Of a stretch of 64,000 bases of DNA, positions 1 to 64,000 are shown in pieces. The translations under genes were made by a program, and so were the position numbers. The stretch lies in NCBI GenBank assembly GCA_026874595.1, contig CM049313.1, positions 25,168,008 to 25,232,007 of the forward strand. The letters are read 5' to 3'. Each line of letters starts with the position of its first letter. The first letter of the stretch is position 1. The notes under the pieces are model-generated. The model saw nothing but the letters and a program-made list of their open reading frames with translations, made no database searches and was not told the origin of the DNA. This DNA comes from Sipunculus nudus (lineage: Eukaryota > Annelida > Sipuncula > Golfingiida > Sipunculidae).

Positions 1-1360
1 GTGTAAACATCTCTATCACGTGACTTCTGAAACAAATTCAGCCTTTATACCAATGAATTACTCTGGCTCTCTCTAGCTTAACAATGGAATAACCGGCTGT
101 CACAATGTTATACGATCCTTTAAACGAAAAACATTGTGCATCGGATTACCTATAACATTTGATGGATTGTTCCTGGGTGGTACCTTAGCCTTCGGGTATA
201 TAATTAAGTCAACAGTGTGACTTTTTCGGGCAGGCGTGTCAGCGGTGTGTTGCAACTGAAGACAACTTAAAGGGGCCTGTTCCGAAATCTGACGACTATC
301 AACTGAAGATAATCCTGTGAACATTTTATATAAATAGGCAATAAAACGCCGGTCCAACCGCGGTTCGTTTTGTATATATTCACGTGTTTATAACACTTGG
401 GGTGCTAAAACAATCCAAACACATTTAAAAAGGACATCTTCAGGCAAGTCATTCGGAAAAAACCAGAGTTTTGCAAAAGGGCGTTTTGCAAAAAGTGACC
501 TTAAACTTCAGCACATATGTAAAACAGTCAACTTCAGTTAAACATATTCTTTTCTGTTTATCAGCATTGCCGCATGTACCATCCACCAGAGAGGCGATAT
601 AAGAAGTTTTCTTGACAGGAATCATCTACAGTTTATTAGGATGTTCGCATAGTAAGCCAGAAATCACTCCAATTCTACAGAAACAAAGTACAAATGAATA
701 ATATTTGGTTTAAAAAGACTTTACTTCAAGCGGTAATTAAATAAAGGACCAGCGGTTTCTAGTGTGTGTATATATAGAGGATACGACTGTTACTGCAACC
801 TGAAGATCAGCTGTAGGCCTGTTGACTAGAGACTCTAGCGGGTCATATACAATTTCTAATATTTCTGCATTATGGGCGGGGCGTACTAAGGATACTCTCT
901 GTGTTCTTCACATCAAAGGACAATCATGCATAGTTATTTAGGCGGAAGTTCGTGTCTAAATTTTCTGTCACAGAATTTGACGTCCACATCAGGTCGCCCT
1001 TATTCCCGGTATTTAGATTTTTTTACTGCAAGGGCGGTAAGGACTTGCGGTTCCCCCGTCGCTTGTCGGAGCAATTATCAATTAATACTCACATTGATTT
1101 GTGCTAAGTTTGACATTTCAATGTACACATATTAAACTTAGCAAGGGGGAAGGGTAATTAAAAGTATGCATCATATGCAATATGCCCGTATATATATACT
1201 GTAGGAACATATATATATATATATGGTACAACACGGCCTTCAGAATTTTATTATTGGTTACCAGTCTTTGGCACACAAGCTGGATATATGTCGAAAATGC
1301 TAGTTTAACTATTGAAATGAAGATGGCACTGCGCTGCCTAGACAATTACTTCTAGCTTTC
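1..1360. other. Intergenic, no gene seen
   Basis: Both strands carry only short open frames of random-looking composition, with no recognisable domain and no convincing splice-site-bounded exon. A short TA tract lies near 1206-1224. The segment is AT-rich and looks like ordinary intergenic DNA. Confidence 0.6.
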
Positions 1361-1364
1361 TGCT

Positions 1365-1850
1365 ATACTCTTTATTTCAACGGAAAAGAAATCTGTAACA
1401 AAAACTCCTATACTTTTATTTTGTTTATAAATACAAAACAAATCTTACACAGATACTCCACAGTCCTCTCTTTCCTAATCTGTTTATTTCAGTGAAACAG
1501 AAATCTGAAACAGAAACTCCACGCTTCGTCCTTACTTAATTTATTTTTTCAAACAGCGTCGACTTGCTTCTCTCTTTATGTGTTTCTTTTATTTCACGAA
1601 AACATTCATCTGTGTTTATACGACTTTGTTTATTTCGCTGAAACAGGTACTCTGGGCTTCTTTTATCTTCATGTTATACTCTGTTTATTTCTCTGAAACA
1701 GAAACTACACGCTTCTCTCTTTATTCCATTTCAACATAAATTTCACGCGGGCTGTTTGTTTGACCGTAACGTGAGACATATCCTGCTCTGTTTATTCGAT
1801 CATTGTAATAGAATTTCTGGCTTCACTATTTACTTCGCTGAAACGTGAAA
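1365..1850. repeat. Degenerate tandem repeat with TGTTTATTTC core
   Basis: The core TGTTTATTTC followed by TGAAACAGAAAC and a pyrimidine-rich CGCTTCTCTCTTT stretch recurs about six times with substitutions and length changes (for example near 1481, 1627 and 1682). Unit length is irregular, roughly 60-80 bp. It looks like an old tandem array that has decayed. No coding potential is seen. Confidence 0.6.
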
Positions 1851-1854
1851 TCAA

Positions 1855-2400
1855 CGTCGGGGCGTTTATTTGCGTTTATGCCATCATGGCTAAAAATGCT
1901 TAGGCCACTAATTTTACGCCAAGGGGGCCAGGAACTAAAATTAATGAAAACATACGTGGACCCAGCAATTCATTATTCCCACATTGGTCGGTGGATGCTC
2001 AGCACGACAGCTGGTACCAAACTGGCTCGGCTGCTGGTGCCCGTGTCACTCTCGTGATTATTGATTATTCATAAACACCCTGCTATTTACAAAAAGGACT
2101 GTCAATTAGCACACGCGCCACGACGACTCCGTCCAGGTTACCGGCTTGGTCCCTCTTCAATACGGCTCTCCATTGATTGTAATTAACGCTAATTAACGGT
2201 ATGGGCGCCGTCATGAAAACTGCCATTTGCACTTGCACCATGAATCAATAAGTTCTACCCACACGTTCACACAACACAAAGAGGCCGCGGCCAACGTAGC
2301 CAATCACACACACCCGTACAGTAACTGTTCATGGTAAACCATCAACCGGCATTTTATTCCCAGGTGTAAATATCTCTTTCACGTGTTCTGCGAGGATCGT
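1855..2400. promoter_or_regulatory. Candidate regulatory segment with homeodomain-type motifs
   Basis: Base composition is more balanced than in the flanks and simple repeats are absent. TAATTAACG occurs twice exactly 10 bp apart (2180 and 2190), and AT-rich core motifs (GATTATTGATTATTCATAAACA-like, about 2055-2080) lie just upstream. Such clusters are typical of developmental enhancers, but no target gene is visible in the window and conservation cannot be judged from one sequence. The small open frame across 1845-2057 has no recognisable features. Confidence 0.25.
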
Positions 2401-2859
2401 GCAGCTGCTGCACTGTGTTAATATCAAGTTATTTTCCACGGCTGCAGGGCCTATCTGGTATTAAAAAGGGATAACAGTCACTGTTAGCTGGAGCAGCCGA
2501 GCCGACCCTTTCATATGCAGATACAAAAATGCTTTTGCCACGAACGGTTAAATTGCAGTGTTTACTGTTAGGATTTGATAATCTCGTAAACCCAAGTACA
2601 TTACTATCGGGGTAAGCAGGAAACCAACTTAAAAACTAAGAGCGCACATGCCCAGTATTGGCAGCCTCGATTTGAAAAGAATATCAACATTTGTGATAAA
2701 GCTTACTTTCGGAAACGGTGTCTTGATTTATTAAATCTTGAAGTGGGCGTGGCGGTCTACTTTTATACTATTCAAGTGAACTGTTTAAGTGTCCCTCATT
2801 GATAAAAAGGTGTGTGACCTATTTGAGCTGTTGAGGCAGTGACTGAGCTTCCAGGCCCT

Positions 2860-2881
2860 GGACCCGCCTCTTAGCGGGTCC
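2860..2881. other. Perfect 8-bp hairpin
   Basis: GGACCCGC and GCGGGTCC flank a 6-nt loop (CTCTTA), giving a perfect GC-rich stem-loop in otherwise unstructured DNA. There is no T-tract or gene next to it, and its function is unknown. Confidence 0.6.
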
Positions 2882-3133
2882 CTATTTAGTTGTCACCTGA
2901 ACGTCAGTTACGGGACCAAGGAAACCGTAATGTGCATGGCGAGTCAGGCGTGTTATGCGGGCAGGCTGTCGCCACAGTGCTTGGTAGTCTTTGGGCAGCA
3001 GTTCTCGTGAGTCCTTGACTCGGCAAATAAAGCGGTCAACACCAGGACACAACATCAATATGGTTGACCACAGGTCAGTGGGGGTTCACAAGACATGGGA
3101 CCAAACACCTGGCCTGACCGCCATTTGTTATGC

Positions 3134-3136
3134 ATA

Positions 3137-3184
<48 letters not shown>
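3134..3184. repeat. (TA)n microsatellite
   Basis: About 25 TA dinucleotides with one phase slip. It gives rise to spurious Tyr/Ile reading frames. Confidence 0.95.
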
Positions 3185-3187
<3 letters not shown>

Positions 3188-3189
3188 CA

Positions 3190-4400
3190 AATTTATGTAA
3201 AATCACCAGCTTACATTTAATTAAGGACCTTTTTTCTGTCTTATTCACCCTGGTGGTATAGCAATATATTGATTCAGAAGCTGCCTATACAACCCAAACG
3301 GTTACATATACATGGTGGCCGGCGATTCATGCATGCAGCGCCTGAACTTTGTAACAGCTTGTCACATCAAACAGAACAATGGAATTCATTGTCTCTTTTA
3401 AAACATGGTTAGAACGTATCTTTTCATTTGTATGTGAAGCATTTAATATTTTCAAGTTAGGTTTTATATTCCGCTGGTAATCTGAATGTAATGTGTCCGC
3501 TTATTGTATTCTAATGTATGCATTACTTAGTAATGTTTACTTTATTATTATGAAACTCAATAGAGCATGTTGAATATGGCAGAATATAATAAATAATCGA
3601 TAAATAAATCAAAAATTGCTTTTCTGCTCACAATACCATCATTAAGTCAGGAGATTACAGAGCCTAAGTTTATTTCTTGCAACTGACATTTTTAACCAGC
3701 AAGATTCTTACACACCACCTTTATATATACGAATCCAGGATAGTGTGGCATGCATAAGGGATGGATATAAAACAATAAATAAAATTATTAAACTGAATAT
3801 AAAAAAACAATCTTCAGTACGAATATAAAGCCCGATCGATTAAGTAGTACATAATTGCCTACTCGCCTGCAACGGTTCAATTATTTAATTATACTTTCCA
3901 CTAATGCAATAATTTAAGAATACATGGTTTCGGCTGTATGACAAAAAATAGGTTTCATGGTTATTAAACTGGTAAGCAAAATACTTGCCAGTGTCTCGTT
4001 TAATGACGCCATGCTTATACCGACATAAGCACCATGCTTAAATCAACACAAAAGAAAACTCCAGGTACAAGCGTTCTTTTTTTGATGTTTTGAATTTAAT
4101 TTAAGGAATTATATATATATGCTTATTTTAACACTTTAACACTCGCTCCAGATTTTTTGTTCCTTTCCTCCTTTGTCTCTCCGGCGTGTAACTTCTGTAT
4201 TTCACTTCTGTACTCGGTATTTCGTGTGTCTTCTGTGTCTCTTCCGTTTGTTTCGTGAGCTATTTCCGGTGTAATTTCCGGGAGTCTTTTCCGTGTATGT
4301 CGCCCCGTGTGTCTCCCGTGCTTTGTTACTTTGGTGTGTCATGAAAGAACAGAAGTCAGATATTTGCATAAATAAGAACCTTACAACGTTTATCCCTGAC
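3190..4400. other. AT-rich intergenic, no gene seen
   Basis: AT-rich sequence with short open frames only. The opposed frames over 4200-4400 have no domain content and are best read as chance. Confidence 0.55.
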
Positions 4401-4411
4401 AAAACATATAG

Positions 4412-4502
4412 CTTCTCTCCTTCTCTGTCTGTCTGTCTCTGTCTGTCTCTCTCCCTCTCTCTCCTTCTCTCTCTCTCCTTCTCTCTCTCTCTCTCTCTCT
4501 CA

Positions 4503-4589
<87 letters not shown>
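4412..4589. repeat. Compound (TC)n(TA)n microsatellite
   Basis: A roughly 150-bp CT tract with occasional interruptions passes directly into about 14 TA units at 4562-4589. Confidence 0.95.
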
Positions 4590-4590
<1 letters not shown>

Positions 4591-4599
4591 GTGGGAGAA

Positions 4600-6240
4600 A
4601 TTAATTTTATTCGAAGAAATTTTGTCTTTTAAAATACAGACTAAAGATAAAAATAAATGGCATGAATGGTTCTGCAATTTGGTGTTCTTTATTAATTGTA
4701 AAAAATTTGCCACAAATATTTATCTTCATGAAATACCTAATTGTAATCATAGTTAATTGAAAACAAACTAAAAATCCTCACACCAGAAATGGGAGGCTAC
4801 CCGTCAACTACACAATATCCATGTTACCATCATCTATTGTTTCCGTTTCTTAAATCTGAAGTCCTCGGCTGATACAGGGTCTCACTGACACATGTTATGA
4901 CCCATGGGTCACCTGTTTCTGCGTGTCACTCCTGCTGGTAGCCATGTTCCTGTGCGCGTCATCTTCGGATGTGGCTGCCGCGTGTCGTTTTCGTTTGTTC
5001 GAAGGCCAAAGGCACCCAGAGCGTACCCAGAGCGATGGGAGTTATAGATTTTCAAATTAGCTCCTGTAGCTCCTATTGTGACAAGAGCTCGTGCATCAAG
5101 TCATCTCACCGCTCACTCCTGTCACATTAAAGGGGCCAACAGATAACCCTAGCAACATGCAGGGTTCAATCCATCCTGCGCACTTACATTTACCTTAGTT
5201 ATTCTGTGTTCTACATACACACCCACGTGATGTGTTGTCGATAAAAAAATCCCATTTTAGCCACGGGGAAGTAAGCAGACCACACTAAACTCATCTCCAT
5301 CTTAATACGGGGTGAGGGACTTTATCTACAAATAAAATCACAAATTTCCCTAGCCAGCATTACAATTTTAATCACACCGGATTATCATTTTATTCAAGAT
5401 TAATCCAACCAAATTCATGGGTTCCAAAGGTCTCTACAGAAAAAAATGTGTGTGTGTGTGTGGGGGGGGGGGGGGCAGGATAAAAAAGTCAAAATGTCTT
5501 TCATTAGATGGGAAGAGAACAGTATACTAGCACGGCTGACTGAAGTCTCGCCTTCCATGTCCGACTAGCCCCTTTTTAAGAGTGTTGAAGACACAAGAGT
5601 GATGCCAGCTGGCAAGAACCATCTAATCAGGCACCCAGACAGGTCTAGATCAGATCTCCTTGATACTCGGAAATATGTTCACAGGTGCAGTTCATGCACA
5701 AGCAATATTGAATAAGCTCTGTGTAGGCAGGCGCAGTGGTCACTGACTTTATGTCAAAGGAGCCCCACCTACTCATACCAGATCTCATAAACACAGGGTC
5801 ACTGCTCTTTCAAGAGAAATTCTAGAGATTATCAGAGTGGTAATCGGCCGCCATTACAGATCAGCAAAGAGATTACAGAAGCGGTCACTGGTCAACACTT
5901 CGGTCACCAGTCAGTCACTACGGATTGATTTTTAAAGGCTTAAAATCTTATAAGAGAGATTTATCAGAGTGGCCACAGCCCACCACCATTTATTTAAGCG
6001 ATATATAAGCACCCCAGTTAGGACGGAAGGCATTCTCGTACATCCATTCTCATACATCTTTTTTTTTCAGAAACAATCGGGCAACGTAGAAGTAGTAGTA
6101 GTAGTGGAAGTAAAAAAATAATAAAGCCATCCGTAACGGATAGATACGCATCAAAACCATATTAGAAAAAAAGCAACTTTTTAAATCGGTTAACTAAACC
6201 ATTGTCCAAATAAAGATTAGAATAACAAAACGTAATTCAA
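4600..6240. other. Intergenic with a GT/poly-G tract, no gene seen
   Basis: No supported exon. A (TG)n tract followed by a run of G lies at about 5448-5476, and a short AGT-rich patch at about 6091-6108. A B-box-like GGTTCAATCC near 5164 lacks an A box and a cloverleaf, so no tRNA is called. Confidence 0.55.
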
Positions 6241-6389
6241 ATGTTGATTTGACATTATTATATGACGTTCTCACGCCAACCTAGCTGTTTACGTGCAACA
6301 ATCAGACAATCGTAGTCTCCGTCGTCGACGAGGGCTGTGTGACTCTGTAGAACGATGAGATTGTTTTGTAGATGCGAATATTTTTTCAG

Positions 6390-6531
6390 GCATTGGAGAG
6401 AAGCCGTTGGCAAGGAAACCCCTGACAGTGGACCCGACGTGGCGGGATTACTGGATGCGGAGGATATGGAAATGATGCCGGAGTTCGCTGACAGGTTCAG
6501 GGGGAAGATCAGCTGGGATTTCAGTCGCTGA
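6390..6531 (+). other. Possible unrecognised terminal exon or conserved element
   Basis: After a pyrimidine tract and AG at 6381-6389, one + frame stays open for 47 codons to a TGA at 6529-6531. It encodes an acidic, charged stretch (for example DAEDMEMMPEFADRF) unlike the low-complexity frames around it. I do not recognise the sequence, and no partner exon was found upstream or downstream. The minus strand is also open here, so this could be GC-balanced noncoding sequence instead. Confidence 0.15.
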
Positions 6532-7116
6532 TAGGATGACGCTGCAGGATAGACCGTGTGTGCCCGGGGAAAAGCCAGGGACATTTGACAACTCGCGTAT
6601 CGGCCACCCCGTCTTAGAGCCAAGCCGCCAGGGCAGCTCAGTCAATATAATGTAGCACCGGTGGCACGTGGGGTCCTTGTGTTCAATCAGCTGGTTAACC
6701 TGGACCCTAATCCTACAGGGAACTATACCCATCTCAGCTGACTGCCGCAGTCAATATTGCCGTCGGTCACAGACCTGCCGCTGGTCTGCGTTGGGCGCTT
6801 TCGTAAACCGAAAGCTGAATTCTGAGGCATTTTGGAGAGGGCCCGTGAGAATGTCGTGTATTTGTATGGATATCCTAGTTAAATGGTTTGCTCATGTTAT
6901 TTAAAAACGCGTTTGTGTATACCTGCCAGAATTGGATCAAGGCGGCTTCCGCTGCCCAAGGACTTTGCCTATATACTATATATACTACGTGTATATACAA
7001 CCAGTACCATGTTAAATTCGCCTCGTTGTACACTCGTAAGTTGTACGGTACTTGTACCCCTGTAGAATTTAGTTGTGTTAAATATTAACAACCAAGAGCC
7101 GCCTCAGGTGTGTGTA

Positions 7117-7188
7117 CGAGAGAGAGAAAGAGAGAGAGAGAGACAGACAGAAAGACAGACAGACAGACGGACGGACAGACAGACAGAG
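7117..7188. repeat. (GA)n/(GACA)n microsatellite
   Basis: A GA tract of about 20 bp runs into imperfect GACA/GACG tetranucleotides. Confidence 0.95.
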
Positions 7189-7199
7189 TAGTCGCTGGT

Positions 7200-7890
7200 A
7201 AATATAAAAGATGCCTGATTATTAGGGAGCGGTGTCAGTACTATATTACAACCGGTGCTTTTCTCAAAGCAGGACTAATCATTAAATTTTACTAGACCCA
7301 GCGAATCAATCTTCCTCGCCAGGAATGGTTAAACATGTCGGACAAAAAGTGCGAGATAGTTGTGAAAAAAGGTGCTGATAGAACATAAATTGATTTACTG
7401 TTATAATTGAATTTAAAAACAGCAGTACAGAATACGGAAATATAATTAATTAAAAATTTAAGGGGAATATGGAGAATAATCAATAATTTAGAGAAATGAA
7501 ATAGGAAAACACACTCGTATGCCAATGTTCGCAGAAATACCATGTTATTACATGGGCTTGATGGTATTGTTCAATAGCCAACAAGTGGCACATTCCTCAG
7601 TTGCTGTGTCCAAACTGGACCTTGTATCTGGTTATACTTGGTCACTTAGCAACTGTGACAGAGCGAGTCTGAAGGACGTATCTAGAGTGGTAAAGAACGG
7701 GCAACAAACCTGTGTATGAAGTGGGGAGGTTTGAAAAATAAATACATTTATAGTTTTATAGTAAAGCATGGAATGTGTGCTGTAGTTTGATGTGTGCTCG
7801 TGTGGCTGTACATGACCTTTTGTTTAACCCGTCAGAGAACACTGGTCGTTCCGAAGGTGGTTTAGCTGCTGGTGTGGACTCCCTGATGAC
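7200..7890. other. Intergenic, no gene seen
   Basis: Only short unremarkable open frames on both strands. Confidence 0.5.
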
Positions 7891-7898
7891 GTACAGAT

Positions 7899-8100
7899 CA
7901 GGGGCGGATCCAGGATTTAGGAAAAGGGGGGGGGGGGGGAGGTCTAACCCAGGAGGACAAATGGAAACCCTAAAAAAAGGTCCTCAGGGGTCCAGGTGGC
8001 AAAATTTTGTCTGAAGCCCTTAAAAAAACGTTGTTTCTTATGATAAAGGGGGGGGTCCGGACCCCCTGGACCCCCCCCCCCCCCCCTGGATCCGCTTCTG
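7899..8100. mobile_element. 202-bp MITE with terminal inverted repeats and 5-bp target duplication
   Basis: The left end reads CAGGGGCGGATCCAG (7899-7913). The right end CTGGATCCGCTTCTG (8086-8100) is its inverse complement at 13 of 15 positions. The direct flank CAGAT is present at 7894-7898 and again at 8101-8105, as expected for a target-site duplication. The inside is dominated by G and C runs and encodes nothing, so it is non-autonomous. Termini of this kind are common in hAT-type MITEs, but those make 8-bp duplications and only 5 bp match here, so the superfamily is uncertain. Confidence 0.8.
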
Positions 8101-8187
8101 CAGATGGAGAACCCACGGCATGGTTCTGTCTGGATAACCGAACCCGGCCTGAGACACACATACGTCTGGACAAACTGGTTAGTGTGT

Positions 8188-8215
8188 GTGTGTGTGTGTG
8201 GGGGGGGGGGGGGGT
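8188..8215. repeat. (GT)n followed by poly-G
   Basis: About nine GT units lead into a run of more than ten G. Confidence 0.9.
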
Positions 8216-8719
8216 CATAAAACTGATTGCAAACAATGGGATGTGAAGCAGATTAAACAGAATGAATTGGTGAGTTTTCAAATGAAGTACTTTATACTGA
8301 TAGTGAGATCTAATTGAAGGTGTTCATGGAGAATAACTCTGATTTAGAACCAGCGGGGATTCATAGCTTTTGTTTTGTTTCATAATATATTTCAGTACAA
8401 AACTAATTAAAGCAACACGTGCTTAACCTGTCTTAGAGCTACATTTATAACAAGAAGATTCCAAGGGATAATATAGCCCTGCTTTCGCTTTGCGATGTTC
8501 AATGGTAAGTAGGTTGTTACTGCCGATTCACCTGGACATTTTAAAGTTGTCAACCCTGTTCATACGAGCTGGGACGTTCACACTTCACTTTCCAAAAATA
8601 AAGAAAGCTAATGTTCAGCTGGCAACGTACTTAAAATGTTACGCCGAAGCTTTATAGTTACGATTTGTGCTGAAGCATGTTTATGACAATTTGTGTATTT
8701 GTATTGTGCGTGTCACGCG

Positions 8720-9310
8720 ATTGCTGATTTATCATGCTAGAAAGCTTTGCGACATATCCCGGGAGGTCATGTAATTCTGGAGGCCCCCAAGGAGCCAGCA
8801 AACAGTCCGTCCAATGTATAGATCCTACCAGTGACAGGCCCATGTGTGCCGAAAAGTCAGCGACAGCTGCTGGGCCAGCAATAAATTCTCGTGCAGGCTG
8901 GTGCTTACAGGGAGTCCCACTTCTCATAAAACCCAGCCCTCAGACAGCCCCGGGGGCCAGACCCATGCCCGAGTCAGTGCGCTGTTTAATATAACGCCGG
9001 CGTATCCAGTATCCTCCCTGGCTTGCCTGTGAGACACCTCTCTAGAGGAAGCCATGCCTTGTTCAGGCAGCACAGCGCGCCCTGCCCGCCATCCATTACC
9101 AACCAACCCAAGAAGATATTTCATTCACCCTGGTCGATGTACGTCTGCCTGGCCGTTAAACAAGGCGAGCGCTGGGGGTTACTGCAGTCTCTTGTCGCAT
9201 TTTATCCATGTCCTCCCCATCCACGCTGGAGCCGGGCTCCCGGAATTCTTCAGACGGGGACATCAGGCTGCGGCCAATCACGGCATGCGGTCCTGATTTA
9301 GTCCTGCGTG
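8720..9310. promoter_or_regulatory. GC-richer segment, possible conserved noncoding element
   Basis: This block is GC-richer and lower in repeats than its neighbours, with open frames on both strands but no consistent codon signature or known domain. A CCAATCA box lies near 9272. It may be regulatory DNA; evidence is compositional only. Confidence 0.2.
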
Positions 9311-9844
9311 CGACAGAGAAAGGTTAGATGTATGTCCAAGTCACTGAGGGTCACCCAGCTCGGCCCTTGTGAGATGTATTGAGTCTGCGTGTCGCCATAG
9401 CGATCTCCACCGGGTCCGCGAAATATCACCAGTCCGTTAGCGGTTGATTTACTGGCACAGGCCTGATCTGTCTTACTGGCACCAAAAGAGCCTGAATACA
9501 AGATAAACATACGCAATTAGCCCGTCTTCATCCCCAGTAATTTGGGCTGTGTTTCTAGAATGCTTATTATTACGCGGGCACTTTTGTGCGTGTCATCAAA
9601 TGAAAACGAGAGGATTTTTTTACTTGTAAAATGTGATGATTACTTCTGGAAAATATTATTTTACCAATGAATGATTAATTTTATTCAATTAAGCAATTAA
9701 GAATATGGAGCGCAGAATACAGTAATAATCAAGATCAGTAATGCTATCTGTAACATCCTGCGTGTCTGCTTTCTACAGGTTACAACCTAAAATAAACGGG
9801 GGAAGGACAAAGTATAAAGGTTATACACATCATAATGCCATACC

Positions 9845-10150
9845 ACTGCTACTGTCACTACTACTACTACTAGTCTTCTACTACTACTACTACTACTACT
9901 ACTACGACTACTGTTGTACTACTTCTACAGCAACTAGTTAACGACTATTAAAGGAACTGCTTCCTTAACTTCTACTGCTACTACTACTGCAAGTAACAAT
10001 CATACTACTACTGCGACTAATATGACCAAATTTAAAGCTACTACTTCTAGTGTTAACACTACTACCACTATACCACTCCTCCTACTGCTGCTGCGACAAC
10101 TACTAATATTTCTGCTGCTGCTAATTACTGCTACAAATATTTCTGCTACT
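9845..10150. repeat. Imperfect (ACT)n/(CTG)n trinucleotide region
   Basis: CTA/ACT triplets dominate for about 300 bp. The purest part is at 9880-9905, decaying into mixed ACT, CTG and GCT triplets to the right. Confidence 0.85.
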
Positions 10151-10159
10151 GCATTTTTT

Positions 10160-11815
10160 TAATGCGACAACAACCAAAACAATAATTATAATGATAATAT
10201 CAAGTTGTAGTTGTTATGATAGTAGTGTACTGTAGTATTATTAATATATACCTGTTATATGCCTGATTGTATAGGTCCTATACGATATAGGTATCATGAG
10301 AGATTTGCTGTGGTTAACACGTGTGCAGCATGTAGCACATTTCTTAGTCCAGAACTGGAAGCTGACGGGTCTCACAAACACCCCCTGCCCATGCGTCGGG
10401 GGTTACACATTTCTTTTATATACTCGGGGAGCTTTAGGGTTACTCCAGTTATCAGTATAGTCATAGTGAGACAAGCAAAGATGGTGAAAGTGATACTGAT
10501 GGTGCCATCCGACATATATGTCAGATGTTTAGCTGCAATTTAATACAATCAACCAAAGCCTGGGTCGTAACAATGGGATATATCCACTCCTGTGGTCGAC
10601 AAATTGATTTCTCCCAGAAGGAAAGCAGCTTAGCCGCGGGTGGTGTCACTCTCCAGAAACAGAAACCCCCTTTCATTAGAACAATATGGTATACAGTCCT
10701 ATTCACGGTTCCAGTTCAAGTGCAATATATTATATGGCCGTGCGGGAGGTTTCTTTTCGTCTTTGGTCTATGTATAGCAGGATTAATTTCTTTTCTAGTC
10801 ACCGGCTGCTCCGTCGTTTTATTTGCCGATGCCTTTGTAACCACGCTGTCGGCTTAACCGATGACGCGCTTTACTCCAGATAAGTTCTGTGAGAACAATA
10901 ATCAAATTATGATCACACAGCAGACAATTCAGGCCTCCACTGGCGGCCGCCGTCCATGCTCTCGTTGAGTGAACAAAAAGTATATACTATATCATGTATC
11001 ATTTAACATGTATTTTTATGATAATAAAGACAATAAGATAATAAAATGATGATGTAACACCTATATTTTTGGAATTTAAATTACTATTAACTGAACGGCT
11101 GAAGTGGCTGATGAACCATACCTTTAGATGATTCAGAGTGCTGGTAAACTCAATAATGTTTACATATGATTCTACACACATATGCATCTCTAATCTCTCT
11201 TATGTCCAACTAGAATAACGTTATCCTACATGCGGGGTTGTTTACATGCATTTTTTATACAAACTCCTTTATAGTTCAAGCTCCCTATATATTATCCGAG
11301 CAGCTGCTGTACACATATTGAGTATATGGCCACATGTTTCCTTATATCTGAATGTCCAAAGTATTCACCACAGATTACATGTTTATAAGGTCGTCTTATT
11401 TATTTATTTATTTATAAAATGCTCTTATCAGATAAATAAGCAGCGGGTCAAATTTCAATTTTAATACTAAAATAACATCGTGCCCCCTTCCATCCCACTA
11501 TTGACCATTATAATCCCTCCCCCCCTTCCCCCCCCCCCCCCCGGGAAATGTGTATATTATGTTCAATTTCTTGTACGGTCAATGAAAAAAACCCAGCTTT
11601 TTATATTGTCAAATATATAGTATAGTTACCCCTAAACTATTATCGTAGGAGTTAACAGATGGCATCATTGAAAATCAGACGTGAAAACATTTGGAATTTT
11701 ATGATCTGGAGCATGAATGAATATCTTTGCTCTGCACTGCTCTCATCGATGGGCGATTAGTGGATCAACCGCTGGCGCAAACCCATCAGCCGATGGGGCA
11801 GATCGACCGATGGCG
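10160..11815. other. Intergenic, no gene seen
   Basis: The longest frame (10525-10857, +) encodes a partly hydrophobic 110-residue string with no recognisable family and overlapping frames on both strands, so it is not called as a gene. A (TTTA)n patch (11396-11416) and a poly-C run (about 11519-11542) are present. Confidence 0.5.

Positions 11816-11819
<4 letters not shown>

Positions 11820-11879
<60 letters not shown>
11820..11879. repeat. (TA)n microsatellite
   Basis: About 28 TA units with a TTA slip near 11867. Confidence 0.95.
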
Positions 11880-11881
<2 letters not shown>

Positions 11882-11949
11882 TAAGTCGCCGGTCTATCTA
11901 ATCTTATATATACCATGTTCAGCAGTATTGTTGTTAAAGAGACAAAAGC

Positions 11950-12880
11950 ATTAGACATTTATCTCGAGCTTGAAAAAGCTCTACCATACTAATCTTGTCC
12001 TACGTCCATTATGAAGCATATATTATATATGGGCGATGCAGGCTTCTCCCGGGCGCCATAATGGCATAAACCGGGTCAGTGCATTCAAGGTATTTTGCTC
12101 GTGGGTATGGAATGTATATGGCAATAGGGATCACAGATCAATCGTTTATGACATACTTAGTATCAACGTCCAAATTATCCATAGTGGCCCATTTAATCAT
12201 GATTATTCTTATATGTTAGAAGCGATTTATAATGTAATGTGTATTTGTGAAGCTTTGCCTTGGAACAAGGCTGAGAATTACTTTCCGGTGGACCCAGCTC
12301 TTTGGTCAGCCTTGTGTCACAATTTGCCAAGAACTGAATTTAAGAATATAGTATACCGGTATACCATAACAACTAGAGCTGTAGTCAGAGCCTACATATA
12401 TACGGATTCCTCCGCCATGGTATTATCTTAAACTGTCCTGTGTATGTGTTACGCACCATCTTCCGATCTGACCCACCTCAGATGGGTCCAACCAGATAAC
12501 CGACATCGGATATTGGGTCGTGATACCTATTCACATATGTTTACTCCCGCTTCACTTTGATGATGCCAACATTTATGGACCGATAACAAATGTCGTCTAT
12601 GGATTCAACCTCTCGCCAGTCAGCAAACCATGCACACATATATCGTTGGGCGTCCATATATATAGTGTTAACCTCTCTACCGGTGTCCGGGGGTTAAAAC
12701 ATGATAAAGATACATGTTTATCACAGCTTGGGCCGGCAACGGGAAGCAAAGAATCGAGATCCGGGGGGGGGGGGGGTGGTTTATCATAGATGAACTTTCA
12801 GGTCTGAAAAAATCATATCTGCTACAGCTGGGGCAATATCGGTGAAGAACAAAACCCGAGGTCTGAGAGGTTCCTATTTA
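11950..12880. other. Intergenic, no gene seen
   Basis: A 131-codon + frame (12036-12431) is open, but it has no recognisable domain, signal or splice context and its composition matches the flanks. A poly-G run lies at about 12763-12776. Confidence 0.45.
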
Positions 12881-12888
12881 CCACTGTC

Positions 12889-13013
12889 CCGGAATATATG
12901 CCATTGTGTATCTACACTAAATGTACCAAAATGCCCGCCACAGAAGCACTAGTCTTTTTTATATAACAGACCGAATTTCACGTACAAAAAGACAGGCCAT
13001 TGGGTTATATACA

Positions 13014-13062
<49 letters not shown>

Positions 13063-13165
13063 ACGGTATATTTATCACTTTCCGGGATATATATACATGC
13101 CATTGTGTATGTACATTTTGTTATGTATATACCAAAATGCCCGCTATAGAAGACAGGCTAGGATA
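12889..13165. repeat. Diverged tandem duplication split by (TA)n
   Basis: A segment containing GCCATTGTGTAT and ACCAAAATGCCCGC occurs at about 12889-12945 and again, diverged, at about 13080-13160. The copies are separated by a (TA)n tract at 13019-13060. Confidence 0.6.
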
Positions 13166-13169
13166 ACAG

Positions 13170-14240
13170 ATCCAGTCTTTGTGGCATCGCCCAAGGAATG
13201 CCGGCTCCCCTGCTGAGTCCGCGTTTCGTGGAAATTTTTGCAAATGAGGAATGCGGAGGCGAGCGTTCTTTAAGTTAAAGCTCCACAGGCGCTATTCGTC
13301 CACGAGCGAGAAATATGCCACGGGCGGGCAATCAATTTCTGGCCAAGCAAGTACGACAGCTTTATTACAATAATCCATCTCGGCGTGAAAAATGACTTAG
13401 GTGTTGTCGTGGCTCGTCAATATCTTTTTATGTTGCTCCCATACTGCATTCCAACTGATCGACGCAACTGTCAAACGCGCCTCGGCCAATTTCCATCCAT
13501 TTCCACTCTCAGAGCTCCTGGCATGAATGCAGATTATCTTAGGCCCCTTTTATCTGAGACCGTTTTGACGGAATGGAAATGGCATTCAAAACTGTTCAGG
13601 TCAAGCAGACCACTAGCTATAGTACAACATGTGCCAGCTTCAACTGTGGATGGATATTTTGAGCTTCTCCCTGCAGGTTTGGATGTAACGATACACATAT
13701 CTCCTTGAACTTGTTATGGAGACGAACTAACACACCATCAACTCATTTATGGTAGGAACCCGGTCGTATATATATGTAAAGGGATATTTCAAACACCGAA
13801 GATTAAGTTTTTACAAAATAGAAATTTTCATTCTAAGGAATGGAAGCCTCTGCCATGTGGGGGTCCCCCGACGGATAATAACAGCGCAATTAACGAAATG
13901 TCAAGGCGTTTTTATAACAGCAATGATTTTTTATTTAAACCACATATATAGTTTAAACCAGAGTATATCGTCGACCACACCTCGTAAGCTAATATACTAT
14001 AAGTGGTGTTCCATTAACACTGACGATCAACAATCTGAATTCAACAGAGACGCCGTTCTGCCAACTATTGATGAGTAATCATAAAAAAAAACAGGCTGCT
14101 GTTTTCCTAACATCGACTAGCGAATACCTTTTTTAATGAACGGGCGAATAACATTTTAATAAAAAAAACTGCATGCTGTTCCAATTATGCCGACAAAAAC
14201 ACTTGAAATATATGTAAACAGATTGATGTTTTGCCATGTG
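13170..14240. other. Intergenic, no gene seen
   Basis: Two + frames of just over 100 codons (13385-13708 and 13749-14078) are open, but neither shows a domain, a codon signature or bounding splice sites. Confidence 0.45.
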
Positions 14241-14241
14241 T

Positions 14242-14244
<3 letters not shown>

Positions 14245-14295
<51 letters not shown>
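14245..14295. repeat. (TA)n microsatellite
   Basis: About 25 uninterrupted TA units. Confidence 0.95.
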
Positions 14296-14297
<2 letters not shown>

Positions 14298-14299
14298 CC

Positions 14300-15595
14300 T
14301 CACCGAGCATGCAGGTGACATGTGTGCAATAGAAGAAAGCTCCATGCACCCTCTCTTGCCCTTCACTAAAACATGCATGAGTCCTCTATACCGTGGCTTT
14401 AACGAGAGTCACCCAAAATATTATACACTCGGTTGCATTTTTGCACCTACCGGTATGTAGTTTAAAAGACCTGCGTCGGGGAAAAGTTGATCCGTTTTGA
14501 CCAGGAATTTGATCGGCCATGGCAATTGAATATAGGACCTGTGAACATACCAATTTTGCATTAAAGAAAATACTGCTTGACATCTGCAGATTAAATAGAA
14601 AAATGCATGAATTTATTTTTTCAGGGACGAGTTTTGACGTGATAAGGTGCTATATGATCCACTCAAATTTTGGCTTTTTAATTTTTCTTGAAGGTAAAAC
14701 GGCTATCATATTAAAAGACACGATAATGAATATATCGTGACCGCCTGCATGCATTATCAAGTTGTCACGGAAATCATATATATGTAACTCATAGTGTTTG
14801 TCAGTATATTGTTGAGCAGGGATCGTAAAACTTTGACACTTTCAACTTTCCAATGGAAAGCTTTTCTTTCAGATTTGCCTTTCCGCAGTAAAATCTGCCT
14901 TTCCACTTGAGATGAGTCCTACCATAATATCACACGTTCACTCACAATTTTAACAACTGATTCCGCCATCTTCATGCAACCCTACATGCACACTTTCATG
15001 CAAAAAGAACTGAATGGTTTCTATTGTAACCGAAGGATATATAGGATATATTTAGGATATATAAGGAGTCGGTGTGAGACCACCTGGAAAATATTTCGTT
15101 TTTGTGTCATATTTGTTACTACTTATCAGCTGCTAATGTGGTAAGCATCTAGATGTTCACCTTTACAACGGATTGTTACAAATGAAAAATGCCTTTCGGC
15201 CCATGTGTTTGCCTGAGACAGGCGGAAAGGCTTTATTACCACCCCTGTTCAATTATATTTTGGACATGCTAGCAAGTTTATATGTATCCCCAAGTACACG
15301 CAGCCACTCAGCGTCTGTGGTCATCAAGTCCACGTGTATATATAACTACTGCGGCATTTTACCCTTCATCGAGTTGTCAAAGTTCAGCATTAAACGTACA
15401 CATCAGTCCAATGTATTTTTAAATCCTAAAACACTGGTGGTGTGTTCACGGCTGTGTCTGACCCATGCATGGAAGGTTAACGGTTTTATTCAGGTTCTCA
15501 GGTACACGTGTTAGGGGTTATTATAAGACCACGTTTGTGACTAATTTAGTCACTGCTGGCCCGTGGTCCCACTAAGGTAAGTATATCAGACTATC
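14300..15595. other. Intergenic, no gene seen
   Basis: AT-rich, with a small TATAGGATATAT-type repeat near 15038-15063. No supported coding region. Confidence 0.5.
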
Positions 15596-15599
15596 GCTC

Positions 15600-16385
15600 T
15601 TTTCATTATTAATTGCTTGTCTGTGGTCACATTGTTAGCAGTGCCAGTACAAGCCGTCATTTTGTCCCTGATGGCCTGTTTGCACACTGCGGGCAGTGCC
15701 AGTGCTAGCGGCCATTTTGTCTGTGCTGGCCTGTGGTCACACTGCGGGCAGTGCCAGTGCTTGCCGTCATTTCTTCCTTGCTGACCTGTGGTCACTGCGC
15801 GCAGTGCCAGTGCTAGCCGCAATTTTGTACCTGCTGGCCCGTGGTCAATCTGCGGACAGTGCAAGTACTAACCGCTATTGTGTCCATGCTGGCCTGTGGT
15901 CAAACTACGGACAGTGCCAGTGCTAGCAGTCATTTTGTTTTTGCAATCCTGTGGTCACATTGTTGGCAGTGCCAGTGCTTGCCGTCATTTCTTCCTTGCT
16001 GACCTGTGGTCACACTGCGCGCAGTGCCAGTGCTAGACGCAATTTTGTCCCTGCTGGCCCGTGGTCAATCTGCGGACAGTGCAAGTACTAACCGCTATTG
16101 TGTCCATGCTGGCCTGTGGTCAAACTGCGAGCAGTGCCAGTATAAGAAGTCATTTTGTTTCTGCTGGTCTGTGGTCACAATGCGGGCAGTGCCAGTACTA
16201 GCCGTCTTTTTGTTTCTGCTGTTCTATATGGTCACAATGCGGGCAGTGCCAGTACTAGCCGTCAATTTGTTTCTGCTGGCCTATGGTCAAAGTGCGGGCA
16301 GTGCCATTGTTAGCGGCCATTTTGTTTCTGCTGGCCTGTGGTCACACTGCGGGCAGTGCTGGTACCAGCATTCATTTTGTTCCTT
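15600..16385. repeat. Tandem array, 54-55-bp unit, about 14 copies
   Basis: The unit contains GTGGTCACACTGCGGGCAGT, then GCCAGTGCTAGCCGTCATTT and a TTGT..CTGCTGGCCT link. The GCAGTGCC landmark recurs at 15638, 15693, 15748 and 15801. Copies differ by 5-15 percent by eye. Open frames across the array on both strands follow from the repeat and are not supported as genes. Most units include TGTGGT, a RUNX-type core. Confidence 0.9.
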
Positions 16386-16399
16386 CGATGATTATAAAC

Positions 16400-16900
16400 T
16401 ACCAAGCGCGTCTGATTAACAGAATTAATCAAATCAAAATCTACGGTGTGACACTTATAATGAAATAAAACATTTTCTCCTGACCACTTTCAAATACTTG
16501 TCATTACGATCAAACCATATAACCGTCAAATATGTTTGTAATGACACATCCCACGAGTAAAATAGATTCCGTCATTACTCAACGCACTGGTAAGTTCACC
16601 AACATGTTTGTCGTATCTCTGCCCCCTCTGTGGTTGTCACTCTCTGACTTAAACCCCCTGTGCCTCAGTAGACGACAGGAGACGCCCATGGTCAGTATAC
16701 AGACCTGATATACATGTACCTTTTTGTATTATTTCCTCACTCGTGGTGTAATTTGACGATTCCGGGTTGAGCACATGCAGGCGTATTAATAAACATATTC
16801 TATGCAGCCATTCAAGTGCTGTTTTTGCTACACCAAAAAGTCAGGCCTATGATTCCAGTACGAATGCTTACTGTAATATATATTCCAGGGCTGCACCATT
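16400..16900. other. Intergenic, no gene seen
   Basis: No supported feature between the 55-bp array and the next TA tract. Confidence 0.5.
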
Positions 16901-16903
16901 TAG

Positions 16904-16904
<1 letters not shown>

Positions 16905-16983
<79 letters not shown>
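16905..16983. repeat. (TA)n microsatellite
   Basis: Nearly 80 bp of TA with one AATA interruption near 16938. It directly abuts the 43-bp tandem array. Confidence 0.95.
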
Positions 16984-16988
<5 letters not shown>

Positions 16989-17412
16989 GTTATTGTAGAC
17001 ATACTAATGTGGGGCAAGTCATCGTGTGTTGGTTATTGTAGACATACTGACGTGGGGCAAGTCATCGTGTGTTGGTTTCTGCAGACATACTAATGTGGGG
17101 CAAGTCATCGTTAGTTGGTTATTGTAGACATACTGATGTGGGGCAAGTCATTGTTAGTGTGTTATTGTTGACATACTGATGGTGAGCAAGTCATCGTGTG
17201 TTGGTTATTGAAGACATACTCATGTGGGGCAAGTCGTCGTGTGTTGGTTATTGAAGACATACTCATGTGGGGCAAGTCATCGTGTGTTGGTTATTGAAGA
17301 CATACTCATGTGGGGCAAGTCATCGTGTGTTGGTTATTGAAGACATACTCATGTGGGGCAAGTCGTCGTGTGTTGGTTATTTTGGACAAACTGATGTGGA
17401 AAGTCATCGTGT
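16984..17412. repeat. Tandem array, 43-bp unit, about 9-10 copies
   Basis: The unit TGTTGGTTATTGAAGACATA followed by CTCATGTGGGGCAAGTCATCGTG repeats with a strict 43-bp period (GCAAGTC at 17014, 17057, 17100 and onward). Sequence is conserved between copies, and the last copy is truncated. Confidence 0.9.
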
Positions 17413-17749
17413 GTACACACTGAACTATTCTTAACACCAGGGTTTGTGCGTGTGTGCCTGTGCGGTGTTACCGGATACCCTCATATGAACTCCTGTGTAA
17501 TAATTCTATTCATCAAGTCGTGAAGCAGGCCACGAATGCACCAAAATGAAAGGCACGAGAATATCTGCATGAACATAATTAACTTTGAGGTTATTGTAAC
17601 TGGGGACTGTGAGGATGAACCGCTGTATACAGGGGCGCCTCGGCAGACAATGAAACATCTGCCATCTTAGATTTAGGAGCCAACTGGAACGTGTTGGCCT
17701 TTGATTCGTATTAGAATGACAAAGGGCTTTAATGTAAACGTTCACTCGA

Positions 17750-18660
17750 TATCGCCGTGGCTCTGTAGTTACGAGGGCCTGCAGTAGTCAATGGCTTCCA
17801 ACAGCCCCACTTCACAGCGGTCTGATTTATTCTGAATCTGTAAACAAAACCAAGCCTGTGAAAAAAAGCGAGCCCACTTGAAGGCGCGGGTGTTCCTAGT
17901 GTATGCCTAGGTTTGGTTTAGCCAGGCTTTGTGGCGGCTGGCGGCTTGCGGAAGTCTAACTTCATGTAATTGATCCATGGGAAAAGATGCGATACCCGGC
18001 AACAACACACACACGGGGCCAGCGGGCTCTCCATTATAGTCACAGCGAGATCTTGAGCCCCAGCAGCGACCCCAGCTGCAGGCTATCAGGCTCGACCAAT
18101 CAGTGAGCGGGGATCATAAAATTTACGCTCTGATTGGTTGATCGATATGCAAGCGTGTGACAGGAATGTTTACATTCCTTGGCGCTTGTCGGCTTCAGTG
18201 AAATCGATCACGGGACCTCGGTGGCGGCGTATGGATTGCCGGCGCCCATAAAGGAATGGAAAAGTTCGCATAGGCTTTGCTTGGAATGGGATTTCCGTTG
18301 AAGCAAGAATATTGATGCAGGCCTGAGAAAAGATGCGCTATGGACAATGGGCCTCGGCATCCAGCGTAATGGGATTCTAAATTAACTGTCTCGGGCATTA
18401 ACGACGCAGAGTGTTGACTCATTGTTTTCGGGTGGCGATGTGGTGATTACTCTGAACTTGTGCCATGCATAATCAAGAAAAACGATAGAGCTGAATTTAA
18501 GGGATAAAAACAGACAAATTGGTTCAAGCCAGTTGCAAGTTAAGCGAAGAGAGCGGTGATGGAGGGTTTCGCTGAAAGGATGGCCCCAGGGTCTGCATGT
18601 GTTTGACGAGGAAAAATCATGGCGCTCAGGACTAGATTTTACAGTGCAAATATGCATGTA
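17750..18660. promoter_or_regulatory. Motif-dense candidate enhancer
   Basis: GC-balanced, repeat-free block. It contains an inverted CCAAT pair (ACCAATCAG at 18095-18103 and CTGATTGGT at 18130-18138). A TEAD/FOX-like palindrome lies at 18163-18178 (GGAATGT, TT, ACATTCC; the centre also reads TGTTTAC). An ATCATAAA Hox/Cdx-like site lies between the CCAAT boxes, and ATCGAT follows. No coding frame is convincing. I infer a regulatory role from motif density; the target could be TICRR or a gene outside the window. Confidence 0.35.
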
Positions 18661-18803
18661 ACTGTCTATAATAACTTGGTTATAATTTTATAGGAATGCG
18701 TTAACTTTTATCACCGATGTTATATATACATTAAAATATCTTACGTAATTATTTCGTAAAAGTAAAACAAATCTGTTCTTTCTATCTATCTAGTAACATT
18801 GAG

Positions 18804-18807
<4 letters not shown>

Positions 18808-18865
<58 letters not shown>
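18808..18865. repeat. (TA)n microsatellite
   Basis: About 29 TA units ending exactly at the CAGTAGAACG terminus of a transposon-like sequence. Confidence 0.95.
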
Positions 18866-18868
<3 letters not shown>

Positions 18869-19090
18869 TAGAACGCCTGCTAACGGCCACGCCTCAATAA
18901 CGGTCAACACGTCTATAACGGTCAGATTTTCCGGTCCCGAATTTTCGACCGTTATATTTCGTAATCATTTTGTTGTCAATTACGGTCACTCCTCTATTCC
19001 GTATTACGGCCAAGTCTCTCGGTCCCGAAGGCCGGAAAAAACACCTCAATTACGGTCAGGGGCAGTGACTCCGTGACATTGGCTCAACAA
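18866..19090. mobile_element. Pogo/Tigger-like DNA transposon terminus (fragment)
   Basis: Starts with CAGTAGAACGCC directly after TA, the pattern of pogo/Tigger elements (Tc1/mariner superfamily, TA target). TAACGGTCA-type motifs repeat about every 20 bp (near 18880, 18898, 18916), and inverted copies (CCGTTAT, ATTACGG) follow. No matching right terminus (GGCGTTCTACTG) was found downstream, so this is an incomplete copy and its right limit is approximate. Confidence 0.55.
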
Positions 19091-19099
19091 ATCAAGCGG

Positions 19100-19880
19100 C
19101 CACTTCTGACCTAAATATCATTTCACAAGAGTCCGCTCTCACATATTCATGTCTGTTAATGAGTGCCTGGATAAAGGTGGCCACTCGACCGTGACTGAGT
19201 TGTTTGACATGTAGCCAACGTCGTACTACCCCACTCAGCCTCATTAGTATGCACAATAGTAAGGCATGTGTTCCCACCTGTTTGGGAATGAGACTTACTT
19301 GTCATGAATTATTGACTAAAAGTCTTATATTTATTCAAGATTTCAGGAAATATGTTACGGCTAGATAAGACCTTTTCTTAGAACAAAAGGATGCAATAAT
19401 ATTATACCAGTCCATTTATATTTACAAGCAGGTGTTCTCTTTATAAACAACACATTGTAAAATAATGAAACAAGGAAAAAACCATAAAGCTGTATGCAGC
19501 AAGCTTACAACGTGAACTTTAGGCAGTTTATACTATATGCATGGTTCTTTGTTAAGAAAGAAAGAATAAAAGCAGGCCACGCCATCCTTTTCTGTGCATT
19601 TAATCAACAACTCTATTCAGTCACATGGCTTTAGTCTGTGAAGATATTTGTTCCTGCAATTACTATGACAATAAACACTTGTTTGTTGAGTTACCATGGC
19701 GCTTATATAGACATCTGTGTTACATTATACAACTTGTACATGCTCAATAACGAAATACCATATGTTTCATGTATTAAAACGTATTTGCAGAGCAGAATGT
19801 CTTTTCTGTTTTGTCATTTCAGTTTCACGCCATTCATATATAACAGCACTAAACGGTTACATGGCCTTCAGACGTTACAT
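19100..19880. other. Intergenic, no gene seen
   Basis: AT-rich with short open frames only. It may include more of the decayed transposon at its left side. Confidence 0.45.
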
Positions 19881-19884
19881 CGAG

Positions 19885-22065
19885 TCGTCAAGGACTCAAC
19901 TGTAATGCGACCCAGACCCACTCAGGACTGAAATGTGACGCACCCTCCACGTCACAGCCAAACCCACCAGGACTGAAATGTGACGCACCCTCCACGTCAC
20001 AGCCAAACCCACCCAGGACTGAAATGTGACCCACCTGCTATTTCACAGCCAAACCCACCCAGGACTGGAATGTGACGCATCCTCCACGTCACAGCCAAAC
20101 CCACCCAGGACTGAAATGTGACCCACCTGCTATGTCACAGCCAAACCCACCCAGGACTGAAATGTGACGCACCCTCAACGTCACAGCCAAACCCACCCAG
20201 GACTGAAATGTGACCCAGCTGCTATGTAACAGCCAAACCTACCCAGGACTGAAATGTGACACACCCTCCATGTCACAGCCAAACCCACCCAGGACTGAAA
20301 TGTGACCCACCTTCCATTTCACAGCCAAACCCACCCAGGACTGAAATGTGACGCATCCTCCACGTCACAGCCAAACCGCCCAGGACTGAAATGTGACCCA
20401 TCCTCCACGTCTCAGCCAAACCTACGCAAGACTGAAATGTGACCCACCCTCCACGTCACAGCCAAACCTACCCAGGACTGAAATGTGACCCACCCTCCAT
20501 GTCACAGCCAAACCTACCCAGGACTGAAATGTGACCCACCTGCTATGTTACAGCCAAACCTACCCAGGACTGAAATGTGACACACCCTCCACGTCACATC
20601 CAAACCTACCCAGGACTGAAATGTGACCCACCTGCTATGTCACAGCCAAACCTACCCAGGACTGAAATGTGACCCACCCTCCATGTCACAGCCAAACCTA
20701 CCCAGGACTGAAATGTGACCCACCTGCTATGTAACAGCCAAACCTACCCAGGACTGAAATGTGACACACCCTCCACGTCACATCCAAACCTACCCAGGAC
20801 TGAAATGTGACCATCCTGCTATGTCACAGCCAAACCTACCCAGGACTGAAATGTGACACACCCTCCACGTCACAGCCAAACCTACCCAGGACTGAAATGT
20901 GACCAACCCTCCACGTCACAGCCAAACCCACCCAGGACTGAAATGTGACTTATTTCTACGTCACAGCCAATCCATCAAAGACTGAGATGTGACCCACCCT
21001 CCAAGTCACAGTATAACCCATCAAGGAATGAAGAGTGACCCGCCCTCCACGTCACAGCCAAACCCAGCAAGGACTGAAATGTGACCCCCCCCTCCAAGTC
21101 ACAGTAAAACCCATCCAGGAATGAAAAGTGACCCGCCCTCCACGTCACAGCCAAACCCACCAAGGACTGAAATGTGACCCACCCTCCACGTCACAGCAAA
21201 ACCCATCCAGGACTGAAAAGTGACCCACCCTCCACGTCATAGCCAAACCCACCCAGGACTGAAATGTGACCCACCCTCCACGTCACAGCCAAACCTACCC
21301 AGGACTAAAATGTGACTCATCCTCCACGTCTCAGCCAAACCTACGCAATACTGAAATGTGACCCACCTGCTATGTAACAGCCAAACCTACCCAGGACTGA
21401 AATGTGACCCACCCTCCACGTCACAGCCAAACCTACCCAGGACTGAAATGTGACCCACCTGCTATGTCACAGCCAAACCTATACAGGACTGAAATGTGAC
21501 ACACCCTCCACGTCACAGCTAAACCTACCCAGAACTGAAATGTGACCCACCTGCTATGTCACAGCCAAACCCACCCAGGACTGAAATGTGACACACCCTC
21601 CACGTCACAGCCAAACCTACCCAGGACTGAAATGTGACCCACCTGCTATGTCACAGCCAACCCTACCCAGGACTGAAATGTGACACACCCTCCACGTCAC
21701 AGCCAAACCTAACCAGGACTGAAATGTGACCCACCTGCTATGTCACAGCCAAACCTACCCAGGACTGAAATGTGACACACCCTCCACGTCACAGCCAAAC
21801 CTATCCAGGACTGAAATGTGACCCATCCACTTCACAGCAAATCCCATCCGGGGCTGAAATGTGACCCCACCTGCTACGTCACAGATAAACCCAGCAAGGA
21901 CTGAAATGTGACCCCACCTGCTACGTCACAGATAAACCAAGCAAGGACTGAAATGTGACGTCCCCCCCCCCCCCCCTCCGCTGCGTCACATTCAGCCAAA
22001 CCCAGCAAGGACTGAAATGTGACCCCCCCCCCCGCTACGTCACAGCCAAACCCACCCTTACTGAA
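19885..22065. repeat. Satellite-like array, 46-bp unit, about 46 copies
   Basis: The unit CAGGACTGAAATGTGACCCA, then CCCTCCACGTCACAGCCAAACCTACC, repeats head to tail for 2.2 kb. Two alternating types differ in the middle (CCTCCACGTCAC versus CCTGCTATGTCAC), so part of the array is effectively a 92-bp dimer repeat. Each unit carries TGTGAC and GTCACA as an inverted pair with an 11-nt spacer. The right end degenerates, with poly-C insertions near 21964 and 22024. Confidence 0.95.
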
Positions 22066-22069
22066 ATTT

Positions 22070-22845
22070 AACCTTTTCCATACTATGGCGTTGCCTAAAT
22101 AAGACTGAAGGCATAAAACATCACTGCAACACTGTGCCACGCTGAAGTGGGAAAGTCATCAATCATAACACAGGAATGCAGGAAGCTGGAAACTGGAACC
22201 AGGTTTTTGGTTTTATTTATGCAGAGATAAAGGATGATTGGATGAAGATAATTGGCTGACTCCGATTTAAAATATTGATATTTCCTTAATGTTCTGACAA
22301 AAATGAGGTTTTCGTCTTCTGTCGGTGTATCATAACAATTCTTGTGAACGTTACACCCTTATAACTACAATATGAATAGAGAAGTCAAAGGAATACCCAG
22401 GACTCCCAGCATTGCTTACATTCCTGCATGGAACTATATTCCGAAGCACGTAACCGATTCTGCAAGCGGACAACAAAATCAATAACTATTGCAATCGGGT
22501 CCCCTCGCTGGAGTGCCCCAATTTCCTCCGATGAACCTACTATAATCCACTCCAGTCCGTTTAAATATATAAGCCATTATTATTTATACGGTCACTGGCT
22601 TACAATTAAGCAAACCTACTTTTTACAACAAACCTAATTTTTACGTCACCTGCCATGACCACAAAGCACCCAATAGCCTTGCTATCGTGAAGGATTGCCT
22701 GAGTAAAATAATTGGGGTTAGATATAAGACTTATGCGTTGTGTCATTTCACGTTATAATTCCCTATAGGTGTATATAGAAAAATAAACATGCAAGGTATA
22801 CTCTCAGAACTGATGGTTGGGCTGATGATCAAAATAAAACCGTTT
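22070..22845. other. Intergenic, no gene seen
   Basis: No supported feature. Confidence 0.5.
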
Positions 22846-22849
22846 CTAT

Positions 22850-22861
22850 TCTCTCTCTCTC

Positions 22862-22908
<47 letters not shown>
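22850..22908. repeat. (TC)n microsatellite
   Basis: CT tract of about 58 bp with one CA interruption, followed by a short CA-rich stretch. Confidence 0.95.
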
Positions 22909-22911
<3 letters not shown>

Positions 22912-23149
22912 ACACACGTGCACAAACACATGCGCACACACAACCCCTCACACGTCCTATCACATTTTTAATGATACTATACGATCTTTATGCACGAGGT
23001 ATTCACACAATAAAAATCCTCCCGTAAAATTATGATATCCACATTGCTGTGTGTATACATTATATATAGAGCCCCTGCGTTTATTTTCTTGTGATCTGTA
23101 CTTTCCAATTCGCTTTGATGAGCTACTCACATTAGTGTGGGGTGTCCAT

Positions 23150-23152
<3 letters not shown>

Positions 23153-23219
<67 letters not shown>
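23153..23219. repeat. (TA)n microsatellite
   Basis: About 33 uninterrupted AT units. Confidence 0.95.
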
Positions 23220-23223
<4 letters not shown>

Positions 23224-24965
23224 CGGTACTATACCGTCAAAATGGCGAGTGGCACATGTCACAATGTGAGCTACAAAAACAAGACAACACTTGTAAAGAC
23301 TGGATTGTTGACACGTCCGATTCACACAAAACCCAAGCAGAGAAAACCTTCGCAGTACAGTGTAGAAAAATAAATCCTGACATACAATAAAAATTTATTC
23401 TTACCTACAGATACCTGTCACATAAGCCCCTCATGTATATTTACTATATACGTGCATGGCTAGCACATGAGGACCGGGTTTGATTTTGCACAAATATAGA
23501 GCGACAGGTGTCTATGTGGGGCTTTACCCATGCAGTTGAAATATATAGGGCCTACAAAAACGTGAATGTTTAATATTATAACTTGCGTTTAAATCAGGAA
23601 TTTTAGGCGGAATTAATTTACATTGAGTTTGTTATATTTGATGATCTTGGTCACCCATTGGCATTGATGTTGCTATGAAAATATTTATAACATGCCACAA
23701 TTTACCGGTATTTCTTGTTCGGCGCATCATCGATATCAATTACAGGGTCTATTTATCCAACTTTATCTTGTGTTGGGCGACCATTTTGTAAAACGATATC
23801 CCACAATTTTGCAAAGTGGTCCTAGAAAATGACATGATCGTTGTAAATTAATAATCTATAAAATACAAATTAAATTCTGTTAAAATAAAAAAAAAAATAA
23901 GTGACACTCAAGTTCTTCTTCAACTGATTGTCCACGAAAATGAGCATTCCAAGTGTCAGGGCAATACATGAACCTACAGTTGACAAACTGATTTGATTGT
24001 TGTGTTTTACCATTCTCAACAGTACAAGTTTATTCTGGGGAAAAAAATAAAAAGGGGGCACCAGCAGCAGTCTCTAATAGCAACAAATAAGCTGTCAACG
24101 ATATCGATTGATGGCTTTCATGCTAATTGATATCTTAATTATTGAAAAATTGGAGATTTTTTAAAACTACTTTTACATACTCACCACTGACAATTCGCCG
24201 TGAAAAGTAACAACTTAGGTCGGGTGTGAAGAACTGGTGGCATGTATGGTTGATTTACCTCTTATAAATAACAGGTCCACTTTCATCGTACATTAAGGGG
24301 GAACAATGTGGAAGAGTAATATGGCCTATAATTAATAAGAGTAGAGTTCATTAAGTTCAAACATTGTACGGTGATAGTCTTAAAGGTGTAAGGAATATTA
24401 TTTATATTTTATGAACCACCTCTTCAGGAAACTTGACGTTGAAACGAGACTTTCGGGGTGCTCAGTAGCTCGCAGAATATACATGTATTTTATATACAAA
24501 TATTTTTGGCCACTGTGGCAATAATTCCCAAATACCTCTCAAGATTTTTAGCCATAAGTTTAAAGCTAAAACGGTTACTGTTTGTGCCCTGTTAACAGAC
24601 AGCTTGATGTAAAAAAAAGTGTGATCACTAATATTCAGATGACTAAATCTGCTAAATAGATAGCATTTTGTAGCCTCGCAAAGCACTTGAAAAAAACTGG
24701 GGCGCATGCACTGCTCGGTGTGACCAGGCTTCATCGCTGGTGGAGTCGGTGCGGGAGTTCAAGCAGGAATCTAAAAGCCTCTGGGCATGTGAGCAAATTG
24801 TGTTAAAATTACAGGCTCTGCATTAACAGGCGCTGCCCTGGGGTTTGTAGTAAAAGGGCATTATCCAAAGTACACGTCCGGGAGCATCGCGCAGAGCATT
24901 AGGCTGTTTTCCTGTGCACCACAGTCAGTTATGAAGTTCCCCGTGCACATGCTGTAAGTTCCTCT
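23220..24965. other. Intergenic, no gene seen
   Basis: AT-rich, short open frames only. An A-rich stretch lies near 23883. Confidence 0.5.
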
Positions 24966-24970
24966 GGAGT

Positions 24971-24992
24971 CCCCCCCCCCCCCCCCCCCCCC
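24971..24992. repeat. Poly-C run (22 C)
   Basis: An uninterrupted run of 22 C just before the 3.7-kb satellite array. A 17-nt G run lies at the other end of that array. Confidence 0.95.
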
Positions 24993-25014
24993 ATGCATCA
25001 TGCAGCCCTTCATC

Positions 25015-28000
25015 CCATGATGATCTCAGTAAAACTGGGGTCCCGTACATGCACCACGCAGGTCTTCTGTTCGTGATGTAGTCAGTTATACATGGTTCCC
25101 TTATACGTGCACTACGCAGGTCTTCTGTTCGTGATGAAGTCAGTTATACAGGGTTTCATTACGTATACCACCCAGGTCTTCTGTTCGTGATGTAGTCAGT
25201 TATACAGGGTTCCCTTACGTGCACCACGCAGGTCTTCTGTTCGTGATGAAGTCAGTTATATAGGGGTCCCTTACGTGACCACGCAGGTCTTCTGTTCGAG
25301 ATGTAGTCAGTTATACAGGGTTTCCTTACGTGCACTACGCATGTCTTCTGTTCGTGATAAAGTCAGTTATATAGGGGTCCCTTACGTGCACCACGCAGGT
25401 CTTCTGTTCGTGATGTAGTCAGTTTTACAGGGTTTCCTTACGTGCACTACGCAGGTCTTCTGTTCGTGATAAAGTCAGTTATATAGGGGTCCCTTACGTG
25501 CACCACCCAGGTCTTCTGTTCGTGATGTAGTCAGTTTTACAGGGTTTCCTTACGTGCACTACGCAGGTCTTCTGTTCGTGATGAAGTCAGTTATATAGGG
25601 GTCCCTTACGTGCACCACGCAGGTCTTCTGTTCGTGATGTAGTCAGTTATATAGGGGTCCCTTACGTACACCACCCAGGTCTTCTGTTCGTGATGTAGTC
25701 AGTTATACAGGGTTTCCTTACGTGCACTACGCAGGTCTTCTGTTCGTGATGAAGTCAGTTATACAGGGGTCCCTTATACGTGCACCACGCAGGTCTTCTG
25801 TTCGTGATGTAGTCATTTATACCGGGTTTCCTTACGTGCACCACGCAGGTCTTCTGTTCGTGATGAAGTCAGTTATATAGGGGTCCCTTACGTGCACCAC
25901 CCAGGTCTTCTGTTCGTGACGTAGTCAGTTATACAGGGTTTCCTTACGTGCACTACGCAGGTCTTCTGTTCGTGATGAAGTCAGTTATATAGGGGTCCCT
26001 TACGTGCACCACCCAGGTCTTCTGTTCGTGATGTAGTCAGTTATACAGGATTTCCTAACGTGCACTACGCAGGTCTTCTGTTCGTGATGAAGTCAGTTAT
26101 ATAGGGGTCCCTTACGTGCACCACGCAGGTCTTCTGTTCGTGATGTAGTCAGTTATATAGGGGTCCCTTACGGGTTCCACGCAGGTCTTCTGTTCGTGAT
26201 GTAGTCAGTTATACTGGGGTTTTCCTGTGGACAACGGGGGTCATCAGGCTGTGATGTAGTCAGTTATACTGGGGGTTTCCTGTTAACCATGCACGCGGGT
26301 CATCAGGCTGTAATGTAGACAGTTATAAAAGGATTTTCCTGTGGCCCACTCAGGTCTTCTGTTCGTGATGTAGTCAGTTATACAGGGGTCCCTTACGTGC
26401 ATCACGCAGGTCTTCTGTTCGTGACGTAGTCAGTTATACTGGGTCCCTTACGTGCACAACGCAGGTCTTCTGTTCGTGATAAAGTCAGTTATACTGAGGT
26501 CCCTTACGTACACCACGCAGGTCTTCTGTTCGTGATGTAGTCAGTTATACTGGGGTCCCTTACGTGCACCATGCATGTCTTTTGTTCGTGATGTAGTCAG
26601 TTATACAGGGGTCCCTTACGTGCACCACGCAGGTCTTCTGTTTGTGATGTAGTCAGTTATACTGAGGTCCCTTACGTGCACCACGCAGGTCTTTTGTTCG
26701 TGATGTAGTCAGTTATACTGGGGTTTTCCTGTGGACAACGGGGGTCATCAGGCTGTGATGTAGTCAGTTATACTGGGGATTTCCTGTTAACCATGCACGC
26801 TGGTCATCAGGCTGTAATGTAGTCAGTTATAAAAGGATTTTCCTGTGGCCCACGCAGGTCTTCTGTTCGTGATGTAGTCAGTTATACTGGGGTCCCTTAC
26901 GTGCACCATGCAGGTCTTCTGTTCGTGACGTAGTCAGTTATACTGGGTCCCTTACGTGCACCACGCAGGTCTTCTGTTCGTGATGTAGTCAGTTATACTG
27001 AGGTCCCTTACGTACACCACGCAGGTCTTTTGTTCGTGATGTAGTCAGTTATACAGGGGTCCCTTACGTGCACCACGCAGGTCTTCTGTTTGTGATGTAG
27101 TCAGTTATACTGAGGTCCCTTACGTGCACCACGCAGGTCTTTTGTTCGTGATGTAGTCAGTTATACTGGGGTTTTCCTGTGGACAACGGGGGTCATCAGG
27201 CTGTGATGTAGTCAGTTATACTGGGGATTTCCTGTTAACCATGCACGCGGGTCATCAGGCTGTAATGTAGTCAGTTATAAAAGGATTTTCCTGAGGCCCA
27301 CGCAGGTCTTCTGTTCGTGATGTAGTCAGTTATACAGGGGTCCCTTACGTGCACCACGCAGGTCTTCTGTTCGTGACGTAGTCAGTTATACTGGGTCCCT
27401 TACGTGCACCACGCAGGTCTTCTGTTCGTGATATAGTCAGTTATACTGGGTCCCTTACGTGCACCACGCAGGTCTTCTGTTCGTGACGTAGTCAGTTATA
27501 CTGGGTCCCTAACGTGCACCACGCAGGTCTTCTGTTCATGATATAGTCAGTTATACTGAGGTCCCTTACGTACACCACGCAGGTCTTCTGTTCGTGATGT
27601 AGTCAGTTATACTGGGGTCCCTTACGTGCACCATGCAGGTCTTTAGTTCGTGATGTAGTCAGTTATACAGGGGTCCCTTACGTGCACCACGCAGGTCTTC
27701 TGTTCGTGATGTAGTCAGTTATACTGGGGTCCCTTACGTACACCACGCAGTACTTCTGTTCGTGATGTAGTGAGTTATACAAGGGTCCCTTACGTGCACC
27801 ACGCAGGTCTACTGTTCGTGATGTAGTCAGTTATACTGGGGTTTTCCTGTGGACCACGGGGGTCATCAGGCTGTGATGTAGTCAGTTGTACTGGGGTTTT
27901 CTTGTGGACCACGTGGGTCATCAGGCTGTGATGTAGTCAGTTATACTGGGGTTTTCCTGCTGACCATGCACTCGGATCATCAGACTGTCATGTAGTCAGT

Positions 28001-28690
28001 TATACCGGGGTCTTCTTGTGGACCATGCAAGCGGGTTATCAGGCTGTGATGTAGTCAGTTATACTGGGGTTTTCCTGCTGGTCATGCACTAAGATCATCA
28101 GACTGTCATGTAGTCAGTTATACCGGGGTCTTCTTGTGGACCATGCACGCGGGTTATCAGGCTGTGATGTAGTCACTTAAACTGGGGTTTTCCTGTGGAC
28201 CACGGGGGTCATCAGGCTGTGATGTAGTCAGTTGTACTGGGGTTTTCCTGTGGACCACGTGGGTCATCAGGCTGTGATGTAGTCAGTTATACTGGGGTTT
28301 TCCTGCTGACCATGCACTCGGATCATCAGACTGTCATGTAGTCAGTTATACCGGGGTCTTCTTGTGGACCATGCACGCGGGTTATCAGACTGTCATTTAG
28401 CCAGTTATGCTGGGGTCTTCTTGGACCATCCACGCGGGTTATCAGACTGTCATGTAGTCAGTTATACCGGGGTCTTCTTGTGGACCATGCACGCGGGTTA
28501 TCAGACTGTCATGTAGCCAGTTATACTGGGGTCTTCTTGGACCATCCACGCGGGTTATCAGACTGTCATGTAGTCAGTTATACCGGGGTCTTCTTGTGGA
28601 CCATCCACGCGGGTTATCAGACTGTCATGTAGTCAGATATACAGGGGTCTTCTTGTGGACCATGCTCGCGGGTTATCAGGTGGCGTTGTA
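25015..28690. repeat. Satellite-like array, about 56-bp unit, about 65 copies, higher-order structure
   Basis: The common core TGATGTAGTCAGTTATACTG joins one of two variable halves. Type A has CCCTTACGTGCACCACGCAG then GTCTTCTGTTCG. Type B has TTTTCCTGTGGACCACG then GGGTCATCAGGCTG. Type A dominates to about 27.8 kb and type B after it. A block of type B units recurs at 26221, 26724 and 27173, a higher-order spacing of about 450-500 bp (8-9 monomers). No coding potential. Confidence 0.95.
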
Positions 28691-28712
28691 GTACATAATC
28701 AATTGTACTTCC

Positions 28713-28729
28713 GGGGGGGGGGGGGGGGG
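28713..28729. repeat. Poly-G run (17 G)
   Basis: Uninterrupted G run immediately right of the 3.7-kb array; could form a G-quadruplex. Confidence 0.95.
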
Positions 28730-28739
28730 TTGGCTTATT

Positions 28740-29400
28740 TATTTGACTTTTGATCTGTCAGAGTTTGATTGGCGGGGCATTCGGAAACCTGCTAGTTATA
28801 AGTTTCGTTTCCATATTTGAAAGGTCGGTCCATACAAAACCAGCGTGGCCATAGATATGCGGAGAGCGATTGGAACTGGCCTAAATATTTGATAAGACGG
28901 AGATTAAACATGTCTGTTTGGCCGTGGCCAGCTAAGAATTTGATTTGCTTGATTTCAGTGGTATCTCTCGGTAAATCATTCCTGGTATGTTGCTGGGCTG
29001 TTAAACAAAGAGAACGGGTCACAGTATATGGAGACGTTGCCTGACATAAAAAACCACTTTGACAAACCGACAGACTTATAGGAGGCCTCAGAGAATCGTG
29101 AGTGAGGTGCCGCATGAAACAATACAAATCGTGTCCTGATGAGTGACGTCTGGTTAACTCTGAGAACACGTGACCCCAGTTAACCAATACAGACAACACG
29201 TTTAAGCATAGAAAAACATAGCTCTCTACTTATTTCTTCTGAACGATAATTTAGAAAGATTAATTTACACAGAGTGATTAGGTATGAACCTGCCGAGTTA
29301 AAATTTAACACTCATTTGATCTTTGACTTGTCCCGTCATGTGCACATGTTACGAATACTTTAGTTCTAATAAATTGATTGTAACTGTGCCATCTGAATCT
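28740..29400. other. Intergenic, no gene seen
   Basis: A 135-codon minus frame (28792-29199) overlaps + frames and has no recognisable domain, so it is not called. Confidence 0.4.
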
Positions 29401-29404
29401 TCGA

Positions 29405-29900
29405 AGAAAACACATGCATTACACATCACAACACATGGTTCACTCAACGATCATAGAAAACACACTTCACATCACAACACATGGTTCACTCAACGATCAC
29501 AGAAAACACACTGCACATCACAACACATGATTCACACAACGATCATAGAAAGAACACTGAATATCACAACACATGGTTCACACAACGATCATAGAAAACA
29601 CACTGAATATCACAACACATGGTTCACGCAACGATCATAGAAAACACACTGAATATCACAACACATGGTTCACTCAACGATCATAGAAAACACACTGAAT
29701 ATCACAACACATGGTTCACTCAACGATCATAGAAAACACACTGAATATCACAACACATGGTTCACGCAACGATCATAGAAAACACACTCCATATCACAAC
29801 ACATGGTTCACACATCGATCAAAGAAAACACACTGCATTTTACAACACATGGTTCACACAATGATCATAGAAAACACACTGAATATCACAACACATGGTT
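29405..29900. repeat. Tandem array, 46-bp unit, about 10.5 copies
   Basis: The unit GAAAACACACTGAATATCAC, then AACACATGGTTCACACAACGATCATA, has very regular spacing. Because 138 bp (three units) is a multiple of three, + frames of 105 and 64 codons stay open across it. These are repeat artefacts (HNTWFTQRS-type periodicity). Confidence 0.95.
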
Positions 29901-29909
29901 TTTAGCACA

Positions 29910-31850
29910 CTTTTGATATAACTCTTGCATTTTTTCTTATGCAAATGGCCATAATATAATTAGTGGTGGGCTTGTCTACTTGTATTCATGTCATTAAAGT
30001 ATAATAAAGTATAATATGAGTAACATATTACGCGTCATGCAGCAAGGTATGTGTTTGAACTTTGAGGCACTCGCATGTATACATGTGTGTACACATGCAG
30101 AAGGAAATGTTAATAAATGGTTCTATTTACTGTGTATGTGCATCATTGCTTATTAACAAGGAACTGTGCATTTAGAAGTTCCAGGCACAATAAATATCCT
30201 TTATTTCTATTAAATAACGATTATAACATGATATATATAATATAACCATGAACCAGTGCATGACGTAAAACCTCCCCTGCTCTAATATCGGGTTTCAGTT
30301 GTCTATTACTTGCAGCATATATTTAGTATAGGCCTGTACCAAAGACAGAGAGTAACTATAGATACAGACCCAGCCGGAAACTAATAGCCTTCGTGCACAT
30401 AACAAATCACATTGTGAATGTTCGAATAACAGCTTGCGTCAGATGAACCATTCCGCGGGGTTTCTTTAAGAACCCTCACGGGTCAGAAAACTATAGAGAT
30501 ATTCCGTCGTGTAGGGTTCGGGCCCAGTAAGATCTATTTAAATTATATTTACTTTAAATTATTACGCTGTTGCAACTCTTTTGGTGCAGTCCAGGCATGG
30601 AAGTATATCTCAATGTTTATATCAACTTATAAATTATTACATATGAAGCCTCGAATGCTACCTCTAATACATAAATTATTTTTCGAGTCATGCAATGCTT
30701 TTACAAAAAACGGCTCTTAATTCGTTCCAGCAACTATAATGTAATAACAAATCATTCAAGGGAAAATTAAAGTGATTTCTGTTGTTTCCGGGTTTTAAGG
30801 TGAACAATTCATTGTCATCAACCGAATAGAGTTGTATTTTTTACAAATATGTTCAGTTGATTTAAATGGCACCATTGTTACCATTATAATTATTACATTA
30901 CGGTTAAGTGGACATAAGTTAATTTACGTCGAAATAAAGCAGGTGCATGATTAATCTCATGGCTCGAAAATATAACGGTCAATCAATATGGGACCAAACC
31001 TGACTTGTTTTCTTTCACATACTCTGGTATTAATGTCTTATGAAATGTATTTTACAAGTACGACCTATAAAGTGGACCGTTGGTGAAATCTTATAACATG
31101 TTTACATAATACATAATAGCTGTTCTTGCAATTTTACTTTTCTGGATATTACATTTTATATTGAATCAATACTCCTTTACGAAATCAAGGCAACTGATTC
31201 ACCGTCTCCTCGGGAAAGCTGTTTCAATTGTTTGTATGTTCTTAACTGTTACTGAGAGCAGTGAGAAAATGGGAAGTCGGCCACTGAGCACTGGTTTTAG
31301 CGACCCCTAACATAACCTGACAGTTGACACGTATGTCAAATTGATCGTGTGTTTTTCTTGCAGTGTTCAATAGGAACTTTCCTGTATCTGTGAAAGTGTA
31401 CAAACGTTTCAATGGACTGCTGCGTGGACATAGTTTTATGTGTGCCTGAACGGAGGCGAACTTATCCGAAGTGATGATAAGTACAACCAACATTAGTACA
31501 TTACATTCAGCACAGCGGTGGTTCGTGCAGTTTCCAATCACTAAAAGTCCTGGGGAAAAGTACGAGAAATAATCAATCGAGCAAAAAATATGCTGGGTTC
31601 ATCTGGCAAGGGAAAAGAAAAAAATAAGGACGAATCAACGAATACATTTGGATAGACCTTAACATACAATGTTATATTAGTAATAATTCCAGCCGTGACC
31701 TGACAAAACACACGGCATTCTACAGGCTTAATGGTTGATAGAGGAATCAACTCTGTCAGAGAATGGCTTTCAGAGCTGCATGTTTATATTTCCACACCAG
31801 TGATTCCCAAAGCACACACAAAGAAGACCCATCCACGCTTCACAAAGGCA
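29910..31850. other. AT-rich intergenic, no gene seen
   Basis: No supported exon on either strand. The 99-codon minus frame at 31242-31541 has no recognised family. Confidence 0.5.
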
Positions 31851-31854
31851 GATA

Positions 31855-32470
31855 GGATGTAGCCCACAGGTCAGGTGCCGGGCGCCCGAGGCTTCAGTCT
31901 ATTTCTATGTAACAACCAATCAAATAACATGCGCGGCGAACTGGGGGCCGTGATTGGGCAATCAATCTGCGGAATGGTTGAAATGCCGAATTACATGTCA
32001 GAGCCTCCACGCCGCGGCCCAAAGGCTTGACAAAACGGCTTATTTGGTTCAATTTACATAATTACGAAGTACCGGGCCACCGGTTAGCGGAGGGTTTGGT
32101 TTGAAAAATAACGCGAGAATGAGCTTTCACGACAAGTGCTGTAAAGGGGCAGATATCAATGAGTAATTGAGTAAACGTGGCGGCCAGGCAAGCTGTCTCG
32201 CTGTGCCAGCCGGCGCGGAGAAAGGAGTACATTTACACACAACACTTGTTTGGATGTCACAAATGTAACAGACGCTCCTAGCGGCTGATAAACATTTGGC
32301 ATGTTTTATGAGCAGCTGGCTTGTAATACCACGGCAGTGAATGTTTATATTGCAGCTGTAGCTAGGAATAAAACGGGGGCCTGTCTTGGTGCTTACCATC
32401 GGTCCATGGCTTAAATTACGTGTGCGTCTGTTATCGCGTCAGGGCGGGTTAACGTTTCTCAGCTCGCCAT
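31855..32470. promoter_or_regulatory. GC-richer candidate regulatory segment
   Basis: GC-balanced and repeat-free. It contains CCAATCA at 31916-31922 and TGATTGG at 31951-31957, an inverted CCAAT pair with a 28-nt gap, the same geometry as near 18.1 kb. TAATTG/ATTA cores and GTTTTATGAG follow toward 32.3 kb. A 90-codon minus frame is open but has no known features. I infer an enhancer or promoter-like element, with no expression evidence. Confidence 0.3.
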
Positions 32471-32516
32471 ACACAATTATAATGTGTCCAATCATCTACA
32501 GACCAGTCGCCGCGAA

Positions 32517-32546
<30 letters not shown>
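32517..32546. repeat. Poly-G run (30 G)
   Basis: The longest homopolymer in the window, 30 consecutive G on the + strand. It is a potential G-quadruplex or an assembly-fragile site. Confidence 0.95.
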
Positions 32547-32551
<5 letters not shown>

Positions 32552-32559
32552 TGTGTGGG

Positions 32560-34250
32560 CGATCTGTTCACTCAACGTGATCAAAGTGTCAATGAATTCC
32601 ATGTAGGCCATCAATGTAGCTACATGCCTGTAACGTAAACAATTCTTATTTGTTCTTTTCCTGAAAGGAGGCTGAATGTTCGGGCTGCCATCAGTGTAGA
32701 GGCTGAATGTTCAGGCTACCATCAATGTAGATTTGTAACGCTCAGCTACAAACCAAGATCGATAGGTCTGAAAATTTAAGTTGCTCTAAAGTCAGAATTA
32801 CAGGAAAGTCGCTAAAATCTCGCTATACAAGTAGGCCTATTCTGACCCTTGTACTAAGAATGGGGACAATATTGTGCAATTTTCTGAAAGCTGAAGACGC
32901 ATGTTTACAGACACAACAGCCGAACCGCTTACAAATATATCTTATATACTTTGATATACACTTTGGATGAGATAGTGAAGAATGGAAACCCATTATGATT
33001 TGGGCAATATGATGTCCGCTCACGCCCCTTACCGCGAGACGACGAAGACCCAAAGACTCGTGACATGATTGTTCAGTGTCACCTTTGTGCAAGTGACAAA
33101 TCCAATTAAAGAAAATTTTAAAACCTTACAATAATCAGTTCACATTCCATACCTGCTAGATATTAAACAGAGTTCACCTTTAATATGACGATATGTGATT
33201 TCTGTGTTCTGATAATTTGCTTGTCGCGTTTTTGGTTGCATTTGTCATGTTAGCGCAACTTTTATCATCTGCACACACAATACAGCCTAACTAGTGCTAA
33301 TCTATGAATATCTCGGTCAGTGCGGACTCGGGTCTACGGTAACTGGTGAACACTCAGGGTGTTGCATGGCTACAAGAAAGTCCACAGTAAATAGAACATG
33401 AACTGCATTACCCACTTGATCACGGCATCTTTACAGTTTCAGATGTAAACACTAGGTGGCAGCAACTGTCAAGCACTAGGGTCATTTTGCATTGAAAAAA
33501 GTGAGGCAGCTAGCAGATGTCATTAATAACGGGACTGTTCTCCAATGAAGGATGCTGATACGGAGATACTTCTACACAAAGATTGACTTATAAATATATG
33601 GTCAAAACTCAATGATAAAATACAAATTATAAATGCGACATTAGAACATGTTTCAAATATAAATAATTGGCTAAAAGATGTTACCTAACAAGTCCATTAT
33701 ATATCGTCAGGTTGGTCACCTCTGTCTCTAAGGCGTTTACTGCTGTTTGCATCTGTCCAAATTGCAAAGTTCTGCATTACAGTTTACATATCAAAGATTG
33801 TGAGTCTCCGAATTTTTCTTTTATTGTTTCATTTGATGCTGTCAGAAGTTACTGAGAAATGCAAGACGATCGTGTATAAGGGGGCTATCGTCGAGTAACC
33901 CTACAAGCTGTGCTTGTAATCATGGTGTCAGAAAATTAACAAACAAGCGCCGGTATTTAACATAACGTTAAGTTTAAGCGGAATTTTTCTCACATATGGT
34001 AGCTGTTGTTAAAACATACACTAAAAAAGCTAACGATTGGGTTGGTTTATATCAAATGAGAGCGTATTTGTAGGCCATGAAGCAGTGTCAAAATTAAGAC
34101 AATATTTTCATCCTCATTGACACAAATGTATTTACCAGGTCAGGTCATGTTATATAGAAGCCTCATAGAATAATAAGATATGGTTAGGGAAACGTTAGTA
34201 ATATTTATTAATGTTGTGTTTATTGGTACCATTAGTTGTGTTGATCAGCA
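32560..34250. other. Intergenic, no gene seen
   Basis: Short open frames only. Near 32665-32730 a TGAATGTTC.GGCT.CCATCA motif is locally repeated. Confidence 0.5.
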
Positions 34251-34310
34251 GATCGGTTTGTTTATGTTGGAACTTACTAGACTGTGCATGGTTTATTATG
34301 ATGAGCTGAC

Positions 34311-34760
34311 GGAAGATTCCGAAGGTTTAGAAGCTTTTGGGAGGCTTAGCTGGTAATTTCCATGTTAAAAAGTGTGAAGATGGTTCCGGAACGTTCGTTG
34401 TCCAGAACTTTAATTCTCGATGTTTCATTGGGAGAAGTATATATAAAGGCCGGTTCCAAGGCCGCAGGCAGAGAGTCAGTTGAGTGTCTGTGCAGCCAGA
34501 CGGCTTGTTGAATGTAGATTGCACCAGACAGGATGTGTTGTCAAATTCCGCGCAAGGACGAGTATTGGTCCTAGGAGATTGCGTTAATTTAGCCGAGGAG
34601 GGCGTTAGAAGTTTTGTTGACTTTGTATTTATGAAGTCAGCGGGCGAAAGCCAAACAAAATGTTGAAGAATTGTATTGTAAGATAGGAGCCAGTCTACGG
34701 CGGTGAAGGCCAATTCTGGAATGTGATAACAATAAACCTGTTCTGTGGAAACCCTTGACA
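34311..34760 (+). promoter_or_regulatory. Compact heat-shock-type transcription unit or solo LTR
   Basis: In order on the + strand: a degenerate GAA/TTC cluster (34312-34337); a perfect three-unit heat-shock element, TTCcgGAAcgTTC (34384-34396); a TATA box TATATAAA (34440-34447); an initiator-like TCAGTT (34476-34481); and AATAAA (34731-34736) followed by GT-rich sequence. This is a complete promoter-to-polyA layout of roughly 270 nt of transcript with no significant ORF. That layout is also what an LTR of a Ty3-type retroelement looks like (U3-R-U5), but I found no TG/CA ends with matching target duplications and no internal retroelement genes. Alternatives are a heat-inducible noncoding RNA or a remnant hsp-type promoter. 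Confidence 0.4.
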
Positions 34761-35009
34761 CGTGTGATTTTTGGACTTTGCGTGAAAGTTCCCGGGAAAT
34801 ATATGTCCGCTGCGTGTGAGTTGTGACACTCATCGAGTCTTAAGTGACGTAAAGGCCCTCTGCTGCTAATCGTAGACTCTCTGATGTCAGAAGCCGAAAT
34901 GACGTCAGTCTGAGGCAAAACGTGCCTATAGAACGAAAAGTGGTGTAGAGAACGGATCTATAAAGAACAAATTATTCTGAATTTAGCAGGATAAATCATG
35001 CCACAGATA

Positions 35010-36010
35010 TAATGAACAATTGTTCACAAAAAAATATAAAGACTTTAGAGAATACATTTCTTATGTAGCAGGCCATTAGTAATTATGTTTGTCACTAAAA
35101 TGTGTAATTACCCTATGCCTGGACGGCCAATTTGATAATTTGAGATGTAAATGTATCTGACTGATGATGTATTAAGCCCTCCGAGCGCTCAAGTTTGTAG
35201 GGTACGGGACCCATATACCCTGGGCGCTTCCTTGGCAAAATTATGAAAATTTTGACTTCCAAGATGTCACCAAGCCAAGCAAGGAGCCAATCCAGCCGCC
35301 AACAGGGCCCATGCATACCTAGCAACGTCCGGAGAGCAACAACATCTACTCATCTGGCACATGTTATATAACAAATTCATTCGCTGAGAACTGTTAAGTC
35401 TAAATTTCTTTATAATAATTCTTCAGTTGAGATAAGGATATAATGCTGTTTTAACCTTTCTGCTGAATTTTTTTTCTCTCTGCAGTATTCTTCCATTATG
35501 GGTTATTCTATGAAATGTCATACATGTGTTGCTATGACCAGTTTTCTGATGGTACTGCTTCGGTCAGAAAACGTTTACTGGTCTCTGAACCCACATCAGA
35601 TACGTAATGGCGTTTATCGAGACAGGATATCGTAAGGGCCATTAGTGTTCAAGGTCAGGGTGCAATTAATGTCATTTTTGTTACAAGACAAAACAACACT
35701 TCCATAAGTCAGTTCAATTACCTAGAAGTTAAACGGAAACTGTTTACATGTCTCAAAGAAAATAAAAGCAACTTATCTCTGAAGGCCAATCAAATATTAT
35801 TAACTTTCAGATGCTAATGTAATATCAACGATTTCAAGTGTTAATGTTTCGTTTTAATATCTTTTACAGGTAATAAATTACTACATTTCTCTGATAGATA
35901 CTGATGTACCTCATTTTTGTCGAAATGCGGAATAGGTTAAAGCGATTATTAAAAAAAGATTGTTTTTCTTATGAATTAAGTAATTAGAAGGTGAAAATTC
36001 ATGTATGCCA
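35010..36010. other. Intergenic, no gene seen
   Basis: The 70-codon minus frame at 35113-35325 is not recognised. No splice-bounded exon is supported. Confidence 0.45.
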
Positions 36011-36014
36011 ATAC

Positions 36015-36050
<36 letters not shown>
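36015..36050. repeat. (CA)n(TA)n microsatellite
   Basis: About 13 CA units followed by five TA units. Confidence 0.95.
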
Positions 36051-36352
36051 CACATATATGTAGGTATAATGTTATATATTTTCTCAAAATTTAGTGAAAA
36101 TTGGGCCCATTTTGTGTGAGAAATGTGTTTGCAAACCATCGAACCATTCATATCATACCATACCAACAGCTGACCGTGACCTTCGGATTTTAGCGAGTAT
36201 GTCTGCATTTTTGGAGAATTCGCAAATATTTTGGAGACTTTTTATGAAACTATTATTTTAAATAACGTTCAAAATATTAATGTTCAGGAGTGCCAGAGAG
36301 TTTAACCTTATTTAAACCTTATTATTGTGACATCTTGCAAAAGTAAAGCTAC

Positions 36353-36353
<1 letters not shown>

Positions 36354-36400
<47 letters not shown>
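36354..36400. repeat. (TA)n microsatellite
   Basis: About 23 uninterrupted TA units. Confidence 0.95.
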
Positions 36401-36403
<3 letters not shown>

Positions 36404-36905
36404 AAATTCAAAACAATATCTAGTTAGAAAATGGAAGTTGTTTCCTGACTCTTTCATATCAAAATGAATGTAAAATATTATCACATCAGAACGTTTGATA
36501 CCGAAAACCCCTGGTAACAAGTCATCAAAGGCGCTCATGAGAAAATCTTATACATTCTTTTAATGTGCGTCAAAACGTAATAGCCTACTGCATGTAGGCC
36601 TATCCAGCACCTCCAGGCTGATTTCACAGTTCTATAGGCCTACCATTCACAGAGGGTGTATGCTTCACAGAGAACTTCAGAATTAAGTCACAGAGAATTT
36701 CAAAATTAAGACATCTATTAGGCCTATATTTGTTTTTTAATGTCCACGTTATAAAGGTTTAATGTTTCGATGTATTACGATGAAAGATAAATAATAGATC
36801 TTTTCCACGAGCATGCGCGCTACTCTGAACGGTCGTTGGGTAATTTTGTTCTGGCTCAAGCTGGCATTAAGGTACACGTTTTGTTGTATCGAACCAGATA
36901 AATGC

Positions 36906-36940
36906 AAAAAAAAAAAAAAAACAAAAAAAAAAAAAAAAAA
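36906..36940. repeat. Poly-A tract
   Basis: A run of about 35 A broken by a single C, lying about 400 bp upstream of the TICRR start. It could be the tail of a retroposed sequence, but no such body is recognisable next to it. Confidence 0.8.
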
Positions 36941-37079
36941 CTGGAACCCCGGATATGTATCAACAGTTTCTTATTTATTATATTGATCATCCAAAAGACA
37001 ATTGTTTAATTTTTTTATGAAAAAAATCAATAAAAAATATAACTGTGAATATATGCACGTGAAATATAACACGGAATTT

Positions 37080-37335
37080 TATATGTCTATAGAACAGTCA
37101 GAAGATAGACTATAACTGCATAATATGCGGCGTACGTATCCAGGATCTCGGACAGCGTAGCGTACGTAGGGAGATCGAGAGCACGGAAGCTAGGGCTAAA
37201 TGATGGACCTGTAGAATTCATGTTATGTCAGGCAAAACTCTCCAGTAATAATCCGATTCTCCGGAAATTATTATACCGTTTAGAAATCACCGGCCTTGAC
37301 CTTGTTTTTAAAATGGCAGCGCCAAACTAGATAGG
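37080..37335 (+). promoter_or_regulatory. TICRR: Putative TICRR promoter and 5' leader
   Basis: The 250 bp before the TICRR start is locally CpG-richer than the flanks. It has GCGTACGTA-type motifs (37129 and 37158 areas) and no TATA box close to the ATG. GCGCCAAA (37319-37326), the complement of the E2F consensus TTTGGCGC, lies 10 bp before the ATG. It is overlapped on the left by AAAATGGCAGC, similar to YY1/TISU elements. E2F control would fit a G1/S replication-licensing gene. The transcription start itself cannot be placed from sequence. Confidence 0.55.
37313..37330 (+). CDS. Upstream ORF of five codons (MAAPN)
   Basis: ATG at 37313 has A at -3 and G at +4, a strong start context, and the frame ends at TAG 37328-37330. 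That is only 5 nt before the TICRR ATG, and the frame differs from TICRR. If the transcript starts upstream of 37313, this uORF would force termination and reinitiation and could dampen TICRR translation. If transcription starts within the E2F/YY1-like element, it is not present in the mRNA. Confidence 0.35.
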   Translation: MAAPN

Positions 37336-38070
37336 ATGGACGGACGTGTCAGGCGGGGCTGCTCCATGCGTGGCTCTCCCGACGTTCATCAGATCGTTTT
37401 CCTTATAGATTTAAAGATACTTGACATAAACATCAAGTCACAAAACTGTGACCAGATCGTATCTCAGGTATCGAGGACAGTTTTAAAGATACTAACTCAC
37501 TATGCAGCTGTCGTGGAAACGGGACAGAACCTGCGGTGGGGTTTCAAGTTCTGCAATTCATGCTCTACCAGCAGAAAAAGTCAGCAGGATTTTAGGGAAT
37601 TTTCAATAAAAACCTATGAAAGCTTCGAGCAAAATCTTCAGGCCAGAGTGCTCTCAGATTACCGTGATCGGATGTGTGCTGGTCAGACTAACATCAGGGG
37701 TGGGAGGTCGGATTCTGAGGACACTGAGCCGGGTTGTCAAGGGTTACAACGTGCACTGTCAGAAGTAATGTCTGACTTCCAGTGGGAAAGGCCAGACATC
37801 CGATCTCCAGTCCGACCACATATGCGCAAAAATCAACACATCGGACCACTTGGTTTGGAGCCATCAAATAAAAACTTGATATATCTGTTTTCCTGGTGCC
37901 CTGATACACCAGAAGCGTTTGGGTCATTTTTTGGCTGTGATACACCTTGTGCAGCAGAGAGTCTGGAAGCTCTCTTGCCCCGGAGACTTCTGCGACAGTT
38001 TCGTGAAATCCACAAGTTGGCTCTATACTGGATAGATATGAAGGATAGAACGTCTGACGTCCTCGTCTCG
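37336..38070 (+). CDS. TICRR: TICRR exon 1 (residues 1-245)
   Basis: Starts at ATG 37336 (A at -3, G at +4); an in-frame TAA at 37309 limits the start. A second ATG (residue 11, 37366) could be used instead, since homology begins only at about residue 18 (HQIVFLID). The early hydrophobic strand plus the WGFKF and DFRE segments fit the vWA-like N-terminal domain predicted for Treslin. The donor is GTTTGT at 38071 (phase 0), and the open frame stops 10 nt further on. Confidence 0.9.
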
Positions 38071-41000
38071 GTTTGTATTTAAAGGGACATAATTAGGAGC
38101 AATATTATACCTATTCTTTCACAGTATCAGTTCAGTTTTGCTTAAGACAAAAGTTTCCCAGCAAAACCACCCAACACACAGTCTCAGTACCTCGTATACG
38201 GCTGTTTTAACACCTTGTTATGGGTCTGCGTGTTGGTAAACACAGTCAACGTGTCTGTTTATGATAACAAGGCCGCGTGACCAGAGGTCCAATTGTGAGC
38301 CTGAACAGGTGGTGTTTCAGCCAGCGGAAACATGTATTACATTTTTTTGGTTTTAAAAGTCAGTCAAGGTAAATCCTGATTGACATGTTGTGGCCGGGCA
38401 ATGCAGGCGCTGTGTTTATGTTGACACCTTTGATCGCACCCGGTCCACTGTTTTTACCATTTGTTTACAGAAAAAAGCAAACGGTTTAATGGCAATATTT
38501 TGGCAGGTACAAATTTATTTAAAAGGGAAGAATCTATTTTTCATGTTTATTCAACATGCTTTATTGGGGGTTGGGCCCCTTTAATCCTTTTCAGGCTGTT
38601 CCCACTGGTTCAGTTCTCAAAAAAAGGTTTAACATTTTTCTTGCATAGGACATTGTTCCTGAAATAAGATTTCCCCATTAAATTTATTAAATTCACAGTT
38701 CTTGATATTAAGCCTTGCTATATCTGTTGGAATCTCTGCACAATGAAAGTTTCTGTTGTGTGAATTTCAGCCACCAGTGATTAGGACAAGTCCAGACCTG
38801 AGTCCTGCTTTTTCAGAGACTCTGACTTAGACTTGATGGTCCTGGCCTTGACTAGTCTTGTACTTGAACTTGGAGGTCAAGACAGGAGAAATCAGATGAA
38901 GTCCACCTTGAGTCCAATTATTGTGAAAGAAAAACTCTCAAATGGTGTCAGATTCAGAGTCGGACTGGAAAGTTCAGTTAATTACATATGTGAACTATTG
39001 ACATAATATTAAAAAAAAAACAGAATGCACAAAGCTAGATCTATGGCTTCTTAGCAATTTTAGCTAAATTAGAAACAAATGATACATAAAAAACCCACAT
39101 TTAAACAAACATAAAAACATTACAACCTTTAATTTTGATTTTTATATTGCTCTTTAGCTCAGCTGACTATAAGTCATCTGAGCTATAGTCGTGGTCCTTC
39201 GTCCGTCCAGCCGGCCGTCCGTTAACAGGGCACGTTTTAAAACTGTTTGACCTATGAATCCAAAATTTTGCATTCCATTAGATGTCCCCAAAATCTCCTA
39301 CCTTGGCAAAAATTGGGTCATTAGGACTTCGTTCGATATTAAGGAAAAACCTCCGTTTTCCATAAAAAGCCATTGTTACACTTCAAGGCTGCCTAATATC
39401 AAAACCACTGATCTGTTTTTGATCATATTTAGTATTCATATTCTTCCATACATTTTCTATGAAAATTTCCAAAAATTAGGTCAGTATTGGGTATTATTTT
39501 GAAGTTATGGGCCCAAATATAATGCAATTTTAAAAAATCAGGAAATATATTTACTCACCTAACATGAGAATTGCTGAAGCTGGAGACTTTTTTTGTTAGG
39601 AATATAACTTTATTTACTCAAGATTCAATTGTTTACCCAAAATTAGATCTGAATTTTGCAAATTTTTCAAGTTATTAGCTTAAATAAAAAATCAATACTT
39701 TAAATTTTGTCCAACTTTGGCAATGGCACGTTTTTTCCCTGTAAGCACTGTTGATTTTGTTTTCACAGCATATATATACATAATGATTTAATCTTTTAAA
39801 ATCTGAAATATCAAAGGAATTGATTGAAAAGAGTAGCTTTTATTCAAGTTTTCATACACCATGTCAAGTGTTGTTTACATCTAGCCCACCTAGTAACACA
39901 GCCTTCACTTGCATTATGTAACCCACCCCAGGCAGCTTGCCTTGGCTCAGCTTGGCCACTACTTGCAGGCTTCCCCTCTGCCCTGCACCCCCCCCCCCCC
40001 AGATGGTGCATTAACTAGATGAATGTTATAATTTTCTGTATTTTATTCTTGGCTATGCTACATTTTAGATTTTGTATTGTACCACCAGGGTTACAATGAT
40101 TAAAGTGCACATTTAATTGTGTCCACAAAGTGGTGTTTTGCTATGAAAGTGTGGATGTTTATCAGATAAGTAATTCCTTGCTTCAGAAGAGTAAAAACTT
40201 CACCAGGTGTGAAATTGACTATTAATTCCAGTAATAAATTATAGCTGAGATAGTAATTAGCACAATGATATTGTTTGTCCCTCATTCAACCAACAGTGTG
40301 TATATTTTATTTGAAAAGATGTTTTTATTCTATCAAATTTACTGAATCTTTTATTTTATTTCGGTGAATAAAATTAAGCATGTACTGAAAACTCCAATGT
40401 GCAAAACTTTTAAATAGTTATTCAAGGAATAATCTTGTAGATGCCATGTTGTGGCATTATTTTTTTTTTAAATTCAGTTTAAACATTTGTGATTTAAAAA
40501 TAATAAAATATGTGTATGCATAATATGACCCAATATGAGCTACACTCTGGATATATAATGATTGCAACTTAGAATTCTAATATTTTAACTTATATTTTAA
40601 GTTTTTTTTATTACAAATTTATAAAACTTGTAAATAAAGAAAAATGAATCAGATAAAAACTATTAATGGAAAAAGTGGATATGCTAAAAAAATAGGCTTA
40701 TATATAAACTTAAATGCATTATTCCCTTGAAAGTGAAACAAAGGTATTAGTCCATTCTGTCCACATGCCTGTCCATCTGTAAATTTTTCATATGCATCAC
40801 AGTATCTCCAAACTTTTACTATTTTTCTTCATGACAGTCTTGTCAGAGTATAAGTTTGCAATCATATATTTAGAACTTTAATATAACCAAGTAGAAGGGC
40901 CCCTTTCCTCTTAGGTTCTCATATGCTTATATAAATGAAAAACATTTCAATAGAATATTTTGCATATTTTGCATTTGCAAAAATTTCAAACTTTAGCTGA

Positions 41001-44000
41001 GCGCCGTGACCCATGGGTCCCTTGTTTTTATGAGTGATCAGTAGACACGCTGTAGAAAGGGCAAGCATACTTCAAACCAGTTATCTTTGTGGGAATTTTT
41101 AATGTAGAGTTCAACTGAGTGACATTTAGAATTCATGATAGTGGACATTCTCTAAATGATCTGGTCTGGACCAGTGTAGCACTCTCGTGTTGAAATATCT
41201 TTGCCATGTAGATCCATTGTGAAAGACACCACATTTTATTATTTTGACACTGTTCCTCTTTTAAGCCTGGATCATTGCATTAAATGCACTATGAACATAC
41301 TGATGAACAGGATAGTGCACTTGGACACAATGGAAATGAATAGATCAAGCTGCTTTTCAAACAAGTTTGTAGTTTGTTTGAATCTGTGTAATTATCTTTT
41401 TGTTGAATCATCATAAACATTTTATAAACATGTACCTACATTTCAAAATATATTATAGACTGTACACTTACTAAATAATACTAATCTATGGGTCACTTTA
41501 CTTCTAGCTGAATAGTTCATTACAGAGGTAATGTGAAAGCAATGTCTAATTTCAAGTGGAAACTTTTGTGCTTTATCATTTCAGTCATGTTCACCAGACC
41601 TGCCGTGTGTCAGGCTGTTGTCTCAGATGCTCTGCTCCCTGAGTGGCTGTATTCTGCCAATCCAGGCAGTGCTGCATCTTGGTCTGCAGTATGACACCTA
41701 CATCCACAGCCCTCCAGCACAGTTAGGTGTGACAGCAGATACAGTGGCTGCTAGCAGACAGTTCAGTTCCTTACTGCCGTTCTCCAGTGTCATAAGTACT
41801 TATGCAGAGCCATCTGTCATCATGTGCCAAGAAACTACAGCAAATAGGACGACTCTTTTCCTGGATAATGGTATGACAAATTAATTTAGTGTGATATGGT
41901 GCTGCTATGCTGCATAAAATTCAGTTTTGCAAGTCCTGACATTTTCTCAAGCAGTCATCCTGGATTTTACCAGTCATATCTTGAAATATTAATGATAAAG
42001 CATACTTGAGGAGTGTTTTTATATTTAGTCAAAGTTACCTTGATCATACAAAAAGTTTAGAATCAGTTTAGGCATGTTTACTTGTGTTTGGCAAATTACA
42101 GTAAGCTCCACTTATTAAAACAATTTATAAATAAATAACATAATGACTAAACTCCTGGCATTTTTATACATACATTTTTATGGAAATTTTTGTATAAATA
42201 AAGCATTTGTAATTTATGATCATTTCACAACTAAAGAAACCCTGTAGCCATATATGCGTGACTCAGTAGGCATTTAAATCAGACTGGGAAGTCTACTTGA
42301 GTTGAAACACAGGTCATGGGGGGGGGGGGGGGGGGATGTACTGCAACACCCATCCATCCTATTGCATCTGTAATACTGTATACATGTGGTAAAAAGTCAG
42401 CAATCTTAACATTAGGCTACAAGTGATGAATTAACACTAAAGAATACATAAAAGCTCACAAACCAGATTTAGTAAATCCATCTGTTAAATCTAGCCCTGT
42501 GGTAAGAACTCATTTCCTGTGTCACATAGTTGTTGGGAAACTTGTGCAAGGAATGCTTGAAATCATGCAGTCAGAAATTCAACAAACATGCAGGGGGGTT
42601 AACTGATATGCTGAGTTATAGTGGAATTTTTCTCACAGATGGTAGATGTAGTTGAGAGTATGCAGACATATGTTAAGATTGTTATTTCTTTCAGTTACAG
42701 TGTACCAATAGTCTGTGAGATAAAAAATATTTGCATCCTCATCAAGCCTTACTGTGCCGCTCTGATCATTACTGAGTGTAGCACTCTGACATCTTGACAA
42801 TTATGTCACAGAATGAATAAAGGGGGAATCATTTAATTGAATATGAACTTATCAGTGGTACCTTTGGTCAAGTTTTTGGCAAGCACAAATACATAAAAAT
42901 TCATATAGTCCTGACCCACACTGACTAGCATTTTAGTCCACACCACCCTGTCCTGTAGTCCTGACCCACACCATCCTGTCCTGAAGTCCTGACCAACACT
43001 GACTATCGTTTAGTCCATACCACCCTGTCCTGTTGTCCTAACCCAGACTGACTAGCCTTTAGTCCACACCATCCTGTCCTGTAGTCCTGATCCACACTGA
43101 CTAGCCTTTAGTCCACACCTTCCTGTCCTGTTGTCCTGATCCACACTGACTAGCCTTTAGTCCACACCTTCCTGTCCTGTTGTCCTGATCCACACTGACT
43201 GGCCTTTAGTCCACACCATCCTGTCCTGTAGTCCTGATCCACACTGACTAGCCTTTAGTCCACACCATCCTGTCCTGTAGTCCTGATCCACACTGACTAG
43301 CCTTTAGTCCACACCATCCTGTCCTGTACTCCTGTCCTGTAGGTATGCCTGTAAAAGCCAGCAGTGTAGGACCTAAATCTACATCAGGTGCAGGGGTCTG
43401 TTTAAGTTTATTTACTTAATTGTTTCTCCATGTCAACAGCAGATGCAGTGAACTTTAGCTGTTGGACTGACTGATGAATTATATCTATATTTACAGATGA
43501 TTGTGACCAGGTGTTAGACTGACTGATGAATTATATCTATATTTACAGATGATTGTGACCAGGTGTTGAGTCATCTGTACCTGTACAACATCACAAAATA
43601 CCAAGGCATAGCACCTGACAGGTTAGTGTCATCATGTAATCATGTAAGGCATCATGTCATGCGATTTTGGAGTCATATCAAGGGGCCATGTCATTATCTG
43701 TGTGAGGGCCTTCTCAGTAATAAATGCCTGGATTGACTTTTCATGTTGATCTTAAAAACCTTTTGAGGATCAGATTAATGGCTCCACCTTTGCTTGTATT
43801 AGATTAATGGCTCCACATTTTCTGTTTCATGATTATAAAAATGTAATTTTACAGCAGAACTGAAATAGTGCTCCTCAATAAGATTGATGTCCCTGTCATC
43901 ATGCAGTCGGAATAAACATGGGGAAACCATTTCTTCAGAAATATTTTCCTTTGCTGAACCTAATAACCTCTGCATTGCTTTTCATTTGATTAATATATAG

Positions 44001-45730
44001 AAAAATGATCATCATGTTAATATGTTACTATGACTTGTATATTCCTGTTAGAAAACAAAATAAACCCGCTGAGTGTACCATAACTATAGAAAAGGGCGAG
44101 ACCTCACCAGCAGGATCTACAGAGCTAACTCAGCTTGTCACAGCAGAAGTGGATGAAGACACGCCCTGCTTCACGGCTCCACACTTCCCTGCCAGGCTAT
44201 GTGTTGTTGGAGCCACACAGCAGTCAGCCATCAAAGTTGACTCCCTGAGCACGAAGCCGGTGTACATGTGTGCTACACCTAGAGAGTGCAAAACCACAAA
44301 GGAATGGAACAAACTGCTCCTCAGACTGGCCCAAAAACAACTAGCTCTGGTAAGTTTGGTTAACCTGGGGTACTTGCATCTTAATGAACTCAGGGAAAGA
44401 ATAAAGAGACCATATGACACAGATGTGATGGATCATAACAAGATGTCCCTTGACCTTGAATTTAACATCAAGACATTTTTGTAACTAATGTAAGACCAAA
44501 CAGATCAGAGCTGGTCCATACAGGAAAGCAGGTTTGCCTAAAAATCCCAAATATGCAGTTATGCACTGACTATTAATAAAGTTTTAAGTGCTTACCACCA
44601 ATGCTTATGACAGCTACATGCGTTTTGATTTTAAATAGTAAACTGGTAAACTAAGTAAGTTTTTAAAAGTCTCTGTGTTGAATGAGGGGAATTGCATGGA
44701 ATTTCAAGTTAGTTGGTTAATTTAATGTGTGATGATAGATTTAAAGTGATGATCAACTCGAGGTGGGATGATCAACAACATGAATTTAAGGTGGAATTAT
44801 TAGTGTAAAGGGTTATGATTAATTTACGGTGTCATGATTATCTTAAGCTGTGTTGATTAACTTTAATGTTAGATGATCAGCTTAAGATGTTATAATTAAA
44901 TTGAGGTTGTAAATTGTGGCAGTAATGTATTCTGTCATGATTATTTTTTTGCTCAGCTGACTGTTAGTCAACTGAGCTATAGTGATCGTCCGTTTGTCTG
45001 TCTGTAAAGACAGGCACATTTTGACACTTTGGAACTAGAAACCTGTAACTGAATTTCCAGGGAGGTCAATAAAAAATCTCCTTGGAAACCTTAAATTTGG
45101 TTATTGTGACCTATATCCTTGAAGCTATGGGGCTAGTAATTACCCCTGAGAATAAATAAAAATAAGATACAAAACCTCCAGTATCTTGATAATTAATGCA
45201 TGGATTGCCTGGAATCTTTCCTTGAATCTTGACCATGACTACGGTTGTCAGTTCCTGAAAAATGGTGGGGCACTTTTTAGCGAACCTGTGAGCTAATGCG
45301 ATTGTGTGGCGTCTCACGCCAGTCTTGTATTTATAGCTTTGGCAGCCTGCCAATTGTATCAGATTTTGAGTTCACTCAAAGCAGCCAGGTACATGTCAAG
45401 ACTTCACATAGTGCAGTAGCTGACAATTTGACTTGGGGCAACTGCCTGCTTTAACTGAGCTTGGTCAGCCCAATGCACCTGACCCTAAAGAAGTTTGATG
45501 TATTGGCCTGACATTTTGGCCTGTTGATACATTTTCAATGGCTTTCTCATGAACAAGGCTGTTGTCGCCAACTACAATCATATTTTTTTTGTGTAATTGG
45601 TCCTTTTACTTGTTTAGTAATTGCATTGTACATATCAGGGGCGTAGCCAGAGGGGGGCCACAGGGGGGGGCCCCCTCCCCAGGTTGCATCCAGTACTCGC
45701 CGTCCTTTCGGATTTTCACTTAATCTTATA

Positions 45731-45805
<75 letters not shown>

Positions 45806-48800
45806 TTATATATATGCATTAATTTGCCTTTGCTATCAGAAGGGGATCCAGAGAGGGCGCCTTCGCCGCGTGGCCCTCTGTTGAGCTGCAATATCTCTCA
45901 TTTTATCCATTTCCCAATTTTTGTGGTTTTCGTTTTTCATATTTCTTTTTATTAATTAGCAATTTAATTTTATTTAAGTTATCTGCAGTTTATTACTCTA
46001 CAAATTCATTAGTTGAGGATGAGAATATTTATGAACAACTGCAGAGCACCAGGCCCTTGTCGAGACCACGGATCCCGTTAAAATTTAGTTTAACAAAATT
46101 TAACATAAGACATCAAAAATTTTCACTCCCAGATTACATTTAAAAGATAATGTTTTGCTAGTTATTAACGTAAATGCGCCTTTGCGCCATTGACTTTAAC
46201 ATGTTGAAAACGATTGAAATATTATATCCTAATTTTGAAAAAATATAAATATTAATTATTGAACCTCTGTACAGTTTGACTACTTGCGCAAAGACATGAG
46301 GGAACAGTTTTTTACGGGAACAGGATATCCTCATTTTTTTGTAAAAATTGCCAAAAAATGTCCTCATTACATTTCATATTCAAAATATTTCCCAATATAG
46401 GGGGGGGGGGGGTACCCCCTCCCCATCTACCTAAAACTAACCTTAATAAACTATATGGATCATATTTGAAAAAATATATATTTTCATACACTAAAATATA
46501 TAACATATAGTAATAATAATAATAATAATAAATTTATATATACATATACACGTATATATAAGTTTTCTTAGTACCCATACATGCAGTTTCTCAGCTGTAA
46601 TTACTTCTAGTGTCCCAAAACCTGGTGTGTTTATTGATCACAAGTGGATGCCATATAGTTATCACCCTGTCTGTCTGTCTGTCTCTCTGTCCATCCGTCC
46701 ATCCACACAAATTTGTTTCCAGATGATAACTCCAGGTTGTATTGACACATGGATTTCAAACTTGACTTACATATGGCCCACCACTAAAGCAAGAACCTAC
46801 ATGATTTTAGGGTCATGAGGTCAAGAGGTCAAGGTCACAGGACTCACATTTTTAAAGAGATTATGGCTGCATTTTAAGCCAAGCTTTTCATCCCAAATTT
46901 TCCATTTTGCACATTTAGCTGACTTGCCAGTATGGGGAGAGCATAAATGAATTTGGGGTCACATGGTCAAAGGTCAAGGTCACAGGGGCCATCTGTTCAG
47001 AAATTAGTTTCCAGATGATAACTCCAGTTTAGTTTGACATATTGGTTTCTATTTTGACTTATATATTACCCACCAATAATGTAAAAACCCTTTTGATTTT
47101 GGTGGCATAAGGCCAAAGGTCAAGGTCACAGGACCCACTTCTTTAAAAAGATTGTTGATGTATTTTTAGCCAAACTTTCTGTCCCAAACATTCTATCTTC
47201 AAGATGTTGCTCACCTGCCAAATTGGGGTCACAAGGTCAAGGTCATGGGGGCCATCCATTCACAAATTAGTTTATGGATGATAACCCCAGTTTGGGTAGA
47301 CAGGTTGGCTTCAAACTGATCACAAGACAAATCTTTTGGAAAACCTTATAAACATATATCCTTATAGACAAATGCAGCTGAGCGTCGAGACCCATGGGTC
47401 CCTAGTAAATAATATTCTCATGATCAATTTCAGCTGAGCACCATGACCCACAGATCCCTTATTTACTCTGAAGATGATTAAAATGACATGATTAATTTAA
47501 ATGGTCTTGATTGGTTTGGAAATGAATGTAGCCAGTGCTGCAGGTCAACAGTCCATGTTATCAGCAAATAGTACTTGACTTCCTAGGTAAATATTTCCAA
47601 GTTGAAAAAAATGTTCAGGCAGGGTTCAAAATAAATGCTACTTTTACTTTACAGATTGTCAAGTGTCCTGCATCAGGGTATGAATCCTCAATCGGTGTCC
47701 TTCAACCTTTGTCCTCTGTGGCAGCAACGTTGACCTACATTAAGTCAGAGGTGACACTGAATCTTAAAAGACTGTTAAGCTTCAGACCGGCTGTGTGTGA
47801 AGAAAGGGCCACAAATGACATTGAAAGATTTATATTAGAACCACTGACACATTCACTGACAGGTCAGTAATAATTTCTCTCTCATCTCACCATAAACAGG
47901 GCAGGCTGTTACCGTCACCAGAGATGGGTTGTCATAGTTTACAGTACTTCTGGGTTTCAGTGTAGTTATATTTAATATTATATGTATAGCTTTCTGGCCA
48001 TCTCTTCATGCATTAGACTACCTTATTTCATAATCTTAAGAGCTGTGTACATTTTGTTAAGTGTCAGATATATTTGGGCAAGTTTTCCTACCAAGCCATA
48101 AACTGGTCCACAGTAAGCATTTGTGCTCAGCTGACTGAAAGTTATCTGAGCTATAGCGATGGATCTTTTATCTGTCACCTGTCGGGCTGTCTTGGTTTCC
48201 ATTATTATAGCAAAAATCCTAAGTGTAAGACCTAAAAATTTATGACTTTAAAGGCTGAGTTCCCGAACCACCCGGTTACAGGAGAGGTCATGTGACTGTG
48301 ACTGACAGCCAGATCTGAGCTTATCATACAGACATCAGCCTGAGCACATGGCTTACTGCTGACATGTATACATGTGCTGGTTAGCTGTGAATGTGTCTGA
48401 ACAAGTAAATAGTAACGTTATGTCCCCATCTGGATCTCCCTAAGTGTATTATCATTTCAAAAATGGTATGGGACATTATATAAATATGAACACAGTTAAA
48501 TCATATAAACCTATTGAGTAACCTGAAGAAGATACTAATTAACAGGATTTACAACAGATACCCTCTCACTGAGGCTGCCTGTGTATATAACATCACAAAG
48601 CAGCTGTACCCCTGGTGATTGTCGCCTTGCTGGCCCCAGTCTCCCAAGGGTAAATTAAGATTAATAGTGGGGTTGAAAGATGTATACAAGCTGGAAGGCA
48701 GATAACCAAGGCAGCATGAAGAATTATTGTGGTTAATGTGTTTGCCATGCATATTTAATTTCCAATGCATTTTGAGTGCTATTGATTTGAATATGTAACA

Positions 48801-51800
48801 ATAACTTAAATACAACTTCATGTCAAGCAGACTCACTAAAATCTGTTCAACAAATATTGCTGTCTGTTACCCTAAGTAAATGAGAAATTCCTAACATTAT
48901 TGAAGTAACCCAATGTGGTTCATGTTTCCTGTCCATGGCCTAGCAATAAACTGACCCAGAATTTTTATTCAGCCAAGCCACTGCTTCACTCAGAAACTTG
49001 GTGTACAGGTTCATGTGACTGTGTAGTGTGTACTCGCATCCTGTTCATCAAGATGTAATTTCTAACAAAGCTTGATTTAAACTGGACTTATAAAGTTAAC
49101 ATTGAAAAGCCAATATGGATTTGTATGGTAAATGGAGTTTCAGCAGAGCTTGTTCTGGTGAGTACCAGTATTTAAAACAGAGACAGACAGTCACTGACTA
49201 ATGACATGGCAGGCCTGCTTGTGCACAAAGCCATGTGCTGTTGTTTATACACATCATGGCTGCTAACTGATTGGCTCCTGCCGTGGCTGTGCACCTCCCC
49301 CGCTAAATTTAAACTGGGACTGGCATGGACACTCATAATTTATTTTCCTGCAGACACCACATAAACTGACCTAGAAATGATAATTTATTTCAGTTACTTG
49401 CAGTATCAGGAACATGTCTGCAAAAATCAAGCTCTGGTAACATCTTCCTTCCCAGCTAATATTCAGATTACAGTCAGAGCCCAAGTGAACAGTTGCAGGT
49501 ATTATGTTAAACTCCATGTTGCCCAGTAACGCCCCCTGGTATTTATAGTGGCACTCGGTCTTTAAATCTAGGAAGGTCCTTAGGGAAATCTACATGGAAA
49601 TCTAAAATGATGTCACAGTAACCTATATTGTGCAAGCTATGGTGTAAAAATATATTTACCACTCTGTCTCAGTATTTAAGGTGGATGAATAAAGATTTTG
49701 CAGTGGATTTTTATATGAAAATAATGTGCCTCATTTACTTGGACTGTGTGATATTATTGATTAATTGGTATATCGCGATACAGTGATTTGCATATTGTGT
49801 ATCCTAATACAGTTTCTAAATATCAATATATTTGATATTTTGTTACATGTACCTAAAAATGAAATTTTGAAAGAAAAATTTAGTTTCTGTTACAAATTAG
49901 ATATATTAATGTGTCAGATGAATGACAGGCTTAAAGTGAAAGCTGCTGCCATGTCTTTAGATGTGTTGGAGGAAATGTTCAAGTGTTCAAGTAGGCCTGA
50001 TATATCACGGATGAAAGGTGCGTCCCAGGAAATTTGCATGTCTGTGTGGTGACTTATTGGTATATGAGAAATATTTCCATAAAACAAAAGAAAGGAGTGC
50101 TGAACACATTCTTAATAATTAATCATTCATTAAAAATCTCTCCTCACATCCTAAGTTAACACTACTATTGTTTAAGAACAGCAGCCTTGCGATATGGTAC
50201 AGGACCGTGGCTGTAAACACCACCTGTTCCACTCTATGCAAAACCACTCTCCATAAGTCACTAATTGCTTTGATTTTAGAGGTTTCTTTGAGTCTTTACC
50301 AAGTACATTAGTAAGTGATATTGTTATATATTTTGTGTTTAAAATACACTAATCTGCATAAATGTTTGTTGTCTCATTATATATAACATGATAATGAATG
50401 GTAAATCATAATAAAATAAATAATTAAATTATATAATATAGAAAACACACTAATTTCCTAAAAATTTTGTACAATGAAAATATTGAAATATGTATCGCTA
50501 TACGTTACAACATATCACAATTTTTCCCTATACGAAAAAAGTAGGCAATACCCAGCCCTATCATCTGCACCTCAAAGACTATCAGCATACAGTGTTTGAA
50601 CACAATTAGATCAATGTTTTTGAGGTATCAGGGGCCACTGATTGCAATATTTGATTATATTATGTATGTGCATACAGACTTAGTGTCATGTTTGTGTCCA
50701 GTTTCTCAAGAACAGCTGCAACTATCAACTTTTACAGGAATATTGTTCAAATGACATATATGTATGTAAGCTGTTGGTGTAGCCACCTGTTGTTGACATG
50801 TTTTCTGCAGGCCAGATTGATTTATTCAATTTTTGCCAGGTAAAACAAAACATATGATATTTCAGGTTTCACAAGGTCATGTGACATAGACTGAAGCCAT
50901 ATTCAGTTTGTAAAGTATTTTGTGGTAATTTAACTGAATGCTTAGCATTTGAAGTGATATCTGCATCTGCCATTAATACTAGTTCCCTCCTACCCAAACT
51001 GATTATACCTTTTCACCACAGAGGGAGAATTTTAGTTTGAGTTTTAACTGTAGTTCATCTCATGTTTTGTTAATATAGACTCTGTTATCTATGGACAGTG
51101 TCATGTATAATAAATGGTATACAGGTATATATTTAATTGTGAACATTTTTTGTCATCAGCGGTAGATTTGCCACCACAGAAAAATGACCCGCCGCACCAC
51201 TTTGCCAGTGTAGCACCGTTCCATTCTGCTTCACTTGAAGAGTTTTATCAACAAGGAATCACAAGCCCAGCTGTGGATGAACTGTCAGCCCTCGTCCAAA
51301 TCAAGTAGGCCATGTTTATAGCTCTATTCACATCAAGTAGGCCATGATTCTAACTCTGTCCAAATCAAGTAGGCCGTGTTTATAGCTCCATTCACATCAA
51401 GTAGGCCATGTTTATAGCTCCATTCACATCAAGTAGGCCATGTTTCTAGCTCTGTCCAAATCAAGTAGGCCGTGTCTATAGCTCCATTCACATCAAGTAG
51501 GCCATGTTTCTAGCTCTGTCCAAATCAAGTAGGCCATGTTTCTAACTTAGTCCACCTAATGTTTCTAACTATGTACACTTCAAATAGGCAATGTTTCTAA
51601 TTCTGTCCACATCAAGCATGCAATGTTTCCTAGCTCTGCCTACATCAAGTATCCCATGTTTCTCACTCTGTTCACATCAAGTATGCCATGTGTAGCACCA
51701 TACCATTATTGTTTCTAACTCTGTCAGCATCAGGTAAGCCAGGTTTCTAACTGTACACATCACATATTCCATGTATCTAGCTCTGTCCACATCAAGTATC

Positions 51801-54800
51801 CCATGTTTCTCGCTCTGTTCACATCAAGTATGCCATGTGTAGCACCATACCATTATTGTTTCTAACTCTGTCAACATCAGGTAAGCCAGGTTTCTAACTG
51901 TACACATCACATATTCCATGTATCTAGCTCTGCCTACATCAAGTATCCCATGTTTCTCGCTCTGTTCACATCAAGTATGCCATGTGTAGCACCATACCAT
52001 TATTGTTTCTAACTCTGTCAACATCAGGTAAGCCAGGTTTCTAACTGTACATATCACATATTCCATGTATCTAGCTCTGTCCACATCAAGTAGGCCATGT
52101 TTCTAACTCTGTCTGTACATCATTTATGCCATGTTTCTAGCTCTGTATACATCACATATGCCATATTTCTAGCTCTGTCTACATCATGTATGCCATGTTT
52201 CTAACTCCATCCACATCAAGTAGGCCATGTTTCTAGCTCTGTCTACATCAATTAGGTCATGTTTCTAGCTCTGTCCACAAATAGTAGCCATGTTTATAGC
52301 TCCATCCACATCAAGTAGGCGGTGTCTCTAACTTGGTCCACATCATGTTTCTAACAATGTCCACATCAAGTAGGCCATGTTTCTAGCTCTGTCTACATCA
52401 ATTAGGTCATGTTTCTGACTTGATCCACCTCAAGTAGGCCATGTTTCTAACTCTGTCAACATCAAGTAGGCCATGTTTCTAACTTGATCCACCTCAAGTA
52501 GGCCATGTTTCAAGCTTTGTCTACATCATGTATGCCATGTTTCTAGCTCCATCCACATAAAGTAAGTCATGTTACTAAATTGGTCCATGTCATGTTTCTA
52601 ACTATGTCCACATTAAGTAGGCCTTGTTGCTAGCTCTGTCCAAATCAATTAGGCCATGTTTCTAGATCTTTCAACATCAAGTAGGCTATGTTACTAGCAT
52701 TACCCACATCAATTAGGCCATGTTTCTGGCTTCATCCATATCTGGTAGGCCATGATTCTAGTACAGTCCACATCAAGTAGGACATGAATTAGAATTGTGT
52801 ATTTCTTTTCACAGAATATATATGTATACAGAATATTATAATGTTAATTGTGGATTTCCTTCTGGTATATATTCTAGGTATTGATCTCTATTTTTAAGAA
52901 TTTTGTGACTTCTGCTGTAATTTCTCTCTGAAATGCAGTGATAATAATTAAATTAACAGTGGATCTTTGTTGAAGAATTGACATGTTATTTGTTGGCCCA
53001 TCTTTAGCACAGATGTGGCCATGAAAGCCTTGACAGACGAAGAAAAACTCATGAAAAAGTATCAGAGAAGACTGAGAACTAACAAGTCAATAGCTCGGAG
53101 ACCGGTCACGATGCAGCATGACACTTCTAGTGTGGTGGATGATCAGTCTGAACAGGGTAAGTCAGAGTGCTGTATACAAGTTAAATAATACAGTAGGAAA
53201 CCAGAAGATCAATTAGAGGTATTTGGTTATATCCCCACATGAAAATCAGTGGTGAACTTACAAAGGCAAAATTAATATACATTGTTTTATGTTTATCTTC
53301 ATCCAAATTAAAGACCCAGCACCATGTACCAGTAAATAACTGGACAACTAAACCACTGTAAATTGCATGTCTGCAGCTTATTTCAGTTTCATTTACCAGT
53401 AAAACGGTTTTTGTTTCTGATGCAGTGCCTTTTTGTTAAGTTTATTTTTTTTCATCAACAGAAAATGTTCCTAAAGAAACGGCAATTTTGCCAAGAACTA
53501 GAAGCAAGACACTTCTGCCCTCAAGAAATGATATGATCATTGAGCGAAGCCGTCATTACCAGACCCAGGTGCAGGACAAACCTCCCAAAGAGGATGCTAC
53601 AAGGGTCTCCGATGTCACAGTCCAAGAGCCCCGAAGTGGACTCCCAACAGAGAGTGCAGGTCGTGTTTATATACATATGTTGCAATGTGTTAAATGGATT
53701 AAGAACTGTATGTCAAAATAATTGGTATAAAAATGTTGTGGTTATTTCTTTTCAATAAGAAATATGTTTGGCACAGATGCTTTGTTTCGTCAAGTTGTTT
53801 GCTACCTCATATTTTGCTTATGTTTGTTTATGACTGCTAAGGTGTTTATTTGCTGTCTTTTAGTAAAACAAAAGATGTTGCTGATATTGTGCTTATGTGC
53901 TCAAGATATGCGGAGCTACTAATAGTTTCATATATATGAAGAAGTCACTTTCAAACAGTATAATGATATTTTAGTTTATGCACACTATTGTATCATTTGC
54001 AAATCTTTGGTAAAAAAGGTGTGGCCATGGTGACAAGGATAATTTTTCTCTCTAAAGTGATGTTATTAATATAAAACTCAGAACCAGAGTGTATAGCTGG
54101 TTCCTTCATATATTTCTTTAGATTTAACTTGATTGTTTGCTGGTTCCTGCGTATATTTCTTTAGATTTAACTTGATTGTTTGCTGGTTCCTGCGTATATT
54201 TCTTTAGATTTAACTTGATTGTTTGCTGGTTCCTTCATATATTTCTTTAGATTTAACTTGATTGTTTGCTGGTTCCTGCGTATATTTCTTTTGATTTAAC
54301 TTGATTGTTTGCTGGTTCCTTCGTATATTTCTTTAGATTTAACTTGATTGTTTGCTGGTTCCTTCATATATTTCTTTAGATTTAACTTGATTGTTTGCTG
54401 GTTCCTGCGTATATTTCTTTTGATTTAACTTGATTGTTTGCTGGTTCCTGCGTATATTTCTTTTGATTTAACTTGATTGTTTGCTGGTTCCTTCATGTAT
54501 TTCTTTAGATTTAACTTGATTGTTTGCTGGTTCCTGCGTATATTTCTTTAGATTTAACTTGATTGTTTGCTGGTTCCTGCGTATATTTCTTTTGATTTAA
54601 CTTGATTGTTTGCTGGTTCCTTCATATATTTCTTTAGATTTAACTTGATTGTTTGCTGGTTCCTGCGTATATTTCTTTTGATTTAACTTGATTGTTTGCT
54701 GGTTCCTTCATATATTTCTTTAGATTTAACTTGATTGTTTGCTGGTTCCTGCGTATATTTCTTTTGATTTAACTTGATTGTTTGCTGGTTCCTGCATATA

Positions 54801-57800
54801 TTTCTTTAGATTTAACTTGATTGTTTGCTGGTTCCTTCATATATTTCTTTAGATTTAACTTGATTGTTTGCTGGTTCCTGTGTATATTTCTTTAGATTTA
54901 ACTTGATTGTTTGCTGGTTCCTGCGTATATTTCTTTTGATTTAACTTGATTGTTTGCTGGTTCCTGCGTATATTTCTTTTGATTTAACTTGATTGTTTGC
55001 TGGTTCCTTCATATATTTCTTTAGATTTAACTTGATTGTTTGCTGGTTCCTGCGTATATTTCTTTTGATTTAACTTGATTGTTTGCTGGTTCCTTCGTAT
55101 ATTTCTTTAGATTTAACTTGATTGTTTGCTGGTTCCTTCATATATTTCTTTAGATTTAACTTGATTGTTTGCTGGTTCCTGCGTATATTTCTTTTGATTT
55201 AACTTGATTGTTTGCTGGTTCCTGCGTATGTTTCTTTTGATTTAACTTGATTGTTTGCTGGTTCCTTCATATATTTCTTTAGATTTAACTTGATTGTTTG
55301 CTGGTTCCTGCGTATATTTCTTTAGATTTAACTTGATTGTTTGCTGGTTCCTGCGTATATTTCTTTTGATTTAACTTGATTGTTTGCTGGTTCCTGTGTA
55401 TATTTCTTTAGATTTAACTTGATTGTTTGCTGGTTCCTGCGTATATTTCTTTAGATTTAACTTGATTGTTTGCTGGTTCCTGCGTATATTTCTTTTGATT
55501 TAACTTGATTGTTTGCTGGTTCCTGCGTATATTTCTTTTGATTTAACTTGATTGTTTGCTGGTTCCTGCGTATATTTCTTTTGATTTAACTTGATTGTTT
55601 GCTGGTTCCTGCGTATATTTCTTTTGATTTAACTTGATTGTTTGCTGGTTCCTGCGTATATTTCTTTTGATTTAACTTGATTGTTTGCTGGTTCCTGCGT
55701 ATATTTCTTTTGATTTAACTTGATTGTTTGCTGGTTCCTGCGTATATTTCTTTTGATTTAACTTGATTGTTTGCTGGTTCCTGCGTATATTTCTTTTGAT
55801 TTAACTTGATTGTTTGCTGGTTCCTGCGTATATTTCTTTTGATTTAACTTGATTGTTTGCTGGTTCCTGCGTATATTTCTTTAGATTTAACTTGATTGTT
55901 TGCTGGTTCCTGCGTATATTTCCTTAGATTTAACTTGATTGTTTGCTGGTTCCTGCGTATATTTCCTTAGATTTAACTTGATTGTTTGCTGGTTCCTGCG
56001 TATATTTCTTTAGATTTAACTTGATTGTTTGCTGGTTCCTGCGTATATTTCTTTAGATTTAACTTGATTGTTTGGAAGGTTCCTGCGTATATTTCCTTAG
56101 ATTTAACTTGATTGTTTGCTGGTTCTTGCGTATATTTCTTTTGATTTAACTTGATTGTTTGCTGGTTCCTGCGTATATTTCTTTAGATTTAACTTGATTG
56201 TTTGCTGGTTCCTGCGTATATTTCTTTTGATTTAACTTGATTGTTTGCTGGTTCCTGCGTATATTTCTTTTGATTTAACTTGATTGTTTGCTGGTTCCTG
56301 CGTATATTTCTTTTGATTTAACTTGATTGTTTGCTGGTTCCTGCGTATATTTCTTTAGATTTAACTTGATTGTTTGGAAGGTTCCTGCGTATATTTCCTT
56401 AGATTTAACTTGATTGTTTGCTGGTTCTTGCGTATATTTCTTTTGATTTAACTTGATTGATTAACTGGTTCCTGCGTATATTTCTTTAGATTTTCAGCTC
56501 AGCTGACTATAAGTCAACTGAGCTATAGTCATGGTCCATTGTCCGTTGTCCGTCCAACCGTCCGTGTGTCCTCCTGTTAGACTGGCATGTTTTGAAACCA
56601 TTAGACCTACGAATCCAAAATTAGGCTACTGTTAGATGTCCCCAAAATCTCCTTCCATGCCGAAAATTGGGTCAATATGACTTCATTCCTTCGAGATATT
56701 TAGAAAAAACCTCAAATTTTCAATAAAAACCTATTATCACACTTCAGGACTGCCTAATATCAAAACCACTTTTCTGTTTATCTTAATATTTACCAGAAGT
56801 AATCTCCTATATATTTCCTATATACATGCCAGAAATTAAGTCCGTTAAGTATAATTTCTCTAAGTTATGGGCCCAAACATAATGGACTTTGTAAAAAAAT
56901 CAGGAAAAATATTTACTCACTTAACATGAAAAATTTTGAAACAAGAGACTATTTTCCCAAGTGTATAACTTTGTTTAATTTAGATTCAATTGTTTACCCA
57001 AAATTAGATCTGAATTTTGTAAATTTTTTAAGTTTAATAATAAAAATAAAAATCTGTACCTTACATTTTGCCCAACTTTGACCATGGCATGTTTTTTTCC
57101 TGTAAGTACTATTGATTTAATTTTTCACAGCATGTAAACATAAGTATTTTATTTGTTTAAATCTGAAATTTGAAAATAAAAGCTGGAAAATTTGGCAAGC
57201 TATTGATTTTTTTCTTGAGGCTCTATTGTAGTCAGTTGCTTTGTCCAGATGCAGGGTCCCACTCCAGGTCACTGGAAGTCAGCTATGCAAGGGTTTCTGA
57301 TTTGTTACAGTCACTGGGGGAGATCCCCAGCTGTGACAGGTGTACAGTTATTCTCATATCACCACCCCAATCCCCCCCCCCCCCCCCAAACCCAACCCAC
57401 CAAGTGTTCTGCAGTAAATGTTATTGTCTCCACTCCAATATACAAAAACTTTACTTGAAAAAGTAATTGGAGATGTAATCCAGAAGATGCCATGTTGTTT
57501 TAATGTAGCATTTTTAAAGAAATCAATTTTCTTTTAAATGATTTTAACAAATATAATTTAACCCATCAGTATACTCAAGTGTATAAAATATGAAGCAAAT
57601 TATGGATAAATATAGGCACAATTTAAAATTGTTAAATCTGAATCAAGTATTATATTTAGATATTTATTGTTTTGCAAATTTATTTTTGTGGTAAAAAATA
57701 AATAAACATTTGTAAGCATAATGTAGTGTTGTCTGACAAGATTGAGACTTATGATGATGCAATTTAGAATTATGAATCAACTTTTATATTCAGATATATA

Positions 57801-60800
57801 TGTCATATTGGAAATGTTTGGATTTAAACTTGTAATAAAAAATTGATATGATATAAAAACGAGGATCTAATACAAACATTTGTTAATTATTTTCCTGCCT
57901 CAGCAGAATTGGAGATCAGGCCATGTATATGTGTGCAGATGTGTTGTTAATCCCACCATCCCCCCCCCCCCACCCTACCATTGATTCCTGTGCACTGGGA
58001 CATTAGTTTTTATTGCAAATGTATAAAATTTATTTAATTAAAAAAATCATAGGATAAGAAAAAATTAAGATCTTATTGAAACATATTCTTGCCTTAGGAG
58101 AATAGAACATAAAGTGATCAGCTCTGTCCATCATCTCTCCTTTATCATTAAATATATATTAATTATGAAATTTTCCTATATATAAGCACTATTGAAATAA
58201 CTTTCATATGCTGTATGTGTTTTGAATTAAGCTATTAAAGTCTGAAATTTGAAAGCAAATTATATATTCAGTTGTGTATTATTGCAGATGTAAAACTTTA
58301 AAAAAAAATTGGTATAATAAAAAATTAGGAAATAATTGAAACTTCATATATTATCAGCCTTGTTTGTCTCCCAGTCTGTCTGTCCTTTTTTAAGTATTAA
58401 GTTATTTGGAATGAACTCTTTTATCCTGTAAGCATTGTTGAATTAATTGTAAATCCTATGTATATACACTATAATAATACAGATATATTGTAACTCCCAC
58501 CATTCCACTCCCAGCCACCAAGTCCTTTCATCTGTGGACTGTGGACATTAGTTATATTTCAACTGTATACATTTCATAAAATAAAAAAATACATATATTT
58601 AATAATATATATTTAAAAAAAATAGATTCAATTGAACAAATGTGTAAACTACTGAAATGTCAACAGTTAATCAAAAAGCCAACTAATGATCATGGTAATA
58701 GTACAGATCATTTGTTCACAAACTGCTCACATGCTTCAGTTTCAACATTAGGAAACACATGGTCAGGTCACAAAATATTATTTGCAACAATTTCTTGCAC
58801 ATCAATATAAACCAATCATATAAACCAACCATGGCCTTTATTACCTCTTCCTCTTACACTTTATCTCCATTTGATATTATTTTAGATTTTTACCTTCAAG
58901 GTCAACTTCAGCTTAGCACAGTGACCCATGAGTCTCTTGTTCTGAACTTGTTTAGATGGTTCCTGCATATATTTATTTAGATTTAACTGAGCTTGTTTAG
59001 CTGGTTTGTGTGTATATTTCTTTAGATTTAACTGAGATTGTTTAGCTGGTATCTGCGGATATTTCCTCAGATTTCCAGGATGAGGATGAGTTGCTTCATC
59101 ACCTCAAGGAGTCGTACATGTCTGGAGTTGATGGTGAGACTCTGACTCTGCCGTGTGCACAAACCATCATCGGTGTAACACTACACTACTACAAAGCCAA
59201 ACAAGTCCAGTCTCCAAATGTAAGTTACTGCATTTTTCCCACAATCTTACCCATTCTTTTAACCTGTTTGCCACATTTAAAGCAATCCTGAAAGGGGATA
59301 GATAGCATCTTGTATTCATTTAAAACCTGCATCATGCCCACTAATATTTCTTGCCCCAGATAGTTTAAATAAAAATGAGTTTGACTGTGTCATCAGGACT
59401 GCTTTTTTTTACACATTAAAAAAAATGAACATTGCAGTTATCATTTTCATATCAAAACTGTTAGCATACCTTAAAACATTCTTTTTATAGTGTTCTCAAT
59501 ATATTTTACAATTAAATTAATCAAAATGATAAATGGTTAGCATTGGGTCAGTGAACCCTTGTAAGATGACAGTCCTTACATACTCATCATTATTTTATTT
59601 ATATTTGCTCATAGAAGTTTATATGTAGACACTGAATTACGTTAGTCCTTTATTTTCTCATGGCACTTTCATAATTTCAGGAATTGGTTGCTGGACTTTT
59701 GTCAAAAAACATGTTCCTTAGCAATAAAGGCATCCATGACAAGTATGTTGGAATGGAGGGACCTGAGGCGCTGGAGAAAAAATTAAGAGAGTAGGTACAC
59801 CCCCCTGGTATGCTGTCGTAATGAGACGGTGTGTGTCTCACAAATAAGTTGTCGTAATGAGACGGTATGTGTCTCACAAATAAGTTGTCGTAATGAGACG
59901 GTATGTGTCTCACAAATAAGTTGTCGTAATGAGACGGTATGTGTCTCACAAATAAGTTGTCGTAATGAGACGGTATGTGTCTCACAAATAAGTTGTCGTA
60001 ATGAGACGGTATGTGTCTCACAAATAAGTTGTTGTAATGAGACGGTATGTGTCTCACAAATAAGTTGTCGTAATGAGACGGTATGTGTCTCACAAATAAG
60101 TTGTCGTAATGAGACGGTATGTGTCTCACAAATAAGTTGTCGTAATGAGACGGTATGTGTCTCACAAATAAGTTGTTCCAACCAAGGAGTGCCCATTTTA
60201 ATGAGGTAATTTCACCGCTATCATTTCAAAACTTTCTCCTTAAAACACACCACATAAATTAAAACGTTTGAGAGCAATTGCCTATGTTCATCAGGCACAT
60301 GGAGCAGACTATAGGTCCTTCCTCATCTAATTGTATCGAACAGAAAGGAAATAATCCCTGTGTGATCATTGTCTTGACTGGGGCTCAGGTGTGGAATTGA
60401 GTCCACTTTTTCAGGGATTCACACTGGGACTATAGACACGGTGGCCCTGCACTGTAACTTGGACTCTGAGTTTAGGACTCAAAAATTCTGGAAGATTCCA
60501 GCTATAAGAAATAAAAAAAAGTATAAAAAAAAGCTTTGTCACATTATTTCTTGTTTACATATTGGAAAACACACCACAAACATGTATATAGTATACATGT
60601 GTTGCTGTAATAGAATATTACGAAAATTAGACATTCTGCCGCATGTTTTATACTTTATTTTCATGTAGACTTACCTTTTCAGTATTTGTCATCGGGTAGG
60701 GAGATCCAAATAATTATTTATAAGTTATACAAATTACATGATTTAAGAGAACAAACTTTAGATGAAGCAGATTTTTTTTATTAGTGTTTTATTTGTTGTT

Positions 60801-63645
60801 GGAATATTTTTTTTATTAAAAATAATATTTATTTATGGACTTGGACTCTGATTCAATTCCCAAAAGACTCAAACTAGAAGAAGGTGGACTTGGAGTTGAG
60901 TGAATTGGGCTAGAACTCAGAAAAAAAGGTGGATTTGGAGTTGAGTGGATTGGGCTTGGAAAGTGGACTTGGAGTTGAGTGAATTGGGCTGGGACTCAGA
61001 CTAGAAGGTGGACTTGGAGTTGAGTGAATTGGGCTTGGACTCAGACAAGAAGGTGGACTTGGAGTTGAGTGAATTGGGCTAGGGCTAGATCACAGACAAG
61101 AAGGTGGACTTGGACTTGAGTGGATTGGGCTGGGACTCAGAATAGAAGATGGACTTGGAGTTGAGTGGAATGGGCTTGGACTCAGACTAGAAGGTGGACT
61201 TGGACTTGAATGAATTGGGCTGGGACTCAGACTAGAAGGTGGACTTGGAGTTGAGTGGATTTGGCTGGGACTCAGACTAGAAGGTGGACTTGGACTTGAG
61301 TGGATTGGGCTGGGACTCAGACTAGAAGATGGACTTGGAGTTGAGTGGAATGGGCTGGGACTCAGACTAGAAGGTGGACTTGGAGTTGAGTGAATTGGGT
61401 TGGAACTCAGACTAGAAAAAGGTGGACTTGGAGTTGAATGGATTGGGCTGGGACTCAGACTAGAAGATAGACTTGGAGTTAAGTGGAATGGGCTGGGACT
61501 CAGACTAGAAGGTGGACTTGGACTTGAATGAATTAGGCTGGGACTCAGACTAGAAGAAGGTTGACTTGGAGTTGAGTGAATTGGGTTGGAACTCAGACTA
61601 GAAGAAGGTGGACTTGCACTTGAGTGGATTTGGCTGGGACTCAAGTAAATTGAACCAGGACTTCACGTGGGACCTGGACAATGTGGACTGGACAACAATA
61701 CTGACCTTATCTCTTAAATATAAACCTCCAAATTGCAAGTAAATAATTGTGTATATATGGTTGAATGATAATGATATTAAGGTGATATGGCATAATTTAC
61801 CTGACTTGTTGTTTTTTTCCAAATTTGGGTCATGTACAGTTATTCAGTTGAAAAAGTGACCATTTGGTAATTTACCATTATGAATTTATTTTGCTTTCAG
61901 GTATGATATCCAGATTCTGTTAGGATTGGAACTTGCAGTAATACAGGAAGTTGAGGGGATTCAAATGGATGAAGAAAAAATTGAGCAGGTTGGCAGAATG
62001 TTTTTTGTCATCAAACTGCATTGGCTAGACAAAGATTAAATTTATGGATGTTGAGCATAAGGGGACTTAAGTTCTAAATCTGTTACAGGAGTATTTATGA
62101 TTCTTACCTTGTCAGTGTAAAATATAGTTCAATGTTTGTGCGTCCTTTTAACTGATTCTGAGTAGAGCTTTACTATTAGCAGCCCAACAGAGGTCCCAGG
62201 TATCAGTATGAGAATGACAAGGTTATATTTTAAAACTGTTAGTGCTATTTTATTTAATTGACCAGTATCTGGTCATATGGTTCAAGTTCAGTATGTCATT
62301 TGTTAGGCACAGAATACAAGATGATATCATGTTTATATCTTTATGGTCACAGGGAATAAAATAAACTAAAAACATAGCTTACTACTGTAAATAACAGGCC
62401 GTGAATCTTTATTACCATACCGGCATAATTTGTTTTATGATATGTTCCTCTATTATACTAAAAATCTCAAGTATCATTCAATACCTTACAGTTGCATTAT
62501 TTTGAATAGATGTGAGAATTTAAAACTAAAATAAAGGAAATATATATGTATGTACTTGTCATTGTAAAGGTTTCCTTTATAGCATTTCCCTAGGCATTAT
62601 TTGATAAATCTGTTGTATATTCTTATTACAATTAAATTAAATTTGATATTGATTGCTTTTTTCAGAAATCAGTATCTAGCCTTTATCTCTTATTTTCTGG
62701 GCAAGTCTGTACTTAGTCTCATGTTTTCAGATCATGTCTTTCCCTGGTTCCTAATTTAAAGAGCATACCTATCTTTGATCCCTTGCCTTCAAAACATGTC
62801 TATTATTATTATTTTCTTCAGGATTTGTCTATCCTTGGTCTTTTGTTTTCAGATTGTAATGATGCTGAGGTCTTTGTCTTTTCTCAAAGATGCCAGCTAC
62901 TTGGCAGATTATCTGAAGTATGTACTTGTGGAGAAGTAAGTACAGAATCATTGTTGTTTTAAAATAGATGCAGATATGTAATAGGTACAAATTAGCATTT
63001 AATTACATGAGTGAAAACTGGGATTATGGGGATTTAGGGACTCGGGAAGCACCCCTTGCTTAGTGAAGTTCCTGTGCATTAGTTGCAGTGATTGCATTAG
63101 TTGCAGTGATTTTACACAGCCTGTTTCCCTTGTGTTGTCTTACAGTAGAAGTTGTTTTTTTTCTAAAAGCATTGGGGAACAAGCATTCCATTCTGAAAAA
63201 AAAATATAGTTTGGATATATGATTAGGGTCTTTGTGGAGTTTATCATACAAATAATGGTACTTGGGTACAATGGTACTTGAGTATAATGGTACTTGAGTA
63301 TAATGATGATGGTACAGTATATTCAAATTAAATGAAAAGTAGGTATTATATCCTGATTAATCATCAGGTATTTATAAATTCATGTTCACAATGATAGATA
63401 TCCTTCATACCTGGTTTATTAATATTTAAAATGAAAATACAATGTTTCAGTTACTTGCTGACTGTTCCCAAGATTCTTGGTCAGATCTATGATGAGCTGC
63501 TACAACCACTGCCGGAGGCACTGTCTGAGGTACTGTCACCAGCAGGAGGAGAAGCTGACAGCTCAGCAGTCCCATCTGTCACTGCGGCTCCATCTGTCGA
63601 GTCTGACTTGATGTCTTTTGAACCACCATCAAGCAGGGCACCACG
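37336..63645 (+). CDS. TICRR: TICRR/Treslin orthologue, 13 coding exons in window, 3' end missing
   Basis: Treslin (Sld3 counterpart) works with MTBP and TopBP1 to load CDC45 on MCM2-7 when S-CDK is active, so it sets the number and timing of replication origins fired in the nucleus. Thirteen exons splice in consistent phase to about 905 codons. Exon 1 matches the vertebrate N-terminal Treslin domain in order ([37 protein letters not shown]). Exon 5 carries GVLQPLS and exon 9 opens with DFQDEDELL, close to human DFKTEEELL. Exons 9-13 form the Sld3-Treslin domain (about residues 698-860), ending in a Ser/Pro/Ala-rich stretch. The long disordered C-terminal tail with the CDK sites for TopBP1 binding should lie to the right. 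Introns are unusually rich in tandem arrays that touch splice sites. Identification is by eye from remembered family sequence. Confidence 0.9.
38071..41584 (+). other. TICRR intron 1
   Basis: 3.5-kb intron. It contains a GACTTGGA/GAGTCCAA-rich patch (38790-38950), a hairpin-ended interspersed element (39154-41026) and a poly-C run near 39989. No additional exon is needed by phase. Confidence 0.8.
39154..41026 (+). mobile_element. Interspersed repeat with terminal hairpin, copy 1
   Basis: The left end has CTCAGCTGAC, TATAA, GTCATCTGAG (39158-39182), a near-perfect 10-bp stem, followed by GAGCTATAGTC and a GTCCGTCC-rich stretch. The right end reads TTTAGCTGAGCGCCGTGACC then CATGGGTCCCTTG. Shared internal blocks (ATGTCCCCAAAATCTCC, GCCTAATATCAAAACCACT, TTACCCAAAATTAGATCTGA) are found at 56495-58940. 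No ORF of transposase size is present, so it is non-autonomous. Its class is unclear; a Helitron-like or foldback origin is possible. Confidence 0.65.
41585..41870 (+). CDS. TICRR: TICRR exon 2 (residues 246-341)
   Basis: The acceptor TCATTTCAG joins exon 1 in phase 0. The segment [18 protein letters not shown] then GCILP lines up with a vertebrate stretch that also has SPD, L..G and VLP spacing. The donor is G|GTATGA, phase 1. Confidence 0.85.
42320..42336. repeat. Poly-G run in intron 2
   Basis: About 16 consecutive G in TICRR intron 2. Confidence 0.9.
42906..43341. repeat. Tandem array in intron 2, 48-49-bp unit, about 9 copies
   Basis: The unit CTGATCCACACTGACTAGCC, then TTTAGTCCACACCATCCTGTCCTGTAGTC, repeats with good conservation. 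It ends about 210 bp before exon 3. Confidence 0.9.
43461..43564 (+). repeat. 52-bp tandem duplication spanning the exon 3 acceptor
   Basis: Copies at 43461-43512 and 43513-43564 differ at one base. Each holds the polypyrimidine tract, the AG acceptor (TATATTTACAG) and the first 16 bases of exon 3. Use of the upstream AG (exon from 43497) reads DDCDQVLD and then TGA, so only the downstream AG (exon from 43549) keeps the frame. Confidence 0.9.
43549..43621 (+). CDS. TICRR: TICRR exon 3 (residues 341-365)
   Basis: A 73-nt exon in phase 1 in and phase 2 out, encoding [20 protein letters not shown] and a few more residues. The donor is AG|GTTAGT. It is the only short exon in the first half and is needed to connect exons 2 and 4 in frame. 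Confidence 0.8.
44052..44349 (+). CDS. TICRR: TICRR exon 4 (residues 365-464)
   Basis: Acceptor CCTGTTAG completes an Arg codon. 298 nt, ending in [16 protein letters not shown] before a consensus donor GTAAGT. The middle region of Treslin is the MTBP-binding part in vertebrates. The [10 protein letters not shown] helix matches a leucine-rich helix at the same place in the vertebrate protein. Confidence 0.85.
44951..47405 (+). mobile_element. Interspersed repeat with terminal hairpin, copy 3 (with nested insertions)
   Basis: The left end GCTCAGCTGACTGTTAGTCA then ACTGAGCTATAG (44951) matches copies 1 and 2. The right end AGCTGAGCGTCGAGACCCAT then GGGTCCCT lies at 47370-47403. The outer span (about 2.45 kb) is similar to copy 2. 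A second right-end copy (AGCTGAGCACCATGACCCAC) follows at 47431, so two elements may be overlapped or nested. Limits are inferred from the ends only. Confidence 0.45.
45636..45860. mobile_element. MITE fragment with TA-tract expansion
   Basis: CAGGGGCGTAGCCAG at 45636-45650 is a typical MITE terminal repeat, followed by G/C-rich sequence and a (TA)n tract of about 66 bp (45734-45800). No matching inverted terminus CTGGCTACGCCCCTG was found on the right, so the copy is truncated or rearranged. Confidence 0.45.
47655..47862 (+). CDS. TICRR: TICRR exon 5 (residues 465-534)
   Basis: Acceptor TTTACAG, phase 0. The stretch [20 protein letters not shown] closely follows a vertebrate motif (IxGVISPLS..AxILT) and is one of the clearest anchors of the identification. 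The donor is G|GTCAGT, phase 1. Confidence 0.9.
47863..51159 (+). other. TICRR intron 5
   Basis: 3.3-kb AT-rich intron. A partial hairpin end (GCTCAGCTGACTGAAAGTTA, about 48125) marks a further fragment of the interspersed family. Frames at 48549-48836 (-) and 49765-50052 (+) are open but not bounded by usable phase-matched splice sites. Confidence 0.7.
51160..51304 (+). CDS. TICRR: TICRR exon 6 (residues 534-582)
   Basis: Acceptor TGTCATCAG, phase 1. It encodes a proline-rich start ([13 protein letters not shown]) and [14 protein letters not shown]. The donor CAA|GTAGGC at 51305 is weak; phase 2 output joins exon 7 exactly (AA|C, Asn). The last 11 exon bases and first 7 intron bases are repeated verbatim inside the following intron array. 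Confidence 0.85.
51294..52800. repeat. Intron 6 array built on the exon 6/5' splice-site junction, about 31-32-bp unit
   Basis: The unit ACATCAAGTAGGCCATGTTT, then CTAGCTCTGTCC, repeats about 45 times with growing divergence. The 18-base junction GTCCAAATCAAGTAGGCC (51294-51311) recurs exactly at 51358, 51454 and 51518. A 147-bp higher-order block occurs three times (landmarks 51690, 51837, 51984). Each block has CAG|GTAAGC (GT at 51734, 51881, 52028), a better donor match than the real one. Confidence 0.9.
53008..53156 (+). CDS. TICRR: TICRR exon 7 (residues 582-632)
   Basis: Acceptor CATCTTTAG, phase 2. It encodes a basic helical stretch ([20 protein letters not shown]). The donor G|GTAAGT is a full consensus. 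Confidence 0.85.
53462..53659 (+). CDS. TICRR: TICRR exon 8 (residues 632-698)
   Basis: Acceptor CATCAACAG, phase 1. It contains [14 protein letters not shown], near a PRTP..K-type basic segment in the vertebrate protein. The donor G|GTCGTG is weak but phase-correct for exon 9. The frame stays open into the intron, so the exact end relies on phase. Confidence 0.75.
54093..56492. repeat. 43-bp tandem array in intron 8, about 56 copies, acceptor-like unit
   Basis: The unit TATATTTCTTTAGATTTAAC, then TTGATTGTTTGCTGGTTCCTGCG, is nearly identical between copies. Main variants are CTTTAG versus CTTTTG, and TTCATAT versus TGCGTAT. Units with CTTTAG resemble a 3' splice site: a pyrimidine-rich stretch, AG, and a TTTAAC branch-like motif about 35 nt earlier in the preceding unit. 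Confidence 0.95.
56495..58940 (+). mobile_element. Interspersed repeat with terminal hairpin, copy 2, inserted in the 43-bp array
   Basis: The left end CAGCTCAGCTGACTATAAGT then CAACTGAGCTATAGTC follows directly on an array unit. The right end AGCTTAGCACAGTGACCCAT then GAGTCTCTTG is followed again by array-type units. Internal blocks match copy 1 in intron 1. Poly-C runs occur at 57373 and 57961. No transposase-like ORF. Confidence 0.65.
58942..59070 (+). repeat. Diverged array units forming the exon 9 acceptor
   Basis: Three degenerate copies of the 43-bp unit (TATATTTATTTAGATTTAAC, TATATTTCTTTAGATTTAAC, GATATTTCCTCAGATTTCCA) precede exon 9. The last one supplies its pyrimidine tract and AG (59069-59070). 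Confidence 0.8.
59071..59219 (+). CDS. TICRR: TICRR exon 9 (residues 698-747), start of Sld3-Treslin domain
   Basis: Acceptor TTTCCTCAG, phase 1, completing Asp. It opens with [16 protein letters not shown], which matches the start of the vertebrate STD (DFKTEEELL..IRENY) residue by residue. This domain is the conserved core shared with fungal Sld3 and contacts CDC45. Donor GTAAGT, phase 0. A second AG at 59077-59078 would break the frame. Confidence 0.9.
59681..59790 (+). CDS. TICRR: TICRR exon 10 (residues 748-784)
   Basis: Acceptor ATAATTTCAG, phase 0. It encodes [18 protein letters not shown] and EALEKKLRE, the helical middle of the STD. The donor AGA|GTAGGT is suboptimal, phase 2. A hairpin array begins 22 nt beyond it. 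Confidence 0.85.
59813..60176. repeat. 36-bp hairpin array in intron 10, 10 copies
   Basis: Each unit holds TGAGAC, loop GGTATGT, GTCTCA (a perfect 6-bp stem), plus CAAATAAGTTGTCGTAA. Copies are almost identical. Since 36 is a multiple of three, several frames stay open through it (126 codons +, 162 and 137 codons -), all simple 12-residue periods with no gene support. Confidence 0.95.
60838..61665. repeat. 45-bp tandem array in intron 10, about 17 copies
   Basis: The unit GGTGGACTTGGAGTTGAGTG, then AATTGGGCTGGGACTCAGACTAGAA, repeats with small indels of three bases. The period is a multiple of three, so a 184-codon minus frame of PSPPSSLSP periodicity results. It is intronic and repeat-derived, not a supported gene. 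Confidence 0.95.
61901..61988 (+). CDS. TICRR: TICRR exon 11 (residues 784-813)
   Basis: Acceptor TTGCTTTCAG, phase 2. [20 protein letters not shown] parallels the vertebrate CQLQVFLRLE helix of the STD. The donor CAG|GTTGGC, phase 0. Confidence 0.88.
62853..62935 (+). CDS. TICRR: TICRR exon 12 (residues 814-841)
   Basis: Acceptor TTTTGTTTTCAG, phase 0. It encodes [20 protein letters not shown], matching the vertebrate DLLRMV...SAYLAEFLEE helix pair. Donor GAA|GTAAGT-type, phase 2. Confidence 0.88.
63451..63645 (+). CDS. TICRR: TICRR exon 13 (residues 841-906), last certain exon
   Basis: Acceptor AATGTTTCAG, phase 2. [20 protein letters not shown] ends the STD (vertebrate counterpart IPKTLGNLYNSLG). 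After that a Ser/Pro/Ala-rich, low-order stretch begins. The donor ACG|GTGAGA is strong, phase 2. The following exon should start with one base completing an Arg-type codon. Confidence 0.88.
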
Positions 63646-64000
63646 GTGAGAAATGTCAGAATGACAGCAAATTAATAATAATGGTTAAATTTCAGTTAAA
63701 TAGATCATAGCATTGTAAAGTGTGCCATAATATGTTTGGCAGTACATATATATAATTAGGATAAGGTCACCAGCACATATAAGTCAGTCATGTATAAATC
63801 CCCTACTCTTGGTGTGTCCTTTTTCTCATAGGTACACTGATAAATATTTAAACTTTAAATCTCTGTGTTTATTTTTAGTGTAGGGAGCAGATGAGGACTC
63901 CACTTAGTTTGAGAAAATAAAGGTCTCTTCACTCTCCTGTTATATACTAATACTACTACTGAGCCATTAATGGTCAACAAAAAACATTGAAGAGTCACAA
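63646..64000 (+). other. TICRR intron 13 start; possible short exon 14 unresolved
   Basis: A phase-compatible AG at 63882-63883 would give REQMRTPLSLRK and then TAA (63918-63920). The EQMRTP start weakly resembles the vertebrate ELRTR segment, but the stop would remove the whole C-terminal tail. More likely the true next exon lies beyond the window. The other nearby AGs also run into stops. Confidence 0.3.

What the first reader, a model, noticed from the sequence alone, without database searches (positions are those of the whole stretch)
37336..63645. Tandem arrays repeatedly seeded on splice sites of one replication gene
In TICRR, the exon 3 acceptor is duplicated, the exon 6 donor is copied across a 1.5-kb array, about 56 acceptor-like units sit before exon 9, and GGTATGT loops fill the start of intron 10. 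Four independent repeat families, each with different sequence and period, all present splice-site look-alikes next to weak or ordinary real sites. Either slippage favours these junctions here, or the arrays act as splice-factor decoys that tune splicing of a dosage-limiting origin-firing factor. The pattern is seen; the function is conjecture.
Basis: partly seen in the sequence, partly recalled or inferred. Interest (0 to 1): 0.72.

Follow-up and report, generated by a model that had tools for sequence, protein, structure and literature searches.

The report
Splice-junction minisatellites in the TICRR gene
In this animal's TICRR gene, short DNA stretches straddling exon-intron borders were copied over and over into the neighbouring introns; the same happens at borders of unrelated genes in the same genome and resembles the "mirages" known from lancelets, so it looks like ordinary repeat growth and not a special switch for this gene.

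Summary
The gene is TICRR/treslin (13 exons in the window, 905 aa open). Three of four claimed junction copies are real: a 52-bp two-copy duplication over the exon 3 acceptor, a 32-bp array starting 11 bp inside exon 6, and a 43-bp array reaching the exon 9 acceptor (split by a 2.45-kb interspersed element). The 36-bp array in intron 10 starts 23 bp behind its donor but is not a copy of it. Controls change the meaning. In myosin, CCT and kinesin exons of the same genome, 7 of 374 called junctions are spanned by such arrays, some holding copies of about 26-39 bp of exon. Array cover falls from 4.8% at 200 bp into introns to 1.9% at the junction, so junctions are not favoured. TICRR exceeds the control rate (3 of 24, p 0.018, post hoc) but also carries more array in its introns. 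Inner splice-site copies often match or exceed the real sites in strength, yet are not conserved. Best reading: short tandem duplications across junctions, tolerated while the exon-proximal site is used, then grown as minisatellites, like lancelet "mirages". A regulatory decoy role is untested and unlikely.

The parts
37336..63645 (+). TICRR/treslin gene, exons 1-13 (gene appears to continue beyond the window): 37336-38070, 41585-41870, 43549-43621, 44052-44349, 47655-47862, 51160-51304, 53008-53156, 53462-53659, 59071-59219, 59681-59790, 61901-61988, 62853-62935, 63451-63645
   Evidence: 905-aa uninterrupted reading frame over 13 hand-placed exons with GT/AG borders; Pfam Treslin_STD 2.6e-24, Treslin_N 1.5e-17, and Treslin_M 0.033, which is below its cut-off
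43460..43567 (+). 52-bp tandem duplication (2 copies) spanning the exon 3 acceptor, 19 bp into the exon; use of the upstream acceptor gives a stop 8 codons later
   Evidence: TGTT(G/A) at the unit borders suggests microhomology (read from the sequence printed)
51294..52786 (+). array with 32-bp basic unit; its first unit contains the real exon 6 donor (51304|51305); of 41 further units in register 30 keep GT, of which 15 are identical to the real donor and 5 score higher (3 are CAG|GTAAGC); reading through the real donor meets TAG at once
   Evidence: unit found only at this locus by the genome search
54096..56493 (+). 43-bp array, about 56 units, each resembling the exon 9 acceptor region; 29 of 55 aligned units keep AG
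   Evidence: unit found only here by the genome search
56491..58946 (+). interspersed element inserted into the array; related copy at 39153-39815 (77% over 691 bp)
58948..59074 (+). junction-side units (45 bp, 2.8 copies, 84% alike) running 4 bp into exon 9, the last holding the real acceptor (59070|59071)
59814..60176 (+). 36-bp array (10 copies, 99% alike), each unit with a short inverted repeat, 23 bp behind the exon 10 donor; not a copy of that donor
42938..43341 (+). 49-bp array in intron 2; unit not similar to the exon 3 acceptor
60879..61643 (+). 45-bp array in intron 10; unit not similar to the exon 11 acceptor

Best explanation
The arrays are junction minisatellites ('mirages' in the lancelet literature). 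A short tandem duplication, probably by slippage or template switching at microhomology, happened to span an exon-intron border. It was tolerated because splicing at the exon-proximal copy still gives the normal mRNA, so the extra exon fragment and splice site became intron. The array then grew and homogenised on the intron side only. In TICRR three stages can be seen: a two-copy duplication (exon 3), a diverged array (exon 6) and a large, homogenised, element-interrupted array (exon 9). Shown: anatomy, junction copying, recurrence in unrelated genes, no excess of cover at junctions, no consistent conservation of the inner sites. Inferred: the duplication mechanism, near-neutrality, and that the exon-proximal site is the one used.
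For: Junction copies at 3 of the 24 junctions of the 12 complete introns. The same structure at 7 of 374 called control junctions in myosin, CCT and kinesin genes, 5 donors and 2 acceptors. In locus L021 the units hold copies, partly decayed, of the first 26 bp or so of a coding exon, which gives the direction exon to array there. Array cover by distance: 0 of 374 at 40 and 60 bp inside exons, 7 of 374 at the junction, 18 of 372 at +200 bp: a gradient without a junction peak. Exon 6 and exon 9 units were found only at their own locus, so probably born in place. Five large arrays also lie in the left 37 kb of the window. Inner splice letters are not consistently conserved. Published lancelet cases are reported not to disturb splicing (PMC3087553 section 16; PMC3902484 one passage).
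Against: TICRR has more spanned junctions than the control rate (3 of 24 against 7 of 374, p 0.018; P of 3 or more at that rate 0.011). In controls array ends within 30 bp of a junction are 9 against 6.0 expected, a slight excess. All 32 intact inner acceptors before exon 9 score higher than the real one (6.0 or more against 5.9), so how the real one is chosen is not explained. In control L035 the inner GT is kept in 14 of 14 units. No RNA data; control exon edges were called from domain matches and splice-site weights, not transcripts. For exons 6 and 9 the exonic share is short (11 and 4 bp), so direction is not proven there.
Confidence: 0.8

Rival explanations
1. The arrays are splice-site decoys kept by selection: inner sites compete with the real ones, produce stop-containing transcripts and so set TICRR dose.
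For: Inner sites are strong (20 of 30 intact inner donors behind exon 6 score at least as high as the real one, 32 of 32 intact inner acceptors before exon 9 score higher). Use of an inner site hits a stop at once (exon 6), within 3-6 codons (exon 9, 32 of 32) or after 8 codons (exon 3). Elsewhere, repeats in introns are linked to splicing choice: CeRep25B in C. elegans (PMC4039745, passages), TERT intron 6 repeats (PMC3948165, start of abstract in the listing), and human repeats at exon-intron boundaries (PMC2812944, passages).
Against: Inner splice letters are not consistently conserved; 26 of 55 exon 9 units lost the AG, whose A is the most variable column of the unit (possibly one change spread by homogenisation). 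Arrays of the same kind occur in myosin, CCT and kinesin genes. Lancelet cases are reported not to disturb splicing.
Confidence: 0.05
2. Exon-intron junctions are mutational hot spots for tandem duplication in this genome.
For: Array ends within 30 bp of control junctions: 9 against 6.0 expected; TICRR excess by uniform placement.
Against: The control excess is small; array cover at junctions (1.9%) is below that at +160 to +350 bp in introns (4.0-4.8%). TICRR shows a similar relation: 12.5% of junctions against about 24% of intron bases (by hand).
Confidence: 0.12
3. The arrays are the central repeats of a mobile element family (Helentron-like, as in oysters) that landed next to exons.
For: Dispersed array-bearing Helentrons are known in oyster (PMC7492417 abstract).
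Against: Exon 6 and exon 9 units matched nowhere else in the 1.43-Gb genome (the tool scores only its best candidates) and contain the local junction sequence. The intron 10 unit could not be searched.
Confidence: 0.03

Closest known systems
'Mirages' of lancelets (Adh3, globins BflGb6 and BflGb9, troponin C; similar repeats in PGBD5)
   Same: [quoted passage not shown] many but not all units keep splice signals; core units homogenised, border units not
   Different: Probably a mollusc and not a lancelet; other genes; about 56 units in one array, which an interspersed element interrupts; splicing and length instability not measured here
IFI6 (6-16) minisatellite with multiple splice donor sites (Turri 1995; only its title seen, in reference lists)
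   Same: By its title, repeat units that offer several donor sites
   Different: The title implies that inner donors are available to splicing there; here use is unknown
Intron gain or change by tandem duplication (Zhuo 2007, title only; De Grassi and Ciccarelli 2009, passages; potato RdRp, abstract)
   Same: Tandem duplication that crosses an intron-exon border and carries splice signals
   Different: No new intron was shown here; the arrays lie inside an existing intron

Membership tests
mirage (junction minisatellite) | tandem repeat spans an exon-intron boundary and contains parts of both sides | tested here: met
   exon 3 acceptor, exon 6 donor, exon 9 acceptor; not met for the intron 10 array
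mirage (junction minisatellite) | many, not all, units keep the splice signal | tested here: met
   29 of 55 aligned units (exon 9), 30 of 41 further units (exon 6)
mirage (junction minisatellite) | core units homogenised, border units excluded | tested here: met
   exon 9 array only: core 95% alike, junction-side units 84% alike
mirage (junction minisatellite) | regular splicing not disturbed | not testable with these tools
   no RNA data
mirage (junction minisatellite) | length instability between haplotypes or cells | not testable with these tools
   one assembly only
mirage (junction minisatellite) | host is a lancelet (the only hosts named in the two papers opened) | tested here: inconclusive
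   species not named. Of four muscle myosin exons, three match 3i5f or 1dfk-type chains best in the PDB and one matches Myosin-6 best by 1.6 bits; I recall 3i5f as squid and 1dfk as scallop, which points to a mollusc
Helentron central repeats | same unit and flanks at many loci | tested here: not met
   exon 6 and exon 9 units found only at this locus; intron 10 unit not tested, the search did not complete
intron gain by tandem duplication | intron absent in orthologues | not tested
   no orthologous gene structures on hand
regulatory splice decoy | inner sites conserved or used | tested here: inconclusive
   not consistently conserved; use not testable

The most novel reading that the evidence does not exclude
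The stacked inner sites, many at least as strong by my weights as the real ones, make a share of TICRR transcripts stop-containing, so that array length sets TICRR output and hence origin firing, varying between individuals as the minisatellites change length.
Probability: 0.05. Interest if true: 0.75.

Novelty: new member of a known kind. Interest (0 to 1): 0.38.

Why it matters
The two papers that I opened on junction minisatellites of this name describe lancelets. These cases extend the kind to what is probably a mollusc and give a rough rate: about 2% of the coding junctions sampled in this genome. If the exon-proximal site is used, the spliceosome here must tell it from dozens of equal or stronger copies next to it, which makes such genes natural tests of how splice sites are chosen, and of how introns lengthen or arise.

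Tried and rejected
Splice-likeness as evidence: rejected, because units score within shuffled range. Intron 10 array as donor copy: rejected. Junction hot spot: not supported by the cover gradient. Mobile-element origin: not supported. A genome search with the intron 10 36-bp unit was sent seven times and never answered, so whether it is private is unknown.

The tool calls such lists lower bounds. Of 378 possible edges 374 were called; a strict subset of 325 edges gives 5 spanning and 9 within 30 bp. Two pairs of control loci overlap (L021/L022, L026/L027), so base totals are slightly high. Splice weights are human-like consensus values typed from recall. TICRR rates use the 24 junctions of 12 complete introns; the donor of exon 13 makes 25. 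For exon 6, 42 of the 43 register hits were used, a poor one being left out. In one search the last exon 9 unit and the first L035 unit were left out. The exon 9 stop count used a faulty pattern (5 sites) and was redone (32 sites). The element-head count (12 in 116 loci) included loci from the window itself and was redone (6 of 108 control loci).

Full report
The window lies in an unnamed 1.43-Gb assembly at C8:25168008-25232007. Its right 26 kb hold 13 exons of a treslin/TICRR gene: the exons named in 'parts' join into 905 codons without a stop, and Pfam finds Treslin_STD (2.6e-24) and Treslin_N (1.5e-17). To the left I recognised no gene on reading the sequence (36001-36999 was not read, and no systematic gene search was done).

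The arrays. Tandem Repeats Finder lists large arrays throughout the window. With score at least 100 and period at least 15 there are 13 merged arrays, 7 in the TICRR part and 6 to its left. Three of the TICRR features span junctions. Exon 3: a 52-bp unit in two copies, 51 of 52 identical, from intron 2 to 19 bp inside the exon. Exon 6: an array with a 32-bp basic unit whose first unit holds the last 11 bp of the exon and the real donor. Exon 9: 2.8 copies of a 45-bp unit end 4 bp inside the exon, and beyond a 2.45-kb interspersed element (related copy at 39153-39815) lie about 56 more homogenised 43-bp units. The intron 10 36-bp array only lies near its donor. Local alignment of each unit with 25 junction windows ranks the own junction first for exons 6 and 9, but tenth for intron 10.

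Chance. The units are not more splice-like than their own dinucleotide shuffles. Their position next to exons is unlikely under uniform placement (P 0.0001-0.003 for a tolerance of 25 bp, by the set and overlap chosen; 0.0002-0.01 for a tolerance of 0), but the gene was picked after looking.

Controls in the same genome. Domain searches gave exon matches for myosin head, CCT/TCP1 and kinesin. I fetched 108 loci (270,348 bases) covering 189 exons and called 374 edges. Arrays span 7 and lie within 30 bp of 11. Reading them shows the same thing as in TICRR: a 36-bp array with the exon's last 14 bp and donor in its units (L035), 30-bp units (L034), 61 bp (L023), 35 bp in two copies (L045), an 82-bp acceptor array with copies of about 26 bp of coding exon (L021), 60 bp in a CCT gene (L059). 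L115 spans 35 bp of exon by its coordinates, but its donor call lies 102 bp beyond the domain match, and that of L034 63 bp beyond, so these two edges are less sure; the strict subset leaves 5 of 325 spanning. One myosin cluster has 3 of 8 tested edges within 30 bp of an array. TICRR is therefore not alone.

Preference. Array cover is 0 of 374 at 40 and 60 bp inside exons, 3 of 374 at 20 bp inside, 7 of 374 at the junction, 11 of 374 at +40 and 18 of 372 at +200 bp. Junctions are thus covered less than introns. In TICRR, 3 of 24 junctions (12.5%) are covered against about 24% of intron bases (by hand), a similar though not equal ratio (0.5 against 0.4). Arrays number 0.266 per kb in the TICRR part, 0.161 in the left part of the window and 0.133 in the control loci. 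TICRR exceeds the control rate (Fisher p 0.018 spanning, 0.009 within 30 bp), which I put down mainly to its larger array load and to selection of the example; that is inference.

Decoys. Inner copies are strong: 20 of 30 intact inner donors behind exon 6 score at least as high as the real site and 32 of 32 intact inner acceptors before exon 9 score higher, under recalled human-like weights, and use of the exon 9 ones would bring a stop within 3-6 codons. But the letters are not consistently kept: in the exon 9 array the A of AG is the most variable column (0.53 against a mean of 0.98 over the other columns), in exon 6 the GT columns are near the middle, in L034 below the mean (0.71 against 0.81); in L035 the GT is kept in 14 of 14 but the AG in 11 of 14. 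The exon 9 loss may be one change spread by homogenisation, so it does not by itself show selection against decoys.

Host. No species name is given. Three of four muscle myosin exons match best to PDB chains that I recall as squid and scallop, one by 10 bits over the next group; the fourth matches Myosin-6 best by 1.6 bits. A mollusc is likely, and a lancelet unlikely, but neither is proven.

Known kind. Nine searches of the held papers led to 'mirages': minisatellite-like duplications of intron-exon boundaries in lancelet globin, Adh3 and troponin C genes, with similar repeats in PGBD5, reported not to disturb splicing (PMC3087553, section 16; PMC3902484, one passage). The listing holds three more papers with the word 'mirages', on pines, spruce and fly regulatory modules, which I did not open; one search showed 10 of 241. 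So I cannot say that no case outside lancelets is in print. The TICRR arrays fit this kind in the anatomical features tested; splicing and instability could not be tested.

Conclusion. Three real junction minisatellites, probably of different ages, sit in one gene of an array-rich stretch. Most likely they are tolerated by-products of tandem duplication. The open and interesting question is how the spliceosome picks the exon-proximal site, if it does; only RNA can tell.

Noticed in passing
G000 contigs C61, C62, C66, C72, C73, C75, C89, C99: Nine stop-free GroEL matches (547-aa frames) with the same score on small contigs, which suggests bacterial (symbiont or contaminant) sequences in the assembly.
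   Followed up: no
39153-39815, 44945-44994, 48128, 56491-58946: Interspersed element family in TICRR introns; heads at 39160, 44954, 48128 and 56500 in the window and in 6 of 108 control loci.
   Followed up: partly
59814-60176: 36-bp array, 99% alike, each unit with a 6-bp inverted repeat around GGTATGT; looks recent, origin unknown.
   Followed up: partly
15614-29900: Five large minisatellites (periods 43-59) within about 14 kb, upstream of TICRR.
   Followed up: partly
54096-56493: AG-retaining and AG-less units come in mixed runs along the exon 9 array, which hints at a higher-order pattern of expansion.
   Followed up: partly
L032: A myosin exon with a 48-bp array ending 25 bp before it and a 57-bp array starting 22 bp after it.
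   Followed up: no
C2:44849337-44852248 (L010): Four matches to nearly the same stretch of the myosin head profile in a row, which look like alternative exons of a muscle myosin gene.
   Followed up: no
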